From Marinobacterium stanieri (lineage in GTDB: Bacteria > Pseudomonadota > Gammaproteobacteria > Pseudomonadales > Balneatricaceae), in contig NZ_FTMN01000006.1 in assembly GCF_900155945.1 (NCBI RefSeq), positions 186,001 through 250,000 of the forward strand: a stretch of DNA of 64,000 nt, given 5' to 3'. This document shows, one piece after another, positions 1 through 64,000 of this stretch (positions are counted from its first letter, which is position 1; every line of letters begins with the position of its first letter). The position numbers and the translations under genes were made by a program. The notes under the pieces are model-generated. The model ran no database searches. It was not told the origin of the DNA and was given only the letters and a program-made list of their open reading frames with translations.

Positions 1-739
1 TTCTTCCCTGGATAATCTTATGGATAGCACCCCTGCAGCCGATGTAACCGTATCCGGCGAAGCCTTCTACCGTGAGCGCATCATGCTGCCCCCCAACAGT
101 GTTCTGGAAGTTCGCCTGGAAGACGTTTCACGTGCCGATGCACCGGCTGAACTGCTGGCGCAAAGCCGCAGCGAGAACCCGGGCACACCGCCCTACGCGT
201 TCGAGTTCAGCCTGGATGATGACCAGTTCCAGCCGGGGCACCGTTACAACCTGCGCGCCAGCATTCGTCAGGGCGAGCAACTGATTTTCACCACCGACAC
301 TGCCTACCCGGTCGATCCTGAACAACTGCAGCCCTATAAGCTGATCATGAAAAAAGTGGCTCGTGCGCCTCAGCAACAGCAGACGCCGAATGCCAGCCTG
401 GTCAACACCTACTGGAAACTGGTACGTCTGGGTAACATGCCGGTTGCGGCCAGCCCGGAGCAACGTGAAGCCCACCTGATTTTCAAGAACAACCAGCGTT
501 TGCAGGGTTTCTCAGGCTGTAATCAGTTCATGGGCCAGTACACCCAGAAGGAAAACCGTCTTGAACTGGGCCCAGTTGCAGGCACACTGCGCGCCTGCGT
601 ACCGGCTCCCGCCTATGAACAGTCGTTCCTGCAACTGCTGAAGGGTGAGTTGAGCTGGTCGGTTCAGGGTGATCTGCTGATTCTGAAAAATACCGAAAGC
701 GGTGAAGAAGCCCGTTTCAAGGCCGTTTATTTGCAGTAA
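1..739 (+). CDS. YbaY/META-domain lipoprotein, 3' part (5' end outside window)
   Basis: The reading frame is open to the left edge, so this is the C-terminal part of a longer protein; the first internal ATG is at 20. The N-terminal part (VSGEAFYRERIMLPPNSVLE and following) resembles the YbaY domain, a beta-sandwich found in envelope lipoproteins. After about residue 128 (counted from the internal Met) there is a META/HslJ-type domain, with LVNTYWKL, the GFSGCNQFMGQY core and a conserved AGTLRAC segment. Proteins of this YbaY-META layout are normally exported lipoproteins whose signal peptide and lipobox precede the part seen here. The role is unknown; META-domain proteins such as HslJ are linked to heat or antibiotic tolerance in E. 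coli. The domain calls are good; the start lies outside the window. Confidence 0.75.
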   Translation, partial: SSLDNLMDSTPAADVTVSGEAFYRERIMLPPNSVLEVRLEDVSRADAPAELLAQSRSENPGTPPYAFEFSLDDDQFQPGHRYNLRASIRQGEQLIFTTDTAYPVDPEQLQPYKLIMKKVARAPQQQQTPNASLVNTYWKLVRLGNMPVAASPEQREAHLIFKNNQRLQGFSGCNQFMGQYTQKENRLELGPVAGTLRACVPAPAYEQSFLQLLKGELSWSVQGDLLILKNTESGEEARFKAVYLQ

Positions 740-856
740 ACAGCTCTGCCGATATATCACTGCGGGCGCAGCCAGGGATGGCGCGCCAGCACGACTCGAG
801 TACAAAACGTGGGTGAGACGCTCTTGAGTGAGGTGTGAGTCGGCTGGCACATAAAG

Positions 857-884
857 CCGACAGCGGCAGGCTTGCCGCCGTCGG
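857..884. terminator. Hairpin between convergent genes, probable bidirectional terminator
   Basis: A 12-bp stem with one mismatch and a 4-nt loop (arms CCGACAGCGGCA and TGCCGCCGTCGG) lies between the convergent ends of the META gene (739) and the ETF-QO gene (924). There is no long T-tract on either side, so efficient intrinsic termination is uncertain. The rest of 740-923 shows nothing else I can name. Confidence 0.45.
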
Positions 885-923
885 AGAGGTTTGGATGTTG
901 AGCTTTTTTACCTATTGGGCACT

Positions 924-2570
924 TTACATATTGGGATAGTTGGGCCCACCCATGCCTTCCGGCGTAACCCAGGTGATGTTCTGGGCCGGGTCCTTGATGT
1001 CACAGGTCTTGCAGTGCAGGCAGTTCTGACCATTGATCTGGAACCGCTGTCCCGCTTCATCTTCCACAATTTCATACACCCCAGCCGGGCAGTAACGCTG
1101 CGCCGGCTCCGCAAACAGCTTCAGGTTCTGCTTGAGCGGAATATCCGCATCCGCAAGCTTCAGGTGACAGGGCTGGTCTTCCTCGTGGTTGGTGTTGGAC
1201 AGGAACACCGAGGACAGCTTGTCGAAACTCAGCTCGCCATCCGGTTTGGGATATTTGATCGGCTCATAATGATCCGCCGGTGCCAGCTGTGCATGATCAG
1301 GATGATTGTCATGCAGGGTCACCGGAATACGGCCACCGAACCAGTTCTGGTCGATGTAGTTGAAGGCACCGCCGGCCAGCTGACCGAACTTGTGCATGGC
1401 CGGACCGAAGTTGCGCGAGCGGTACAGCTCATCGTACAGCCAGGAATCCTTGAACAACTCGTTAAAGCGCTCCAGCTCCTTGCCACCCTCGTCGCCATTG
1501 CTCAGCGCTTCGAACAACGCCTCAGCCGCCAGCATCCCCGACTTCATCGCCGTGTGGGTGCCCTTGATCTTGCTGAAGTTCAATGTGCCGGCATCACAGC
1601 CCAGCAGCAGACCGCCCGGGAACGTCATCTTCGGCAGTGAGTTGTAACCGCCCTTGGTAATGGCACGGGCGCCATAGGACACACGCTTGCCGCCCTTGAG
1701 ATGACGCGACAGCACCGGATGGTGTTTGAGGCGCTGGAACTCATCGAACGGACTCAGGTGCGGGTTCTTGTAGTTCAGATCAATGATCAGACCGACCACC
1801 ACCTGATTGTTATCGGTGTGGTAGAGGAAGAAACCACCGCTGGTTTCCTTGTCCAGCGGCCAGCCGGAGCCGTGCACCACCAGGCCAGGCTTATGCTGCT
1901 CCGCCGGGATATCCCAGAGCTCCTTGATGCCCAGGCCGTAATGCTGGGCATCACTGCCCTTATACAGACTGAACTGGCTGATCAGCTGCTTGCCCAGATG
2001 GCCACGGCAGCCTTCGGAGAAGATGGTGTACTTGGCGTGCAGCTCCATCCCCGGCATGTAGTTGGGGCCCTGCTCGCCTTCGGCGGTCACGCCCATATCA
2101 CCGGTGGCGATGCCTTTAACACTGCCATCCTCGTTAAACAGGACCTCGGAGGCAGCGAAGCCGGGGAAAACTTCAACGCCCAGTTCTTCAGCCTGTTCTG
2201 CCAGCCAGCGGCACAGGTTACCCAGACTGACGATGTAGTTGCCCTGGTTGTGCATGGTTTTGGGCACGAACGCGTTCGGCACCTTGGTTCCCTGTTTGGG
2301 ATCCTTGAGCAGGTACACCTCATCTTCGGTGACCGCCGTATTCAGAGGAGCGCCCTTCTCTTTCCAATCCGGGAACAGCTCATCCAGCGCACGGGTCTCA
2401 ACCACCGCACCGGACAGAATATGAGCACCGACTTCAGAGCCCTTTTCGACCACACAGACCGTCAGTTCCTGCTCATTTTCCTGTGCCTGCTGCATTAAAC
2501 GGCAGGCGGTGGACAGGCCCGCAGGCCCGGCTCCGACGATGACGACATCGAATTCCATCGATTCACGCAT
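924..2570 (-). CDS. Electron transfer flavoprotein-ubiquinone oxidoreductase (ETF-QO)
   Basis: Passes electrons from reduced ETF to ubiquinone at the inner membrane, linking acyl-CoA dehydrogenases to the respiratory chain. The 548-aa length fits the family. An FAD-binding GAGPAG motif lies at residues 13-18. The C-terminal ferredoxin-like part has Cys near 494 and the CLHCKTC motif at 517-523, giving the four ligands of the 4Fe-4S cluster, followed by the typical ending GMGGPNYP. The start at 2570 has a strong GGAGG eight or nine bases upstream; a second Met at residue 5 is less likely. It lies downstream of etfBA on the same strand, but a clear terminator (2627-2660) separates them, so it probably also has its own promoter in 2571-2626. 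Confidence 0.95.
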   Translation of the reverse strand: MRESMEFDVVIVGAGPAGLSTACRLMQQAQENEQELTVCVVEKGSEVGAHILSGAVVETRALDELFPDWKEKGAPLNTAVTEDEVYLLKDPKQGTKVPNAFVPKTMHNQGNYIVSLGNLCRWLAEQAEELGVEVFPGFAASEVLFNEDGSVKGIATGDMGVTAEGEQGPNYMPGMELHAKYTIFSEGCRGHLGKQLISQFSLYKGSDAQHYGLGIKELWDIPAEQHKPGLVVHGSGWPLDKETSGGFFLYHTDNNQVVVGLIIDLNYKNPHLSPFDEFQRLKHHPVLSRHLKGGKRVSYGARAITKGGYNSLPKMTFPGGLLLGCDAGTLNFSKIKGTHTAMKSGMLAAEALFEALSNGDEGGKELERFNELFKDSWLYDELYRSRNFGPAMHKFGQLAGGAFNYIDQNWFGGRIPVTLHDNHPDHAQLAPADHYEPIKYPKPDGELSFDKLSSVFLSNTNHEEDQPCHLKLADADIPLKQNLKLFAEPAQRYCPAGVYEIVEDEAGQRFQINGQNCLHCKTCDIKDPAQNITWVTPEGMGGPNYPNM

Positions 2571-2626
2571 AACGTACCCCTCCAGGCGCCTGAAGCCGCA
2601 CCCGGTTTGTCACAAATAAGATTGGG

Positions 2627-2660
2627 AAAAAATGCCCTGTGCTTGGTTAAGTACAGGGCA
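2627..2660 (-). terminator. Rho-independent terminator after etfBA
   Basis: A 10-bp stem (arms TGCCCTGTGC and GTACAGGGCA with one G-T pair, 8-nt loop) is followed on the minus strand by six T residues, complementary to the A-run at 2627-2632. It lies 28 bp past the etfA stop codon. This is a textbook intrinsic terminator for the etfBA transcript. Confidence 0.85.
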
Positions 2661-2688
2661 TTGATCGGATCACAAGGACACCGGGCCC

Positions 2689-3618
2689 TTACAGCTTGGC
2701 ATCAAGCTCCGGCACCGCCTCGAAGAGGTCAGCCACCAGGCTGTAGTCAGCCACCTGGAAGATCGGCGCTTCTTCATCCTTGTTGATCGCCACGATCACC
2801 TTGGAATCTTTCATACCGGCCAGGTGCTGGATGGCACCGGAGATACCCACCGCAATGTACAGCTCAGGCGCGACGATCTTGCCGGTCTGGCCGACCTGCA
2901 TGTCGTTGGGTACGAAACCTGCGTCAACCGCTGCACGGGAGGCACCCACCGCTGCACCCAGCTTGTCGGCCAGTTTCTCCAGGATGGCGAAGTTCTCGCC
3001 GTTACCCATACCGCGACCACCGGATACCACCACCTTGGCAGAGGTCAGTTCAGGACGGTCAGACTGAGCCACTTCTTCACCGACGAAGGCAGAGATGCCT
3101 GCATCGTGAACAGCAGCAACGGCTTCCACGCTGGCACTGCCACCGGTTTCAGCGGCCGCATCAAACGCGGTACCACGCACGGTGATCACCTTGATCGGGT
3201 CCAGCGACTCGACGGTGGCGATGGCGTTACCGGCGTAGATCGGACGCTGGAAGGTGTTGTCGGACTCGACTGCGGTAATGTCGGACAGTTGCGCTACGTC
3301 CAGCAGTGCCGCGACGCGCGGCATTACGTTTTTGCCGGTAGTGGTCGCTGGGGCGATCACGTGGCTGTAGTCTTTACCCAGTTCAGCGACCAATTTAGAC
3401 AGGTTCTCGGCCAGCTGGTGCGCGTAGGCAGCATTGTCCGCTACCAGCACCTTGCTGACGCCTGCAACCTGAGCGGCTGCTTCAGCGGCAGCACCGCAGC
3501 CTTCGCCGGCGACCAGCAGGTGCAGCTCACCGCCGACCTGGGAAGCCGCGGTTACGGCGTTCAGTGTGGCACCCTTCAGGGTGCTGTTGTCATGTTCTGC
3601 AATTACCAGAATAGCCAT
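2689..3618 (-). CDS. etfA: Electron transfer flavoprotein subunit alpha
   Basis: Alpha subunit of the soluble heterodimeric ETF, which accepts electrons from acyl-CoA dehydrogenases and hands them to ETF-QO. The length of 309 aa is standard. The N-terminal ETF domain ([16 protein letters not shown]) is followed from about residue 190 by the FAD-binding domain, with [21 protein letters not shown], the [20 protein letters not shown] segment, and the ending [15 protein letters not shown]. The start has an AAGGGGGTGA ribosome site. It follows etfB by 12 bp, so the two are co-transcribed and terminated at 2627-2660. Confidence 0.97.
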
Positions 3619-3630
3619 CAGATCACCCCC

Positions 3631-4380
3631 TTAAATTACTTTGGCTTCATTTTTCAGTTTGTCGACCAGCTCATCCACGCTGCTGACGCGGATACCTGCC
3701 TGGCGCTCGGCCGGCGGAGCCACTTTCAGCAAACGGGTGTGCGCCTTGAGCTCAACGCCCAGATCAGCGGGGGTCTTCACATCCAGCGGCTTCTTCTTCG
3801 CTTTCATGATGTTCGGCAGAGACGCATAGCGCGGCTCGTTCAGACGCAGGTCGGTGGTCACGATCGCCGGCAGGTTCAGGGCAACGGTCTGCAGACCTCC
3901 ATCCACTTCACGGGTTACGTTGACCTTGTCGCCTTCAACCTTCACTTCAGAGGCGAAGGTACCCTGAGGCATATCCAGCAATGCACCCAGCATCTGGCCG
4001 GTCTGGTTATTGTCGGAGTCGATGGACTGTTTGCCCAGAATCACCAGCTCGGGCTTTTCCTCTTCAACCACTTTGGCCAGCAGTTTGGCAACGCCCAGCG
4101 ATTCCGGCATCTCGTCAGTTTCGATCTGGATACCACGGTCTGCACCCAGCGCCAGTGCGGTACGGATCTGTTCCTGACAGGCCTTGGGACCAATGGACAC
4201 CACCACGACTTCAGAGACTGTGCCCGCTTCCTTCAGGCGCACGGCTTCTTCTACCGCGATTTCACAGAAGGGGTTCAAGGCCATTTTGACGTTGGCCAGA
4301 TCCACATCGGTGTTGTCCGACTTGACGCGTACCTTGACGTTGTAGTCGATGACGCGCTTAACAGCGACAAGTGCTTTCAT
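3631..4380 (-). CDS. etfB: Electron transfer flavoprotein subunit beta
   Basis: Beta (AMP-binding) subunit of ETF, 249 aa as usual. It starts [20 protein letters not shown] and keeps the adenine-nucleotide-binding-like region with [20 protein letters not shown] (Q-S-I-D-x-D) and the recognition-loop region around [23 protein letters not shown] ribosome site lies about 10 bp before the ATG. It is first in the etfBA pair and sits immediately downstream of the acyl-CoA dehydrogenase gene that would supply its electrons. No frame damage is seen. Confidence 0.97.
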
Positions 4381-4477
4381 GCTCTACCTCACTCAGACCT
4401 CGGGCCATCACACCGGCCCGGGATTGTCTTTCTTGTTATTGAGCCTGCCGCAGCAACGGCAACCTCGGGTCAGGCAA

Positions 4478-4500
4478 CCGGACGGGACATCCCCATCCGG
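4478..4500 (-). terminator. GC-rich hairpin after the acyl-CoA dehydrogenase gene
   Basis: A 9-bp stem with one G-T pair and a 5-nt loop lies 17 bp past the acyl-CoA dehydrogenase stop. There is no T-tract after it, so it may only slow transcription or stabilise the mRNA rather than end it before etfB. Confidence 0.35.
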
Positions 4501-4516
4501 CCATACCTCAGGGGAA

Positions 4517-6295
4517 TCAGAACTGATCTTCGCTCAGTGCCATGATGCTGGCACTGCCCTTGCGAATGGTGTCCAGGCTCGCCTTGGTGCGCGGCAGCAG
4601 GTGCTCGGAGTAGAACTGCGCCGTTACCAGCTTGCCTTTCAGGTACTCGGGATCACCGTTACCGGCATCCAGCAGCGCCTGGGCACGCAGGGCCGATTTG
4701 CCCATCAGCCAGCCACCGCACAGGAAGCCGAACAGCATCATGAAGTGGACGCTGACGGCGCCCGCAGCAGCCGGATCTTGCTCGGCATTTTCCAGCAACC
4801 AGGTGCGCGCTTCCTGACCGGCGTTCAGTGCTTCGCGCAGTGCCTTGCCCTGCTCGGCAAAGGCGGCTTCGCCTTCCAGTGCCACCACGGTCTCTTCGAT
4901 CTCTGCCAGCAGATCGGCCAGGGCTTCGCCCTTGTTCAGCAGCGTCTTGCGGCCAACCAGATCCAGCGCCTGGATACCGGTGGTGCCTTCATAGATGGTC
5001 AGGATACGGGCATCACGGTAGTGCTGGGCAGAACCGGTTTCCTCGATGAAACCCATGCCGCCGTTGACCTGGGTACCCAGATAGGTCAGCTCCTGTGCCA
5101 GCTCGGTGATCCAGCCTTTAACGATCGGCGTCAGCAGTTCCAGACGTGCCTGCTCTTTACGCTGAACAGCTTCATCAGTGGCACGTGCTGCACGGTCAAC
5201 CGCCGCACCGCCCACCAGCGCCAACGCACGCATGGCTTCGGTACCGGATTTCATCTGCATCAGCATGCGACGCACATCCGGGAATTTGATGATGGAGAAA
5301 CGACTACCATCTTTCTTGGTACCCTGGAGACGATCCTTGGCGTATTCCAGCGCCTGCTGGTAGGAACGCTCGGCAATCGCCACACCCTGCAGGCCTACCG
5401 CCTGACGGGCGCAGTTCATCATGGTGAACATGTAAGCCAGGCCCTTGTGAGCCTCACCCACCAGGTAACCAACTGCGCCTTCGTTGTCGCCGTAGCTCAT
5501 GACACAGGTCGGGCTGGCGTGGATACCCAGCTTATGCTCAACAGATACACAGTGAGCATCGTTGCGGGCACCCGGATTGCCGTTTTCATCCAGCAGGAAC
5601 TTGGGTACGACAAACAGGGAGATCCCCTTAACACCCGCCGGTGCATCCGGCAGACGCGCCAGCACCAGGTGGATGGTGTTGTCGGTCATCTGGTGGTCGC
5701 CCCAGGTGATAAAGATCTTCTGACCGGTAATCAGGTAGTGATCGCCGTTCGGCACGGCTTTGGTCTTGATCGCCGCCAGATCGGTACCCGCATCCGGCTC
5801 GGTCAGGTTCATGGTGCCGGTCCACTCGCCGGAAATCATTTTCGGCAGGTAGGTCTGTTTCAGCTCGTCGCTGCCATGATGGGCGATAGCCTCAACCGCG
5901 CCCTGAGTCAGCAGCGGGCAAAGAGCAAATGCCATGTTGGCAGACTGCCAGATTTCGTTAACAGCGGTGCCCAGTACGTTCGGCAGGCCCTGGCCTTCGT
6001 AGGCTTCGTCAGCGATCAGAGAGTTCCAGCCACCTTCGGCGAACTGCTGGTAGGCATCCTTGAAGCCCGCCGTTTCTTCAACGCCTTTTTCGGTCAATTT
6101 GACGCCCTGGGTATCGCCGATCACGTTCAGCGGAGACAGCACGCCCGTACCGAACTTGCCCGCTTCGGTCAGAATGACCGAGGCCAGTTCAGAGTTGATA
6201 TCGTCAAAGCCGTTTTCGGCGCACAGGGCATCGAAGCCCACCACTTCGTTGAGGGCAAATTCAGCATCGGTAAGAGGGTGTTTGTATTCGCTCAT
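4517..6295 (-). CDS. Acyl-CoA dehydrogenase, long form with C-terminal extension
   Basis: Flavin enzyme that introduces the alpha,beta double bond into acyl-CoA and reduces ETF. The protein is 592 aa, longer than the 380-aa short form. It carries the N-terminal helical domain, the middle beta domain (TGTMNLTEPDAGTDLAAI, then ITGQKIFITWGDH), the helical C-terminal domain with the probable catalytic Glu at about residue 436 (LTIYEGTTGIQALDL), and an extra 120-150 residue C-terminal domain. This architecture is shared by the FadE-like dehydrogenases of Pseudomonas and by DmdC (methylmercaptopropionyl-CoA dehydrogenase), so chain-length preference cannot be read off. A GGAG site precedes the start. 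It is next to fadB and etfBA, consistent with straight-chain fatty acid oxidation. Confidence 0.93.
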   Translation of the reverse strand: MSEYKHPLTDAEFALNEVVGFDALCAENGFDDINSELASVILTEAGKFGTGVLSPLNVIGDTQGVKLTEKGVEETAGFKDAYQQFAEGGWNSLIADEAYEGQGLPNVLGTAVNEIWQSANMAFALCPLLTQGAVEAIAHHGSDELKQTYLPKMISGEWTGTMNLTEPDAGTDLAAIKTKAVPNGDHYLITGQKIFITWGDHQMTDNTIHLVLARLPDAPAGVKGISLFVVPKFLLDENGNPGARNDAHCVSVEHKLGIHASPTCVMSYGDNEGAVGYLVGEAHKGLAYMFTMMNCARQAVGLQGVAIAERSYQQALEYAKDRLQGTKKDGSRFSIIKFPDVRRMLMQMKSGTEAMRALALVGGAAVDRAARATDEAVQRKEQARLELLTPIVKGWITELAQELTYLGTQVNGGMGFIEETGSAQHYRDARILTIYEGTTGIQALDLVGRKTLLNKGEALADLLAEIEETVVALEGEAAFAEQGKALREALNAGQEARTWLLENAEQDPAAAGAVSVHFMMLFGFLCGGWLMGKSALRAQALLDAGNGDPEYLKGKLVTAQFYSEHLLPRTKASLDTIRKGSASIMALSEDQF

Positions 6296-6350
6296 AATCT
6301 TCTGCTCCCGGCTTGCAGCAACCTGGCTGCAGGCCTGTCTTGTTATTGCC

Positions 6351-6376
6351 GCCCCGCCCGCTGTAGCAGGCGGGGC
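6351..6376 (-). terminator. Strong GC hairpin after fadB
   Basis: A perfect 8-bp GC stem (GCCCCGCC / GGCGGGGC, 10-nt loop) begins 10 bp past the fadB stop. No T-tract follows on the minus strand, so it is a possible weak terminator or a 3'-end stabiliser between fadB and the acyl-CoA dehydrogenase gene. Confidence 0.45.
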
Positions 6377-6385
6377 CAGTTGTTA

Positions 6386-8512
6386 TCAGTAGTAGGTACG
6401 GCCTTCAGCCAGACGCGCCTTGAAGCCTTCGGTCAGCTGGTACAGCGGGCCATTGGCCTGGTGCGCTTCGGCACGACGGGCAAACTCTTCAAGACCCAGG
6501 GTGTCGATATAGCGCAGAGCACCACCGCGGAAGCGCGGGAAGCCCAGCCCCAGAATCAGACCCATATCCGCTTCAGCCGGCGTCTCGACGATGCCATCTT
6601 CCAGGCAAAGTGCGGCTTCCAGGCACATCGGGATCATCATGCGATCAATAATGTCCTGATCGCTCAGTTCAACCTTTTCCTTGATGCGGGCGTCGATCAG
6701 TTCCTGAGCCACCGCAGAGGCTTTCTTGAATCGACGGCCGTTTTCATCCTTGCCGTATTCATAGAAGCCCTTGCCATTTTTCTGACCCAGATGCTGGGCA
6801 TCCAGCAGGGCTTCAGCGACTACATCGGCGTCATGGCCCATACGACCCGGGAAGCCTTCCTGCATCACATGATCAGCATGAACCAAGGTGTCGATACCGA
6901 CCACGTCGGCCAGGTACGCCGGGCCCATCGGCCAGCCGAAACCTTCCATCACGCGGTCGATGCGCTCGAAGTCCACGCCATCCACCAGCAGGCGGTTAAA
7001 GGCGTTGAAGTACGGGAACAGAATTCGGTTCACCAGGAAGCCCGGGCAGTCGTTCACGACGATGGGAGTTTTCCCCATGGCTGCAGCATAGGCGACGGTG
7101 CGCGCAATGGTTTCGTCACTGGTCTGGCTGCCACGAATCACTTCAACCAGCGGCATCAGGTGTACCGGGTTGAAGAAGTGCATGCCACAGAACTGATCCG
7201 GACGGGACACGCTCTTGGCCAGCTGATCGATGGAAATAGTGGAAGTATTGGACGTCAGGACCGCATTGGCCGGAACCGCCTTTTCCACGTCGGCCAGTAC
7301 TGCAGCTTTGACGTTCGGGTTCTCGACTACAGCCTCAACGACGATATCCACAGTATCGAAGCCGGTGTATTCCAGCGTCGGCTCAATGGCGCTCAGGACT
7401 TTTTCCTTGCCTGCCTCATCAAGACGTCCCTTTTCGATCTGCTTGTTGAGCAGGCCGGTAGCGGTATTGATACCCAGACCCAGGGCTTCGTCCCGGATAT
7501 CCTTCATCAGGATCGGCGTGCCGGTAGAAGCGGACTGATAGGCAACACCGCCGCCCATGATGCCGGCACCCAACACCGCGCTTTTCTTCACCGGCGCTGC
7601 CTGCTTGGTCCAGCCGCGCGCTTTCTTCTTCAGCAGCTGATCGTTCATGAACAGGCCGATCAGGCTGGCAGCCGCATCGGTTTTTGCCAGGGCAACAAAC
7701 GCATCCACTTCGGCTTTCAGGGCATCGTCAAACGGCAGGGTCGCATGCGTGCTGACCAGCTTCAGAATCTGCAGCGGAGCCGGGTAGTTCGGATCCAGCT
7801 TCTTCGCCATCTGCTCGGCAGCGGCTTCAACTTCAGCACCGTTTTCCAGTGCCTGCTGCTTGCGCTGACGATTGGCCAGATGGTCCACATCGCCATTAAC
7901 GGCAGACTGCAGCAGGTTCAGTGCTTCGGTGCGCAACTCGGTTGAGTCCACAACGCGATCAACCGCACCCAGTTCCAGCGCGGCTTTGGCTTTCTGCGGC
8001 TTGCCGGACAGCATCCACTGCGTAGCGCTGGCGGTATCGATCAGACGGCTCAGGCGCACAGTGCCGCCCCAGCCCGGGCAGATACCCAGACCCACCTCCG
8101 GCAGCCCTACACGGGCATCGCTGGCCAGCACGCGGAAATCGGTGCTCAGGGCCAGTTCAAAACCACCGCCCAGCGCCATGCCATTGATGGCGGCAACTGT
8201 CGGGAACGGCAAGGCTTCCAGACGGGAGAAAAGGTCGTGGGTCTTGGAGATAGACTGGTGCAGTTCAGCATCCGGAAGGGAGAACATACCCAGGAATTCA
8301 GTGATATCAGCACCCACAATAAACGCTGGCTTGGCGCTGCTGATCAGCAAACCGGTTACAGAGGCATCCTCAGACAGCTGTTTAACGACTTCGCCCAGCT
8401 CGTTGAGGGTCAGTGCATTCAGTTTATTGACGGATTCACCCTGCAGATCCAGTACCAGCTCAACCAGACCGGATTCGAGTGCTTTAAGGCTTACAGCCTG
8501 ACCGTTATACAT
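6386..8512 (-). CDS. fadB: Fatty acid oxidation complex alpha subunit (enoyl-CoA hydratase / 3-hydroxyacyl-CoA dehydrogenase)
   Basis: Multifunctional beta-oxidation enzyme that hydrates enoyl-CoA and oxidises L-3-hydroxyacyl-CoA with NAD. The N-terminal crotonase domain has GADITEF, the oxyanion segment NGMALGGGFELAL and PEVGLGICPGWGGT with both catalytic Glu. The dehydrogenase half has the NAD motif VLGAGIMGGGVAYQSA and the HFFNPVHLMPLVEVIRG catalytic region. I place the start at 8512 (708 aa), because MYNGQAVSLKALESG matches FadB N termini and has GAGGAA upstream. A start at 8578 would add 22 unlike residues. It is encoded just downstream of a thiolase, its usual beta-subunit partner. Confidence 0.94.
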   Translation of the reverse strand: MYNGQAVSLKALESGLVELVLDLQGESVNKLNALTLNELGEVVKQLSEDASVTGLLISSAKPAFIVGADITEFLGMFSLPDAELHQSISKTHDLFSRLEALPFPTVAAINGMALGGGFELALSTDFRVLASDARVGLPEVGLGICPGWGGTVRLSRLIDTASATQWMLSGKPQKAKAALELGAVDRVVDSTELRTEALNLLQSAVNGDVDHLANRQRKQQALENGAEVEAAAEQMAKKLDPNYPAPLQILKLVSTHATLPFDDALKAEVDAFVALAKTDAAASLIGLFMNDQLLKKKARGWTKQAAPVKKSAVLGAGIMGGGVAYQSASTGTPILMKDIRDEALGLGINTATGLLNKQIEKGRLDEAGKEKVLSAIEPTLEYTGFDTVDIVVEAVVENPNVKAAVLADVEKAVPANAVLTSNTSTISIDQLAKSVSRPDQFCGMHFFNPVHLMPLVEVIRGSQTSDETIARTVAYAAAMGKTPIVVNDCPGFLVNRILFPYFNAFNRLLVDGVDFERIDRVMEGFGWPMGPAYLADVVGIDTLVHADHVMQEGFPGRMGHDADVVAEALLDAQHLGQKNGKGFYEYGKDENGRRFKKASAVAQELIDARIKEKVELSDQDIIDRMMIPMCLEAALCLEDGIVETPAEADMGLILGLGFPRFRGGALRYIDTLGLEEFARRAEAHQANGPLYQLTEGFKARLAEGRTYY

Positions 8513-8628
8513 GTGCTTATTCCTCAATCCTGCCCGCAGCGAAAAAAGATGGGCCATTGCTGGCCCAGTTAAAGGCACTTCCTAGCTTCGGTGCAGACAA
8601 TCCAAAATCTTTCAGGTGTAAAGGGAGT

Positions 8629-8650
8629 AAAAAAGGGACCATCCCTGGTC
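8629..8650 (-). terminator. Possible intrinsic terminator after the thiolase gene
   Basis: A short 5-bp stem with a 4-nt loop (GACCA/TGGTC) is followed on the minus strand by CC and six T residues. The stem is short, so partial read-through into fadB is likely. The rest of 8513-8699 may hold a fadB promoter, but I cannot pick one out. Confidence 0.4.
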
Positions 8651-8699
8651 AAATAGAGCAGACATCACGATTTACTCCCCATGTATTCAATCGTTCCGA

Positions 8700-9884
8700 T
8701 TAAACACGCTCAAACAGTGCAGCAATCCCCTGGCCACCGCCGATACACAGGCTGACCATGGCATAACGGCCATTGACTCGTTCCAGTTCATACAAGGCTT
8801 TCACTGTGATCACCGCACCGGTCGCGCCGATCGGATGACCCAGAGAAATACCGCTGCCATTCGGGTTAACACGCTCACGCGGCAGGTCCAGCTGCTGGCA
8901 GACTGCCAGTGCCTGAGACGCGAATGCCTCGTTCACTTCGTATACATCGATATCCTTGGCATTCAGGTTGTTGCGCTCCAGAATCTCCTGAATCGCCGGT
9001 ACCGGGCCAATGCCCATGATCTTCGGATCAACGCCAACCACGGAGTAGTCCACCAGACGCGCCATGGCTTTCACGCCCTGGGCTTCAGCCGCTTCACGGT
9101 CCATCATCACGATGGCCGCTGCCGCGTCGTTCATGCCGGAAGCGTTACCCGCGGTCACGGAGCCGTCTTTCTTGAATACCGGCTTCAGTTTGGCCAGATC
9201 GTCCTGAGTGCAGTCGAAACGGACATGCTCATCAGTATCGAAGGCAACCGGCCCTTTGCGGCCCTTGATCTCGATCGGCAGGATCTGGTCCTTGAAGTAG
9301 CCCTGCTCAATCGCATTCTGGGCACGGTTGTGGCTCAGGGTGGCCAGTTCATCCTGCTGCTCGCGAGAGATGCCATACTTCTCGGCAACGTTCTCGGCAG
9401 TCACACCCATGTGGATCTGGTTGAACGGGCAGTGCAGCGCACCCACAACCGGATCAACCATGACACCGTCACCCATGCGCTGACCGAAACGCGCAGCCGG
9501 CAGCTGGTAAGGCGCACGGCTCATGGACTCGGCACCACCGGCAATAACCGCTTCGGAGATCCCCAGTTCAACCTGCTGTGCAGCGGTCAGAATTGCCTGC
9601 AGGCCACTGCCGCACAGACGGTTAACACCCATGGCCGGCGTCGACTCGGGCACGCCTGCATTGACGGCTGCTACACGGGCCAGATAGGCATCGCGGGGTT
9701 CTGTCGGCAGCACGTTACCGAACACACTCTGGCCAACCTTTTCAGGAGAAATACCGGCGCGTTTGATCGCTTCTTCGGTTACCATGGAAGCCAGTACGTG
9801 GGGAGCGTGACCTTTCAGGCTGCCACCGTAGCCACCAATTGCTGTGCGAACACCACTGACGACAACCACTTCACGTTTCTGCAT
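8700..9884 (-). CDS. Acetyl-CoA C-acyltransferase (thiolase)
   Basis: Cleaves 3-ketoacyl-CoA to acetyl-CoA and a shortened acyl-CoA, or condenses two acyl-CoAs. The 394-aa protein has all catalytic residues: nucleophile Cys91 in NRLCGSG, His350 in GHPIGATGA and Cys380 in CIGGGQG. The sequence looks closer to the PhaA/BktB type of biosynthetic or broad-range thiolase than to classical FadA, so an acetoacetyl-CoA or ketothiolase role is possible. An AAGGAG ribosome site lies 8 bp before the ATG. It is first in the minus-strand beta-oxidation array and divergent from an AraC-type regulator gene, which may control it. Confidence 0.92.
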   Translation of the reverse strand: MQKREVVVVSGVRTAIGGYGGSLKGHAPHVLASMVTEEAIKRAGISPEKVGQSVFGNVLPTEPRDAYLARVAAVNAGVPESTPAMGVNRLCGSGLQAILTAAQQVELGISEAVIAGGAESMSRAPYQLPAARFGQRMGDGVMVDPVVGALHCPFNQIHMGVTAENVAEKYGISREQQDELATLSHNRAQNAIEQGYFKDQILPIEIKGRKGPVAFDTDEHVRFDCTQDDLAKLKPVFKKDGSVTAGNASGMNDAAAAIVMMDREAAEAQGVKAMARLVDYSVVGVDPKIMGIGPVPAIQEILERNNLNAKDIDVYEVNEAFASQALAVCQQLDLPRERVNPNGSGISLGHPIGATGAVITVKALYELERVNGRYAMVSLCIGGGQGIAALFERV

Positions 9885-10119
9885 CGGTTTTCTCCTTTCC
9901 AGGCACTATGGCCAGATTCGGTACCAGTTATTGTTTTGGTATGAGCATTCCGGGCAGCTAATTCAGCCCTGTGCTCGTGTGAATCTAGTTTCGGTTCAAG
10001 GCTCTTTTTCAACAATGACAATTCCAGCCTGATAATTAACTTTTTCGGACACGGGTTTTACAATGGGCGCCATGCCCGCCTCCGGCATTCGACTAAAGGC
10101 AAACAACAAGAGTCATCGC

Positions 10120-11124
10120 ATGAGTATTGAGCATCACTCCATCTCGTCCCATTACGCACGCAGCATTCTGGCCTCGGCCGGCCGGCTGGGGATGGATCAG
10201 GAACAGTTGATGGAAGAGGCAGGGCTTAACCGGGTAATTCTGGAAAGCGAACAACTGAGGATCACACCCAACCAGTTTGCCCGCCTGATGCGAGCGTTCT
10301 GGCAGGCCAGTGACGATGAGTTTCTGGGTATGGGCAGCCAGCCATCCCGTCATGGGGTGTTCACGCTGATGTCCAAGCAGGCGGTGCACTGTCAGAACCT
10401 GAGAGCGGTGTATCATCACATCAGCCATTTCTACAATCTGCTGGCGGACGCGCTGACTCTCAACCTGAGTATTGAGGGCAATGAAGTCCGCTTCTCCATG
10501 CGCTTGACCAAACCGGAACTGGACCCCTCGCACTCTCTGTGCGAATTCCTGCTGCTGATCTGGCACCGTTTCCCCAGTTGGCTGATCGGACAGCGCATCC
10601 CGCTGAAGGCGATCCACCTCGCCCACGCCGCACCTGATCACAAGGGGGAATACCGGCTACTGTTTCCCTGCCCGGCCTATTTTGACCAGCCGGAGACCTG
10701 CCTGGTGTTTGATGCCGACATTCTGAGCGCGCCGGTGGTGCAGACGCCCAAGTCCCTGCGTGCCTATCTGCGTCGCGTGCCTCTGGACTGGTTTATGCGC
10801 CAGGCTTACTACCCGGCATACACCCGCCGGGTGCTGGACCATCTGGAACAGGAAAACGGTCTGCTCAATACCAGCATGGAAAGCATCGCCGATGATCTGC
10901 ATGTGACCACCCGCACCCTGAGGCGCAAGCTGACCGAGGAGGGCACCACCTTCCAGGAACTGAAAGATGGTGTGCGGCGTGATACCGCCATTCATTTCTT
11001 AAGCCGGCCCTCACTGCCAGTCTCGGAAATCTCGCGCAAGCTGGGATTTTCAGAGCCAGCGGCTTTTACACGGGCCTTCAAACAGTGGACCGGCGTCACG
11101 CCCAAGGCGTTCCGCCAGCACTGA
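10120..11124 (+). CDS. AraC-family transcriptional regulator (Arabinose_bd-type N-terminus)
   Basis: 334-aa regulator with an N-terminal ligand-sensing domain of the OruR-like type and a C-terminal pair of helix-turn-helix motifs (SIADDLHVTTRTLRRKL and VSEISRKLGFSEPAAFTRAF). The start at 10120 gives the common N terminus SIEHHSISSHYARSIL and has an AAGAG-like site. An upstream ATG at 10063 lacks a ribosome site. It is divergent from the thiolase gene across about 235 bp, so it is a candidate regulator of the beta-oxidation array. None of the GTCAA-N16-TCAAG sites seen elsewhere occurs in this promoter region, so it probably has a different operator from the tandem pair at 31839-34145. Confidence 0.88.
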   Translation: MSIEHHSISSHYARSILASAGRLGMDQEQLMEEAGLNRVILESEQLRITPNQFARLMRAFWQASDDEFLGMGSQPSRHGVFTLMSKQAVHCQNLRAVYHHISHFYNLLADALTLNLSIEGNEVRFSMRLTKPELDPSHSLCEFLLLIWHRFPSWLIGQRIPLKAIHLAHAAPDHKGEYRLLFPCPAYFDQPETCLVFDADILSAPVVQTPKSLRAYLRRVPLDWFMRQAYYPAYTRRVLDHLEQENGLLNTSMESIADDLHVTTRTLRRKLTEEGTTFQELKDGVRRDTAIHFLSRPSLPVSEISRKLGFSEPAAFTRAFKQWTGVTPKAFRQH

Positions 11125-11155
11125 TCGCCGCATCAGATATCGAACAGAGGCGGCG

Positions 11156-11908
11156 TTATGACTTGCCGCCAAAGAGTGCAGCCAGCGTGCGCGAGGCTTC
11201 TTCAGAGACCAGGTGCTGCATGAACAACTCCACTTCCGCCGGGATCACCTGCTCCAGCGGCTGTCCCACATTGGCCTTGAGCATCGCCTTGGCCTGCAAC
11301 AGCGCCAAAGGCGGCTTGGCAGCCAGACGTTTGGCCATATCGGTACTGGTGGCCAGCAGCTGATCCGGTGCAACCGCCTTGTTCACGATCCCGTATCCTT
11401 CTGCTGCATCTGCATCAAAGGCATCACAGGCCAGCAAGAGTTCAGCAGCCTTACGGTGGCCCACCAGCTGAGGGATGACAACGCTACTGCCACCTTCGGG
11501 TACCAGCCCCAGGTCGACAAAGGGCATGCGGAACATGGAACCTTTGGCGGCATAGACAAAATCACAGTGCAACAACAGGGTTACGCCGATCCCCACGGCA
11601 ATGCCGTTCACCGCAACCACAACCGGCTTGCGCTGGGCATTCAGCTGCAACAGAAAATCCAGCGCCGGCGTTTTGGTATTACCGGCACGGCTTGCTTCGA
11701 CAAAATCGGCAATATCATTACCGGCACAGAAACTGTCGCCACTGCCGGTGAGATGAATAACCGCCACCTCGGGGTTTTCGTCAGCCGCTACCAGCTGATC
11801 GCACAGTGTCTGATACATGGCCAGTGTCAGGGCATTTTTTTTATCGGCACGGTTGATGCTCAGATAGAGCACTCCCTCTTCGATACGGCTGAGAATCGCG
11901 TCACTCAT
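11156..11908 (-). CDS. Enoyl-CoA hydratase/isomerase family protein (isomerase-like active site)
   Basis: 250-aa single-domain crotonase with DKKNALT, the oxyanion-hole segment GSGDSFCAGNDIADF and a second oxyanion segment NGIAVGIGVTLLLHCDF. The two Glu residues that define enoyl-CoA hydratases are not at the expected places (T110 and the PFVDLG segment). Instead a Glu is present in VPEGGSS (E138), as in delta3,delta2-enoyl-CoA isomerases (ECI type). The likely job is moving double bonds during unsaturated fatty acid oxidation. A GGAG ribosome site is present. It lies 33 bp after the DUF2889 gene and shares its TetR-type operator-promoter. Confidence 0.85.
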   Translation of the reverse strand: MSDAILSRIEEGVLYLSINRADKKNALTLAMYQTLCDQLVAADENPEVAVIHLTGSGDSFCAGNDIADFVEASRAGNTKTPALDFLLQLNAQRKPVVVAVNGIAVGIGVTLLLHCDFVYAAKGSMFRMPFVDLGLVPEGGSSVVIPQLVGHRKAAELLLACDAFDADAAEGYGIVNKAVAPDQLLATSTDMAKRLAAKPPLALLQAKAMLKANVGQPLEQVIPAEVELFMQHLVSEEASRTLAALFGGKS

Positions 11909-11941
11909 ATACTGAACTCCCGTTGGTTGTGCTCATTATTG

Positions 11942-12481
11942 TTATGGTTGGCTGTGCTCGGCCAGAAAGGGCGCCATGACCTCGCCATCACGGGCCAGGG
12001 TATGGCAGTTATCGGCCAGCTTCTGGATCACCCTGGGGTCGTCACCGCTATAGCCATTTTCCGACTGCCACAGGGTTTGATAGGCGGTGGTGGCAATGGG
12101 GCCAAGCAGCTCCAGTAGATGAGTGCAGCCCTTCACCCCGCCCAGCAATTCATGTGCCCGCGCGCGAAAGCCGGACACCAATTGCACGCCCTCCAACACC
12201 TTGAACGCATCGGTGATCTGCGCACAGCGATTGAAGGGAGCCGCATCCATGAACGCCTCTACCTGACGAATGACCAGATCACAGTCGAACGTGAGTGTCA
12301 GCCCCATATCATGCAGTGGCTCGCCCACTTCAATACGACCACCCCGGTCCGCGTTCGCCATGGCAAAGCTTTTCAGGTCACACATGCGCCCTTCCACCTG
12401 CCACAACCCACCGTCCAACTCATAGCCCCTGCACTGAACCTGGCGCGTATGCAGTAACTTGCGTTTGTGCATCTGTGTCAT
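11942..12481 (-). CDS. DUF2889 domain-containing protein
   Basis: 179-aa cytosolic protein of the DUF2889 family, function unknown. Family features visible are CRGYELDGGLWQVEGRM near the N terminus, GEPLHDMGLTLTFD, the DAAPFNRC segment and GCTHLLELLGPIATTAYQ in the C-terminal half. I chose the ATG at 12481, because GAGGAG ends 5 bp before it; an in-frame GTG at 12487 overlaps that ribosome site. First gene of a two-gene unit with the crotonase. Homologues often sit near lipid or CoA-ester catabolic genes, which fits here. The promoter carries a TetR-type palindrome. Confidence 0.8.
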   Translation of the reverse strand: MTQMHKRKLLHTRQVQCRGYELDGGLWQVEGRMCDLKSFAMANADRGGRIEVGEPLHDMGLTLTFDCDLVIRQVEAFMDAAPFNRCAQITDAFKVLEGVQLVSGFRARAHELLGGVKGCTHLLELLGPIATTAYQTLWQSENGYSGDDPRVIQKLADNCHTLARDGEVMAPFLAEHSQP

Positions 12482-12525
12482 ATTCACTCCTCGCGTTGGG
12501 GTTATTGAACGGTGGGACTGACGCC

Positions 12526-12554
12526 AACATAAAAACCAATCCTGACGCTGTCAA
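12526..12554 (-). promoter_or_regulatory. Sigma-70 promoter of the DUF2889-crotonase operon with overlapping TetR-type operator
   Basis: On the minus strand a perfect -35 TTGACA (12554-12549) is separated by 17 bp from TATGTT (12531-12526). The -35 box is part of a palindrome, TTGAC-AGC-GTCAG (12554-12542). The same palindrome occurs twice next to the tetR gene. A bound repressor would cover the -35 element. The site lies 45 bp from the DUF2889 start codon. Confidence 0.65.
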
Positions 12555-12636
12555 GTTAAAAGCTGCAAGTCGATATTTCCACTGGCCTGCGCCAGAGGCG
12601 TTCAATTCATATCAATCGGGAAAGTAAAGGGACTGA

Positions 12637-13257
12637 TCAGTCTGTTGATTGTGGCTTAATACCGGCAGCACGGAACATGCTGATCGCCAGATCCACGACC
12701 TCATCCAGGTGCTTGATATCCACATAGATACCATCCAGCAGCAGACGGGACATGCCGTGCAGGGTGCTCCAGCTCACCTGGGCAAAACGCAGCGGGTCCA
12801 TGTCGTTGGCAATCAACCCACGTTGCTGCCAATCACTGACCATCTCCACATAACGACGGAAGCAGCCGTGTGCCTGTCCCTTGAGCTGCTCGGTCGGCTC
12901 ACCGGCTTTCCACACGTTCTGGCCGAACATGAGGTTGTAGAGTTCCGGGTTGGCCTGGGCAAAACTCAGATACCAGTGGGCAAAACAGGGTAACCACTCA
13001 TCCGGGTCGCTGACCCCGGCCATGGTCTCGCGCAGCGAGTGCTCATAGGCCTTGAAGCCCTCTTCGGCCAGTGCCGACAACAGGGCATGCTTGTCCGTAA
13101 AGTGGTGGTAGGGCGCGGTACGGGACACACCGACACGGTCCGCCAGTTTGCGCATGCTGAGCGCATCGACACCACCTTCGGCAATCAACTGGGTGGCCAC
13201 ATCCAGCAGGCTGCTGCGCAGGTCGCCGTGATGATAAGAGGTCTTGGTCTGATTCAT
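12637..13257 (-). CDS. TetR-family transcriptional regulator
   Basis: 206-aa regulator. The N-terminal helix-turn-helix (LSMRKLADRVGVSRTAPYHHFTDKHALLSAL) is typical of TetR proteins, and a ligand-binding helical domain follows. I use the Met at 13257, because TSYHHGDLR is the common N-terminal motif of this group. The upstream ATG at 13293 would put coding sequence right next to an operator palindrome. It is encoded upstream of and on the same strand as the DUF2889-crotonase unit, and all three share TTGAC-N3-GTCAA-type sites, so it probably represses itself and that unit in response to an acyl-CoA or similar ligand (inference). Confidence 0.9.
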   Translation of the reverse strand: MNQTKTSYHHGDLRSSLLDVATQLIAEGGVDALSMRKLADRVGVSRTAPYHHFTDKHALLSALAEEGFKAYEHSLRETMAGVSDPDEWLPCFAHWYLSFAQANPELYNLMFGQNVWKAGEPTEQLKGQAHGCFRRYVEMVSDWQQRGLIANDMDPLRFAQVSWSTLHGMSRLLLDGIYVDIKHLDEVVDLAISMFRAAGIKPQSTD

Positions 13258-13279
13258 GGCTGGCAGTCTACCCCAAGAC

Positions 13280-13312
13280 TTGACGCTGTCCAAACAAACT
13301 TGACATCGTCAA
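13280..13312. promoter_or_regulatory. Two TetR-type operator palindromes upstream of tetR
   Basis: TTGAC-GCT-GTCCA (13280-13292) and the perfect palindrome TTGAC-ATC-GTCAA (13300-13312) lie 20 bp apart, two helical turns. A third copy is at 12542-12554. Their position 23-55 bp before the tetR start suggests autoregulation. Confidence 0.65.
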
Positions 13313-13877
13313 TATAAAGCTCCGAATTTGCCGCACTTTGCTCGCTCCCGGCACTACAACCTGCCGCGCCCTGAAATCTGCCCGGAACGCCCCGCCCGAC
13401 CACAAAAGCCATACTAGACTTGAGTGTATAAATGCCTGAGGTGACGCTTCAAGGAAACACAAATATCTCGCATCTGAAGCGTTAAACGAAGGTCGGCATT
13501 GCGCAATATGTCAAGACAGGTTCGCAAACTATCAAGCCACCAAAGGTTGCAAGCCAGTAGAGTCGAACCTAATTGCAGGAGTTAGCCATTTCATTTGGCG
13601 CAAGGCTCCGACTCAGCAGAGGGAAAACCCGGCAGTATAAGCCGTTGCGCCCCCGCTGAGGCAAACAAACAATAATAAGATGTGACCACAGAATGAACGC
13701 TGCCATACCGACCACACCGGAAGTCTCGACTTTCGCCGTTTTCCCAACCGAGGAAGCACTGCGCTCTTCCCCTGAGCCGGCTGCCGCCTCACCACTAGTA
13801 GTGAACCCTCAGGCATCCCCCACCACGCCTGTTCTCAAGCACCGTTACTTATAAAAACAACACGCGAGGAAACAACA
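13313..13877. other. 565-bp intergenic region between tetR and the DUF1302 operon
   Basis: No credible gene is seen. It contains the AraC-type site and -10-like hexamer at 13510-13563 and a long leader (about 300 nt) before the DUF1302 start at 13878, which has a good GAGGAA ribosome site at 13866-13871. I see no riboswitch fold or terminator that I could support within the leader. Confidence 0.6.
13510..13563 (+). promoter_or_regulatory. Site F: AraC-type direct repeat and -10-like hexamer upstream of the DUF1302 operon
   Basis: GTCAA at 13510-13514 and ATCAAG at 13531-13536 are direct repeats 21 bp apart. TAGAGT (13558-13563) follows 22 bp after the last base of the repeat. The same layout occurs upstream of four other operons in the window and, reversed, upstream of the second tandem AraC gene. 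The second half-site would overlap the -35 region, as for class II AraC activators. Confidence 0.6.
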
Positions 13878-15512
13878 ATGAGAACCCCTCACGCTGTACT
13901 ACGACAGGGCAAATTCAAACGCAGCACGCTGAGCAAGGTGATTGCGCAGGCGACCGTTGCCGGCGCTTTGGCGGCTCTGGCCGGCCAGGCTCAGGCGCTG
14001 AGTTTTGATCTGGACAACGGCATGACACTGGATGTGGATACCACTGTCGGCTACAGCGCCCAGTGGCGCCGCGAAAGCCATGACCCCAACGTACTGGCGT
14101 TCCCGGCCAGCAACCTGGGCTTCCTGACTGACGACGGTAACCGCAACTTCGACAAGGGTGACATGACCCAGAACCAGGTCAACTTCAGTACCGATCTGGA
14201 TCTCAACTACGGTGACGGTGGTGTCTTTGCCCGCGCCCGTGGCTGGTATGACGAAGTCTACGATGATGATGACCTGATCGGCACCAACACCTGGACCGGT
14301 CAGCCCAAGTCCTTCCAGAAGGATGGCCTGGACGATCACAAGTCCCGACTCGAACTGCAGGATCTGTTCTGGTACCACGGTTTCGCCATGGGCGACCAGT
14401 ACCTGAGCCTGCGTGTGGGTGAACAGGTGGTCAACTGGGGTGAAAGCCTGTTTATCCAGGGGGGTATCTCCACCGCCATGGGTCCGCTGGATGCCACCAA
14501 AGCCAACGCACCGGGCACTGCATTGAAAGATATTTTCATGCCGATCGGCCAGGTCTACGGTGAAATGGCCGTGACGGACCTGTTGTCCATCGGTGCTTAC
14601 TACCAGTATGACTGGGAAAACACCCGCATTGACGCACCGGGCACCTATTTCAATATCCTCGATGGTCTGGGCCAGGGCTCCGTAGGTGACCCCATGGAAA
14701 CCAACGTGATTCCGGGTGTTGGTGGCAATGAGCTGGTCGTCAGCCGGGATAAGCCGGATGAAGGCCAGTACGGTATTGCCATTCGTTACCTGGCAGAAAA
14801 CCTGAACAGCACCGAGTTCGGTTTCTACTACATCAACTACAACGACTTCACTCCGGCGCTGGAATTCCTCTCCAACCCCAACGACGGTGGCTCGGTCAAC
14901 CTGAACCAGAACTACTATGAAGATATCGACCTCTACGGCGTAAGCTTCGGTACCGTGTTCGGTGACATGAATGTCAGCGGTGAACTGTCCTACCGTGACG
15001 GCATCCCGGTACGCCACAACAACACCGCCGGCTTTGCCTACGCCCCGGCAGAAGCCATTCAGGCACAGGTATCCGGTATCTATATCTTCCCGCAGAACCC
15101 GCTGGCCGACACCCTGACGTTTACCGGTGAAATCGCACACAACCGTATTATCGACTTCGACTATCCGGGTGGCATCGACAGTCTGGTTAAAGACCGCAGC
15201 GCCTCCAGCGCCGTTGTCAGCCTGAGCGCCAATTACATGAACATCACCGGTGGTCTGGACATGAAACTGACCGGTACCTACCGCAACGACTTCAATGGCC
15301 GTTCATCAATGGAGTTCTCCTTTGCCGAGGGCACTGAACAGTTTGCACTGAAGTCCGACTTCACCTACCTGGGCCGCCACAAGTTCGGCGCCAGCTATGT
15401 GTGGTACCTGACCGATACCGACGACATCATCGATGATCGCGGCGGCCTGGCCTTTGGTCACCTGAACGCGGACCGTGATTACGTAGCGGCTTACTACAAA
15501 TACACCTTCTAA
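13878..15512 (+). CDS. DUF1302 family outer-membrane protein
   Basis: 544 aa with an N-terminal signal peptide ending near AGQAQALS (about residue 42), then a long aromatic, acidic, strand-rich sequence ending in F (YYKYTF), which is the usual outer-membrane beta-barrel signature. DUF1302 proteins are unstudied in most species but are regularly encoded with DUF1329, YCF48 and MMPL proteins in gene sets for hydrophobic substrates. First gene of the 13878-21511 operon. A likely role is a porin-like outer-membrane channel for the substrate or product of this system (inference). Confidence 0.88.
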   Translation: MRTPHAVLRQGKFKRSTLSKVIAQATVAGALAALAGQAQALSFDLDNGMTLDVDTTVGYSAQWRRESHDPNVLAFPASNLGFLTDDGNRNFDKGDMTQNQVNFSTDLDLNYGDGGVFARARGWYDEVYDDDDLIGTNTWTGQPKSFQKDGLDDHKSRLELQDLFWYHGFAMGDQYLSLRVGEQVVNWGESLFIQGGISTAMGPLDATKANAPGTALKDIFMPIGQVYGEMAVTDLLSIGAYYQYDWENTRIDAPGTYFNILDGLGQGSVGDPMETNVIPGVGGNELVVSRDKPDEGQYGIAIRYLAENLNSTEFGFYYINYNDFTPALEFLSNPNDGGSVNLNQNYYEDIDLYGVSFGTVFGDMNVSGELSYRDGIPVRHNNTAGFAYAPAEAIQAQVSGIYIFPQNPLADTLTFTGEIAHNRIIDFDYPGGIDSLVKDRSASSAVVSLSANYMNITGGLDMKLTGTYRNDFNGRSSMEFSFAEGTEQFALKSDFTYLGRHKFGASYVWYLTDTDDIIDDRGGLAFGHLNADRDYVAAYYKYTF

Positions 15513-15560
15513 GTCTTAAACCAATAATAAAAATCGGACTGCGGTCCGAGGAGACGCATT

Positions 15561-16922
15561 ATGAACCTGAAACGTACTCTGCTCGCCGCCAGCATTGCGG
15601 CGGTTGCTCTCAACGCCGGCTCCGCGCTGGCTGCGGTCAGCCCTGAAGAAGCCGCCAAACTGGGTAAGGAGCTGACTCCGATGGGCGCCGAGCGCGCCGG
15701 TAACGGCAGCGACATTCCCGAGTGGACCGGCGGCCTGACCACCCCACCGGCAGGCTACACCGAGGGCGAGCACCTGGTGGACCCCTTTGCCGATGAGAAA
15801 CCGCTGTACACCATCACCTCAGAGAACTACATGGAGTATGCCGACGTTCTGTCTGATGGTCAGAAAGCGCTGTTCGAGAAAAAGCCGACCTTCAAGATGA
15901 ACGTCTACCCGACACATCGTACGGTACCGGTCCCCGAGTGGGTGGCGAAAAACATCCACACCAACGCGCTGAATGCCGAGCTGACACCGGATGGCAATGG
16001 CGTGGTCAACGCCTATGGCGGCGTACCTTTCGCCATTCCGCAAAACGGCAAGGAAGCGATCTGGAACCACACCCTGCGTTATTACGGTGAAGGCAAGGAT
16101 GCAAGCTATGAGAGCCACACGGTATATGCCAACGGCTCACGTACCATCACGGCCGGCCAGCTGATCGAGACTTACCCGTACAACTACAAGGACGGCAGCC
16201 TCGAAACCTTCAATGGCAACATCATTCACCTGCTGCTGCAGTACTCACTGCCAACACGCCGCAAGGGTGAAATGACGCTGGTACGCGACCCGGTCAACGC
16301 CAACAAGGAACCGCGCCAGGCCTGGCAGTACATTCCTGGTCAGCGCCGAGTACGTCGCGCACCGACCATCGCCTTTGATACGCCGGATCCCGGTTCCAAC
16401 GGCCTGACCACCTATGACCAGGCCTTCATGTTCAACGGTTCCCCGGAGCGCTTCAACTGGGAGCTGGTTGGCAAAAAAGAGATGCTGGTGCCATATAACT
16501 CCTACAAGTTCCTGAGTGCACACAGCAACGGCACACCGATGGATGAAATCGCCCAGGCCGAGCACACCAACCCGGATCTGGAGCGCTGGGAGAAACACCG
16601 CGTCTGGGTTGTGGAAGCAACGCTGCGTGAAGACAGCCGTCATATCTATGGCAAGCGTCGTTTCTACCTGGATGAAGACTCCTGGTTTGCCCTGATGGCC
16701 GACATGTACGACGGCCGTGGTGAGCTGTGGCGCTTTGGCCACTCCCACTTCGTCACGCTGTACAACGAAGACAACCCCATCGCACGCGCGCTCACCAACT
16801 ATGACCTTCAGTCCGGTGACTACGCCATGCAGGAGTACGACCTGATTCCTTACAGCACGGATGCAACCAAGGAAGACAGCTTCTACACCCCGCAGAAGGT
16901 GCGTCAGCTGTCCCGTCGATAA
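15561..16922 (+). CDS. DUF1329 domain-containing periplasmic protein
   Basis: 453 aa with a cleavable signal peptide (MNLKRTLLAASIAAVALNAG, cut near ALAA). The mature protein starts VSPEEAAKLGKELTPMGAER, the conserved N terminus of DUF1329, and keeps AWQYIPGQRRVRRAPT and the tail ending LMADMYDGRGELWRFGH and beyond. The family is thought to have a LolA/LolB-like lipid-binding fold, so a periplasmic carrier for hydrophobic molecules is plausible. It lies 48 bp downstream of the DUF1302 gene and pairs with it in many genomes. No damage is seen. Confidence 0.88.
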   Translation: MNLKRTLLAASIAAVALNAGSALAAVSPEEAAKLGKELTPMGAERAGNGSDIPEWTGGLTTPPAGYTEGEHLVDPFADEKPLYTITSENYMEYADVLSDGQKALFEKKPTFKMNVYPTHRTVPVPEWVAKNIHTNALNAELTPDGNGVVNAYGGVPFAIPQNGKEAIWNHTLRYYGEGKDASYESHTVYANGSRTITAGQLIETYPYNYKDGSLETFNGNIIHLLLQYSLPTRRKGEMTLVRDPVNANKEPRQAWQYIPGQRRVRRAPTIAFDTPDPGSNGLTTYDQAFMFNGSPERFNWELVGKKEMLVPYNSYKFLSAHSNGTPMDEIAQAEHTNPDLERWEKHRVWVVEATLREDSRHIYGKRRFYLDEDSWFALMADMYDGRGELWRFGHSHFVTLYNEDNPIARALTNYDLQSGDYAMQEYDLIPYSTDATKEDSFYTPQKVRQLSRR

Positions 16923-16931
16923 CAGCACATC

Positions 16932-16956
16932 GAGACCGGCAGACACTGCCGGTCTC
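16932..16956 (+). terminator. Perfect hairpin inside the DUF1302 operon
   Basis: A perfect 10-bp stem (GAGACCGGCA / TGCCGGTCTC, 5-nt loop) starts 9 bp after the DUF1329 stop and is followed by ATTT but no long T-run. It probably acts as a partial terminator or mRNA stabiliser, so that the two envelope proteins are made in excess of the downstream transporter. Confidence 0.5.
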
Positions 16957-17089
16957 ATTTCCACGCTATTCCGGAAGCATGTTCCTGCCGAGCCTGTTGC
17001 CGTAATAGCGCCGAAAGGGAAACACCGGTATTGCCCCACCTGTCAGGACCGGGCACAACTCGCTCCACCCACTTAAAAAGAATAATCCT

Positions 17090-18244
17090 ATGAAACAGCT
17101 CAGTTTGCCTCAAACCCTAGTCCAACCGCCCAGTGTGCGGTCCAGCCTGTGCATGCTGGTCGGCCTGGCACTCTCCACCACCGCGCTGGCGGGCGATGCG
17201 CTGGAAGAACCGGCACTGATGTCGCCGCTGGCAGCTCAGAGCCTGGTGCTGGATATGGAGCGTGTCGGCAGCAGCCTGGTGGCCGTTGGCGAGCGCGGTC
17301 ATATTCTGGTGTCGAATGATGAAGCCAGCACCTGGCAGCAGGCCCCCGCGCCCGTGCGTGTCACCCTGACCAACACCTTTTTCATTGACGACAGCTTCGG
17401 CTGGACCGTGGGCCACGATGGCGTGGTGCTCAAGACCGAGGATGGTGGTCAGAGCTGGCGCAAGGTGATGGACGGTAACCGGGCCAATGCATTGATGCAG
17501 GCCCATGCCGAAGCACAGCTGGCCGAACTGGAAGCCGCCATTGCGTCCGCACCCGAGGATGAGCGCGAGGAGCTGGAGTACGAACTCGAAGACCGTATCT
17601 ACATGGCCGAAGATGCTGAAGCCTTCTCCGAAGAAGGCGCCAGCCGCCCCTTCCTGGACGTCTGGTTCAAGGACCGCAATGAAGGCATTGTCGTGGGTGC
17701 CTTTGGCCTGATTCTGCGCACCACCGACGGCGGTGAAACCTGGTCGGCCTGGTTCGACCGCATGGACAACCCGAGCCTGTTTCATCTGAACGCGATCACT
17801 CAGATCGGTGACCAGCTCTACATCGCGGCAGAAGCCGGCAACCTGTTTCGCTCATCTGACTGGGGCCAGAACTGGGAATCCCTGGACAGCCCTTACGACG
17901 GTTCATTCTTCGGCATCATCGGTAATGATCAGGGGCGCATCATCGCCTTTGGTCTGCGCGGTAATGCCTTCCAGTCCAATGATTGGGGCAACCGCTGGCA
18001 GCCGATCGATACCGGTGTGGATTCAACCTTCTTCAGCGGCACCCTGCTGGATGACGGCTCTGCCGTTCTGGTCGGCGCGGCCGGCATGTCACTGCACCTG
18101 GATGCACAAGGCAAGGTGATCGAGAGCAACCGTAATCCGGCCCGCCTGCCACAGAGCAAGGTTCTCACCAGCCCCGAAAAAGGCCTGTTGATCTCGGGTG
18201 CCCACGGCGTACACGCCGCGTCCCTGAGCGGAGGTAAGGAATAA
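17090..18244 (+). CDS. YCF48/BNR-repeat beta-propeller, exported
   Basis: 384 aa with a signal peptide (cleavage near ALAGDA, about residue 35). Blade motifs of the YCF48/sialidase type are visible: GERGHILVSNDEASTWQQ, GHDGVVLKTEDGGQSWRK, GAFGLILRTTDGGETWSA, AEAGNLFRSSDWGQNWES and GLRGNAFQSNDWGNRWQP. An acidic, Glu/Ala-rich probable helix (about residues 140-180) interrupts the propeller between the second and third visible blades. YCF48 is an assembly factor for photosystem II in cyanobacteria. Relatives like this one accompany MMPL transporters and may help assemble or dock them at the periplasmic face. Its stop codon overlaps the next start by one base. Confidence 0.82.
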   Translation: MKQLSLPQTLVQPPSVRSSLCMLVGLALSTTALAGDALEEPALMSPLAAQSLVLDMERVGSSLVAVGERGHILVSNDEASTWQQAPAPVRVTLTNTFFIDDSFGWTVGHDGVVLKTEDGGQSWRKVMDGNRANALMQAHAEAQLAELEAAIASAPEDEREELEYELEDRIYMAEDAEAFSEEGASRPFLDVWFKDRNEGIVVGAFGLILRTTDGGETWSAWFDRMDNPSLFHLNAITQIGDQLYIAAEAGNLFRSSDWGQNWESLDSPYDGSFFGIIGNDQGRIIAFGLRGNAFQSNDWGNRWQPIDTGVDSTFFSGTLLDDGSAVLVGAAGMSLHLDAQGKVIESNRNPARLPQSKVLTSPEKGLLISGAHGVHAASLSGGKE

Positions 18245-20676
18245 TGAAAACGACACAAAAAAACACCTCAGCCTGTGCGTCCGGCACTGAATCCGTGATT
18301 GAGCGGATCTTCTTCCATCACCGTCCACTGGTGATTCTGCTGATGCTGGCGGCAACGCTGTTCTTCGGCTACCAGGCCAGCAGCATCAAACCCGAAGCCA
18401 GCTTCGAGAAGATGATTCCGGCGTCTCACCCCTATATTGCCAACTACCTGGAGCACAAGGACGACCTGGCCGGTCTGGGCAATGCCATCCGTATCTCGGT
18501 GGAACATACCCAGGGCGATATCTTCGACAAGGATTTCCAGGAAACCCTGCAGCAGGTCCACGACGAAGTCTTCTATGTGCCCGGGGTCAACCGTGCCAGC
18601 CTGATGTCGATCTGGGCATCAGGCGTGCGCTGGTCCGAGGTAACCGAGCAGGGCCTGACCGGTGGTCCGGTGATCGCCGACACCTATGACGGCTCGCCGC
18701 AAGAACTGGAAAAACTGAAAACCAACATCCTTAAATCCGGTCGCATCGGCTCCCTGGTCGCCAACGATTTCAAATCGGCAATCATCTATGCCCCGCTGCT
18801 GGACTTTAACCCGGACACCGGTGAGCCCATCGACTACCAGCAGTTTTCCAGCCAGCTGGAAGAGCTGATCCGCGACAAGTACGAAAGCGACAGCGTCAAA
18901 ATCCATATCACCGGTTTTGCCAAGGTGGTGGGTGACCTGATCGACGGCGCCAGCCAGGTTGCTGTCTTCTTTGCCATCGCATTGGCAATCACCTTCGTAC
19001 TGCTGCTTCTGTATTCCCGCTGCCTGCGCAGCTCCATCGTGCCGCTGCTATGCTCCGTGATTGCCGTGATCTGGCAGCTCGGCCTGCTGAAAACCCTGGG
19101 CTACGGCCTTGACCCCTACTCCATGCTGGTGCCCTTCCTGGTATTTGCCATTGGTGTCAGCCACGGTGTGCAGATCATCAATGCCATCGGCCATGAAAGT
19201 GCCAAGGGTGCCAACAAGGAGCTGGCCGCGCGCCTGGCTTTCCGCGCCTTGTACATCCCCGGCATCATCGCACTGATCAGTGATGGCGTGGGCTTTGCCA
19301 CCCTGATGGTGATTGATATCGCCGTCATCAAGGATCTGGCTGCTGCCGCCAGTATCGGCGTCGCCGTCATCATTCTGACTAACCTGATTCTATTGCCGAT
19401 CCTGATGTCCTACGCCGGTGTCAGCCAGAAATCGGTCAAGAAACAGCAGCATGTAGAGGAACACGGCAAGCATCCGATCTGGAACCTGCTGTCCAGCTTC
19501 ACCCAGCGCCCGCAGGCGACGCTGGTCATCCTGTTTGCCTTCGCTCTGGTCGGCCTGGGCGTCTATCAGAGCCAGGACCTGAAAGTGGGTGACCTGGATG
19601 CCGGTGCACCGGAACTGCGCCCCGACTCCCGCTACAACCTGGATAACGCCTTCATCAACGAGAACTACTCCACCAGCACGGATATCTTCGTGATCATGGT
19701 GCAGACCGCCAAGGACCAGTGCTCCAACTACCACACCCTTGATGTGGTGGATCAGTTGCAGTGGCGCCTGAAGCAGTTGCCGGGTGTGCAGTCTGCCAGC
19801 TCCATGGTGAACGTGGCCAAACAGGCGATGACCGGTTACAACGAAGGCAACGTCAAATGGAGCGCACTGAACCGCAACCAGGCCCTGCTGAACCAGGCGT
19901 CTATTACCGCGCCTCGTGGCAGCTTCAACGCTGACTGCAGTCTGATGCCGGTATTCGTTTACCTGAACGATCACAAAGCCGAAACCCTGGCCGCCGTCGT
20001 GGACGAAACCGAAGCCTTTGCCGCGAAATACAACAACGATGCACTGACCATCAAGATGGCCGCCGGTAATGCCGGTATTGAAGCCGCCACCAACATCGTC
20101 ATCGAGAAGGCGCAGTACGAAATGCTGATCTGGGTGTACTCGGTTGTCGGCTTCCTCTGCCTGATCACCTTCCGCTCCATCCGCACGGTGGCCTGTATCC
20201 TGCTGCCGCTGGCACTGACCTCGCTGCTGTGTCAGGCCCTGATGGCGCGCCTGGGTATTGGTGTCAAAGTGGCCACCCTGCCGGTTATCGCGCTGGGCGT
20301 CGGCATCGGTGTCGACTACGGCATCTACATCTACAGCAAGCTGGAAACCTACCTGAAATCCGGCATGAACCTGCGTGATGCCTACTTCAACACGCTGAAA
20401 ACCACCGGCAAGGCGGTCGCATTCACCGGCCTGACCCTGGGTATCGGTGTGGGCACCTGGTTCTGGTCGCCGATCAAGTTCCAGGCTGACATGGGCATCC
20501 TGCTCACCTTCATGTTCGTGTGGAACATGGTCGGTGCACTGGTATTCCTGCCGGCGCTGGCCAGCTTCCTGATCAAACGCCAGCCGGTCTCCAGCGAATC
20601 CGAGCCTCAGGCGATCAAACAGTTCGATACAGCCGAAACTCAGGCCAACAAGGAAGCGAAGGTGTCCCATGCGTGA
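18244..20676 (+). CDS. MMPL/RND superfamily transporter
   Basis: 810-aa inner-membrane protein with the two-fold repeat of the RND superfamily: one TM helix near residue 35, a periplasmic domain, and a TM bundle with FAIGVSHGVQ (about residue 300), all repeated in the second half with GVGIGVDYGIYIYSKLE (about residue 690). The 12-TM count and the lack of HAE1-type length (about 1030) place it with MMPL/hopanoid or lipid exporters rather than drug pumps. It is translationally coupled to the YCF48 gene (TAATGA) and overlaps the next gene by 8 bp. Likely cargo is a lipid-like molecule; direction of transport cannot be told from sequence. Confidence 0.88.
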   Translation: MKTTQKNTSACASGTESVIERIFFHHRPLVILLMLAATLFFGYQASSIKPEASFEKMIPASHPYIANYLEHKDDLAGLGNAIRISVEHTQGDIFDKDFQETLQQVHDEVFYVPGVNRASLMSIWASGVRWSEVTEQGLTGGPVIADTYDGSPQELEKLKTNILKSGRIGSLVANDFKSAIIYAPLLDFNPDTGEPIDYQQFSSQLEELIRDKYESDSVKIHITGFAKVVGDLIDGASQVAVFFAIALAITFVLLLLYSRCLRSSIVPLLCSVIAVIWQLGLLKTLGYGLDPYSMLVPFLVFAIGVSHGVQIINAIGHESAKGANKELAARLAFRALYIPGIIALISDGVGFATLMVIDIAVIKDLAAAASIGVAVIILTNLILLPILMSYAGVSQKSVKKQQHVEEHGKHPIWNLLSSFTQRPQATLVILFAFALVGLGVYQSQDLKVGDLDAGAPELRPDSRYNLDNAFINENYSTSTDIFVIMVQTAKDQCSNYHTLDVVDQLQWRLKQLPGVQSASSMVNVAKQAMTGYNEGNVKWSALNRNQALLNQASITAPRGSFNADCSLMPVFVYLNDHKAETLAAVVDETEAFAAKYNNDALTIKMAAGNAGIEAATNIVIEKAQYEMLIWVYSVVGFLCLITFRSIRTVACILLPLALTSLLCQALMARLGIGVKVATLPVIALGVGIGVDYGIYIYSKLETYLKSGMNLRDAYFNTLKTTGKAVAFTGLTLGIGVGTWFWSPIKFQADMGILLTFMFVWNMVGALVFLPALASFLIKRQPVSSESEPQAIKQFDTAETQANKEAKVSHA

Positions 20677-21511
20677 GTTCAAGAAACTGCTGGTGGTCCT
20701 GAACCCCACTCAAGCCGACCAGGTTGCTCTCAACAAGGCAGTACGCATTGCCGGCCATCAGGATGTGGAGATCACGGCACTGCTGCTGCAGCGTACGTCG
20801 GGCGGCGAGTTTCGTACGCTACTCGACCAGCAGCTGCAGCAGCTACAGCAACAGAGGCTCAACATTCGTCTGGAAATCAGCCCGGAAACCGATCTGCTGC
20901 GTGCCCTGTTGCTGTGCCAACATAAGCAGAGCTTTGACCTGACGCTCAAGGAGCCGCACAAGGGCAGCCTGAGCGACTCCCTGTTCACCCCGCTGGACTG
21001 GAAACTGCTGCGGGCCCAGAACACGCCGGTGCTGATGACACGCCCCAATAACCTGACAGCGGACGCGCCCATTCTGGCCGCTGTCGAAGCCGCCCCGTCC
21101 GACCCGGAACACCAGCGCCTGAACCAGCGCATACTGGAACAGGCAACCGAGTTGTCAGACACCTTGCAGCGCCCTCTGCACCTGTTCAGCGCCTGCCCGG
21201 CGCCGATGCAAAACCCGGGACTGGATGATCAGGATGGCGAACAGCAACAGGCGTATCGAGATGCCTGTGTCAGCCTCGCCAACCAGTATGGTATCGCGGC
21301 GGAGCGGGTGCATGTGGATGCAGGCCCTGCCGAGCTGTTGATTGCAGATCGGGCCAAGACTCTGGATGCGCGCCTGCTGGTGCTGGGTACGGTGGCACGT
21401 ACGGGGCTCAGAGGCGTACTGCTGGGCAATACTGCCGAACAGCTGCTGGAGCGCGTCGATATCGACGTACTGGTCATTCCGCCGCCTCGCCAGGACGGAA
21501 CCACCGCCTAA
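20669..21511 (+). CDS. Universal stress protein, UspE-like
   Basis: 280-aa tandem Usp-domain protein. The C-terminal half has the GTVARTGLRGVLLGNTAEQL stretch and DVLVIPP ending, like E. coli UspE. The first half has the FTPLDWKLLRAQNTPVLM segment but lacks a clear nucleotide-binding G-2x-G-9x-G motif. Its start overlaps the MMPL gene by 8 bp, so it belongs to the same operon and is probably made with the transporter. It may sense nucleotide or lipid state for this system (inference). Confidence 0.8.
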   Translation: MREFKKLLVVLNPTQADQVALNKAVRIAGHQDVEITALLLQRTSGGEFRTLLDQQLQQLQQQRLNIRLEISPETDLLRALLLCQHKQSFDLTLKEPHKGSLSDSLFTPLDWKLLRAQNTPVLMTRPNNLTADAPILAAVEAAPSDPEHQRLNQRILEQATELSDTLQRPLHLFSACPAPMQNPGLDDQDGEQQQAYRDACVSLANQYGIAAERVHVDAGPAELLIADRAKTLDARLLVLGTVARTGLRGVLLGNTAEQLLERVDIDVLVIPPPRQDGTTA

Positions 21512-21772
21512 GCTCCCCCCTCCGGGCGCAGGCACCTGATTAAAGTGCATGCGCCCCAATTCCTCATGGATGGCAGGGGCACAGGAAAATTTGCCCAATT
21601 GTAATCTGCTTGACAGTCCTCGGCGCCAGCCAGCCGCACTATGGCACTAAGCAACTGCAGCAGTGCACAGCATGAACGCGATGCAAAAGGCCGGTCGTCA
21701 GCCGGCAACCACAGCCTGATATGCCCCCACGGCCTGCAGGATTACAAGAAATACAATATGTGAGTACAGACC

Positions 21773-24700
21773 ATGACGCTGAAACAGGTTTCTCTGGACG
21801 ACAAGTACACCAAGGAGTCCGGTACCGTCTACATGACCGGCAACCAGGCTCTGGTGCGCCTGCCGCTGTTGCAAAAGCAGCGCGACAAGGCTGCCGGCCT
21901 CAACACCGCCGGCTACATTACCGGTTATCGTGGTTCGCCGATCGGCACCTACGACATGGAACTGAGCCGCAACAAGAAGTTGCTGGACGCCCATGACATC
22001 GTGTTCCAGCCCGGCGTCAATGAAGACCTGGCCGTTACCTCGGTCTGGGGCACCCAGCAGATCGAATCCGAAGCAGAGAAAAAGTTCGATGGCGTCTTTT
22101 CCATCTGGTACGGCAAGGGTCCCGGTGTATTCCGCTCAGGCGATGCCATCAAGCACGGCAGCTTCTTCGGTGCCTCCCATCACGGTGGCGTACTGCTGAT
22201 TGCCGGTGATGACCATGTAGCCAAGTCCTCTACCATTGCCCACTACTCCGAACCGGAGATGCTGGCCCACGGCTCCCCGATTCTGTATCCGTCCAATATT
22301 CAGGAAGTGATCGACTATGGCCTGATCGGCTGGTCACTCTCCCGTTACTCCGGTGCCTGGGTCACCCTAAAGGTAGTCAACGAGACTATCGAAGGCACGG
22401 CTACCGTGGAGCTGGATCCGGCAACCTCCATTACGCAAAACCCGGAAGGACTGGAAATTCCGCCCGAAGCCCACTTTGTGCCGCCCAGCGGTGGCCTGGG
22501 CCCGGCAGCCACAGCCGAACGCATGGCCTACAGTGGCCGCATTCCGTTGATCAAGGCCTTTGCCCGTCTGAACAAACTGGACCGCATCACCCTGGCCGCG
22601 CCCCAGCGCAAGCTGGGTATTGTCTGTGCCGGCAAGGTATATCAGGACGTCATGCGCGCCTTCCAGCTGATGGGCATTGATGACACCAAGGCCAAGTCCC
22701 TCGGCATCAGCATCTACAAGGTGGCCATGACCTGGCCGCTGGAAGATCAGGGCATGGCCGAGTTTGCCGAAGGCCATGACGAGCTGCTGATCATCGAAGA
22801 AAAAATGTCGATCATGGAGCCGCAGATCGCCGACCAGCTGTTCAACTGGCCCGACGACAAGCGCCCGCGCCTGATCGGCAAGAAAGACGAGCACGGCCTG
22901 CAGATTCAGAAAACCTATGGTGGCCTGCACCCGCATGAAGTGGTTGCCCTGCTGCGCGACCGTCTGTCCGCCAACGGCCTGCTCGATGACGCCATCAGTA
23001 ACGCCTGTGACGACTACCTTACGTCCATCACCGGCGCCTGCGGCGCCATCATCCCGCAGCTGGTACGTATTCCCTACTTCTGCTCCGGCTGTCCGCACAA
23101 CAGCTCCACCAAGGTGCCGGAAGGCTCCCAGGCCATGGGCGGTATCGGCTGCCACGCCATGGCCGGTTTCATGAACCGCAACACCTCCTTCCCCACCCAA
23201 ATGGGCGGTGAGGGTCACAACTGGGTCGGCCTGTCCCACTTTGTCGATACACCGCACAAGTTCCAGAACCTGGGTGACGGCACCTATACCCACTCTGGCC
23301 TGCTCGCTATCCATGCTGCTTGCGTACAAAAGGCCAATATCACCTACAAGATTCTCTACAACGATGCCGTGGCCATGACCGGTGGCCAGCCTGCAGAGGG
23401 ACAGCTGACACCGCAGCAGATCAGCGAACAGGTAACTGCTCTGGGCGCCAAGCGCGTGGTGGTGACCACCGATGATCCTGACAAGTACCACCGTCAGCCA
23501 GCCTTCGCCAAGGGTGTGCAGATTTACCACCGCCGCGAGCTTGATCGTCTGCAGCGCGAACTGCGCGAAATCAAGGGCGTCACCGTACTGATCCACGACC
23601 AGACCTGCGCCGCCGAGAAACGTCGCCGTCGCAAGCGTGGCCAGTTCCCGGATCCGGACAAGCGCATGTTCATCAACGACCAGGTCTGCGAGGCCTGTGG
23701 TGATTGTTCCGTACAGGCCAACTGCGTCAGCCTGCAAACACGCAAGACCGAGTTCGGCAACAAGCGTGTGATTGACCAGTCTACCTGTAACAAGGACTAC
23801 CGCTGTGTGGATGGCTTCTGCCCATCCTTTGTGACTGTTCTCGGTGGCAAGCTGCGCAAGGCTGAGACCGCTAACCTGGGCAACGACCTGTTCCGCGATC
23901 TGCCGCAGCCGACACTGCCACAGTTTGAAAGCTGCTATGCCGTGATGATCAACGGTATTGGCGGCACCGGCGTGGTGACCATCGGCGCGGTACTGGGCAT
24001 GGCTGCCCACCTGGAAGACAAGGCGATCTCCATCTACGACATGACCGGTTTCGCGCAGAAAGGCGGTGCGGTACAGAGCCACCTGCGTATCGGTCACAAG
24101 CAGAGCGATATCACCAGCCTGCCCATCGGCCCGGCAGATTCCGACCTGATCATCGGCTGTGACCTGGTGGTGACCGCCAGCGAAAGCTCCATGAAGTCGG
24201 TACGTGCCAACCACACCAAGTGCGTAGTCAACAGCGACCCTGTCGCGACCTCAGTGTTGCAGCTGATGCGTGACTTCGAGCTGCCCACCGCCCCTCTGCT
24301 GGGTGGTCTGCAGAAAACCCTGGGTGACAACCTGGCCAGCATCGACGCCACCAAGATCGCCAACGCCCTGACCGGCAACAGCATTGCATCCAACATGTTC
24401 ATGGTGGGCTATGCCTTCCAGAAAGGCTGGTTGCCGCTGAGCGAAACAGCGATTCTGAAAGCGATAGAGATCAATAAGGTCTCCGTCGAATTCAACCAGA
24501 ATGCCTTCCGTCTGGGCCGTGTCGCTGCTCATGACATGTCACGCATTCAGCCGTTGATCGAGGACCAGCTGCAGGCCAGCAAGCCGGACGTTGCCGAAAC
24601 CCCGGAGCAGGCACTTGAACGCCGACTCGAACACCTGACCGCCTATCAGGACAAGGCCTATGCCGATCGTTACCTGGAACTGGTCAACCGCGTACGTGAA

Positions 24701-25282
24701 ATGGAACAGCAGAAAGTGCCGGGGCAGACCGCATTGAGCGATGCTGTGATGCGCAACTACTTCAAGCTGATGGCGTACAAGGATGAGTACGAGGTCGCCC
24801 GTCTGTATACCGACGGCAAGTTCCTCAAGCGCCTGAACCAGCAGTTCGAAGGCGACTTCAAACTGCGCTTCAACCTGGCACCGCCGATTCTGAACAAGCG
24901 TGATCCCCAGACCGGCCACCTGCGCAAGCAGGAATTTGGTCCCTGGGTATTCAAGGCATTCGGGCTGATGGCCAAGATGAAAGGCCTGCGCGGCACCGCT
25001 TTCGACCCCTTCGGCTACACCGCCGAGCGCAAGAAAGAGCGCCAGATGATCGTCGATTACCGTGACACCATTCTGAAACTGCTGGAGCAACTGGATGAGG
25101 TCAATCACGAGATCGCAGTGCAGATCGCGCAACTGCCGACGGAGATTCGCGGCTACGGTCACGTCAAGGAAGCGGCGGTGAAGAAAGCCGAAATTCAGCA
25201 GCAACAGTTGCTGGAGTCTTTTGCTCAGGCTCACAACCGTATCGCCACCGACAAGCAGCCGCTGTTCTACGAAGCGACCTGA
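21773..25282 (+). CDS. Indolepyruvate ferredoxin oxidoreductase family protein (fused alpha-beta-gamma type)
   Basis: 1169-aa TPP- and Fe-S-dependent 2-oxoacid oxidoreductase that converts arylpyruvates (or related 2-oxoacids) to acyl-CoA and reduced ferredoxin. The N-terminal pyrimidine-binding part contains TGYRGSPIGTYD; the TPP-binding part has CSGCPHNSSTKVPEG and GGIGCHAMAGF...MGGEG. A Cys-rich insert (CEACGDCSVQANC, then CNKDYRCVDGFC) would bind Fe-S, and the gamma-like domain has NGIGGTGVVTIGAVLGMAA. This long single-chain form is typical of Proteobacteria. It is probably transcribed alone, from a promoter in 21512-21772 that I cannot pinpoint, and stops at a strong terminator. Confidence 0.9.
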   Translation: MTLKQVSLDDKYTKESGTVYMTGNQALVRLPLLQKQRDKAAGLNTAGYITGYRGSPIGTYDMELSRNKKLLDAHDIVFQPGVNEDLAVTSVWGTQQIESEAEKKFDGVFSIWYGKGPGVFRSGDAIKHGSFFGASHHGGVLLIAGDDHVAKSSTIAHYSEPEMLAHGSPILYPSNIQEVIDYGLIGWSLSRYSGAWVTLKVVNETIEGTATVELDPATSITQNPEGLEIPPEAHFVPPSGGLGPAATAERMAYSGRIPLIKAFARLNKLDRITLAAPQRKLGIVCAGKVYQDVMRAFQLMGIDDTKAKSLGISIYKVAMTWPLEDQGMAEFAEGHDELLIIEEKMSIMEPQIADQLFNWPDDKRPRLIGKKDEHGLQIQKTYGGLHPHEVVALLRDRLSANGLLDDAISNACDDYLTSITGACGAIIPQLVRIPYFCSGCPHNSSTKVPEGSQAMGGIGCHAMAGFMNRNTSFPTQMGGEGHNWVGLSHFVDTPHKFQNLGDGTYTHSGLLAIHAACVQKANITYKILYNDAVAMTGGQPAEGQLTPQQISEQVTALGAKRVVVTTDDPDKYHRQPAFAKGVQIYHRRELDRLQRELREIKGVTVLIHDQTCAAEKRRRRKRGQFPDPDKRMFINDQVCEACGDCSVQANCVSLQTRKTEFGNKRVIDQSTCNKDYRCVDGFCPSFVTVLGGKLRKAETANLGNDLFRDLPQPTLPQFESCYAVMINGIGGTGVVTIGAVLGMAAHLEDKAISIYDMTGFAQKGGAVQSHLRIGHKQSDITSLPIGPADSDLIIGCDLVVTASESSMKSVRANHTKCVVNSDPVATSVLQLMRDFELPTAPLLGGLQKTLGDNLASIDATKIANALTGNSIASNMFMVGYAFQKGWLPLSETAILKAIEINKVSVEFNQNAFRLGRVAAHDMSRIQPLIEDQLQASKPDVAETPEQALERRLEHLTAYQDKAYADRYLELVNRVREMEQQKVPGQTALSDAVMRNYFKLMAYKDEYEVARLYTDGKFLKRLNQQFEGDFKLRFNLAPPILNKRDPQTGHLRKQEFGPWVFKAFGLMAKMKGLRGTAFDPFGYTAERKKERQMIVDYRDTILKLLEQLDEVNHEIAVQIAQLPTEIRGYGHVKEAAVKKAEIQQQQLLESFAQAHNRIATDKQPLFYEAT

Positions 25283-25299
25283 GGCCGGGACAGAAACCG

Positions 25300-25334
25300 A
25301 AAAGGGCCTGTTGGCATTACCGACAGGCCTTTTT
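25300..25334. terminator. Strong bidirectional intrinsic terminator
   Basis: A 15-bp stem (with two G-T pairs) and a 5-nt CATTA loop, flanked by AAAA on the left and TTTTT on the right. It lies between the convergent indolepyruvate oxidoreductase and Crp/Fnr genes and can work for both strands. Confidence 0.85.
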
Positions 25335-25370
25335 GCGTTTTATTTGGCCGCGTCAGACACCCTGCAATAC

Positions 25371-26063
25371 TCAGCCGGAATCGGCTTCGCCTTCCGAAAG
25401 GGCTTTCAGCGCAGCACGATCCAGAATGCGTATGCGACCATAGCTATACTCCACCACGCCCGCATCGGCCCAGGCCTTGAGAATCTTGTTGATCGCCTGC
25501 CGTGATGCACTTACCGACGAAGCCAGTAACTCCTGGGTCAGCTCCAGCTCGTTGCAGCCCTCGCCATTGGTGGCATGCTCGGCAACCTCAAGCAGAAAAT
25601 CGATCTGGTGTGCCAGGCGACGATCGAGACCAAAGAACTTGCCCACTTCGTAGGACTTGAACAGCTCACGCATACGACGGGACAGATGCAGTGTCATGGC
25701 CCGGTCGATGTCACGATAGCGCTCTCGCAACTGTTCAAAGTGGTTTAAGGTCAGGCAGCCCAGCTCCACATCTCCCATGGCTACCGCATCCTGGGGCCGC
25801 ACATCACCATCAATCGCGGACAGGTAGCCGATGCACTCGCCAGGGCCATAGATAACGTAGGTGACCTCCTTGCCGTTATCGGACAATGAGCGCACCCGTA
25901 CCGCCCCTGAAACAACCTGGTACTGGGTCGTGCCCTGCTCACCGTAGCGATAGATGGCCTCACCATCCGCAAAGTGACGCCGCACCATCCGGGCTTTGAC
26001 ATCCTTTTGCACAGTTTCCGGCAACAGCAGTAGCCAGTTGTTGGATCCGCGTGTATCGCTCAT
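25371..26063 (-). CDS. Crp/Fnr-family transcriptional regulator
   Basis: 230-aa regulator with an N-terminal cyclic-nucleotide-like beta-roll (GEAIYRYGEQGTTQYQVVSG), a dimer helix and a C-terminal winged helix with the recognition region LASSVSASRQAINKILKAWAD. There are no N-terminal Cys ligands of the Fnr type. I start at 26063 (MSDTRGSNNWLL) with a GGGAG site; the upstream frame to 26255 has no family features. It is divergent from the first DUF3604 gene (26270) across about 200 bp, so it is a natural candidate to regulate that operon. Confidence 0.88.
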   Translation of the reverse strand: MSDTRGSNNWLLLLPETVQKDVKARMVRRHFADGEAIYRYGEQGTTQYQVVSGAVRVRSLSDNGKEVTYVIYGPGECIGYLSAIDGDVRPQDAVAMGDVELGCLTLNHFEQLRERYRDIDRAMTLHLSRRMRELFKSYEVGKFFGLDRRLAHQIDFLLEVAEHATNGEGCNELELTQELLASSVSASRQAINKILKAWADAGVVEYSYGRIRILDRAALKALSEGEADSG

Positions 26064-26269
26064 CAATTCTCCCAAGTGCTCGACCTTGGCCACAAGTGTA
26101 CTGCATTTGCCTTTGTGCCTGCTGCTCCGGGCAGTCACCAATTTCTTTTGCAGCCTGTCATAACAAGTCAAGCCGACTGCGCAAAGTATCAAACACCCGC
26201 GACCTGGATTTTTTACGCTGTAGGAAAATAAAAACAGGTGCGCCTGCAGCACCACAAGAGGTCGTTTAA

Positions 26270-28075
26270 ATGAAGAAGCAACTGCTCGCCAGCCTGATGG
26301 CGGCTGCCAGCTGTTCCGCCTTTAATGCCAGCGCCACCCCCACCCAGGTTTACTGGGGTGATACTCACCTGCACACATCCTACTCCGGCGACGCCTTTGC
26401 CATGGGCGATGAGACCGCCGACCCCGATACTGCCTACCGCTTCGCCAAGGGCCAGCCGGTGATTCACCCTTACAGCCGGGTTCGAGTGCAGCTCGAACGC
26501 CCGCTGGATTTTCTGGTGGTGGCTGACCATGCCGAATACATGGGGTTGATGCAGCTGGTGCGGGACAAAAGTCCATTGCTGGAAAAATCCGACATTGGCA
26601 AACAGCTGGTGCAGATGTGGGATGAGAAAGGCTCCAAGGCGGTGTATTACAACGCGGCAGGCTCTATTGTAAAAGGTGCGCCCTACGAAGAGCTGCTGAC
26701 TCAGGCCATTCGCCAGCCGATCTGGGACAAAATCATCGACGCTGCCGAAACCAATAACGAGCCGGGAACCTTCACCACCTTTATCGGCTGGGAGTGGTCC
26801 TCCATGCCGGGCGGTGCCAACCTTCACCGCGTGGTATTCACCGATAAGGGCGGCGAAACCGCCAAGCAATTCCTGCCCTATTCATCGGCAGACAGCGACC
26901 GCCCCGAAGACTTTTGGGCCTGGCTGGACCAAACCTCCAGCGAGACTGGGGCAGACTTTGTGGCCATCCCCCATAACGCCAACATCAGCAACGGCCTGAT
27001 GTTCAATGATGTCGACAGTAATGGCCACCCGATCAGCGCCAGCTACGCCCGTACCCGCATGCGCTGGGAACCGGTAGCCGAAGTTACCCAGATCAAGGGC
27101 GACTCCGAGACGCATCCGGAGCTTTCCCCCGACGATGAGTTCGCCGATTTTGAAACCTTCGAACATGTAATGGCGTTCAATAGCGAGGCAGACGCGCAAT
27201 CCGATCAGGTCAGCAACTATGCCCGCAGCGGCCTCAAACGCGGCCTGGAAATCGAACAGCAAACCGGCGCCAATCCCTTCAAGTTTGGCATGATCGGCTC
27301 CACCGACTCCCATACCGGCCTGAGCACCGCCAGCGAACCCAACTTCTGGGGCAAATTCGGCCTCGACTCCATTCCGGAAAACATGGATCAGGAAACCACC
27401 CCTCACGCGGATGGCTGGAGCATGTCCGCAGCCGGCATGGTCGCCGTCTGGGCTGAAAACAACACGCGCGAAGATATCTTTGCCGCCTTCAAGCGCAAGG
27501 AGGTTTACGCCACGACCGGCCCGCGCATGCAGGTTCGCCTGTTTGGCGGCTTTGACTTTGATGCCGCCGATGCGCAGCAAAACGACCTGGCGGAGGTCGG
27601 CTACCGCAAGGGAGTCCCTATGGGCGGAGACCTGACCAAAGCGGAAGAGGGCAAAGCACCGAGCTTCCTGATTCAGGCGGTAAAAGATCCCGAGGGTGCC
27701 AACCTGGACCGGATACAAGTAGTGAAAGGCTGGCTGGATGCCGATGGCAAAAGCCACGAGAAAGTCTACAACGTTGCTCTTTCCGAGGGCCGCAAGGATA
27801 GGGGCAAAGACACCCGGCCTGTGGGTAACACCGTGGATCTGGAAACCGGCCACTACCAAAACAGCATCGGCGACGCCGAACTGGTCACCGTATGGCAGGA
27901 CCCGGATTTCGATGCCAATCAGCGTGCTTTCTACTACCTGCGCGTACTTCAGATCCCGACGGCCCGTCACACCATGCTGGATGCCGTCGCTTTGGGACGC
28001 CCGCACGATGAGGTCAACTTCCCGGCCGTGATTCAGGAGCGCGCCTATTCCTCACCCATTTGGTACACGCCCTGA
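26270..28075 (+). CDS. DUF3604 domain-containing secreted protein (PHP-like), first copy
   Basis: 601 aa with a signal peptide (cleavage near ASATP, residue 24). The mature protein opens with VYWGDTHLHTSYSGDA, whose H-x-H resembles the first metal motif of PHP phosphoesterases. More metal-ligand-like motifs follow: VVADHAEYMGL, AIPHNANISNG and GSTDSHTG. The fold suggests a periplasmic metal-dependent hydrolase, but no substrate is known for DUF3604. It is followed after 29 bp by a paralogue with the same motifs. The start has GAGG about 12 bp upstream. Confidence 0.88.
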   Translation: MKKQLLASLMAAASCSAFNASATPTQVYWGDTHLHTSYSGDAFAMGDETADPDTAYRFAKGQPVIHPYSRVRVQLERPLDFLVVADHAEYMGLMQLVRDKSPLLEKSDIGKQLVQMWDEKGSKAVYYNAAGSIVKGAPYEELLTQAIRQPIWDKIIDAAETNNEPGTFTTFIGWEWSSMPGGANLHRVVFTDKGGETAKQFLPYSSADSDRPEDFWAWLDQTSSETGADFVAIPHNANISNGLMFNDVDSNGHPISASYARTRMRWEPVAEVTQIKGDSETHPELSPDDEFADFETFEHVMAFNSEADAQSDQVSNYARSGLKRGLEIEQQTGANPFKFGMIGSTDSHTGLSTASEPNFWGKFGLDSIPENMDQETTPHADGWSMSAAGMVAVWAENNTREDIFAAFKRKEVYATTGPRMQVRLFGGFDFDAADAQQNDLAEVGYRKGVPMGGDLTKAEEGKAPSFLIQAVKDPEGANLDRIQVVKGWLDADGKSHEKVYNVALSEGRKDRGKDTRPVGNTVDLETGHYQNSIGDAELVTVWQDPDFDANQRAFYYLRVLQIPTARHTMLDAVALGRPHDEVNFPAVIQERAYSSPIWYTP

Positions 28076-28104
28076 TTTTCCAGCACTGGTAACACGAGAT
28101 CATT

Positions 28105-29991
28105 ATGAAAAAAACAACTCTCTCGGTCCTGATATCTGCTGCCCTGTTCTCCTCCGCCCCTATGGCGGAGGGAACGGCTGATCCACGTTCGTATTCACCG
28201 ATGGCGGGCAAGGACTACCCGCAACAGGTGTACTGGGGCGATACCCACCTGCACACGTCCTACTCGTTTGATGCCGCCATGATGGGCAACAAGGGTCTGC
28301 CGCCCGAGGATGCCTACCGCTTCGCAAGAGGCGAAGAAGTGCGCGCCCATAACGGCATGATCGCCAAGCTGAACCGCCCGCTGGACTTCCTGATGGTGTC
28401 CGACCATGCCGAATATCTGGGCCTGGTGCCCATGATTAACGCAAAAAACCAAGATCTGCTCGATGACCCCGTCGGCGCACGCTGGGCCCAGCTTCTCAAC
28501 GGTGGGGCTGACGAGCAGCTCAAAGCGTTGCTCGAAATGAATATGGACCTGGCGACAAACCAGAAACGGCTGGTCAATTCAACCGTTGAACGCACCGCCT
28601 GGTCCGATATTACCGCTGCTGCCGACCGCTACAACGAGCCGGGTAAGTTCACCGCGTTCATCGGCTATGAATGGACCACCATGCCCGGCGGTAACAACCT
28701 GCATCGAGTGGTCATGTTTGCCGATGATGCCAGCAAAGCGGGACAGCTGCTGCCCTTCTCCGCATTCGACAGCGAAGACCCTGAAGCACTCTGGGAACAC
28801 CTGCAGAAGTATGAAGACATGACGGGCGGTCGGGCTCTGGCTATTCCTCATAACGGTAATGTCAGTAACGGCCTGATGTTTTCACTGACCGATCGAGACG
28901 GAGAGCCCCTGACACGGGCATATGCTGAAACCCGCAGTCGCTGGGAGCCGGTGATGGAAGTTACCCAGATCAAGGGGGATGGCGAAACACACTCCAAGCT
29001 GTCACCGGATGATGAGTTTGCGGATTTCGAAACCTGGGACAAGGGCAACTTGACGGCAACCGAGCTCAAAACAGAAGAAATGCTGCCCTACGAATACGCC
29101 CGTTCCGCCCTGAAACTGGGACTGGAGCAGGAAGCCAAATTGGGGGTTAACCCGTTTAAATACGGCATGATTGGCAGCTCTGACGCCCATACCAGCCTGT
29201 CCGCTGTTGAAGAAAACAACTTTTGGGGGAAGTTCACCCTGTTTGAACCCAGTGCCAAACGCGCTGAAATTCAGGGCTATACCGAGGGCAAACAGGGCAA
29301 GGTGTACGGCTTGACCATTGATGAGTCTGTTGCATCCGGCTATGCCGCTGTATGGGCTACCGAAAACACCCGTGATGCCCTCTTTGACGCCATCAAGCGC
29401 CGTGAAACCTATGCCACCACAGGCCCACGCATGACCGTACGTTTCTTTGGCGGCTGGGATTTTGCGGCAGATGAAGTCAACCATGCCGATTTCGTGGATC
29501 GTGGCTACAGCAAGGGCGTCCCCATGGGCGCAGATCTGACTCAGGCTCCCGCAGGCAAGGCTCCCTCCTTCATGGTAGCGGCCAGCCGTGACCCTGAGGG
29601 GGCAAATCTGGATCGTATTCAGATCATCAAGGGCTGGCACGATACGGACGGCAGTCTGCAGGAAAAAGTCTACGACATCGCCTGGAGTGATGCGCGTCAG
29701 CCAGAAGCCAATGGCAAGCTGCCCGCAGTAGGCAACACCGTGGATGTGGATAGCGCGACCTGGAGCAACAGCATCGGCGCTGCCGAACTGGCCAGCGTCT
29801 GGACCGATCCGGACTTCGATCCGGCAGAGCGGGCCTTCTACTACGTGCGTGTCCTGCAGATTCCCACACCGCGCTGGAACGTCTACGACGAGCATTATTT
29901 CGAAACCGAGCTGAATACCGATAAGCCGGACAGCATTCAGGAGCGTGCCTACACCTCCCCCATCTGGTACACCCCGGTGACGGAGAGCTGA
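28105..29991 (+). CDS. DUF3604 domain-containing secreted protein (PHP-like), second copy
   Basis: 628-aa paralogue of the preceding protein, with a signal peptide (MKKTTLSVLISAALFSSAPM) and the same motif order: VYWGDTHLHTSYSFDA, MVSDHAEYLGL, AIPHNGNVSNGL, GSSDAHTSL, then the shared C-terminal RAFYYVRVLQIPTPRW and YTSPIWYTP. Similarity runs end to end, pointing to an old tandem duplication. Different spacing after the DAHT motif suggests different substrate loops. It overlaps nothing and is followed after 2 bp by the PPIase gene. Confidence 0.88.
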   Translation: MKKTTLSVLISAALFSSAPMAEGTADPRSYSPMAGKDYPQQVYWGDTHLHTSYSFDAAMMGNKGLPPEDAYRFARGEEVRAHNGMIAKLNRPLDFLMVSDHAEYLGLVPMINAKNQDLLDDPVGARWAQLLNGGADEQLKALLEMNMDLATNQKRLVNSTVERTAWSDITAAADRYNEPGKFTAFIGYEWTTMPGGNNLHRVVMFADDASKAGQLLPFSAFDSEDPEALWEHLQKYEDMTGGRALAIPHNGNVSNGLMFSLTDRDGEPLTRAYAETRSRWEPVMEVTQIKGDGETHSKLSPDDEFADFETWDKGNLTATELKTEEMLPYEYARSALKLGLEQEAKLGVNPFKYGMIGSSDAHTSLSAVEENNFWGKFTLFEPSAKRAEIQGYTEGKQGKVYGLTIDESVASGYAAVWATENTRDALFDAIKRRETYATTGPRMTVRFFGGWDFAADEVNHADFVDRGYSKGVPMGADLTQAPAGKAPSFMVAASRDPEGANLDRIQIIKGWHDTDGSLQEKVYDIAWSDARQPEANGKLPAVGNTVDVDSATWSNSIGAAELASVWTDPDFDPAERAFYYVRVLQIPTPRWNVYDEHYFETELNTDKPDSIQERAYTSPIWYTPVTES

Positions 29992-29993
29992 GC

Positions 29994-30857
29994 ATGATCG
30001 CCAAGCTGTTAAAGGACCCCCTGCTGCACTTCACCCTGGTGGGCGCAGCCCTGTTCGGGGCCTATGAATGGAGCGGGGCTGCGGATACTGCTCAGGCCCC
30101 GCACACCATCGTAGTGGATCGGGATGCGCTGCTGACGTTTATCCAGTATCGCTCCAAGGCATTTGATGCCGAGGCCGCCAATGCACGCCTGGATACCATG
30201 CCTGCTGAGGAGCGGGATCAACTGGTGCGGGACTTCGTGCGTGAAGAAGCCCTGTACCGGGAAGCCCAGTCTCTGGGCATGACCGAGAACGACTACATCA
30301 TCCGTCGCCGCTCGGTGCAGAAGCTGGAGTTTATCGCCCAGGGGGTCGCCGAGCAGGTAGTCAACGTGGAGAGTGATGCGGTGGAACGCTATTTTGAGCA
30401 GCACCGCCAGGATTATTACGAAGCGCCCTCCTATACCTTCACCCATGTGTTCGTCCGCGACGGCGAGGACGCCTACAGCCGGGCACTTGCGCTCAAACAG
30501 CAACTCAACGATGAGCAGACTGCGTTCGCCGATGCCACCCGCTTTGGTGATCGCTTCCTCTACCATCGCAACTATGTGGAGCGCACGGATGATTTTGTTG
30601 CCAGTCACTTTGGTGACCGCTTCCAACAACAGCTGGCGCAACTGCAACCGGACAATCAGCACTGGCAAGGACCCTTTGCTTCCAGCCACGGCCAGCACCT
30701 GATAATGCTGAGCCAGTCCCGTGCGGGAGGAGTACCGGCACTGGCCGATATCCGCCCCAGAGTTGAGCAGGATTACCGGCGCTGGCAGGAAGTGGAAACG
30801 CAAGAGCTGGCCATTCAACAGATCGTGGAGCAGTACGATGTTGAATACCGTCTCTAG
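29994..30857 (+). CDS. Membrane-anchored peptidyl-prolyl isomerase, parvulin-like
   Basis: 287 aa with one N-terminal TM anchor (LLHFTLVGAALFGAYEW), a helical SurA/PpiD-like chaperone part (residues about 35-130, EREEALYREAQSLGM-type) and a degenerate parvulin domain (about 135-255, with YTFTHVFV and HGQHLIMLSQS). It would sit at the periplasmic face of the inner membrane. It starts 2 bp after the DUF3604 pair and overlaps the HupE gene by 20 bp, so it is likely a dedicated folding helper for one of its neighbours (inference). Confidence 0.8.
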   Translation: MIAKLLKDPLLHFTLVGAALFGAYEWSGAADTAQAPHTIVVDRDALLTFIQYRSKAFDAEAANARLDTMPAEERDQLVRDFVREEALYREAQSLGMTENDYIIRRRSVQKLEFIAQGVAEQVVNVESDAVERYFEQHRQDYYEAPSYTFTHVFVRDGEDAYSRALALKQQLNDEQTAFADATRFGDRFLYHRNYVERTDDFVASHFGDRFQQQLAQLQPDNQHWQGPFASSHGQHLIMLSQSRAGGVPALADIRPRVEQDYRRWQEVETQELAIQQIVEQYDVEYRL

Positions 30858-31809
30858 GCTCCTGCTCGCCCTGCTGCTGATGCTGCCCGGCCTGGCTGAA
30901 GCACACGATGCCCGGCCGCTGTTTATCCAAATCAACGAAACTGCGACTGATGCCCAGCCTAACCACCAATACCTGCTGAAAATGCAGGTACCGCCGTCGG
31001 TGGAGGCCGGTAACCGACCCTATATGAGGGTGCCTGACAACTGCCGCCATCAGACTTTTGGTCAGGTAGTGCAGCTCAATTGTGCCCAGCCTCTAAATGG
31101 CCAGGCTCTGGAGATCAACTACCCCAGCCATAACCCGTCCATTAGCACACTGATTCGGCTTAGTCTGTTGTCGGGAGCGCAATATCAGACACTCCTGTCC
31201 CCCAGCGAGCAGTACTGGCAGGTGCCGGTTGAGCCCGATACGACTGCAATCATCCACGAATACACCCGCATGGGAGTCGAACACATTCTGGTTGGCTGGG
31301 ATCACCTCCTGTTTCTGGTCTGCCTGCTGCTGATCACCGGCACCCTCAAACGCACCCTGATCACCATATCCGGCTTCACCCTGTCCCACTCACTGACACT
31401 GGTTCTGACCACTCTGGGCGTGATTCAGGTGCCCATTGCCCCCGTGGAGGCCGTGATTGCGCTGAGCATCCTGTTTCTGGCCGCCGAAATTCTGCGTGGA
31501 CGCCGGGACACCCTGGCCTGGCACTATCCGGTAACCGTTTCCACCCTGTTCGGATTGATCCACGGCTTCGGCTTTGCCGCCGTGTTGCAGGATATCGGCC
31601 TGCCCCAGGCCGAGCTGACCACCGCACTACTGTTTTTCAATATCGGCGTCGAGATCGGCCAGATCCTGTTCGTACTGCTGGTCGTGGCACAGCTGGCACT
31701 GCTGCGGCAGTGGCAGGGTTTCCCGCTGCAGCAACTGCAGCGGATATTGATTTTCAGTACCGGCTCACTCGCCGCGTTCTGGACCCTGGAACGCATCGCG
31801 GGATTCTGA
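30838..31809 (+). CDS. HupE/UreJ family permease with exported N-terminal domain
   Basis: 323 aa. A signal peptide (cleavage near AEAHD) is followed by an N-terminal domain of about 120 residues with two Cys, then six or so TM helices containing GVEHILVGWDHLLFLVCLLL, SGFTLSHSLTLVLTTL and LIHGFGFAAVL. The His/Asp-rich helices match HupE/UreJ proteins, which take up nickel or cobalt. I start at 30838 inside the end of the PPIase gene (20-bp overlap, coupled translation). In this operon there is no hydrogenase or urease; the metal may serve the DUF3604 PHP-like proteins (inference). Confidence 0.83.
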   Translation: MLNTVSRLLLALLLMLPGLAEAHDARPLFIQINETATDAQPNHQYLLKMQVPPSVEAGNRPYMRVPDNCRHQTFGQVVQLNCAQPLNGQALEINYPSHNPSISTLIRLSLLSGAQYQTLLSPSEQYWQVPVEPDTTAIIHEYTRMGVEHILVGWDHLLFLVCLLLITGTLKRTLITISGFTLSHSLTLVLTTLGVIQVPIAPVEAVIALSILFLAAEILRGRRDTLAWHYPVTVSTLFGLIHGFGFAAVLQDIGLPQAELTTALLFFNIGVEIGQILFVLLVVAQLALLRQWQGFPLQQLQRILIFSTGSLAAFWTLERIAGF

Positions 31810-31838
31810 ATGTGACTTCACCTGACGCAAAAAACGCC

Positions 31839-32891
31839 ATGACCAGTACCAACACACCGAACCTTCAGGCCCGCAGTAGTATTCTGCTGGGGTTCACCGA
31901 ACACTGTCGCCGCCATCGCCTAAACCCCATGCAACTGCTGGCACGGGAAAACCTGCCACCGGCCGTCATCCGCTCACAGGATCTGCAGATTCCCTATGTC
32001 AGCTTTGTGCGTATCCTCGACCACGCCGCCGCCGAGTCGGAATACCCGCTGTTTGCGATGACCCTGTCACTGCGCCATGGCATTGAAGCACTGGGGCCAT
32101 TGGGACTGATGGCATGCCAGTGTGAAACCCTGGAGGATGCTCTCAGGGTGGTGCAAAAATACCTGCATTTTTATGCCCAGGGCATTCACCTGGACCTGGT
32201 GGTGGAAGGCCGGTTCGCACGCCTGGTGTACGATGTGGATCTGGGCTGCGACATCGATATGACACAGCTGATGGAGGTCGGCATCGGCCGCATGGCCAGT
32301 GTCTTGATGACCCTGGCGCCTGCCGGTATGAACCTCAGCAGTGTGCGCTTGAAACATGCCCCTCAGGCCCCCCTGGAAAGCTATGTGAGTGTGCTTGGGC
32401 TGGAGCCGGTGTTCAATGCGGATGAGAACTCGGTCAGCTTTCCGGCGCAATTCCTGAGTCAGGCGCCATCCCCTGCCCCCGATCGTGTCCGTCTCTACTT
32501 CGAGTCCTTCATGAACCGGGCAGGCCAGAATCACAGCCGCCCCCTGAAACACCAGGTCATCCGCTTGATTCAGGAGCTGATCCCAACAGGGGAAGCGAAT
32601 GCGGATACCGTTGCCAAACTCATGGGCATCCATACCCGCAGCTTGCAACGCCAGCTGAAACGTATCGATACTGATTTCAGATCCCTGATGGAAGAGGTGC
32701 GGTTTAAATTGGCACAGGATGCCCTGCGCCAGTCTGATACGGCCCTGACGGATGTTGCGCTGCAGCTTGGCTACTCCGAACTCAGTGCCTTCTCGCGTGC
32801 ATTCAAGCGCTGGAGCGGGCTCTCGCCGCAGCACTGGCGGGTTGAACATGCGGGCTCGTCAGGTCCAGATCTTGAAGCCAACAGCCTTTGA
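31839..32891 (+). CDS. AraC-family regulator, first of a tandem pair
   Basis: About 350 aa. The N-terminal Arabinose_bd-type sensing domain runs from SSILLGFTEHCRRHRLNPMQ. The C-terminal HTH pair is VAKLMGIHTRSLQRQLKR and LTDVALQLGYSELSAFSRAF followed by KRWSGLSPQHWR. The start is uncertain: ATG 31839 or GTG 31812, neither with a good ribosome site. It directly follows the HupE gene and could be partly co-transcribed with it. It is a paralogue of the next gene, with a nearly identical second recognition helix, so both may bind the GTCAA-N16-TCAAG sites. Confidence 0.87.
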   Translation: MTSTNTPNLQARSSILLGFTEHCRRHRLNPMQLLARENLPPAVIRSQDLQIPYVSFVRILDHAAAESEYPLFAMTLSLRHGIEALGPLGLMACQCETLEDALRVVQKYLHFYAQGIHLDLVVEGRFARLVYDVDLGCDIDMTQLMEVGIGRMASVLMTLAPAGMNLSSVRLKHAPQAPLESYVSVLGLEPVFNADENSVSFPAQFLSQAPSPAPDRVRLYFESFMNRAGQNHSRPLKHQVIRLIQELIPTGEANADTVAKLMGIHTRSLQRQLKRIDTDFRSLMEEVRFKLAQDALRQSDTALTDVALQLGYSELSAFSRAFKRWSGLSPQHWRVEHAGSSGPDLEANSL

Positions 32892-32986
32892 TCTTTCATG
32901 ACACCAGGTTGACATTTTACGTCATGATTACGCTTAATTTTGCAACAAATATTCGCAAGGCCTTGTTATAACGGGCTTTACGCCAA

Positions 32987-33013
32987 CTTGACCGAATTTT
33001 CCGATTATTTGAC
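32987..33013 (-). promoter_or_regulatory. Site D: AraC-type direct repeat upstream of the second AraC gene (reverse orientation)
   Basis: Read on the minus strand, GTCAA (33013-33009) and GTCAAG (32992-32987) are 21 bp apart, as at the other five sites. A TATAAC hexamer follows on the minus strand at 32970-32965. It points away from the AraC gene at 33075, so it may be an autorepression site rather than an activating one. A TTGACA at 33036-33041 on the plus strand could be the -35 box of that gene, but its -10 is weak. Confidence 0.5.
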
Positions 33014-33074
33014 AATTCGCGGCGTTGCTCTAATCTTGACACCACAAAGATAACAATAAATAAACGGTATCATA

Positions 33075-34145
33075 ATGAGCAATGTTAAAGCCTCGCCCAA
33101 GGTGAAGAGCAGTGCGCTCATGGGCTTCCAATCGTTGTGCCACCGACTGCACGTAAACCCGATTGAAATGCTTGCGGCCGAAGGCCTGTCCAGTACTGTG
33201 CTGCGAATCCCGGACTTGATGATCCACTACGACAGTCTGGCCCATGTTCTGAACCATACGGCCGACGTAGCCAATGACCCGATGTTTGGCATGCAAATGT
33301 CCACCTATCAGGGCCTGAAAACGCTGGGCCCTCTGGGACTGCTTGCCTCCCAGAGCACGACTCTCGGGGACAGTCTCGATATTATCCAGAAGTACTTCCA
33401 CTTCCATGCCTCTGGCGTGAATATGAATGTTGTGCCGCACGGCAAGGATGTCCACCTGTCACTGGATATCATGATCGACCCATCGATCAGCCAGGAGCAG
33501 CTGCTGGAGATGAGCCTTACCCTGGGCTACAACATTTTGAGTGAGCTGGTGCCCGAGCTTGCTCAGGAAACCAGCATCCACTTCCGCCACGCCCCACTGG
33601 CCGAGCCAGAGCAATATCGTGCCTTTACCAGAGCCAATATCTGCTTCAGCCAGGAGCAGGATGCACTGGTATTTCCGGCACGCATGCTGGAACGCAAGCC
33701 AAGCGCAGCATCAGAGGAAGTAAAAGACTACCTGGAAGCCTTCCTGGCACGGGAATCCCGTGGTCATGAACAGCCTCTGCCACACAAGGTGTCCAAGCTG
33801 ATCCATGAATTGATTCCAACCGGCGAGGCCAGCCTCACCACCATCGCACCCATGCTGGGGATGAATGTACGTACCCTGCAACGGGAGCTGCGTCAGGCCG
33901 GCACCGAGTTCCGCACACTGCTGGATGATGTGCGCTTTGAGATCGCCCGTACGGCACTGGAACAAAACCAGTCCATCACCGATGTTGCCCTTAACCTGGG
34001 CTACTCGGAACTGAGCGCCTTCTCCCGTGCCTTCAAGCGCTGGTCGGGTGTGCCACCCCAGCGCTGGCGCGAAACCGGTCTGGAACAGAACCTGAGCTGG
34101 ACCGGAGGTGCTCTGCCTTCACACGCTCTGGCCATGCACGTTTAA
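33075..34145 (+). CDS. AraC-family regulator, second of a tandem pair
   Basis: 356 aa. Sensing domain SSALMGFQSLCHRLHVNPIE; C-terminal HTH pair IAPMLGMNVRTLQRELRQ and ITDVALNLGYSELSAFSRAF with KRWSGVPPQRWRE. The second recognition helix is the same as that of the preceding paralogue, apart from a few flanking residues. The promoter region holds site D of the 21-bp-spaced repeat, and the next gene downstream has site A. It is therefore the best candidate for the activator of the window-wide regulon (inference). A clean start with no competing upstream Met. Confidence 0.88.
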   Translation: MSNVKASPKVKSSALMGFQSLCHRLHVNPIEMLAAEGLSSTVLRIPDLMIHYDSLAHVLNHTADVANDPMFGMQMSTYQGLKTLGPLGLLASQSTTLGDSLDIIQKYFHFHASGVNMNVVPHGKDVHLSLDIMIDPSISQEQLLEMSLTLGYNILSELVPELAQETSIHFRHAPLAEPEQYRAFTRANICFSQEQDALVFPARMLERKPSAASEEVKDYLEAFLARESRGHEQPLPHKVSKLIHELIPTGEASLTTIAPMLGMNVRTLQRELRQAGTEFRTLLDDVRFEIARTALEQNQSITDVALNLGYSELSAFSRAFKRWSGVPPQRWRETGLEQNLSWTGGALPSHALAMHV

Positions 34146-34169
34146 AACCACACCCACCTTTCCCTTTCT

Positions 34170-34201
34170 GCACGGCCCAGGTATGACACCGGGTGCCGTG
34201 C
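34170..34201 (+). terminator. Hairpin after the tandem AraC genes
   Basis: A 7-bp outer stem (GCACGGC / GCCGTGC) with an inner GGT/ACC pairing lies 25 bp after the stop codon. No T-tract follows, so it is a possible weak terminator. Confidence 0.35.
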
Positions 34202-34286
34202 GGGGCTATCCACTCTGAGTATCCTGGCTGCGCTTACTGAGCCTTAACGGTTTTCCTTCATACTCATTGGCAAACCGTCATCCAAA

Positions 34287-34339
34287 GTCAATTTGCTGTC
34301 GCCGATTATCAAGCCCTTACCGAAGTAAGTCTCTAGATT
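34287..34339 (+). promoter_or_regulatory. Site A: AraC-type direct repeat and -10-like hexamer upstream of the FAD dehydrogenase
   Basis: GTCAA (34287-34291) and ATCAAG (34308-34313), direct repeats 21 bp apart, followed 21 bp further by TAGATT (34334-34339). It lies about 75 bp before the start codon at 34413. Same geometry as sites B, E and F. Confidence 0.6.
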
Positions 34340-34412
34340 GATGCTATCCAAGCACCGCATCACTTCCCCATTTCGCAGGTGATGCCATCAATAATAAGAG
34401 CGGACAATCATC

Positions 34413-35786
34413 ATGACGGTAAATATTCAGGAAGCACTGACAGACATTGTAGGCCCAAAAGGCATTCTCACCGGCGAAGACGTCAGTCAACGTCTGGATG
34501 GCTGGATGGGTGCTCCCCAGTGCCAGGCAAAAGCCATTGTTCGCCCCGCCACAACTGAAGAACTGTCAGCCGTCATGAAGCTGTGTCACCAGAATGACCA
34601 GACCGTCACCACCCATGGCGGCATGACCGGCCTGGTCGGAGGCGCCATCAGTAGCCCAGAGGACGTGGTTGTCTCGCTTGAACGCATGCGTAACATCATC
34701 GAAATCGATGCAGAGAACCGCACTCTCACCGCCGAAGCCGGTGTAACACTGCAGTCTCTGCAAGAAGCCGCCGAGGGCATCGACCTGTTCTACCCGGTGG
34801 ATCTGGGGGCCCGTGGCAGTGCGACCATCGGCGGCAATATTGCCACCAACGCCGGCGGCAACCGTGTCCTGCGCTACGGCATGACCCGTGACTCAATTCT
34901 GGGGCTTGAAGTCGTGCTGGCCGATGGAACGGTGGTGTCGTCCCTGTCCAAGGTAATCAAGAACAACACCGGCTATGACCTGCGCCAGCTGTTTATCGGC
35001 AGTGAGGGCACTTTGGGTATCGTCACCAAAGCAGTGGTAAGGCTACGTCCCAAACCCCGTGGTGAAGCCACTGCTCTGGTCGCCGTGGAAGACTTCAACC
35101 ACCTGACTCGTCTGTTGAGCCTGGCAGAAGGTGCGCTGAGTGGCGGTCTGAGTTCCTTTGAGGTGATGTGGAACGATTTCTACTCACTGGTGACCAGTTT
35201 TGAACGTCACAAGGCACCACTGCCAGCCAGCTCGCCCTTTTATGTCATTCTGGAAACCCAGGGCAACAGTGATGAAGCCGAGCAGGAGCGCCTGGAAGTG
35301 CTGTTGGGCGAAGCACTGGAGCAGGAACTGATCAGCGATGCCGTGCTGACCCAGTCCGTCAGCGAACGCGAAAAAGTCTGGGCCATTCGTGATGATATCG
35401 AAGCACTACTCAGCCTGAACCCGATCCACGGATTTGATATCAGCCTGCCTATTCCCGCCATGCAGGGCTATCTCGACACCCTGCGCCAGGATCTGGACCA
35501 GCACTTTCCCGATTGCCGCCTGGTGGTCTTTGGTCATCTGGGTGATGGCAACCTGCATGTCATTATTGGCCAGGTGCCCATGGAGGATAAAAAACGGCTG
35601 GATGAAGTGGTGTATCGCGGTCTGTCTCCGCTTGGCGGCTCAATCTCGGCGGAGCACGGGATCGGGCACGAAAAGAAACCCTATCTGCAGTACAGCCGCT
35701 CCGAGAACGAGCTCAGTCTGATGAAAACACTCAAGCTGGCACTGGACCCCAAACAGCTGCTGAACCGAGGCAAGATTTTCGACTGA
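34413..35786 (+). CDS. FAD-binding oxidoreductase, GlcD / D-2-hydroxyglutarate dehydrogenase type
   Basis: 457 aa. The N-terminal PCMH-type FAD domain has VTTHGGMTGLVGGA, the P-V-D-L-G segment, ATIGGNIATNAGG and LFIGSEGTLGIVTKA. The C-terminal domain has the metal or substrate motif GHLGDGNLHVI and SAEHGIGHEKKPYL. These are hallmarks of dehydrogenases acting on D-2-hydroxyacids (D-lactate, glycolate, D-2-hydroxyglutarate), which pass electrons to ETF or quinone. It is monocistronic: site A lies upstream and a UUCG-loop terminator at 35821-35844 lies downstream. It fits with the other 2-hydroxyacid enzymes at 49027-51138. Confidence 0.9.
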   Translation: MTVNIQEALTDIVGPKGILTGEDVSQRLDGWMGAPQCQAKAIVRPATTEELSAVMKLCHQNDQTVTTHGGMTGLVGGAISSPEDVVVSLERMRNIIEIDAENRTLTAEAGVTLQSLQEAAEGIDLFYPVDLGARGSATIGGNIATNAGGNRVLRYGMTRDSILGLEVVLADGTVVSSLSKVIKNNTGYDLRQLFIGSEGTLGIVTKAVVRLRPKPRGEATALVAVEDFNHLTRLLSLAEGALSGGLSSFEVMWNDFYSLVTSFERHKAPLPASSPFYVILETQGNSDEAEQERLEVLLGEALEQELISDAVLTQSVSEREKVWAIRDDIEALLSLNPIHGFDISLPIPAMQGYLDTLRQDLDQHFPDCRLVVFGHLGDGNLHVIIGQVPMEDKKRLDEVVYRGLSPLGGSISAEHGIGHEKKPYLQYSRSENELSLMKTLKLALDPKQLLNRGKIFD

Positions 35787-35820
35787 TTCAGCTCGCACTG
35801 ACACCTGACACATCCCCGAC

Positions 35821-35844
35821 AACGGGCAGCTTCGGCTGCCCGTT
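35821..35844 (+). terminator. Intrinsic terminator with TTCG tetraloop
   Basis: A perfect 10-bp stem (AACGGGCAGC / GCTGCCCGTT) closed by a TTCG tetraloop, with the T residues of the 3' arm followed by TC. It lies 34 bp after the FAD dehydrogenase stop. Confidence 0.8.
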
Positions 35845-35904
35845 TCAGGTTTCAGGCGGGCCATTTACACAAGCAACTACCCGCCCCGCGCTTTGTCGTC
35901 TTGT

Positions 35905-35957
35905 GTCAATGCCGAGACACCTATTGTCAAGATAGCCACCCCTCCCGCACTTAGCAT
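35905..35957 (+). promoter_or_regulatory. Site B: AraC-type direct repeat and -10-like hexamer upstream of the GMC operon
   Basis: GTCAA (35905-35909) and GTCAAG (35926-35931), 21 bp apart, then TAGCAT (35952-35957) 21 bp further on. The remainder of the 329-bp gap 35787-36115 holds the terminator above and about 150 bp of leader with no recognisable element. Confidence 0.6.
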
Positions 35958-36115
35958 GTCAATCAGAGTATGACTTGCTCCGCTTAATGCTCCCCGGCTC
36001 GGCAGACCGCCGCGGAAGAGGCAAGCCTCTAGCACATAACAGCGTACCGGCAGCCTCAACCCGGCTGCCCAGACGACACTGCCCTTAGACCATAATTAAA
36101 ACAAGGCTAAGCAAA

Positions 36116-36688
36116 ATGGGTAACAAGACCAACCTGCCGTCGGCAACGCGCCGACTGTTCCTGCGCCGCTCCCTGCTGGCGCTGGGTGCTATCGCCGCTG
36201 CACCCGCCATGACTACTCAGGCCATTGCCAAAACCGCCGACAGTGCCAGCGCACTGTCCTCTCTGAGTGTCCTCAGTCAGGAGGAATACCGCATTCTGAC
36301 AGTGGTGGGCGATACCGTTGTGCCACGCGGAGGCGCTTTCAATCTGGGCGCACTGGATATCGACCTGGCGACACGCATCGACAGCTACCTGGACCCTGAT
36401 GACGCGCCCATGCTGCAAGGCCTTCGAGGCGCTCTGATGTTCCTCGAACACAAGGCACCGGCACTGGCCAAGATGGAAGGCACCTTTTCCGCCTTGCCCG
36501 CCCCGCAGCGTGAAGGGCTGTTGCTGGCCCTGAGGGATACCGGTGGTGACGCTACGGCTGTCTACGCCGCCCTGCGCGGGCTGTGCACCTTCTATTTCTA
36601 CACCCATGAGCACGCCTGGCCGGGCGTTGGCTATGACGGCCCGCTGGTAAAACGTGGTCGACCGGTATACCCCCAGGTGGAGGCTTAA
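36116..36688 (+). CDS. Tat-exported gluconate 2-dehydrogenase subunit 3-like protein
   Basis: 190 aa with a twin-arginine signal (TRRLFLRRSLLALGAIAAAP), so it is exported folded. The mature part has the subunit-3 features LSQEEYRILTVVGDTVVPRGG and FYFYTHEHAWPGVGYDGP. This small subunit normally forms a complex with a GMC flavoprotein dehydrogenase and carries the Tat signal for both. Its stop codon is 1 bp before the GMC start, and the GMC ribosome site (GGAGG) is inside its last codons, so the two are tightly coupled. Site B lies about 160-210 bp upstream. Confidence 0.87.
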   Translation: MGNKTNLPSATRRLFLRRSLLALGAIAAAPAMTTQAIAKTADSASALSSLSVLSQEEYRILTVVGDTVVPRGGAFNLGALDIDLATRIDSYLDPDDAPMLQGLRGALMFLEHKAPALAKMEGTFSALPAPQREGLLLALRDTGGDATAVYAALRGLCTFYFYTHEHAWPGVGYDGPLVKRGRPVYPQVEA

Positions 36689-36689
36689 C

Positions 36690-38231
36690 ATGATTATTCA
36701 AGGTCACGAAATTTTTGCACCGCTGAAGCTGAAAACCCACTCGGTGGTCGTTGGCTCAGGTGCCGGCGGCGGTGTCGCGGCTTACCACATGGCTGCAGCC
36801 GGTCTTGAAACCGTGGTGCTGGAAGAAGGTGGCTACTTTCAGGCCAAGGACTTTAACCAGCGCGAAGAAGACATGATGCCAGCGCTGTACCGCAGCAAAG
36901 GCCAGCAGACCACCACCGATGGCATGATCTATGTCTGGCAGGGCTCAACCTTTGGCGGCTCCACCGTTATCAATACGGCCGATGCAACGCCCATCGAAGC
37001 TGAAGTACTGCACCACTGGCAACAGAAATTCGGCTTGAGCGAACTCACCGAAGACAACCTGGCCGCCTCCTATAAGCGAGTGTACAAAATGCTCAATGTA
37101 CACCGTCTGGAAGACCAGATCCTGAATGCGAATAATAAGCTGTTGTTGGAGACTGCGAATCGTCTGGGTTACAAGGCGGGCGTATTCGAATCCAACCGCA
37201 AGAACTGCGTCGGCAGCGGCTACTGCTTCCAGGGTTGCGCCTATGATGCCAAGCAGGGCACTAACCTGACCTACTTGCCCAAAGCCTCTGAGCTAGGTGC
37301 CCGCATCTATACCGATGTCCGTGTCGACCGTATCGAGCGCCTGTTCGGCGGCAAATATCGTGTGCACGCGACAGTAGTTGCCCGTGGCAGTCGCAAGGCA
37401 CGTCACCCTGTCGAGATCGATTGCGAACGTATCATCATGGCCGCAGGTACCGTGCATACACCGGCAATTCTGAAGCGTTCCGGCTTTGACAAGGGCCTGC
37501 CGCAACTGGGCAAAAACATCTCCCTGCAGCCGCAGATCGGCCTCTCCGCCGTAATGCCGGACAGCCAGAAAATGACCTCCTGGCGCGGCGCACCTCAGTC
37601 CATCTACATGAGTGAGTTTGACGACAACCATGCCGAGCATGGCCTGGGCGGCTTCCGCATGGAAGGTGTTGGCGGCATGGTCGGGATCTTCTCCCACTTT
37701 GGTAACACCATCGGCCACGACCACAAGCGTTTGATGGCGGAGTACCCCAACACCCACTTTTCTGCACTGCTGGTGCCTGACCAGCCCAGCGGCACCCTGG
37801 ACTGGGAATGGGGACCGGACGGCAAGGTTAAACCCAAGATCCAGTACAAGCTGACCGAAGAGTGGAAGCAGCGCTTCAAGCGCGGCTACAAGACCGCTGC
37901 CGAATTCCTGTTTGAAGCCGGTGCCCGCGAGATCAACTGCAACAGCCCGGTGTTCGGGCCGATCACCAGTCCTGACCAGCTTTCCCGCATTGATGAATTT
38001 CCCCTGGAGCCGGGCATGGTCGCTCTGACCTCGGCCCATGTTCAGGGTAGCTGCCGTATTGGACTCAACGCCGACGTGGGCGTTGTGGACCAGAACCTGC
38101 AGCTGCACAACCTGGACAATATCTTCGTGGTCGATGGTTCCGTCATGCCGACGACCGCCTCCACCCACACCATGGTCCCCATCATGGTGATGGCCGACCG
38201 CGCCATGCACAAACTGGCCCAGGGCGCCTGA
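36690..38231 (+). CDS. GMC-family flavoprotein dehydrogenase (alcohol/polyol oxidising)
   Basis: 513 aa. FAD motif VVGSGAGGG at residues 20-28, then FGGSTVINTADATP. A Cys triad at 173, 179 and 183 (CVGSGYCFQGCAYDAKQG) resembles that in membrane gluconate dehydrogenases and long-chain alcohol oxidases. The C-terminal active-site region has AHVQGSCRIG and VVDGSVMPTTASTHTMVP. There is no signal peptide of its own; export by hitch-hiking on the Tat signal of subunit 3 is expected. No cytochrome c subunit is encoded nearby, so the electron acceptor is unknown. The start at 36690 has a perfect GGAGG. The substrate is probably an alcohol (inference). Confidence 0.88.
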   Translation: MIIQGHEIFAPLKLKTHSVVVGSGAGGGVAAYHMAAAGLETVVLEEGGYFQAKDFNQREEDMMPALYRSKGQQTTTDGMIYVWQGSTFGGSTVINTADATPIEAEVLHHWQQKFGLSELTEDNLAASYKRVYKMLNVHRLEDQILNANNKLLLETANRLGYKAGVFESNRKNCVGSGYCFQGCAYDAKQGTNLTYLPKASELGARIYTDVRVDRIERLFGGKYRVHATVVARGSRKARHPVEIDCERIIMAAGTVHTPAILKRSGFDKGLPQLGKNISLQPQIGLSAVMPDSQKMTSWRGAPQSIYMSEFDDNHAEHGLGGFRMEGVGGMVGIFSHFGNTIGHDHKRLMAEYPNTHFSALLVPDQPSGTLDWEWGPDGKVKPKIQYKLTEEWKQRFKRGYKTAAEFLFEAGAREINCNSPVFGPITSPDQLSRIDEFPLEPGMVALTSAHVQGSCRIGLNADVGVVDQNLQLHNLDNIFVVDGSVMPTTASTHTMVPIMVMADRAMHKLAQGA

Positions 38232-38296
38232 GCGCTTAACAGCTGCATAACGGGAGCGCCGACAAGGCTCCGCCACAAAATAAAAAGGATAGACAG

Positions 38297-39088
38297 ATGC
38301 TGAACGATACCACCCGCGAATCCATTGCCGAACAGATCTTTTCCTGCTTCGCCACCAAGGAACAGCTGCCCCTGCTGACCAAATCCCATCCCGAACTGGA
38401 GATGGAAGATGCTTATCGCATCCAGGAAAAAGTCGTCAGCAAATTCGTAGATCAAGGCCGCAAGGTTAAAGGCTATAAAATCGGCCTGACCTCCAAAGCA
38501 ATGCAAGACATGATCGGCGCCACCGAGCCGGATTACAGCTCCATCCTGGATGACATGTTCGTTGACGAGAGTGCTGAGCTTCCGCGCGAAGACTTCGCCA
38601 CGCCCATGGTTGAGATTGAACTGGCGTTTGTAATGAAAAAGCGCCTGCAGGGGCCCTTCGTCAACGCCGCCGAAGTAATCCAGGCAACCGACTTTATCCT
38701 GCCCTCGATTGAAATCGTCGATTTTCGCGTCGCCCCGGCACCGGGCATTAACGTGCGCGACACCATCCCGGACCTGGCGGCCATCGGCAAGGTTGCTCTG
38801 GGCGGCAATCCCGTGCGCCTGGAGGACATCGACGTACGCGATATCAACGCTGAACTGATCATCAACGGTGAAACCCGTGAATCCGGCAGCTCAGCCGCCG
38901 TGCTGGGTAACCCGGTGACCGCAGTGGTTTGGCTGGTGAACAAACTGTCTGAATTTGGCGTGGCCTTTGAGCCGGGCGATGTGATTTTCTCTGGCTCCTG
39001 TGTCCGCGCCCAGCCCGTTCAGGCCGGTGACAGCGTTACAGCCCGTTTCGATAAGGGCCTGGGTGACGTAAACCTGAGCTTCAAGTGA
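38297..39088 (+). CDS. 2-keto-4-pentenoate hydratase / HpaH-type hydratase
   Basis: 263-aa member of the fumarylacetoacetate hydrolase superfamily, hydratase branch. Key motifs are [13 protein letters not shown], the metal-binding [11 protein letters not shown] and [10 protein letters not shown], and [19 protein letters not shown]-like sequence near the C terminus. HpaH and MhpD add water to 2-oxo-alkenoates in aromatic meta-cleavage pathways. No ring-cleavage dioxygenase is in the window, so the substrate here may be another 2-oxo-enoate. It is the third gene of the GMC operon and 8 bp before ilvD. Confidence 0.88.
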
Positions 39089-39095
39089 GGTAGGC

Positions 39096-40952
39096 ATGTC
39101 TAATTATCGCTCCAAGACCACCACAGAAGGTCGCCAGGCCGCGGGTGCGCGTGCGCTCTGGCGCGCTACGGGCGTGTGCGATGAGGATTTCGGCAAGCCG
39201 ATCATCGCGGTCGCAAACTCCTTCACCCAGTTCGTGCCCGGCCACGTCCACCTGAAGGATATCGGCCAGATGGTATGCCGCGAGATCGAGAAAGCCGGTG
39301 GCATCGCCAAGGAATTCAACACCATCGCCATCGATGATGGTATCGCCCAGGGCCACGACGGCATGCTCTACTCGCTGCCCAGCCGCGATATTATCGCCGA
39401 TTCCGTGGAATACATGGTTAACGGTCACTGTGCCGACGCACTGATCTGTATCTCCAACTGCGACAAGATCACACCGGGAATGCTGATGGCTGCCATGCGT
39501 CTCAACATCCCCACGATCTTTGTCTCCGGCGGCCCCATGGAAGCCGGGCGCGTTCAGTTGAAAGAACAGGTACTGCGTATCGACCCGGTCGATGCCTACG
39601 TTGCGGGTGTTAACCCCGCCACTGACCCGGACGAGGCGCTCAAAGTCGAGCAGAGCGCCTGCCCCACCTGCGGTTCCTGCTCCGGCATGTTCACAGCCAA
39701 CTCCATGAACTGCCTTAACGAAGCCCTGGGTCTTGCCCTGCCCGGTAACGGCAGTATGCTGGCGACCCATGCTGACCGTCGTGAGCTGTTCCTGGACGCC
39801 AGCCGGCGTATCGTCGAGATCACCCGACGTCATTATGAGCAGGGCGATGAGAGCGTATTGCCGCGCAATATCGCCAACCGTGATGCTTTCCACAACGCCA
39901 TGACCATGGATATCGCCATGGGCGGCTCCACCAACACCATCCTGCACCTGCTGGCAGCCGCGCAGGAAGGTGAGATCGACTTCACCATGGCCGATATCGA
40001 CCGCCTGTCCCGAGAAGTCCCGCATCTGTGCAAGGTGTCTCCGGCCACCAACCAGTACTACATGGAAGACGTACATCGCGCCGGCGGCGTGTTTGCCATT
40101 CTGGGTGAACTGGACCGAGCCAAGCTGCTCAACACCCAAGTCAGCACCGTACACAGCGCCACCCTTGGCGACGCTCTGGATCAGTGGGACATCTGCCGCA
40201 CCGAAGATGCTGCGGTAGAAGAGTTTTTCCGTGCCGGTCCTGCCGGTATCCGTACCACTGAAGCCTTCAGTCAGGATTGTCGCTGGGACAGCCTGGACCG
40301 TGATCGCGAGAACGGCTGTGTACGCAGTCTCGATAATGCCTACAGCACGGAAGGCGGCCTGGCCGTACTCTTCGGCAATCTGGCAGAGGACGGCTGTATC
40401 GTGAAAACCGCCAGCGTACTGCCGCATATGCTTGAGTTCGAAGGCGTGGCACGCGTGTTTGACGACCAGGACAAGGCACTGGATGCACTCAAAGCCGACG
40501 AGATCCAGCCCGGCACCTGTGTCATTATTCGCTATGAAGGCCCCAAAGGCGGCCCCGGCATGCAGGAGATGTTGCTGCCCACCAGCCTGATCAAGGCCAA
40601 GGGTCTGGCTGACTCCTGTGCCCTGCTCACCGACGGCCGCTTCTCCGGCGCGACCTCCGGTCTATCGATCGGCCACACCTCACCGGAAGCCGCCAATGGC
40701 GGTGCGATTGGTTTGGTCGAAGATGGCGATATCATCAAGCTGGATATTCCCAACCGCAGTATTCGGGTGGATGTATCCGATGAGGTATTGGCTGAGCGAC
40801 GTCAGCAGATGGAAGCACGCGGACTCAAGGCCTGGAAGCCTTGCGCACCACGAGCACGCAAGGTCAGCCTGTCACTGAAAGCCTTTGGCATGCTGGCAAC
40901 CAGCGCCGACAAGGGTGGTGTGCGTAACCGGGAAATTCTGGAGAATTTCTAA
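39096..40952 (+). CDS. ilvD: Dihydroxy-acid dehydratase
   Basis: 618 aa, the long E. coli-like form. Dehydrates 2,3-dihydroxy acids to 2-oxo acids, normally in branched-chain amino acid synthesis. Cluster ligands and catalytic region are intact: Asp81, Cys122 and Lys124 in [10 protein letters not shown], and Cys195 in [11 protein letters not shown]. The C-terminal half has [12 protein letters not shown] and [10 protein letters not shown]. It is the last gene of the GMC operon and ends before a strong terminator. Its position after a 2-keto-enoate hydratase leaves open a catabolic role on sugar acids or 2,3-dihydroxy acids rather than, or besides, valine and isoleucine synthesis. Confidence 0.93.
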
Positions 40953-40980
40953 CGCCCTGAACAGGCGTCATACACTGACC

Positions 40981-41004
40981 AACCGGCCCAACTGGGCCGG
41001 TTTT
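40981..41004. terminator. Intrinsic terminator between convergent ilvD and HupE genes
   Basis: A 9-bp stem (AACCGGCCC / GGGCCGGTT, AACT loop) whose T-run continues to 41004 on the plus strand. On the minus strand, transcription arriving from the HupE genes meets the same stem. Confidence 0.82.
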
Positions 41005-41018
41005 GCGTTACGGGGTAT

Positions 41019-41618
41019 TCAAACTGTGGACGTAGCCAAGGACAACGCCAGTACCATAAGTGAACTGGCCGCAATCCAGGAGCCGACCACCCTCACCCCG
41101 ATACGTTGCCAGGCCCTCTTGCTGAACAAATGGCCAAGCGCAGTGGAGTAGAGCAGTAAAAGCGTAACCCCTACACCGGTGCCGAACATCATGGTGAGTT
41201 GCTCACGCCCCTGTAGTTCATCCTGTCCTGAATCCAGACCCACCAGCAGGGCACTACCAAGGGCAAACAGCAGGGTCACAGGCAACGGCAAAGGGCGACT
41301 GATGGCCACCAGTACGGCAGCCAAAGCAGCCGCGGAGAGAATAAAGGGGGTCAGATAATCCGCTTTGGCGAGGTGCGACAGCATCAGGCCGACCCAAACC
41401 GCTACAACGGCCGCCAGCAGCCCCTTCTGACTGTCACGGCTACCTTGCTGGGCCAACAACAGGCCCAGCGCCAACAGCAACAGCAAATGTGCCGGTACGA
41501 CCAGAGGGTGCAAAATGCCGTTGTAGAAGGTCCCTATTCCCTGGATGGCGCTGTGTGCCTGCGCCGTCCCTGGCGCCAGCAACAGAGTCGCTGCAGTCGC
41601 AAGTAGCCTTAGGGGCAT
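41019..41618 (-). CDS. HupE/UreJ-like small membrane protein
   Basis: 199 aa, with a signal-like N terminus ending GTAQAHSAIQG and about five TM helices. GILHPLVVPAHLLLLLALG contains the two-His pattern of HupE/UreJ relatives, but the classical HPxxGxDH motif is not present, so this is a divergent partner. The start codon overlaps the stop of the upstream HupE gene (shared base at 41618). It is probably made together with that protein as one metal-transport unit. Confidence 0.75.
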   Translation of the reverse strand: MPLRLLATAATLLLAPGTAQAHSAIQGIGTFYNGILHPLVVPAHLLLLLALGLLLAQQGSRDSQKGLLAAVVAVWVGLMLSHLAKADYLTPFILSAAALAAVLVAISRPLPLPVTLLFALGSALLVGLDSGQDELQGREQLTMMFGTGVGVTLLLLYSTALGHLFSKRAWQRIGVRVVGSWIAASSLMVLALSLATSTV

Positions 41619-42205
41619 CAGAGCATGCCGGTCAGGAAACCGACACCGGACAGCGCAATAAGGCCACCGCCGGTCTGTACCGCCAGCTTGCCTCCAGGGA
41701 TGCGGATCAACAAGCCGAACAAAATGCCGGACAGGTGCAACAGACCGGTGGAGAGCACAAAGCCGATGCTATAAGTCAGCGCGTTTGCAGAGTGCGGCAG
41801 TTCGGTGCCATGGGCATGACCATGAAAAATGGCAAAGGCCCCCACAATCACCGCAGCCACAACGATGGGAGGCCGAACGGCCAGGGCCACCATGGCACCC
41901 AGCACCAGTGCCGAGAGTGCAATGCCGGTTTCCACCGCAGGAAGAGGCACACCCAGTACGCCCAATGCACCGCCCATCGCCATCACCAGCGGAAAGACAA
42001 TCGGTAACAACCAGATCGACGGACTGCCCAGAAACGCGCCCCATAGGCCGACCGCCACCATGGCAGCCACATGATCCCAACCGAAGACCGGATGCATCAA
42101 GCCACTGAGAAAGCCACCTGCAAGCCCAGCTTCAGAGTGTGCATAGGCAGGACCGGCCAGGGCCATAAACGCGGTCGCCAGCATAAGTGTAGAAAGGGAT
42201 TTCAT
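41618..42205 (-). CDS. HupE/UreJ family protein (putative nickel/cobalt permease)
   Basis: 195 aa. Signal-peptide-like first helix (MKSLSTLMLATAFMALAGP, AYAH), then the classical motif GLMHPVFGWDHVAAM and a second His-rich segment FAIFHGHAHGTELP, both typical of HupE/UreJ metal permeases. I start at 42205 with an AAGGAT ribosome site; longer frames to 42289 have no family sequence. The pair 41019-42205 is not next to hydrogenase or urease genes, so which metalloenzyme it serves is unclear. Confidence 0.85.
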   Translation of the reverse strand: MKSLSTLMLATAFMALAGPAYAHSEAGLAGGFLSGLMHPVFGWDHVAAMVAVGLWGAFLGSPSIWLLPIVFPLVMAMGGALGVLGVPLPAVETGIALSALVLGAMVALAVRPPIVVAAVIVGAFAIFHGHAHGTELPHSANALTYSIGFVLSTGLLHLSGILFGLLIRIPGGKLAVQTGGGLIALSGVGFLTGML

Positions 42206-42335
42206 TGCCAATATCCTTATTCGCCAGGGGCCAGACAGCTGCCGGATGCAAGCGCCAGCAACCCCATAGAAGAAGGCTCGATATACCACCGAGCCTGTGT
42301 ATAAAAATCAGTTTTAGTTCGTTCTGACTGCGGCA

Positions 42336-43499
42336 TCAACCATGCAGATCACGGTAGGGCTGATCGCCCAACTCGCTGATCAAAGTGCTGCCCAGTTGCT
42401 CAACCTCGGCAAACGCCTTGCGCAGGCTGGCATCCGATACCTCTTCCTGCATGTTGGCGATAAACGGGAAGCCCAGGGTACCTTCGATGGCGGTCGCGAC
42501 CGAAGCTTCATCCTCCAGTGAAAAGCCGATCTGGGCAAAGCTCACCGGCAGGCCCACCTCGGCAAAGAAGCGCGCACAACGCTCGGCTTCTGCCTGATCA
42601 TTCTCCAGCATCAGCTGGGCCAGAATGCCGATGGCGACCATTTCACCATGCAGGTAGTTGTGGTCCACATGCGGCAGCAGCGTCAGCGCCTGAGCCAGCG
42701 CATGGGCACCGGCCACGCCGGTGCATTCAAAACCGGCGCCACTGAGCAGCGTGTTGGCTTCAACGATATCCTCAACCGCCTCGTTCACCTGCTGGTCTTT
42801 AACAGCCGCCAAGGCAGCAGCCCCCTGTGCATAGAGAATATCGGCACAGCTTTCTGACAACGCCATACCCGCCAGGGTGGGACGTGTGCCATAGGGTGAT
42901 ACGCCCATCGGGTTCTTCTGGCAGGCGCGGGCTTCATACCAGGTCGCCATGGCATCGGCCATGCCGGCCACCAGGTAACGGGGCGGCGCCTTGGCTGCTA
43001 TCTCGGTGTCCACCATGACCAGAGCCGGATTATCTTTCATCACCTCGAAGGTCTCGGTCGCACCTTCAGGTGTGTAAATCACGGAAATAGCTGAGCAGGG
43101 AGCATCGTTTGACGCCAGAGTCGGCATGATCACCACCGGCACCTCCAGGCGCGACGAAATGCTCTTGCCTGCGTCCAGGGGTTTGCCGCCACCCAGTGCG
43201 ATCAAGGCATCAAAGCGGCCCTGCTCATTCAGTTCGGCCACACGGGCATCAATTTCCTCAAAGGAACACTCGCCACCGAAAGTGGTGACATAGGCTTCAA
43301 TGCCCGCACGGTCGAGAGACGCGATCAGTCGCTTGGCTTCACCTCGCTGGCTTCGGGGCGTACACAAAATGGCGCAACGCTTGATCTGCATTTGAGCCAA
43401 GGGCTCAGCCGCATTATCAACCAGGCCGGCAGCCTGGATGTAACGCGGAGTGGTGCGAAAGGCGCGCGGCAGCACCGCTGGCGTCTGCTGATCTGACAT
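42336..43499 (-). CDS. Iron-type alcohol dehydrogenase, glycerol dehydrogenase (GldA)-like
   Basis: 387 aa. The NAD-binding motif ALGGGKPLDAGKSIS and PTLASNDAPCSAISVIYT match GldA closely. Metal ligands of the family appear as Asp in GMADAMATWYEA, His in GVAGAHALAQAL and His in NYLHGEMVAIG. It would oxidise glycerol or another secondary or vicinal alcohol with NAD. The start has CAGGAG about 8 bp upstream. It is downstream of the coniferyl-aldehyde-type dehydrogenase on the same strand, after a 145-bp gap with a long perfect inverted repeat, so it may be part of the same transcript. Confidence 0.88.
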   Translation of the reverse strand: MSDQQTPAVLPRAFRTTPRYIQAAGLVDNAAEPLAQMQIKRCAILCTPRSQRGEAKRLIASLDRAGIEAYVTTFGGECSFEEIDARVAELNEQGRFDALIALGGGKPLDAGKSISSRLEVPVVIMPTLASNDAPCSAISVIYTPEGATETFEVMKDNPALVMVDTEIAAKAPPRYLVAGMADAMATWYEARACQKNPMGVSPYGTRPTLAGMALSESCADILYAQGAAALAAVKDQQVNEAVEDIVEANTLLSGAGFECTGVAGAHALAQALTLLPHVDHNYLHGEMVAIGILAQLMLENDQAEAERCARFFAEVGLPVSFAQIGFSLEDEASVATAIEGTLGFPFIANMQEEVSDASLRKAFAEVEQLGSTLISELGDQPYRDLHG

Positions 43500-43517
43500 G
43501 GGATCACTCCTGGCAGG

Positions 43518-43555
43518 TTCGGCTGGTCCAGGAATAGCGGTAGTGACCAGCCGAA
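43518..43555 (-). promoter_or_regulatory. Perfect inverted repeat in the leader of the GldA-like gene
   Basis: TTCGGCTGGTC (43518-43528) and GACCAGCCGAA (43545-43555) form a perfect 11-bp inverted repeat with a 16-bp spacer, ending 18 bp before the start codon and just before its ribosome site. It could be a regulator binding site or an RNA hairpin that affects translation or ends the upstream transcript. No T-tract follows. Confidence 0.45.
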
Positions 43556-43644
43556 AAGATCATCTGGATAGCGGCAGCCCGCAGGGATGCGGATCTGCCG
43601 GATAAAGTCAGTGGCAGAAATGCGACTGACTGTCCGTCATCGGA

Positions 43645-45075
43645 TCAGAGACGGAATTTCAGCATCAGCTTCATCATCTTGTCGAAGCGCTCGCCGTAGG
43701 GCGGTGCCAACATCAGGATGCCGGACTTCTTCGCCTGCTTGAATACAGGACGGATCTTGGAAAATTCCAGGAAGCCTTCCTTACCGTGGTAGTGCCCCAT
43801 ACCCGAGTTACCCACACCGCCGAATGGCATATCATGCTGAGCCACATGCAGCAGGGTATCGTTGATGGAAACACCACCGGACAGGGTGTTGAAAAGCACC
43901 TTGTCTTCGGTTTGTTTATCATTGGTGAACAGGTACAGCGCCAGCGGACGCTCGCCGGCATTGATGTAATTGATCACTTCATCCAGGCTGTCGTACAGCT
44001 TGATCGGCAGCAGCGGGCCGAAAATTTCGTCGCGCATGATCAGCATGTCTTCTTTGACATCCAGCACCACGGTGGGCGGGAACTTGCGGCTTTCCGCGTT
44101 GGGCTGCCCCTTGGCCACCAGCTGGACGGACTTGGCACCCTTTCTGGTGGCATCTTCAACCGTGTCGGTGATGCGCTGGAACGCGGTATCATCGATCAGT
44201 GAGGTAAAGTCAGGCGAGTCAGCCGTGCCATAACGCTCGTTGAGGACATCCTTGGCGTGCTTGATGAATTCGTCGGCAGCGCCACGCGGCAGGAACAGGT
44301 AATCCGGTGCAGTACAGGTCTGGCCACAGTTGACGAACTTGCCGAACAGCAGACGCTCGGCAGCGATGCGCAGGTCGTAATCCTTGGCAACGATGGTCGG
44401 CGATTTGCCACCCAATTCCAGGGTAACAGGGGTCAGATATTTGGAGGCTGTCTCCATGACAACCTTGCCGGTCGCCGGTGAACCGGTGAAGACAAAGTGG
44501 TCCCAGGGGCGGTCGGTAAAGGCACTGGCACGCACGCCAGGAATCACGGCAAACTGGTCGTCACTGAATTCGGCGGACACCAGCTTATCCAGCAGACGGC
44601 ACAAATTCTGTGAGTTGGCCGCCATTTTTACGATCACGCGGTTACCGGCCGCCAGTGCCGCGATGGCCGGGCCGATCGCCAGACCCAGCGGGTAGTTCCA
44701 GGGGCTGACCACACCCACAACGCCCTTGGGCTGGGGGATAACCCGGTTTTTGGCGCCCAGGAAGCTGATGCCTACATGGCGTTTTTCCGGCTTCATCCAG
44801 GCCTTGAGGTGCTTCTTGTGATAGGCCACGGAGCTGACCATCTGCGCCACTTCCAGCAGCTTGGTCTCCTGGTGGCTGCGGTTACCGTAATCGGCATTCA
44901 CCGCTTTACAGATTTCGTCCTGGTTCTCCATCAGGATCTTGTCGATCTTGTTCAGAGCGTCAATGCGCTCCTGATAGCTGGGATAGGGCTTCTCGCGGGA
45001 TGCGCGGCGTTGCTTTTCAAAGACCTGATCAATCCGGCTTACTTCCTGATTGAGAATGGGTGCGGCACTTGTCAT
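43645..45075 (-). CDS. Coniferyl aldehyde dehydrogenase-type aldehyde dehydrogenase
   Basis: 476-aa NAD-dependent aldehyde dehydrogenase of the class 3-like/CALDH group, with GVVGVVSPWNYPLGLAIGPA, catalytic Glu220 in LELGGKSP and catalytic Cys254 in NCGQTCTAPDY. The C terminus (LKFRL) is soluble here. It oxidises aromatic or medium/long-chain aldehydes to acids. A GAGG ribosome site precedes the ATG. Its upstream region has site E in the correct orientation about 325 bp away, with a MITE-like repeat between promoter and gene. It divergently faces the acyl-CoA ligase gene, which would use the acid product. Confidence 0.92.
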   Translation of the reverse strand: MTSAAPILNQEVSRIDQVFEKQRRASREKPYPSYQERIDALNKIDKILMENQDEICKAVNADYGNRSHQETKLLEVAQMVSSVAYHKKHLKAWMKPEKRHVGISFLGAKNRVIPQPKGVVGVVSPWNYPLGLAIGPAIAALAAGNRVIVKMAANSQNLCRLLDKLVSAEFSDDQFAVIPGVRASAFTDRPWDHFVFTGSPATGKVVMETASKYLTPVTLELGGKSPTIVAKDYDLRIAAERLLFGKFVNCGQTCTAPDYLFLPRGAADEFIKHAKDVLNERYGTADSPDFTSLIDDTAFQRITDTVEDATRKGAKSVQLVAKGQPNAESRKFPPTVVLDVKEDMLIMRDEIFGPLLPIKLYDSLDEVINYINAGERPLALYLFTNDKQTEDKVLFNTLSGGVSINDTLLHVAQHDMPFGGVGNSGMGHYHGKEGFLEFSKIRPVFKQAKKSGILMLAPPYGERFDKMMKLMLKFRL

Positions 45076-45217
45076 GATGACCTCTATATTTATTCTAACT
45101 GTCAGTGTTCCAACACGGGCTTACGCCTGCGCACCGGCACTTGATCGACACAATGGCGGGACTTGAGGAGCAACAACTACAGCCCTCTGTCCAGCGCCAC
45201 TCCAATGACCCAGCGCT

Positions 45218-45380
45218 TTAACAGGCCGTCGAAAATCTATCTACGTTGCCGAATGCTTCGTTAAAAACAGTCTCAAAATGCTCATTTAGTCCACTAAACT
45301 GCGCTTTTTCGCCTGTTTTGGCTCGGGCGGCGTTCCGCTAGCCTCAACTGCCTCGATAACATTTTTCAACAACCTGTTAA
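45218..45380. repeat. MITE-like quasi-palindromic repeat with terminal inverted repeats
   Basis: 163 bp bounded by imperfect terminal inverted repeats: TTAACAGGCCGTCGAAAA at the left and, on the opposite strand from the right end, TTAACAGGTTGTTGAAAA (15 of 18 matching). The middle is also quasi-palindromic, around TTTAGT-CC-ACTAAA at about 45285-45298, so the whole element could fold into one long hairpin. It encodes no protein. I recall similar short intergenic elements from several Gammaproteobacteria, but only one copy is in this window. Confidence 0.65.
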
Positions 45381-45400
45381 TCGGCTATTTCGATACTGAC

Positions 45401-45453
45401 AGCCTAAAAGAGCCCCACCCCAGCAGCTTGACAGTATACGTTGCAGATTTGAC
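45401..45453 (-). promoter_or_regulatory. Site E: AraC-type direct repeat and -10-like hexamer for the aldehyde dehydrogenase gene
   Basis: On the minus strand, GTCAA (45453-45449) and GTCAAG (45432-45427) are 21 bp apart, with TAGGCT (45406-45401) 21 bp further on. The orientation fits transcription towards the aldehyde dehydrogenase gene at 45075. The predicted RNA would run through the MITE-like repeat. Confidence 0.58.
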
Positions 45454-45561
45454 AAATAACGTCATCCAAATTGAGCCTATGCGCTAGTCCAGCTTTACTC
45501 CTGGCTGCACTCCTGCCCCTTTCACTGCACTACTGCAGCAACAAGGAGCCTGTCGTCTAAT

Positions 45562-45588
45562 GTCAAAACCCGTGCGGTTTATGTCAAG
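45562..45588 (+). promoter_or_regulatory. Site C: AraC-type direct repeat upstream of the acyl-CoA ligase operon
   Basis: GTCAA (45562-45566) and GTCAAG (45583-45588), direct repeats 21 bp apart, oriented towards the ligase gene at 45864. A -10 at the usual 21-bp distance is not clear here; TATTCC at 45612 is a poor candidate. Confidence 0.55.
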
Positions 45589-45863
45589 CAGCTCAGGCCC
45601 TGCTCTCGCACTATTCCTACAACACTGAATGCTGAAGCAACCATTCAAATAACAAGTTTCAGGCACCAGACCCAATGAAGGGCATCGTCCTTTCACTCTG
45701 CACCCGCAACAGCACTGTATTGCTGCTGCCCCGCCCTGTCTTGTTTGTAGCGAGCTGATCGCTACCGCATTTGAAATCGGTTCCGCATCGCTTCGCACAG
45801 GCTTTTGACAGCCCGTCCTGACGGGGAACTGTCGATCAAAATAACTAGAAACGAGACATACCG

Positions 45864-47507
45864 ATGGCTACAAAAATTCTACAATCTGCAGATTCTGCCT
45901 ATCACTACCCTCTGCTGATCAAACAGCTGCTGACCTCCCAGCAACGTTTTGAAACCGGCAACGAGATCGTGTCCGGCCCTCATCGTTTCAGCTACGCCGA
46001 GTTCAACCAGCGCATCTGCCGCCTGGCAAACGCTCTGAAAGCCGCCGGTATTGGCCCGGGCGATACGGTCGCGGTCATGGACTGGGACAGCCATCGTTAT
46101 CTGGAATGTTTCTTTGCCGTCCCCATGGTCGGTGCCATTCTGCATACCGTAAACATTCGCCTGTCGCCGGGGCAGATTCTGTACACCATGAACCATGCCG
46201 AGGATGACCTGGTATTGGTCCATGACGACTTTGTCCCCATTATCGATGGCATCAAGGATGAGTTGAAAACGGTCAAGGGCTACATTCAACTGACCGATGA
46301 CGCTCAGGTCACTTCTTCGGAATTCGATTCCCTGGGCGAGTACGAAGCGCTGCTGGCCCAGTCCGACACCCACTACGACTTCCCGGACTTCGACGAAAAC
46401 TCCATCGCTACCACCTTCTACACCACGGGAACCACCGGCAACCCCAAAGGCGTGTTCTTCTCACACCGCCAGCTGGTACTGCACACCCTCAACATGGTGA
46501 ATGCGCTGCAGTCGAACAACAACGAACGTGCTCTGATGAACCATGAAAGCGTGTACATGCCGATCACACCCATGTTCCATGTACACGCCTGGGGCATCCC
46601 CTATGTTGCAACCATGATGGGGGTTCAGCAGATCTACCCATTGCGCTATGAACCCAATAACCTGACTCGCCTCATCCGTGAAGAGAAGGTCACCTTCTCC
46701 CACTGTGTACCCACCATTTTGCAGATGGTGATGCAGTCCAGCGAAGCGGCAGATACCAATTTTGACGGCTGGCAGGTAATTATTGGCGGCAGCGCGCTGA
46801 CTCCTGGCCTGGCCAGGCAGGCCATTGAGCAGGGTATCGAACCCTTCAGCGCCTATGGCATGTCCGAAACCTGCCCGTTGATGTCCATGACCCGCATGGA
46901 CCCTGACCGCCGTGCCCTGCCTGAAGATGAACAGATCAGCTGGCGTACCAAGGCAGGCCTGCCCACGGACCTGTGTGATATTCAGATCTGGACCCCGGAC
47001 GGCAAGGTTCAACCCAACGATGGCAAGAGCAGCGGCGAACTGGTAGTACGCGCACCCTGGCTGACCCAAAGCTATCTCAATGAACCGGAAAAAGGGGCCG
47101 AGCTTTGGGAAAACGGTTGGCTGCATACCGGCGACATTGCCGTGCTGCACCCGGATGGCTGCGTCGAGATCAAGGACCGTATCAAGGATGTGATCAAAAC
47201 CGGTGGCGAGTGGATCTCTTCCCTGGAGCTGGAACGACTGATCAGTCAGCACCCGGATGTGGATTCAGTAAGCGTAGTAGGCGTGCCTGATGAACGCTGG
47301 GGCGAGCGTCCCTTCGCCATGATTATTCCGCGTACGGATGTACTGGAGCTGGACAACATTCAGGCACACCTGCAGCAGTACGTCGAAGACGGCACCATCA
47401 ACAAGTGGGCCATCCCGCGCAAAATCCAGCTGGTTAACGATATTCCCAAAACCAGCGTTGGCAAGATCGACAAGAAACGCATCCGCGCGCAACTGTCCGA
47501 AGCCTGA
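45864..47507 (+). CDS. Acyl-CoA synthetase (AMP-forming), medium/long-chain type
   Basis: 547 aa, ANL superfamily. P-loop-like A3 motif TFYTTGTTGNPKGVFFSH, A5 motif YGMSETCPL, A7 GWLHTGDIAVLHPDG, A8 IKDRIKDVIKTGGEWIS and the catalytic A10 Lys in PKTSVGKIDKK are all present. It resembles AlkK-type medium-chain fatty acyl-CoA synthetases. It would activate the acid made by the divergent aldehyde dehydrogenase for beta-oxidation. First of a probable four-gene operon (to 51138) with a GntP permease and two hydroxyacid dehydrogenases. Site C lies about 280 bp upstream. Confidence 0.92.
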   Translation: MATKILQSADSAYHYPLLIKQLLTSQQRFETGNEIVSGPHRFSYAEFNQRICRLANALKAAGIGPGDTVAVMDWDSHRYLECFFAVPMVGAILHTVNIRLSPGQILYTMNHAEDDLVLVHDDFVPIIDGIKDELKTVKGYIQLTDDAQVTSSEFDSLGEYEALLAQSDTHYDFPDFDENSIATTFYTTGTTGNPKGVFFSHRQLVLHTLNMVNALQSNNNERALMNHESVYMPITPMFHVHAWGIPYVATMMGVQQIYPLRYEPNNLTRLIREEKVTFSHCVPTILQMVMQSSEAADTNFDGWQVIIGGSALTPGLARQAIEQGIEPFSAYGMSETCPLMSMTRMDPDRRALPEDEQISWRTKAGLPTDLCDIQIWTPDGKVQPNDGKSSGELVVRAPWLTQSYLNEPEKGAELWENGWLHTGDIAVLHPDGCVEIKDRIKDVIKTGGEWISSLELERLISQHPDVDSVSVVGVPDERWGERPFAMIIPRTDVLELDNIQAHLQQYVEDGTINKWAIPRKIQLVNDIPKTSVGKIDKKRIRAQLSEA

Positions 47508-47602
47508 TCGCGCACGCCGGTCTTGCCGGCAGCCGGGTCCCGACAGCTACCGGGGCCCGTCACCTCGAGATTCCAACCATGCTCATCGGAGAATAATAAG
47601 AC

Positions 47603-48970
47603 ATGGAATATGCCGGACTTATCGGCGGCGTTGTGCTGCTGATCTGGTTGGCGCTGCGCGGGGTGAACATCATCCTGTCATCGCTGATCTGTTCCCTGCT
47701 GGTGGTTATGACCAATGGTCTGCCGCTCGCGCCCAGTCTGTCGGAGTACTATGCCTTCGGACCGCTGGGGGCCTTCACCTTCGCCGGCAAGTTTTTCCTG
47801 CTGTTTGCCGCCGGTTCCATTTTCGGGCGCGTTATGGGTGACAGCCATGCGGCTTCCAGCATCGCCGTAGCGCTGATCCGTCGACTGGGTTCTCACCGTG
47901 CCCTGTGGATCACGACCCTGGCCTGTGCTCTGCTCACCTATGGCGGTGTTGTAGCCTTTGTGGTGATCTTTGCCATCTACCCACTGGGCCTGAAGCTGTT
48001 GCAAGAAGCCAATATTCCCAAGCGACTGTTTTGCGGTGCACTGGCACTGGGCGCGGGTACCTTCACGCTGACCACACTGCCGGGCACACCGTCCATCCAC
48101 AACGTGATCTCCTCGGTATCACTGGGCACCGACCTCTTTGCCGGTTTCTGGATCGGCATTATTGGTGGCCTGGCCATGTTCCTGATGGGCATGTGGTACC
48201 TGGAGCGCGAGCGCAAGCGCGCGATTATCAACGGTGAAGGCTTTGAGCCCGGTCCGGGCGATCGTATTTCCACCATCGATGAACGCGACTACCCGCACTG
48301 GGCATTGGCGCTGTTGCCGATGGTACTGGTGATCTCTCTGATCATCCTGCCCCGCGTAATCAGCATGTCGATGGATCTGAGCACACTGGCCGAGGGGGCA
48401 CTGCTGAAAACCCTGATCACCTTTGCCAACAGCCAGCCAATCGTCTGGCCCAGTATTGCCCTGTTGGCCGGCTCTGTCTTTGCGGCCCTGCTGTTCTCCC
48501 ATGTACGCCGTGATGCGCTGATTGTGATGGGCCATGGTACCCATGACTCCATCATGCCGCTGATCAATACCGCCGCCGTTATCGGTTTTGGCGGGATCGT
48601 CACCCACACCAGCGGCTTTGTGGAATTCACCTCAGCCATGATCAATTCAGATCTGCCGCCACTGCTGTCGGCCTTCAGTTCGGTCAGTCTGGTCGCGGCG
48701 ATCACCGGATCGGCATCCGGCGGTTTGCAGATCTTTATGCAAACCATGGCACCGGCCTATATCGAAATGGGACTGGACCCGCAGGTACTCCACCGTATCG
48801 CGGCCATGGCCAGTGGTGGCTTCGACTCCCTGCCCCATTGCGGCACGGTGGTCGCCACTCTGACCATCACCGGGCTCACCCATAAGCAGGCGTACAAGGA
48901 TATCGGCGTTATCACCGTCGTTATCCCGGTAGTGGTGACGGTGGCCATGATCGCTTTCTTTTCCCTCTAG
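47603..48970 (+). CDS. GntP family permease
   Basis: 455-aa inner-membrane protein with about 12 TM helices. Family features are the first helix GLIGGVVLLIWLALRGVNII, the GSIFGRVMGDSHAA segment, FTLTTLPGTPSIHN, GFGGIVTHTSGF and the ending SGGFDSLPHCGTVV. GntP permeases carry gluconate and other hydroxy- or sugar acids by proton symport. Coupled here with D- and L-2-hydroxyacid dehydrogenases, the cargo is probably a small 2-hydroxy acid (inference). It follows the ligase gene by 95 bp. Confidence 0.9.
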   Translation: MEYAGLIGGVVLLIWLALRGVNIILSSLICSLLVVMTNGLPLAPSLSEYYAFGPLGAFTFAGKFFLLFAAGSIFGRVMGDSHAASSIAVALIRRLGSHRALWITTLACALLTYGGVVAFVVIFAIYPLGLKLLQEANIPKRLFCGALALGAGTFTLTTLPGTPSIHNVISSVSLGTDLFAGFWIGIIGGLAMFLMGMWYLERERKRAIINGEGFEPGPGDRISTIDERDYPHWALALLPMVLVISLIILPRVISMSMDLSTLAEGALLKTLITFANSQPIVWPSIALLAGSVFAALLFSHVRRDALIVMGHGTHDSIMPLINTAAVIGFGGIVTHTSGFVEFTSAMINSDLPPLLSAFSSVSLVAAITGSASGGLQIFMQTMAPAYIEMGLDPQVLHRIAAMASGGFDSLPHCGTVVATLTITGLTHKQAYKDIGVITVVIPVVVTVAMIAFFSL

Positions 48971-49026
48971 CCCGCATACGAACGCAGTCGTATGCCCGGA
49001 CTCACATAACAAAAAGGACAACCACC

Positions 49027-49959
49027 ATGAGTAAACCGACCATTCTTGTTACCCGCCCGCTGCCTCAGGCGATGCTGGATGCGTTGGGCCAGTTTGGCTC
49101 CGTGGAGACCATCGATTTGAACGCCGCGTCCATTCCGGCCGGCGACATCGTTGTATCCACGCCGCTGGACCCGATTCGCGGCGAAACCCTGGCTCGACTG
49201 CCCGAGTCAGTTAAGCTGATCGCCAACATCGGCATAGGCCTGGATCATGTCGATCTGCCTGCAGCGCGCGAGCGAGGCATTGTGGTCAGCAACACTCCGG
49301 TGGTCACTGAGGATACGGCTGATTTGACCATGGCTTTACTGATGGCAGCCTGTCGCAAGCTGAGTGCCAGCGAGCGCTACCTGCGCAACGAAGACTGGGC
49401 ATCAGGCATGGGTCAGCTCGGTATTCGTGTGCATGGCAAAACTCTGGGGATTATCGGCATGGGCGCCATTGGCGAAGCCGTGGCCCGTCGTGCCAAGGGC
49501 TTTGGCATGGAGATCATCTACTCCAACCGCGGCCGCAAACCCGAAGTGGAAGCCACCCTGGGCGCGCGTTTCTGCGAGACCCGCGATGAGCTGCTGGCCG
49601 AAGCCGATATCATCTCGCTCAACTGTGACCTCAACCCGGCAACACACCACATTATCGATGCCGCTGCCTTCGACAAGATGAAGCCCGGTGCCGTCCTGAT
49701 CAATGCTGGTCGCGGTCCCCTGATCGATGAAGCCGCCCTGATCAATGCCCTCAAGGCCGGCAAACTGGGTGCTGCAGGGCTGGATGTGTATGAGTTTGAA
49801 CCCCAGGTCAGCCCCGAGCTGATGGCGTTCGATAACGTCACTTTACTGGCGCACATCGGCAGCGCGACGCAGGAATGCCGCGCCGATATGGCCCGCCGCG
49901 TGTGCATGAATATCGCCAATTTCCAGCAACAGGGCGCCCCCCTGGATGTCTGCAACTAA
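49027..49959 (+). CDS. D-isomer-specific 2-hydroxyacid dehydrogenase
   Basis: 310-aa NAD(P)-dependent enzyme of the GyaR/GhrB (glyoxylate/hydroxypyruvate reductase) group. Nucleotide motif GIIGMGAIGEAVA (from about residue 141). The catalytic trio is visible: Arg in INAGRGPLIDE, Glu in DVYEFEP and His in LLAHIGSAT. It interconverts a D-2-hydroxy acid and a 2-oxo acid. It lies between the GntP permease and the FMN dehydrogenase with short spacers (56 and 21 bp), so it is in the same operon. The residue after the Rossmann beta2 strand is SNRGRK, with two basic residues that favour NADP over NAD. Confidence 0.9.
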   Translation: MSKPTILVTRPLPQAMLDALGQFGSVETIDLNAASIPAGDIVVSTPLDPIRGETLARLPESVKLIANIGIGLDHVDLPAARERGIVVSNTPVVTEDTADLTMALLMAACRKLSASERYLRNEDWASGMGQLGIRVHGKTLGIIGMGAIGEAVARRAKGFGMEIIYSNRGRKPEVEATLGARFCETRDELLAEADIISLNCDLNPATHHIIDAAAFDKMKPGAVLINAGRGPLIDEAALINALKAGKLGAAGLDVYEFEPQVSPELMAFDNVTLLAHIGSATQECRADMARRVCMNIANFQQQGAPLDVCN

Positions 49960-49980
49960 CCCGCCGGCTGGGCCCTTATC

Positions 49981-51138
49981 ATGAGTATCTTCAATGTAAA
50001 TCCGGTCACCGTAGACGATTACAGACGCCGTGCCCTGTGTCGACTGCCGCGCTTTCTGTTCGACTATCTGGATGGAGGCGCCAACGCAGAGGCTACCCTG
50101 GCTGCCAACGTGAACGACTTTGACCGTTTCCGTCTGAAGCAGCGGGTAATGCGTAATGTTGACCAGGTCGATACCGCCACAACCTTGGCCGGTTTTGATG
50201 CAGCCATGCCAGTCGCCCTTGCCCCCGTGGGCATGGCCGGCATGTATGCCCGCCGCGGTGAGACTCAGGGTGCACGCGCAGCAGACAGCCAGGGTATCCC
50301 CTTCACCTGCTCCACGCTGGGTATCTGTTCGGTAGAGGAGATCACCGCCGCCACCGGCAAACCGATCTGGTTCCAGCTGTATATGCTGCGCGACCGCGAG
50401 GTAATCAAGTCACTGCTCAAGCGCGCCGAAGCGGCTGGCGTCACCACCCTCGTGTTCACGGTCGACTTGCCCCTGCCCGGTATGCGCTTGCGCGACTACC
50501 GTAACGGCATGATCGGCACCAATCTGCGCAGCAAGCTGTCCAAGGCGGCTCAGCTGACCACCAGCCCCGGCTGGATTTTCGACGTCGGTATCAAGGGCAA
50601 GCCCCATACCATCGGCAACCTGAGCGATGTGGTGCCCGACCCCGATGACCTGAACGAATACAAGGCGTTCATCGACAGCCAGTTCGACTCCAGTGTCACC
50701 TGGGATGACATCGCCTGGCTCAGATCCATCTGGCCCGGCAAGCTGATCATTAAGGGTGTGATGGAAGTGGAAGATGCTCAGGCCGCAGTGAATGCCGGTG
50801 CCGATGGCCTGGTGGTGTCCAACCATGGCGGGCGCCAGCTGGACTCTGTGGCGTCAGGCATCGTCAAGTTGCCGGCCATCGCCGAAGCAGTGGGTGACCA
50901 GTGCGAGATTTACCTGGATGGTGGTATCCGCAACGGCATCGATGTAATCAAGGCCGTTGCGCTGGGTGCCAATGGTGTACTGATCGGGCGCCCCTGGATT
51001 TATGCCCTGGCGGCAGCGGGTGAACAGGGTGTTAAAGACCTGCTGGGCACCTTTCAGAGCGAGATCAGAACAGGGATGGCGCTCATGGGCGTTAACAACC
51101 TGTCTGAGCTGACCCCTGAACTGGTAGAGCGCGTCTAA
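49981..51138 (+). CDS. FMN-dependent alpha-hydroxyacid dehydrogenase (L-lactate dehydrogenase family)
   Basis: 385-aa TIM-barrel flavoenzyme. Family motifs include LDGGANAEATL near the N terminus, APVGMAGMYARRGE, STLGICSVEEI, WFQLYMLRDRE, LIIKGVMEVEDAQ, the catalytic SNHGGRQLD and YLDGGIRNGIDV. It oxidises an L-2-hydroxy acid to the 2-oxo acid and reduces quinone or oxygen. Together with the preceding D-specific enzyme it would let both stereoisomers, or a racemisation cycle, be used. Last gene of the ligase-led operon; the following gene is on the opposite strand 8 bp away. Confidence 0.92.
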   Translation: MSIFNVNPVTVDDYRRRALCRLPRFLFDYLDGGANAEATLAANVNDFDRFRLKQRVMRNVDQVDTATTLAGFDAAMPVALAPVGMAGMYARRGETQGARAADSQGIPFTCSTLGICSVEEITAATGKPIWFQLYMLRDREVIKSLLKRAEAAGVTTLVFTVDLPLPGMRLRDYRNGMIGTNLRSKLSKAAQLTTSPGWIFDVGIKGKPHTIGNLSDVVPDPDDLNEYKAFIDSQFDSSVTWDDIAWLRSIWPGKLIIKGVMEVEDAQAAVNAGADGLVVSNHGGRQLDSVASGIVKLPAIAEAVGDQCEIYLDGGIRNGIDVIKAVALGANGVLIGRPWIYALAAAGEQGVKDLLGTFQSEIRTGMALMGVNNLSELTPELVERV

Positions 51139-51145
51139 ACAGGGT

Positions 51146-51832
51146 TTATTCCTGTGCCAAAAGAAAGGCTTCCAGGCCGGCCGGGTCTTTCAGATAGACC
51201 TGGCCGTAGCGGTATTCCAGTAACCCCTGTTCCACCAGAGGTTGCATGGCACGGTTGGCGGCCTGCCGCGTAATTCCCAGCATATTGCCCAGCTGCTCCT
51301 GCGTCAGACGCAGGGACACCGGCTGATCGATACGGCCGTACTGAAACGCAGCGATAAACTGCAGGCGCCGCGCCAGCCGCGCCGGGTTCCCCCTCAAGGC
51401 ATCGTCTTCGATCACCGTGAATGCAGCACGCAAGCGCTGACCCAGTTCCCGCACAATGGTGGCATAGCCCTGTGGATAAGCCTCCAGCAGTGCATTGATC
51501 TCTTCCGAGGAAAATTCCAGCAAACGCGTCGGTTCGTGAGCCACGGCCCCATAGGCACGGGTAGTGTCGGCACAGAACACCGCATCGCCAAACCAGTTAC
51601 CCGGCCCGCAGATGGTCAGCGTCAGCTCCTTGCCGGCCGAGTTAATGGCATTGATTCTGACCGCACCGGACTCGATCACGGCCAGCGTTTTGGATGAACT
51701 GCCCTTGGTATAGATCGTCTGCCCTTCCGCAAACGTCAGCACCCGGGCCATGCGTGCGGCCTGTTCCAGTCCTTCCTCCGGCAGGCCTGCCAAAACGCGG
51801 CATCCGGCCAGGGTTTCAAGTACGTCAATCAT
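51146..51832 (-). CDS. Crp/Fnr-family transcriptional regulator
   Basis: 228 aa. N-terminal beta-roll (VLTFAEGQTIYTKGSSSKTL), then a winged helix with LTQEQLGNMLGITRQAANRAMQPL. No Fnr-type Cys cluster. It is divergent from the sulfatase gene (51944) across 111 bp and only 8 bp from the end of the convergent FMN dehydrogenase gene. It is the obvious candidate to control the sulfatase. The ribosome site is weak. Confidence 0.88.
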   Translation of the reverse strand: MIDVLETLAGCRVLAGLPEEGLEQAARMARVLTFAEGQTIYTKGSSSKTLAVIESGAVRINAINSAGKELTLTICGPGNWFGDAVFCADTTRAYGAVAHEPTRLLEFSSEEINALLEAYPQGYATIVRELGQRLRAAFTVIEDDALRGNPARLARRLQFIAAFQYGRIDQPVSLRLTQEQLGNMLGITRQAANRAMQPLVEQGLLEYRYGQVYLKDPAGLEAFLLAQE

Positions 51833-51943
51833 CCTGAATTGTTACTCTGATTACAGTGTTACGTTTAACCCCTGGCGTAGACTGCTGTGCAAAGCGTTGT
51901 GCATAAATCCAAATAACAGCAATGCTGACGACAGGAGAATACG

Positions 51944-53491
51944 ATGATTTCCGGAAGCCTGTTCGGGCGTGCCAAGCGCATGCTCCTGGGGTTCACCCTG
52001 ATCTGCCTTCCCCTTGGTGTCTCTGCAGCAGAGCGCCCCAATATACTCGTCATCATGGGCGATGATATCGGTATTACCAATATCAGCAAATACAGCCATG
52101 GCATGATGGGCTATCAAACCCCCAATATCGACCGCATTGCCAATGAAGGCATGATGTTTACCGACTACTACGGTGAGCAGAGCTGCACCGCCGGTCGCTC
52201 CGCCTTTATTACCGGTCAGCACCCGATTCGTACCGGCCTGACCAAGGTCGGTATTCCCGGCGCTCCGCTGGGCATCCAGCCGGAAGATCCTACACTGGCA
52301 GAACTGCTCAAGCCGCTGGGCTACGCCACAGGCCAGTTCGGCAAGAACCACCTGGGTGACCGCGATGAATTTCTGCCGACCAACCACGGCTTTGATGAGT
52401 TCTTCGGTAACCTCTACCACCTCAATGCCGAAGAAGCACCGGAAGATCCAGCCTGGCCTGAAGATCCACAACTGCAGTCTCTGATCACACCGCGCGGGGT
52501 GATTCGATCCACCGCTGACGGCAAGATCGAAGACCTGGGCCCGCTGAATACCAAGCGCATGGAAACCATCGACGAAGAGTTCCTGCAGGCCTCTCTGAAC
52601 TTTATGGAGAAAGCCCACAACAAGGAACAGCCGTTCTTCGTCTGGTTCAACTCCACTCGCATGCACTACTACACCCATATCAAGGACGAGACTCGCGGCC
52701 TGTCCGGTCAGGGCTTCTACAACGACGGCATGGTCGAGCATGACGGCCAGGTGGGCCAACTGCTGAGCAAGCTGGATGATCTGGGTGTCGCCGACAACAC
52801 CATCGTGATCTACACCACTGATAATGGTGTGCACTACAACCACTGGCCTGATGCCGGTATCACCCCCTTCCGTGGTGAGAAGAACACCAACTGGGAAGGC
52901 AGCTTCCGTGTCCCGGCGGTTGTCCGCTGGCCGGGCAAGGTGGAAGCCAACAGCATCTCCAACGACATCATGTCACACCAGGACTGGGTACCGACTCTGA
53001 TGGCTGCCGCCGGTGTTCCGGATATCAAGCAGAAGCTGCTGAATGGTCACGATGCCAACGGCAAGACTTTCAATGTGCATCTGGATGGCTACAACTTCCT
53101 GCCCTACCTGACCGGTGAAACCGAGCAGGGACCGCGCAAGGACTTCGTCTATGCCAGCGATGGTGGCGAGATTCTGGCGCTGCGTGATGGCGACTGGAAA
53201 CTGGTGTTTGCCGAACAGCGCGCCCGCAAGTTTGATGTCTGGGCCGAGCCCTTCGTGAAACTGCGTGTACCCAAGGTGTTCAACCTGCGCCAGGACCCGT
53301 TCGAGCGCGCCGACACCGATTCCAACTCCTATCAGGTGTGGTGGGACCGCAAGATCCAGGCCCGTGGCATGGCCACCCTGATCAAGATGAAGCAGTTCCT
53401 CAGCACCTTCAAGGACTACCCGCCGCGTCAGCGACCGGCTACGTTTACCATTGACCAGATGATGGAACAGTTCATCCAGGCCGGTCAGTAA
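51944..53491 (+). CDS. Secreted sulfatase family hydrolase (arylsulfatase)
   Basis: 515 aa with an N-terminal signal sequence (hydrophobic LLGFTLICLPLGVSA, cleaved near residue 29). RPNILVIMGDDIG gives the metal-binding Asp pair (40-41). CTAGR at 81-85 is the formylglycine site in the C-x-A-x-R form, matured by an FGE- or anSME-type enzyme not encoded in this window. GKNHLGD and TTDNGVHYNHWPD complete the active site. It would cleave a sulfate ester outside the cytoplasm. A good AGGAG ribosome site is present. It is followed after a hairpin by the MoxR operon. Confidence 0.9.
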   Translation: MISGSLFGRAKRMLLGFTLICLPLGVSAAERPNILVIMGDDIGITNISKYSHGMMGYQTPNIDRIANEGMMFTDYYGEQSCTAGRSAFITGQHPIRTGLTKVGIPGAPLGIQPEDPTLAELLKPLGYATGQFGKNHLGDRDEFLPTNHGFDEFFGNLYHLNAEEAPEDPAWPEDPQLQSLITPRGVIRSTADGKIEDLGPLNTKRMETIDEEFLQASLNFMEKAHNKEQPFFVWFNSTRMHYYTHIKDETRGLSGQGFYNDGMVEHDGQVGQLLSKLDDLGVADNTIVIYTTDNGVHYNHWPDAGITPFRGEKNTNWEGSFRVPAVVRWPGKVEANSISNDIMSHQDWVPTLMAAAGVPDIKQKLLNGHDANGKTFNVHLDGYNFLPYLTGETEQGPRKDFVYASDGGEILALRDGDWKLVFAEQRARKFDVWAEPFVKLRVPKVFNLRQDPFERADTDSNSYQVWWDRKIQARGMATLIKMKQFLSTFKDYPPRQRPATFTIDQMMEQFIQAGQ

Positions 53492-53500
53492 GCGTCACAG

Positions 53501-53534
53501 GAAAGGTGACTCCGTACCTCTGGAGTCGCCTTTC
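53501..53534 (+). terminator. Long hairpin after the sulfatase gene
   Basis: A 13-bp stem with one G-T pair (GAAAGGTGACTCC / GGAGTCGCCTTTC, 8-nt loop) starts 9 bp after the sulfatase stop. It is not followed by a clear T-tract, so part of the transcript may continue into the MoxR operon 33 bp further on. Confidence 0.5.
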
Positions 53535-53566
53535 GTCCTTGAGGCCTTCCCACTGTGAGGACGCCC

Positions 53567-54535
<969 letters not shown>

Positions 54536-54545
54536 GGCCAAGTCG

Positions 54546-55496
54546 ATGAAGCGAACACGGGAACAGGGCGACAGCGAGGTTTTCACCAGCACCGAGCGCC
54601 TGCTGCGACTGGAAGCCGAAGGCCGCCTGCCGGACTTTCATGGCTGCCAGCGCAGCCGCAGCCTGCTGGCCGGTCACCATGGCTCACGCATGCGTGGCCG
54701 GGGGCTGGATTTCGATGAGTTGCGCCGTTACAACCATGGCGATGACATTCGTCATCTGGACTGGCGTGCGACCCAGCGCACCGGCACTCCACTGGTGCGC
54801 AGCTTCACCGAAGAGCGCGACCGCCCCACACTGATTCTCTGTGACCAGCGCATGGACATGCTGTTCGGCTCGACCCTGCTATTGAAAGCCACCGCTGCTG
54901 CTGAAGTTGCAGCCCTGCTGGGCTGGATCAGCTTTCACGCAGGCGACCGTTTGGGCGGAATTGTCTTCAACGACCAGAGTATCGACAGCGTCACACCCCA
55001 CCGCAGCCGCCAGCGTGTGATCGACCTGCTCAGCCGCATCGCCCGCCACAACCGGGCGCTGCATGTGGATAACACCGCAGCGCGCACGCCCGATCAGTTG
55101 GATCGCGTGCTCTCACGCGCCCTGATCCAGGCTCGCCACGATCAGACCCTCTGTATTGTCAGCGACTTCTCCGGCCTGACCGAACGCACCCTGGGACTGC
55201 TGCAACAACTGGCAATGCACAACGACGTGCTGGCCGTGCAGATCTACGACCCCATCGCACTCAACCTGCCCCGCCAGGGCATCGTCAACCTGAGCGAAGA
55301 CCAGACCCGTGTGCGGCTGGATCTGGGCCAGACCAGTACCCGTGAGACCCTTGCAAGCTTTCTGGCGCAACGCTTTCAAACGGTTGATGATCATCTCAGA
55401 CACAGCCACCTCCCGCATTTGAAAATCAGCTGTGGAGAACCGGTACTGCCGCAACTGCGCCGTTCCCTTGGCCTGCTGGGGGCACAGCGCCGATGA
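54546..55496 (+). CDS. DUF58 domain-containing protein
   Basis: 316 aa. The DUF58 signature GRGLDFDELRRYNHGDDIRHLDWRAT-type region is present near residues 53-78 (GRGLDFDELR, then DDIRHLDWRATQRTG). A degenerate vWA-like fold follows (LILCDQRMDML). It belongs to the MoxR-DUF58-vWA gene sets, where DUF58 proteins are probable MoxR substrates or adaptors. It starts 10 bp after MoxR and overlaps the next gene by 4 bp. Confidence 0.9.
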   Translation: MKRTREQGDSEVFTSTERLLRLEAEGRLPDFHGCQRSRSLLAGHHGSRMRGRGLDFDELRRYNHGDDIRHLDWRATQRTGTPLVRSFTEERDRPTLILCDQRMDMLFGSTLLLKATAAAEVAALLGWISFHAGDRLGGIVFNDQSIDSVTPHRSRQRVIDLLSRIARHNRALHVDNTAARTPDQLDRVLSRALIQARHDQTLCIVSDFSGLTERTLGLLQQLAMHNDVLAVQIYDPIALNLPRQGIVNLSEDQTRVRLDLGQTSTRETLASFLAQRFQTVDDHLRHSHLPHLKISCGEPVLPQLRRSLGLLGAQRR

Positions 55497-55996
55497 GCCT
55501 GACCCAACAGCTGCAACAGCTGCAACAGCTAAAGGAATTACCCGACCCACCGCTCCCCGCATTCTGGCCACAGACCTGGGGCTGGTGGGCACTGCTGGCC
55601 CTGATACTGCTGGCTACCGCGATGTACGCCACCCACCGCTATCGGCGTTACCGTGCCAATGCCTATCGACGCCAGGCACTGGCGGAACTGAACCAGGTTC
55701 TGATCCACTGGCAAGCCGCACCGGGCGATATCAGCCCCCTGCGCGACATACCCGGTCTGCTCAAACGCACGGCGCTGGCGCGTTTGGGCCCCGAACATCT
55801 GGGCACACGCTCAATGGGCAGAGATGACTGGCAACAGCTGTTGCAGCGGATGTCATCGGCGCCCCTGCCTGCTGATTTTGCCGCACAACTGGGATTGCTG
55901 GCTTACGCCGACGACAGGGCCGTCCAGCAGCTGGATCTGGCCCTGCTGTACAAACACTGCCGGCTTTGGCTGGAGACACACCATGATCCAGTTTGA
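55493..55996 (+). CDS. DUF4381 domain-containing membrane protein
   Basis: 167 aa with one TM helix near residues 31-45 (WWALLALILLATAMYATH) and a cytoplasmic helical part containing RRQALAELNQVLIHW. This is the small DUF4381 protein regularly found between DUF58 and BatA in these operons. Function unknown; it is likely part of the membrane complex. It overlaps both neighbours (4 and 14 bp), so all are translated together. Confidence 0.87.
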   Translation: MSLTQQLQQLQQLKELPDPPLPAFWPQTWGWWALLALILLATAMYATHRYRRYRANAYRRQALAELNQVLIHWQAAPGDISPLRDIPGLLKRTALARLGPEHLGTRSMGRDDWQQLLQRMSSAPLPADFAAQLGLLAYADDRAVQQLDLALLYKHCRLWLETHHDPV

Positions 55997-56978
55997 CTAT
56001 CTCTGGGTGTGGCTGTTGCTTCCCCTGCCTTGGCTGGCCTGGCGCTGGCTGCCGGCCTTTCGGCCTGAGGAAGACAGACTCCGAGTCCCCTACACCAGCG
56101 CCTTTTATGAACAGCTGGAGGACCATCAAAGCACGGCCATCCAGATCGCCTCCCACAGCACCCTGATTATCCAATGGTTGATCTGGCTGTTGTTGCTGGG
56201 CGCCGCCGCTCGGCCGGTTTTGCTGGAGCCGCCTATTCACCATACGGAGCCCAGACGCGACCTGATACTGGCTATCGATCTGTCCCAGTCCATGAGTGAA
56301 CAGGATGTGCCTGCACCGGATGGACAGCGGTTGGAACGCCTGAGTGCCGTCAAACAGGCGGCCATGCAATTCATTGCCCAACGTCCGGACGACCGTATCG
56401 GCCTGGTCGGTTTTGGCGACCAGGCCTTCCCGCTGGCCCCATCCAGCAGTGAACATGAGAGCCTGCTGCAAATTCTGGCTCTGACCGAAACCGGTATCGC
56501 CGGTGCCAACACCGCCATGGGCGATGCCATCGGCGTTACGCTGAAACTACTTGAGTCCAGTCAGATGCCCGAACAGGTCATGATTCTGCTCAGCGATGGC
56601 GAAGATAACCGCAGCCGCCTGGACCCGCTACAGGCAGCCCGTATCGCCGCCGAGCGCAACCTGCAGATCCACACCATCGCCTTTGGCCAGACTGAGGGGT
56701 CCGGCGATAACCGCGTCGACCGGGACACGCTTGAGGCCATTGCCCAACGTACCGGCGGGCAGGCATTTCTTGCCAGTGATCAGCAGGCACTGGAACAGGT
56801 GTATGCCCGTATTGATACTCTGACACCGCACATCGCCGAAGAACTGAGAGCCCAGCCCCGCCGCGAACTCTTCTGGATACCGATGGCGCTGGCGTTGGGT
56901 GTGCTCATTTTGCAGCTGCTGCCGGGGTTGGTGTCAGCCGCTCTGCAACGCCCGCAGGCAAAAACAGGTGACCGATGA
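55983..56978 (+). CDS. vWA-domain membrane protein, BatA-like
   Basis: 331 aa. N-terminal TM segment (DYLWVWLLLPLPWLAWRWLP), a second TM near residue 65, then a vWA domain with an intact MIDAS (AIDLSQSMS at about residues 97-105, plus the T and D loops GANTAMGDAIG and LLSDGEDNRS), and a C-terminal TM. It is anchored in the inner membrane. I start at 55983 inside the end of the DUF4381 gene; the frame further upstream is not family-like. A MoxR-type ATPase partner is encoded in the same operon. Confidence 0.9.
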   Translation: MIQFDYLWVWLLLPLPWLAWRWLPAFRPEEDRLRVPYTSAFYEQLEDHQSTAIQIASHSTLIIQWLIWLLLLGAAARPVLLEPPIHHTEPRRDLILAIDLSQSMSEQDVPAPDGQRLERLSAVKQAAMQFIAQRPDDRIGLVGFGDQAFPLAPSSSEHESLLQILALTETGIAGANTAMGDAIGVTLKLLESSQMPEQVMILLSDGEDNRSRLDPLQAARIAAERNLQIHTIAFGQTEGSGDNRVDRDTLEAIAQRTGGQAFLASDQQALEQVYARIDTLTPHIAEELRAQPRRELFWIPMALALGVLILQLLPGLVSAALQRPQAKTGDR

Positions 56979-58465
56979 TGATGGAAGCGCTGAACGAGTT
57001 TCACTTTCTGCGCCCCTGGGCACTGCTGATTACCCTGTTCGGCCTGATGCTGATACCGCTCTGGCAACAACTGCGTCGTCATCGGGATGCACTGCAGCGA
57101 ATGATCGCCCCTCACCTGTTGCGGCACCTGAAAATCAGCGCCGGCGCGCAACAGCGTTGGCTACCCATCCATAGCACCAGCCTGCTGCTAATCCTGGGGG
57201 GGCTGGCCGTCGCCGGGCCAAGCTGGGATAGAGCCTTGCCACCCTTCGCAGAGGAGAAAACCCGAGTCACCTTGCTGATAGACCTCTCTCCTTCCATGGG
57301 AACAGGCTCCAACACGCTGGCACTGGCGCAGGAGCACATCCAGACACTGGCACAGCAAAACCCGGGCTGGCATCTCAGCCTGATCGGCTATGGTCCAAGT
57401 GCCCACCTGATTATGCCTCCAACCCGTGACCGGGAACTCTTGTCGCTCTACCTCAACTCACTGGAAGCCGGCCTGATTCCAGGCAGCGGGCACAACCTTG
57501 AAGCCGCACTAGCGCTGGCACAGTCCTCGTTACAACAGGCCAGCGATGCGCAGGCTCTGATCCTCATCACCGATGACTTGGGCAATACCCAACTGGGCGA
57601 GCCTGCAACACCTACCGGCTCGATACTGGTACTGGCACCGGAAACCACGCTGAACACTGCCGCAGCCGAACTGCGAATTGAGCAGCTGGGAGCACACAGC
57701 CGCACCTTCTCCACAAGAGAAAGCGATGTGCGTTGGCTGGAAAATCAGGTGGAAGCCCATTTCACCCACCTCAACAACCGGGATGATGAACTGGAATGGC
57801 GGGATCTGGGCTATTGGCTGGTCTGGCCCGCCCTGCTGCTGAGCCTTGTCTCAGTCCGCAAGGGCTGGCAGGTGCAATGGTGCTGGTTACCTCTGACCCT
57901 GTTCCTGTCAGCTCCGCCACAGGCAGAGGCCGGTACACTTGCCGATGCTTTTCTGACCCCGGACCAACAGGGCCGTATCGCCTTTGAATCGGGCCGTTAC
58001 AGCGAAGCCGCTGAGCAGTTCCAGTCTCTCTACCTGCGCGGTGTATCCGCCTATCGCGCCGCCGACTATGCTCTGGCCATTGAGCATTTCAGCCAGCTGG
58101 ATACCGCAGAGGCCTGGTTCTACCTGGGCAACAGCTACGCCCGACAACTCGAGCTGCACAAGGCGATAACCGCCTATGAAACGGCATTACAGAAACAGCC
58201 GGACTTCCCGACCGCGCGCCAGAATCTGGCACTGATCGAACCGCTGGCCCGGCAGCTGGATGCCCAAAGGGAAGGCGCGCCAGAAATGGAAGCCGATGCG
58301 CTGCGTTTCGACAAGCATGCCGACCAGGGCACCCCGGCCGAGATACAGAGGTCGACGCGCATGAACGATGCCATCTGGCTGGAAAACCTGAACACCTCGG
58401 CCACCGAGTTTTTGCGCCGCCGCTTTGCCGCTGAACAGGCAGCAGGAGTCGCCCATGAAGATTAA
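56975..58465 (+). CDS. vWA-domain protein with TPR repeats (BatB/BatC fusion)
   Basis: 496 aa. Two N-terminal TM segments, then a vWA domain with MIDAS LIDLSPSMGTG (about residue 98), a TM around 285-300, and a C-terminal TPR-like part (FESGRYSEAAEQFQSLYLRG, then AWFYLGNSYARQLELHKAIT). This combines the parts found separately as BatB and BatC in some bacteria. The TPR part would face the periplasm. Overlaps of 4 bp with the previous gene and 11 bp with BatD indicate strong coupling. Confidence 0.88.
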   Translation: MMMEALNEFHFLRPWALLITLFGLMLIPLWQQLRRHRDALQRMIAPHLLRHLKISAGAQQRWLPIHSTSLLLILGGLAVAGPSWDRALPPFAEEKTRVTLLIDLSPSMGTGSNTLALAQEHIQTLAQQNPGWHLSLIGYGPSAHLIMPPTRDRELLSLYLNSLEAGLIPGSGHNLEAALALAQSSLQQASDAQALILITDDLGNTQLGEPATPTGSILVLAPETTLNTAAAELRIEQLGAHSRTFSTRESDVRWLENQVEAHFTHLNNRDDELEWRDLGYWLVWPALLLSLVSVRKGWQVQWCWLPLTLFLSAPPQAEAGTLADAFLTPDQQGRIAFESGRYSEAAEQFQSLYLRGVSAYRAADYALAIEHFSQLDTAEAWFYLGNSYARQLELHKAITAYETALQKQPDFPTARQNLALIEPLARQLDAQREGAPEMEADALRFDKHADQGTPAEIQRSTRMNDAIWLENLNTSATEFLRRRFAAEQAAGVAHED

Positions 58466-59783
58466 AGCCCTGCTGACACTGATCGGTTTGGCCTGTGCCG
58501 GCTGGTTGCCATCCGTCTGGGCGCAGGAGGTGCGTATTCTCACAAAGCTGCAGCAAGACCACGAAGTTCGCGCCGGGCAAACACTGTATTACAGCATCGA
58601 TGTGCTCACCGACACCTGGCTCGAGGGTACTCCCTCCTTTCCAGAACTGGATATCCCCGGCGCCCTCACCAGTTTTGAAGGCAGTCAGGGCCGCCCCATT
58701 CAACGCAGAATTGAAGGCAAAGCCTATTTCGGCGTCAGCTACCGCTACCGACTGACCCCACTACAGGCTGGCGTCACGGTTATTCCCGCCCTGACCTTGC
58801 AGGTGCCCATCGGTCAGGCAGATACCCCAGTTCAGGCTCAGGTACCTGCCCGCTCGTTTGCCGTTCAAGCCCTGCCCGCCAAGGCACAGGGCAAACTGAG
58901 TCTGCTGGCTGGCGATGTACAGCTGAGTCAACGACTGAAACTGTCCTCAGACTCAATTGAACAGGGCCAGCCGCTGATACGTGAAATCCGCGTAGAGGCA
59001 CAGAACGCCCTGGCATTGTCCATTCCGGCTGTGACCATATCGGCGTTGAGCGCTTTGCAGGGGACTCGGCTACCTGCCGATACCAGCACACTCACCGACG
59101 CAGCTGGTGACCCGGTGGGTGGCGTACGTATAGAATCAGTGCGATATCTGCCGGAACAGAGCGGTACGTACCAGCTTCCAGCAGTTGAACTGGCCTGGTG
59201 GGATATTGATGAGCAAAAAATGAAACTGGCTCGACTGCCTGAGTTGACCATTGAGGTCATTCCCGCGTCCAGCTCGACCTCTTCCCAGACAATGCTGGAG
59301 CAGTTTTCAGACCGACTAGTGAAGGCCATGAACTTCAGCGGATCCGGGATGGTTCTGTTGGCACTTTTTAGTCTGTCGGTATGGGCCTGTGTGCACTATC
59401 GCCGTTCGCTGTTTCGTGTTGGCCGCTTACGAGTGCAACGGCTGCACCAGCACTGGCATGACTCCCGCACCCGGGCAGGCCTGATGGCCCGCAAGCAGCT
59501 GCGCCAACGAACACCTGAACTCACGGCAGCCTACCAACTGTTGCGACGCGATACACAAAGCCCAAGTGTCCGCCACGCAAAGCTGGAAGCAGAATTACAG
59601 CAGCCATTACTGACCGGACTCGATCTGCTTTACCAGCCAGATCCCGCTAAGCCCAGGGCGTTGCGCCTGTTGGGAACGTCTCTCCGTCACTTGAGCAAAC
59701 GCAAGCGGCCCAAGCATTCAGGTTCACACAGCAGCCCCCTGCCGCCGTTGAACCGACACCCCATCTCTAGAGATCGGTTCTGA
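58455..59783 (+). CDS. BatD family protein
   Basis: 442 aa. Signal peptide (MKIKALLTLIGLACAGWLP, cleaved after SVWAQ), several periplasmic beta-sandwich domains and one TM helix near residue 305 (GSGMVLLALFSLSVWACVHY), then a cytoplasmic tail. The start at 58455 has CAGGAG. It is the last gene of the MoxR operon. Its 3' end overlaps the convergent histidine phosphatase gene by 17 bp. In other species the Bat proteins are linked to aerotolerance or envelope stress; no direct role can be read here. Confidence 0.88.
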   Translation: MKIKALLTLIGLACAGWLPSVWAQEVRILTKLQQDHEVRAGQTLYYSIDVLTDTWLEGTPSFPELDIPGALTSFEGSQGRPIQRRIEGKAYFGVSYRYRLTPLQAGVTVIPALTLQVPIGQADTPVQAQVPARSFAVQALPAKAQGKLSLLAGDVQLSQRLKLSSDSIEQGQPLIREIRVEAQNALALSIPAVTISALSALQGTRLPADTSTLTDAAGDPVGGVRIESVRYLPEQSGTYQLPAVELAWWDIDEQKMKLARLPELTIEVIPASSSTSSQTMLEQFSDRLVKAMNFSGSGMVLLALFSLSVWACVHYRRSLFRVGRLRVQRLHQHWHDSRTRAGLMARKQLRQRTPELTAAYQLLRRDTQSPSVRHAKLEAELQQPLLTGLDLLYQPDPAKPRALRLLGTSLRHLSKRKRPKHSGSHSSPLPPLNRHPISRDRF

Positions 59784-60351
59784 TACTGCCCAGTACTCTC
59801 AGCCCATTTTCGGCATCCTGTGCCACCACAACGATTTCACCCGAGGCGGGATACACACCCGTTAGCGCCGTAATGTTGACCTGATGGGTCACCAACACCA
59901 GCGGCTCATCCATATCCCGCTGAGATAGCCAGCGCTTCAGTGCCTCGGTACGGGGCTCTTTTTGCTCATAATTACGGAAGAAAGAGTTCAGTGCTGGCAG
60001 CGGCGTTACCGCCCCCAACCCTAGCAGTTCGGCCGTATCCCGGCAGCGAAACCATTCGCTGGTAAACACCTGAGCGCTTTCTATGCCGTTTTCACGGAAC
60101 AACGCACCAATACGTTGTGCCTGCTGCCGGCCCTGCTCGGAAAGATTGCGCTGGGTTTCGCGGCGCCCCAAAGTAAAGTTGGCCGGATCACCCGTGCCCG
60201 GAGCGAGTGCGTGCCTCATCAGAGCAAAATGTTTGGGCGAGCGCAGCGCATCCCAGAGTGCTTTTTCTTCGTTATTGGCGTCAGCAGCAACCAGATGCTG
60301 GGCTGTAAATAGTGACGCAAGTAACCCCAACACAGACAAGAAGCCTTTCAT
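59767..60351 (-). CDS. Histidine phosphatase family protein, exported
   Basis: 194 aa with a signal peptide (MKGFLSVLGLLASLFTAQHL, cleaved near AADAN). The catalytic RHA motif is in FALMRHALAPG, and the second His is in LVLVTHQVNIT. Relatives are periplasmic phosphatases of the branch-1/SixA-Ais type. Substrate unknown. The gene ends inside the BatD gene, an overlap that is probably without functional meaning. It diverges from hvfA across 344 bp. Confidence 0.85.
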   Translation of the reverse strand: MKGFLSVLGLLASLFTAQHLVAADANNEEKALWDALRSPKHFALMRHALAPGTGDPANFTLGRRETQRNLSEQGRQQAQRIGALFRENGIESAQVFTSEWFRCRDTAELLGLGAVTPLPALNSFFRNYEQKEPRTEALKRWLSQRDMDEPLVLVTHQVNITALTGVYPASGEIVVVAQDAENGLRVLGSIRTDL

Positions 60352-60586
60352 TATCTCTCCTCCTCACTAACGGCATGCAAAGAATACAGAGCACACGCGA
60401 GGCTTTCCCGAGTGGGCGAACGCGTATTTTCGGCACGCAGTATCGATCTGAAACCTAACAAACCCAAAACAGCTTACCCACACGTACGAAGATATAACCG
60501 GGATCGATTGTTACCTCGGTTAACTGATCACTCAGCCTCGGCTGCAGCCCCTTCACAAAAAAATCCAAAAAAATTTCATTTTGGCT

Positions 60587-60611
60587 GTAAGGAATCCTGT
60601 CTTACCTCGAC
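60587..60611 (+). promoter_or_regulatory. Candidate ECF-sigma promoter of the hvf operon
   Basis: GTAAGGAA (60587-60594) and CGAC (60608-60611) are separated as in ECF-type promoters (15 bp between GTAAGG and CGAC), just after an A-rich, UP-like stretch. Some operons of this DUF692/DUF2063 type are known to be under ECF sigma factors. No TTGACA/TATAAT alternative is visible. The match is partial, so this is tentative. Confidence 0.35.
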
Positions 60612-60640
60612 TGATGATCAGGAAGCACAACAAAACGGTA

Positions 60641-60655
60641 CAGGACAACGTCCTG
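60641..60655. promoter_or_regulatory. Short dyad in the hvfA leader
   Basis: CAGGAC-AAC-GTCCTG is a 6-bp perfect inverted repeat with a 3-bp centre, 40 bp before the hvfA start. It may be an operator or a small mRNA hairpin. Confidence 0.3.
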
Positions 60656-60695
60656 GCCGACACGGACACATATAACCAACGATAAGGTGATCACA

Positions 60696-61034
60696 ATGTC
60701 TAACTATACCAAACCGACCATTGCTGCCGTAGGTACTGCTTTTCTGCTGGGCCTGGGTGCGACATCAAGCGCAACTGCCGCCGAGAACCCTTTCGCTGCT
60801 CAGCCTCTCAGCAGCGGCTATGCTGAACTGGCCGAAGCCAAGTGCGGTGAAGCCAAATGTGGTGAAGATAAAGCTGAACGTGAAGGCAAATGCGGTGAGG
60901 CCAAATGCGGCGAAGACAAAGCCAAGGCTGATCGCGAAGGCAAATGTGGTGAAGCCAAGTGCGGCGAAGACAAAAAGCCTAAAGCCGATGGCGAAGGCAA
61001 ATGTGGTGAAGCCAAGTGCGGTGGTAACTCTTAA
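60696..61034 (+). CDS. hvfA: HvfA-family RiPP precursor (oxazolone/thioamide copper-binding peptide)
   Basis: 112 aa. An N-terminal signal peptide (residues about 1-29, ending ATAAE) is followed by a short linker and a low-complexity tail with eight Cys (50, 55, 66, 71, 84, 89, 103, 108), all in KCG. They form four pairs of the pattern xKCGEAKCG separated by Lys/Glu/Asp-rich spacers. Three of the eight are the exact EGKCG motif, which in Haemophilus influenzae HvfA is modified to oxazolone/thioamide pairs that bind copper(I). The other five read EAKCG. The start is ATG 60696 with AAGG 8 bp upstream. The maturation genes follow directly. Confidence 0.88.
   Translation: MSNYTKPTIAAVGTAFLLGLGATSSATAAENPFAAQPLSSGYAELAEAKCGEAKCGEDKAEREGKCGEAKCGEDKAKADREGKCGEAKCGEDKKPKADGEGKCGEAKCGGNS
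60837..61022 (+). repeat. Tandem Cys-motif repeats within hvfA
   Basis: Four direct repeats of a 24-27 bp core coding for (A/G)KCGEAKCGE, spaced 48, 54 and 57 bp from start to start, with highly similar DNA (for example GGCAAATGTGGTGAAGCCAA occurs more than once). Recent unit duplication is likely. The repeats are coding, not CRISPR. Confidence 0.8.
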
Positions 61035-61044
61035 GCCAGCCTAG

Positions 61045-61070
61045 TCACCGGTTCCTGCGGGAACCGGTGA
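61045..61070 (+). terminator. Perfect hairpin between hvfA and hvfB
   Basis: A perfect 11-bp stem (TCACCGGTTCC / GGAACCGGTGA, TGCG loop) starts 10 bp after the hvfA stop, with no T-tract. It would protect or attenuate the transcript so that the small precursor is made in excess of the maturation proteins. Confidence 0.65.
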
Positions 61071-61089
61071 ACACTCAACAGGAGGCCCC

Positions 61090-61944
61090 ATGCGTGAACT
61101 TTCTCCCTCACCGTTGCAGGGCACCGGACTCGGCCTTAGACGGGCCATGCTGAAAGAGTTGCCGGATGCAGACCTGAGTGATGTCAGTTTCTTTGAGGTC
61201 GCGCCGGAAAACTGGATGCAGATGGGAGGCCGTCTGGGACGCCAGTTTCGCGCCCTGACCGAACAGCATACTTTCAGTGCTCATGGCCTTTCCCTCTCCC
61301 TGGGTGGTCCCGAGCCACTGGATATGGCGTTTGTCGATCAGGCCGGTCGCTTTCTCGATCAGCATGGCATTCTTCTTTACAGCGAACACCTGAGCAGCTG
61401 TAGCGACCATGCCCATCTGTACGACCTGATGCCGATCCCCTTTACCGAAGAGGCCGTGCAGCATGTAGCCACGCGTATTCGCCAGGTACAGGACCGGCTG
61501 CAACGACGCATTGCGATTGAAAACGTCAGTTATTACACCCCGCTCGCCACCGAGTTGAGCGAAGCCGAATTTACCCGCGCCGTGCTGGAGGAAGCCGACT
61601 GCGACCTGCTGCTCGACGTGAACAACATCTACGTGAACAGTGTTAACCATCGCTACGATGCAGAAGCTTTCATGCGCAGCCTGCCTGCCGAGCGCGTGGT
61701 GTGCTTGCATGTGGCCGGACACTATCAGGAAGCTGAAGACCTGCTGATCGATACCCATGGTGCGCCCATTATCGATCCGGTCTGGTCGCTGCTGCAGAAA
61801 ACCTATGCCCATGTGGGCCCGGTTGCGACCTTGCTGGAGCGCGACTTCAACCTGCCGCCGTTGCATGAGTTGATGGAAGAAGTGCGCCAGATTCGTCATT
61901 ACCAGCAACAGGGAGCTGAATATCATGACCGCCTCAGTGCCTGA
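61090..61944 (+). CDS. hvfB: HvfB-family multinuclear iron-dependent oxidase (MNIO, DUF692)
   Basis: 284-aa TIM-barrel iron enzyme that installs the Cys-derived modifications on the precursor. Metal and active-site motifs are in order: EVAPENW (36-42), SAHGLSLSLGG (H65), LYSEHLS (E99, H100), AIENVSYY (E144, N145), DVNNIYVN (D176, N178, N179), CLHVAGH (H207, H211), DTHGAPI (D221, H223) and LLERDFNLP (E250). All ligand positions expected of MNIO proteins are filled. It overlaps the hvfC start by 20 bp. A GGAGG site precedes the ATG. Confidence 0.9.
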   Translation: MRELSPSPLQGTGLGLRRAMLKELPDADLSDVSFFEVAPENWMQMGGRLGRQFRALTEQHTFSAHGLSLSLGGPEPLDMAFVDQAGRFLDQHGILLYSEHLSSCSDHAHLYDLMPIPFTEEAVQHVATRIRQVQDRLQRRIAIENVSYYTPLATELSEAEFTRAVLEEADCDLLLDVNNIYVNSVNHRYDAEAFMRSLPAERVVCLHVAGHYQEAEDLLIDTHGAPIIDPVWSLLQKTYAHVGPVATLLERDFNLPPLHELMEEVRQIRHYQQQGAEYHDRLSA

Positions 61945-62722
61945 AGCCGATTTTGTGCAACGCCAGCGGCGTTTTGCTGACCAGATTCGCAACCCCGATC
62001 AGCCTGTACCCGAGGGTATCGAAGCGCGGCGCATGCAGGTCTATGTGGATCTGTTCTTCAGCAATATTTCAGGCTTTCTGGAAGGGGCGTTTCCGATCTA
62101 CCGCGGCCTGTGCAGCGATGATTTCTGGGCTGCAGAAGTTCGCCGTTTCATGCAGGAATACAGCTCCCACAGCCCCTTGTTTCGCGACCTGGCCCAGGCC
62201 TACCGCGACTATGTCGAACAGAGCCGTGCTCCCCAGCCCGAAGACCCGCCTTTCCTGCAGGAGTTACTGCACTATGAATGGGTGGAGCTGGCACTGGATA
62301 TTGCCGAAGAGGACCCTTTCACCGATGTTTCGACCGCTCCGGTGACAGCCGAGCAGCTGCTGCAGGAACACCCGCTGGTTTCACCGCTGGCCTGGTCACT
62401 CAGTTACCAGTGGCCCGTGCATCAGATCTGCGCCGACTTTCAGCCGGACAAGCCACCGGAGCAACCAACCTGGCTGCTGGTGTACCGTGATCGCAAAGAC
62501 AGTGTCGAGTTTATGGAGCTGAACGCGGTCAGCGCACACCTTTTGTGGAGTCTGAATCAACACCCTGAACTCAGTGGCCGGGAAGTACTGCAGCAAATGG
62601 CCGACGAACTGCCCCAGCTGCCTGCCGACACCATCTTCCAGGGTGGTTTGGATCTGATGCAGCAGTTTGTCAGTCGGGACATCATTTTCGCCACGGCCCC
62701 CTGTGAGGAGACAGGACCATGA
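61925..62722 (+). CDS. hvfC: HvfC-family RiPP maturation partner (DUF2063)
   Basis: 265 aa. The N-terminal DUF2063 domain (about residues 8-100) includes FVQRQRRFADQIRNPDQP, IEARRMQVYVDLFFSNISGF and LEGAFPIYRGL, the family signature; a C-terminal domain follows that probably binds the precursor leader (RRE-like fold in this family). It works as a complex with the MNIO enzyme. The start overlaps hvfB by 20 bp and its end overlaps the next gene by 4 bp. No defect is seen. Confidence 0.88.
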   Translation: MTASVPEADFVQRQRRFADQIRNPDQPVPEGIEARRMQVYVDLFFSNISGFLEGAFPIYRGLCSDDFWAAEVRRFMQEYSSHSPLFRDLAQAYRDYVEQSRAPQPEDPPFLQELLHYEWVELALDIAEEDPFTDVSTAPVTAEQLLQEHPLVSPLAWSLSYQWPVHQICADFQPDKPPEQPTWLLVYRDRKDSVEFMELNAVSAHLLWSLNQHPELSGREVLQQMADELPQLPADTIFQGGLDLMQQFVSRDIIFATAPCEETGP

Positions 62723-63342
62723 ACCGCTTAACAACTGCCTACCGCCCCTTCCAGGGCGCCTTGCAGCATCTGCAGTGGGGTGACGGTATTGCGCCCCTGC
62801 TGCTACGACTCTATCTTGCACCCATCATGATGCAGGCTGGCTGGAACAAGCTCAGCCATTTCGAAGATACTGCCGCCTGGTTCGGTAACCCGGATTGGGG
62901 ACTGGGGCTGCCCTTCCCCGAAGTTATGGCCGCACTGGCCGCAGGTACCGAGTTCTTTGGCGGTATTCTGCTGCTGATCGGTTTGGCCGTGCGCTGGGTC
63001 AGTATCCCACTGATGATCACCATGCTGGTCGCGGCCATCACCGTGCACTGGGATAACGGCTGGCTTGCCATTGCCGACACCTCCAGCTGGCTCGCCAATG
63101 ACCGGGTAATGGAATCAGCCGAACGTCTGCAGCGCGCCCGTTCGATTCTGCAGGAATATGGCAACTATGACTGGCTCACGGGCCGAGGCAGCGTGGTCAT
63201 TCTCAATAACGGTATCGAGTTTGCGGCTACCTATTTTGTCATGCTGCTGAGCCTGTTTTTCACCGGTGGCGGGCGTTTCACCAGTGTGGATTACTGGCTG
63301 GCCCGCCGTACCGGACTGGGTGTCGCAGACACATCAGAGTGA
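62719..63342 (+). CDS. hvfX: DoxX-family membrane protein, HvfX-like
   Basis: 207 aa with about four TM helices. The DoxX features are LLRLYLAPIMMQAGWNKLSHF, LPFPEVMAALAAGTEFFGG and the conserved ILLLIGLAVRWVSIPLMI. In hvf-type operons a DoxX protein is the usual fourth gene and may pass electrons or help export. Compared with the short DoxX form it carries an insert of about 50 residues between TM3 and TM4 (residues 110-160). It starts 4 bp inside hvfC and ends 9 bp inside the convergent permease gene. Confidence 0.85.
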   Translation: MNRLTTAYRPFQGALQHLQWGDGIAPLLLRLYLAPIMMQAGWNKLSHFEDTAAWFGNPDWGLGLPFPEVMAALAAGTEFFGGILLLIGLAVRWVSIPLMITMLVAAITVHWDNGWLAIADTSSWLANDRVMESAERLQRARSILQEYGNYDWLTGRGSVVILNNGIEFAATYFVMLLSLFFTGGGRFTSVDYWLARRTGLGVADTSE

Positions 63343-64000
63343 CATCGGTAACCGACCGGCCAGCCCCAGCAGCCAGAGCACCAGGTTAACCGTGATGAAG
63401 GACAGGCCTGTCGCTACCACCAGTGCCGGTGCACAGAGCGCGGCCTGTCCATAACGTTCACCCAGCAGGGAGATCACACTGGCCATGGGCATGGCCGCCA
63501 TCAGAATCGCAATGGTCTGCATTGCAGGGTCAAAGCCGGGCAGTACCCAAACCGCCAGTGCGACCGCCGCCGGATGCAGCAGCAACTTGAAGACGGTCAT
63601 CTGGCCGATATCGGCCATGCGCCCTTTCACGGAGCTGCTCACCAGGCTGCCACCAATCACGAACAGGGCCACGGCAGCCGCCGAACGGCCCAGCATGCCA
63701 ACCGCCTGATCCAGAGCATCCGGCAAACGAACTTCCAGCCCCGCCACCAAAAGGCCAGCCAGAATCGCCAACACCAGCGGGTTGGTCAGGGTACGCTTGA
63801 ACAGTTCCAGCGCACGCTTGCCTGCCCCACCCTGACCACTGCACAACTCGGCCAGCACCAGTCCCAGCGGAATCAGAATCAGCAGATCCACCAGCATGGT
63901 CAGTGCAACCGCGACCGCCGCAGCAGAGCCGAACAGTTCACCCGCCACCGCCAGACCGATGAAGGCACTGTTGGCCAACGTTGCGCCCAGCCCCTGGAAT
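63334..64000 (-). CDS. AEC family permease, C-terminal part (5' end outside window)
   Basis: The frame is open through the right edge, so only about 222 residues are seen; the upstream residues read FQGLGATLANSAFIGL, the typical middle of AEC (auxin efflux carrier) transporters. Five TM helices follow, with GATLANSAFIGL-type and FVIGGSLV segments. These proteins export or exchange organic acids or amino acids. The gene is convergent with hvfX and shares 9 bp with it. A TTG at 63978 is not the real start. Confidence 0.82.
   Translation of the reverse strand, partial: FQGLGATLANSAFIGLAVAGELFGSAAAVAVALTMLVDLLILIPLGLVLAELCSGQGGAGKRALELFKRTLTNPLVLAILAGLLVAGLEVRLPDALDQAVGMLGRSAAAVALFVIGGSLVSSSVKGRMADIGQMTVFKLLLHPAAVALAVWVLPGFDPAMQTIAILMAAMPMASVISLLGERYGQAALCAPALVVATGLSFITVNLVLWLLGLAGRLPMSL

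Follow-up and report, generated by a model that had tools for sequence, protein, structure and literature searches.

The window analysed is a stretch of 64,000 nt from Marinobacterium stanieri (assembly GCF_900155945.1, contig NZ_FTMN01000006.1, forward strand, positions 186,001 to 250,000). Two genes for AraC proteins, AraC1 and AraC2, are found there together with several operons for oxidative enzymes and presumed transport proteins (Table 1). Both AraC proteins exceed the Pfam cut-offs for the Arabinose_bd N-terminal domain (PF12625) and for HTH_18. An earlier note, made from the sequence alone, placed two AraC paralogues amid a set of repeated sites; the genes at 31839 and 33075 (both +) are indeed present, but the window has three genes with this N-terminal domain, the third being at 10063. 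No Rfam family reaches its gathering score within the window.

Table 1. Candidate operators, promoter elements, regulator genes and candidate target operons in the window (PWM, weight-matrix score).
Feature	Position	Strand	Remarks
Exact matches to GTCAA-N16-RTCAAG	13510-13536, 34287-34313, 35905-35931, 45562-45588	+	
Exact matches to GTCAA-N16-RTCAAG	33013-32987, 45453-45427	-	
Candidate operator, two half-sites	13499..13537	+	before DUF1302/DUF1329/BNR/MMPL/Usp operon; exact pattern; PWM 40.9
Putative -10, DUF1302 operon	13558-13563	+	TAGAGT
DUF1302, DUF1329, BNR-repeat, MMPL, Usp	13878..21511	+	Pfam
Degenerate candidate operator, newly found (26166+)	26156..26194	+	before DUF3604 operon; PWM 27.8
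Putative -10, DUF3604 operon	26214-26219	+	TACGCT
Two DUF3604 proteins, PPIase, HupE_UreJ_2	26270..31809	+	Pfam
AraC1	31839..32891	+	AraC2 paralogue
Weak reversed operator-like site (32914-)	32886..32924	-	between the two araC genes; PWM 22.9; profile E 0.12
Reversed candidate operator (33014-)	32986..33024	-	upstream of araC at 33075; exact pattern
AraC2	33075..34145	+	PF12625 and HTH_18, QhpR-like; most likely regulator
Candidate operator	34276..34314	+	before FAD-linked oxidase (GlcD-like); exact pattern; PWM 30.8
Putative -10, FAD-linked oxidase	34334-34339	+	TAGATT
FAD-linked oxidase	34413..35786	+	
Candidate operator	35894..35932	+	before gluconate-2-DH-subunit-3-like/GMC/hydratase/IlvD operon; exact pattern; PWM 44.7
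Putative -10, GMC operon	35952-35957	+	TAGCAT
Gluconate_2-dh3, GMC oxidoreductase, FAA-hydrolase-fold hydratase, IlvD	36116..40952	+	
Aldehyde dehydrogenase, glycerol-dehydrogenase-like Fe-ADH	42336..45075	-	
Candidate operator	45426..45464	-	before aldehyde dehydrogenase (43645-45075, -); exact pattern; PWM 43.5
Putative -10, aldehyde dehydrogenase	45406-45401	-	TAGGCT
Candidate operator	45551..45589	+	before acyl-CoA/ACP ligase operon; exact pattern; PWM 47.4
-10-like hexamer, ligase operon	45609-45614	+	CACTAT, not TANNNT
AMP-forming ligase, GntP-like permease, 2-hydroxyacid dehydrogenase, FMN-dependent dehydrogenase	45864..51138	+	

The gene set probably serves the breakdown of an oily alcohol or aldehyde. 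In PDB searches the ligase matches acyl-ACP synthetase; no match was found for the GMC protein at 1e-10, nor for the first DUF3604 protein at 0.001. LaoABCR of P. aeruginosa, which acts on long-chain alcohols, also combines a GMC dehydrogenase and its small partner with an aldehyde dehydrogenase, a likeness by enzyme type, but it has a TetR regulator. For a polyethylene-glycol (pegR) reading, the literature matches listed were all unrelated.

An exact-pattern search of the window located the six copies of GTCAA-N16-RTCAAG that the earlier note had reported, each at the position and on the strand given. Only 0.03 are expected from 100 dinucleotide shuffles, in keeping with the large excess over chance claimed previously (about 0.06 expected by a uniform-base estimate). 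When the gap was varied from 8 to 29, gap 16 gave six matches, gap 15 one, and every other gap none. All six sites are placed between long open reading frames; five begin with TGTCAA, and five are directed at a start codon at a distance of 99-351 bases. The TAGNNT hexamer described for the DUF1302, FAD, GMC and aldehyde dehydrogenase sites begins 20-21 bases past the last base of the site. In the whole genome (4.68 Mb) there are 14 exact matches, and the eight beyond the window are all inside open reading frames of 294-604 codons (called mechanically). A backward control pattern has 11 matches genome-wide. Genome-wide, then, the matches are no more numerous than background, and what sets those of the window apart is solely their clustering and intergenic position. 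Six matches in 64 kb, at the rate seen elsewhere in the genome, have a P of about 2e-9. A chance origin of the six sites is ruled out by the shuffles, the gap scan and this probability. The possibility raised earlier that the motif is equally common inside genes is likewise not borne out, the eight matches elsewhere being at background level. A weight-matrix scan of the genome and of relatives, as had been suggested, adds sites 26166+ and the weak 32914- to those in the window.

Each GTCAA is accompanied by a second box ten bases upstream, which repeats at exactly 21 bp. For box A, which played no part in site picking, the correlation between half-sites is 0.73 at offset 21 only, with values of -0.27 to 0.07 at the other offsets from 16 to 27. 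In the predicted operator, half-sites with a consensus of about TGTCGYANWATGTCAAG follow each other as a direct repeat at 21 bp, or two helical turns. The profile was built from 24 sites, omitting coding matches, tandem extra units in locus L024, two L029 sites, and the M. mangrovicola copies, which are near-duplicates of those in M. lutimaris. With 26166+ and site 10519+ of locus L025 these form a set of 26, in which TANNNT is found 20 or 21 bases beyond the site in 17 and is rare at other offsets. The remaining nine lack it there, and ligase promoters show CANTAT in its place. Of 37 sites, 25 have TANNNT at 19-21; for these the mean of the best -35 match is 1.96 of 6, versus 2.44 in shuffled sequence. 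The layout is that of a class II operator: a direct repeat of half-sites at about 21 bp, each with two boxes one turn apart, with the proximal half-site at the -35 position, the -10 at a fixed distance and a poor -35. A half-site that ends at -35 with a fixed spacing is what AraC class II activators usually show. E. coli AraC at araI1-I2 likewise has two direct half-sites 21 bp apart with the proximal one at -35; site sequence and ligand differ from those of the operators described here.

The earlier note had also proposed conservation in related species as a check, and relatives do keep them: sites stand in front of orthologous genes in five other species, as well as in a seventh genome (G354), which is of another family. 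The orthologues of the DUF1302/MMPL, DUF3604, GMC, aldehyde dehydrogenase and ligase genes have such sites before them in four relatives, namely M. nitratireducens, M. lutimaris, M. mangrovicola and one metagenome-assembled genome (MAG), and the DUF1302-operon site is in the same place in all four. Oceanobacter has a site before the ligase, adjoining an AraC2 orthologue; G354 has AraC2 (63%), aldehyde dehydrogenase, GMC and DUF3604 genes, with four sites. The GMC-operon and aldehyde dehydrogenase sites are each kept in four relatives and G354. Five relatives have a site directed at the ligase; that of the MAG is about 1 kb upstream of the gene. The FAD-linked oxidase site is strong in the MAG; it scores 19.2 in M. 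lutimaris and has a profile E of 0.42 in M. nitratireducens, weak in both. The DUF3604 site has an E of 0.002 in its own genome, though it belongs to the profile itself, and has orthologous sites in loci L025, L040, L043, L036 and L136. It should be noted that it falls in a doubtful N-terminal extension of the Crp open reading frame 25371-26255, whose Pfam match begins at residue 92.

The two reversed sites lack TANNNT at 19-21, and 32986..33024 has no gene in its direction in this genome. M. lutimaris and M. mangrovicola have at its place a site of the same kind that faces mesX-mesD, an oxygen-dependent methionine synthase. For MesX of M. stanieri, on contig 2, no site within 1.5 kb reaches a score of 13.

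Among 57 genomes, M. stanieri included, more than three profile matches at E up to 1 are found only in M. stanieri (9) and G024 (11), and the same two genomes alone have AraC2 at 60% identity or more. Loci of 16 matches beyond these two were inspected; 14, all with E > 0.01, have no AraC homologue within 1.5 kb. TGTCAA-N17-TCAAG alone gives three matches within 30 kb in G029, and two matches 12 kb apart in G032, at a related AraC locus.

Of NCBIfam models, QhpR (NF049968), the regulator of the qhp amine dehydrogenase operon, is the best match of both AraC proteins, AraC2 scoring 228.5 and AraC1 247.3, below the 250-bit cut-off. The GliR equivalog (NF050186) gives 118.4 bits with AraC2 and 83.6 with AraC1 against a cut-off of 570, and AraC2 scores only 24.5 bits with the E. 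coli AraC model. The best solved relative of AraC2 is VirS (PDB 8rcx; residues 9-335, E 3.6e-29).

More distant AraC homologues were examined at 49 loci, two of which (L066, L111) had no BLAST match. In 21 of the remaining 47, a site upstream of the AraC homologue beats all 40 shuffles, always in the same orientation; in the other 26 no site exceeds all shuffles. Of the 47 loci, 21 lie in stretches scanned or seen earlier; among the 26 fresh loci, 16 have the site just upstream. TANNNT is at 20/21 in 12 of the 21 homologue sites. Among loci chosen from the wider class by QhpR score (L053-L064, L067, L068), only one of 14 (L062) is above all shuffles; thus the code does not follow QhpR score. 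Of eight plasmid homologues, hand-chosen among the first 30 listed of 45 records and compared with single-base shuffles, seven, SlfR among them, have the site (one weakly), and one has none. The residues FSR in the second recognition helix are found in 17 of 21 homologues with a site versus 10 of 26 without (P 0.007, a post hoc comparison of by-eye counts that ignores kinship). It is somewhat probable that a branch of AraC proteins with the PF12625 domain keeps one operator-promoter code, in Gamma- and Betaproteobacteria and it may be in Alphaproteobacteria too. In this code a pair of half-sites of about TTCGYAAWNRTCAAG, spaced at 21 bp, would mostly be found 10-60 bases before the regulator gene and point away from it, with a -10 at 20-21 bases beyond the pair and no -35.

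The sites are likely operators of an AraC-family regulator, most probably AraC2, with class II activation of the operons in the cluster as the predicted mode. AraC2 orthologues (54-83%) are present in all six other genomes that have sites before these genes. Conservation, the two-box half-sites at 21 bp, the -10 spacing and the AraC association uphold the candidate AraC regulon of the earlier note. We infer that a dimer of the regulator would bind along a single face of the DNA, with one HTH of each monomer on the CG box and the other on the GTCAA box, and that the promoter-proximal half-site would end at the -35 position, with the -10 at 20-21 bases at most sites. With this placing and no -35, transcription from these promoters is expected to need the regulator in place. 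The genes of presumed transport function (DUF1302, DUF1329, MMPL) would be co-regulated with those for the GMC alcohol dehydrogenase, the aldehyde dehydrogenase and the acyl ligase; thus the inducer is probably the alcohol or aldehyde that is oxidised.

Two described regulators resemble this arrangement. SlfR, encoded on Psychrobacter plasmid pP62BP1, is the same kind of AraC regulator (27% identity to AraC2, 30% to AraC1), and the neighbouring slfCHSL genes, divergent from its gene, correspond to those of the window (aldehyde dehydrogenase 43%, acyl-CoA ligase 31%, GMC dehydrogenase only 22% identity). The tandem site recurs in PslfC, where TACAGT is at offset 20 and a -35 is lacking. The SlfR system differs in that a single divergent operon with an alkyl sulfatase is involved, SlfR is a repressor, and its box A reads TGTCCT where the sites here have TGTCG; no SlfR operator was found described in the available part of that report (PMC10779009). 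For GliR (PA3027) of Pseudomonas aeruginosa, the ChIP-seq motif YYGGCGHTDTYSGMC has, by by-eye alignment, CG and GMC boxes ten bases apart like the half-site here. The motif is GC-rich, its targets are other ones, and the portion of the report at hand mentions no direct repeat (PMC8151288).

A repressor lifted by aldehyde, like SlfR, should be considered in place of an activator, but is doubtful, as the promoters of the cluster have no -35 and a half-site at the -35 position with fixed spacing, the activator geometry. The GliR motif, moreover, overlaps the -35 and its target is activated (PMC8151288). On the other side, lauryl aldehyde relieves repression of PslfC by SlfR in E. coli, at a promoter with the site described above; the argument against a repressor is weakened because PslfC also lacks a -35 yet is strong without SlfR (PMC10779009).

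AraC1, alone or with AraC2, might be the main protein on the sites, the two competing or sensing different ligands. This is unlikely, even though AraC1 has the higher QhpR score, agrees with AraC2 at 58 of 96 DNA-binding-domain positions with an identical second recognition helix, and is encoded directly after the DUF3604 operon. Among the seven genomes, only M. lutimaris and M. mangrovicola have a 68% AraC1 orthologue, whereas the MAG, Oceanobacter and G354 keep the sites with the AraC2 orthologue as the sole match at E 1e-60; AraC1-like genes of G024 (52% and 49%; L019, L021) have no site upstream. It is very improbable that the sites are those of a different factor encoded in the cluster (TetR 12637, Crp-like 25371 or 51146), or that they are common promoter elements which happen to recur: TetR and Crp-like genes are in the window and TGTCAA is the complement of TTGACA, but as -35 elements such complements would face away from the -10, and these 21-bp direct repeats of two boxes also occur beside AraC homologues in loci picked for AraC only.

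With AraC2 as the likely regulator, the analysis assigns a predicted operator, promoter layout and target set to these AraC proteins; among the papers surveyed, none was found to describe such an operator for them. The same code beside SlfR gives a candidate inducer class, and by analogy the inducer is perhaps a long-chain aldehyde. The presence of DUF1302, DUF1329, MMPL and DUF3604 in one regulon with alcohol and aldehyde oxidation is a lead to their function. An operator common to a branch of AraC proteins is of more interest than a single regulon. If the branch-wide code is true, the targets of many uncharacterised regulators, and via the enzymes their probable ligands, would be readable from sequence.

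A direct repeat, GTCAA-N16-RTCAAG, had been claimed in an earlier note to occur six times in the window, always between genes. All six matches are present at their positions, where 0.03 are expected by dinucleotide shuffling, and 6/6 are intergenic; scanning gaps of 8-29 shows enrichment at gap 16 only. Genome-wide (4.68 Mb, 24 contigs) there are 14 matches. The 8/8 outside the window fall inside reading frames of 294-604 codons (frames listed mechanically), and a backward control pattern gives 11 matches over the same sequence, thus the motif is at background level outside the window cluster. At the rate found elsewhere in the genome, at least six matches in 64 kb have P ~2e-9. A sequence-only profile built from 26 sites was also run over this genome at E up to 10. 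Eight of its nine hits are in the window cluster, seven of these belonging to the profile's own building set, and the ninth, on contig 8, precedes another AraC homologue by 31 bases.

A search of 57 genomes (own included) with AraC2, one of two paralogous AraC regulators in the window, found a sole other close orthologue, in genome G024 (61%), and homologues at 34-35% (E 1e-40) in two further genomes. Profile hits at E up to 1 number nine in the own genome, 11 in G024 and at most three in every other. Orthologues added from the genome collection are those of Marinobacterium lutimaris (83%), M. mangrovicola (82%), M. nitratireducens (the same match as that of G024), a MAG (60%) and Oceanobacter mangrovi (54%). 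Sites before the duf1302, gmc, aldh, ligase and DUF3604 genes are found in the three Marinobacterium species and the MAG, as in the window. The ligase-facing site of the MAG is ~1 kb away from the ligase, and in Oceanobacter the ligase adjoins the AraC2 orthologue with one site in between. G354, a genome of another family, has AraC2 at 63%, ALDH, GMC and DUF3604 genes and four sites. M. nitratireducens carries four tandem GTCAA units in 21-bp steps upstream of duf1302. On this sequence evidence the AraC regulon first predicted from the window is real and conserved.

AraC2 is, as judged from the loci compared, the constant partner of the sites. A close orthologue of its paralogue AraC1 is found in just two of the other genomes, and the two AraC1-like genes of G024 (L019, L021) have no site upstream. 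The second recognition helix is common to AraC1 and AraC2, and thus AraC1 may bind the sites too. The window also encodes a third AraC protein with PF12625.

Coordinates of features in the window and in fetched loci
Feature	Locus	Position (strand)	Remarks
Third PF12625 AraC	window	10063-11124	between thiolase and enoyl-CoA hydratase genes; QhpR 177 bits, GliR 160 bits
TetR gene	window	12637-13293	
GTCAAG pair	window	13279-13304 (-)	20 bp apart (gap 15)
Predicted leaders	window	13564-13877; 45076-45400; 45615-45863	
25-base element	window	45259-45283	
AraC1	window	31839-32891 (+)	
AraC2	window	33075-34145 (+)	
Tandem GTCAA units	L024	8972-9041	M. nitratireducens
Sites and the mesX-mesD pair that they face	L040; L033; L043	10822 (-); 5968-8006 (-); 5303 (+)	M. 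lutimaris, M. mangrovicola
SDR sites	L089; L093	6396 (+); 355 (+)	M. lutimaris; M. nitratireducens
Same site	L090	5865 (-)	M. mangrovicola
Sites, box A altered	L092 (G032)	4999 (-); 16887 (-)	
Two sites	L091 (G059:C82)	5077 (+); 7182 (+)	
Predicted SlfR operator	L138	9923-9961 (-)	PslfC, pP62BP1

Apart from the own genome and G024, the 57 genomes yield a single profile hit at E <0.01; it is in G036, upstream of an AraC homologue. Of 16 hits from these other genomes that were fetched as loci, two (in G036 and G038) have such a homologue within 1.5 kb, and the 14 hits lacking one all have E above 0.01. Across 12 genomes chosen for AraC homologues or sites (three come from the 57), 8/18 hits at E up to 1 are within ~115 bases upstream of an AraC homologue, most of the eight being counted also in the following test.

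For AraC homologues at 23-63% identity, a 380-base stretch spanning each projected start was compared with shuffles, 47 of 49 loci being testable. The site beats all 40 shuffles in 21/47 loci (16/26 of those fresh to the test), always in reversed orientation (21/21); 17 of these 21 sites precede the projected start by 10-60 bases, and 12 of the 21 are followed by TANNNT at 20/21. Among 14 loci taken from the wider class for their QhpR score, only one passes, thus the operator code appears to be that of one branch, not of all. Of the eight plasmid-borne homologues used, seven are preceded by a site at a distance of 21-39 bases. They come from Gammaproteobacteria, Azoarcus (Betaproteobacteria) and Novosphingobium (Alphaproteobacteria), the Novosphingobium site being weak and without GTCAA; the Cupriavidus homologue has none upstream. 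The predicted operator code is probably shared within this AraC branch.

Within the half-site, a second box is marked by a C ten bases 5′ of the C of GTCAA, in 24/24 first and 22/24 second half-sites (24 sites, alignment positions other than those used for selection). Among offsets 16-27, the box upstream in half-site 1 agrees with the interior at 21 only (correlation 0.73; others -0.27 to 0.07). TANNNT is found 20 or 21 bases past the last base in 17/26 sites and seldom at any other spacing; ligase promoters have CANTAT in its place. In AraC class II sites a 21-bp direct repeat is occupied by two monomers, of which the second is at -35, and the predicted layout matches theirs. Of 37 sites, 25 have TANNNT at 19-21, and at these no -35 better than shuffled was found (best match, spacers of 16-18 bases; mean 1.96 of 6 vs 2.44 shuffled).

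Leaders of ~250-325 bases, from -10 to start codon, are predicted for three targets, and none of the three has an Rfam match. The aldehyde dehydrogenase leader contains a 25-base element with 12 genome copies at up to 2 mismatches (control 0), a dispersed repeat family.

The reversed site at 33014 is directed at no gene in the window and lacks TANNNT at 19-21. M. mangrovicola and M. lutimaris have, at the same place, a stronger site that faces mesX-mesD, the folate-independent methionine synthase pair (family assignment checked in M. lutimaris), ~250 bases and ~1.8 kb away, respectively. The M. lutimaris site has no -10 and, given also its distance, mesX-mesD is no more than a possible target. 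In the own genome mesX is on another contig; the site in the window is possibly either a remnant or an element in the control of araC2 itself.

Other sites were noticed. Similar SDR genes stand behind a site in M. lutimaris and M. nitratireducens, the same site is found in M. mangrovicola, and a PF12625-type AraC gene adjoins in L089 and L090 (Pfam run on L089); these are possibly a second regulon with the same code. In L092 the altered sites occur together with genes for an aminotransferase, a ligase, MMPL, DUF1329, DUF1302 and a diverged AraC of the PF12625 type. One site of L091 is beside a putative AraC-homologue-like gene, the other before a putative aldehyde-dehydrogenase-like gene. The GTCAAG pair at the start of the window's TetR gene is possibly its promoter or operator.

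The slfCHSL enzymes of the SlfR system, on Psychrobacter plasmid pP62BP1, are of the same kinds as those of the window (aldehyde dehydrogenase 43%, ligase 31% and GMC 22% identical). The portions of the literature examined contain no description of the SlfR operator; one is predicted in PslfC, with TACAGT 20 bases on. The related GliR has a ChIP-seq motif (PMC8151288) with two boxes ten bases apart, as in the window sites (alignment by eye), one motif overlapping a -35. From the shared enzyme kinds and the motif likeness we infer an alcohol-oxidation regulon, in which alcohol would be oxidized via aldehyde to acyl thioester and a pathway intermediate would be the signal for the regulator. A branch-wide operator code, as predicted here, lifts this regulon above the routine.
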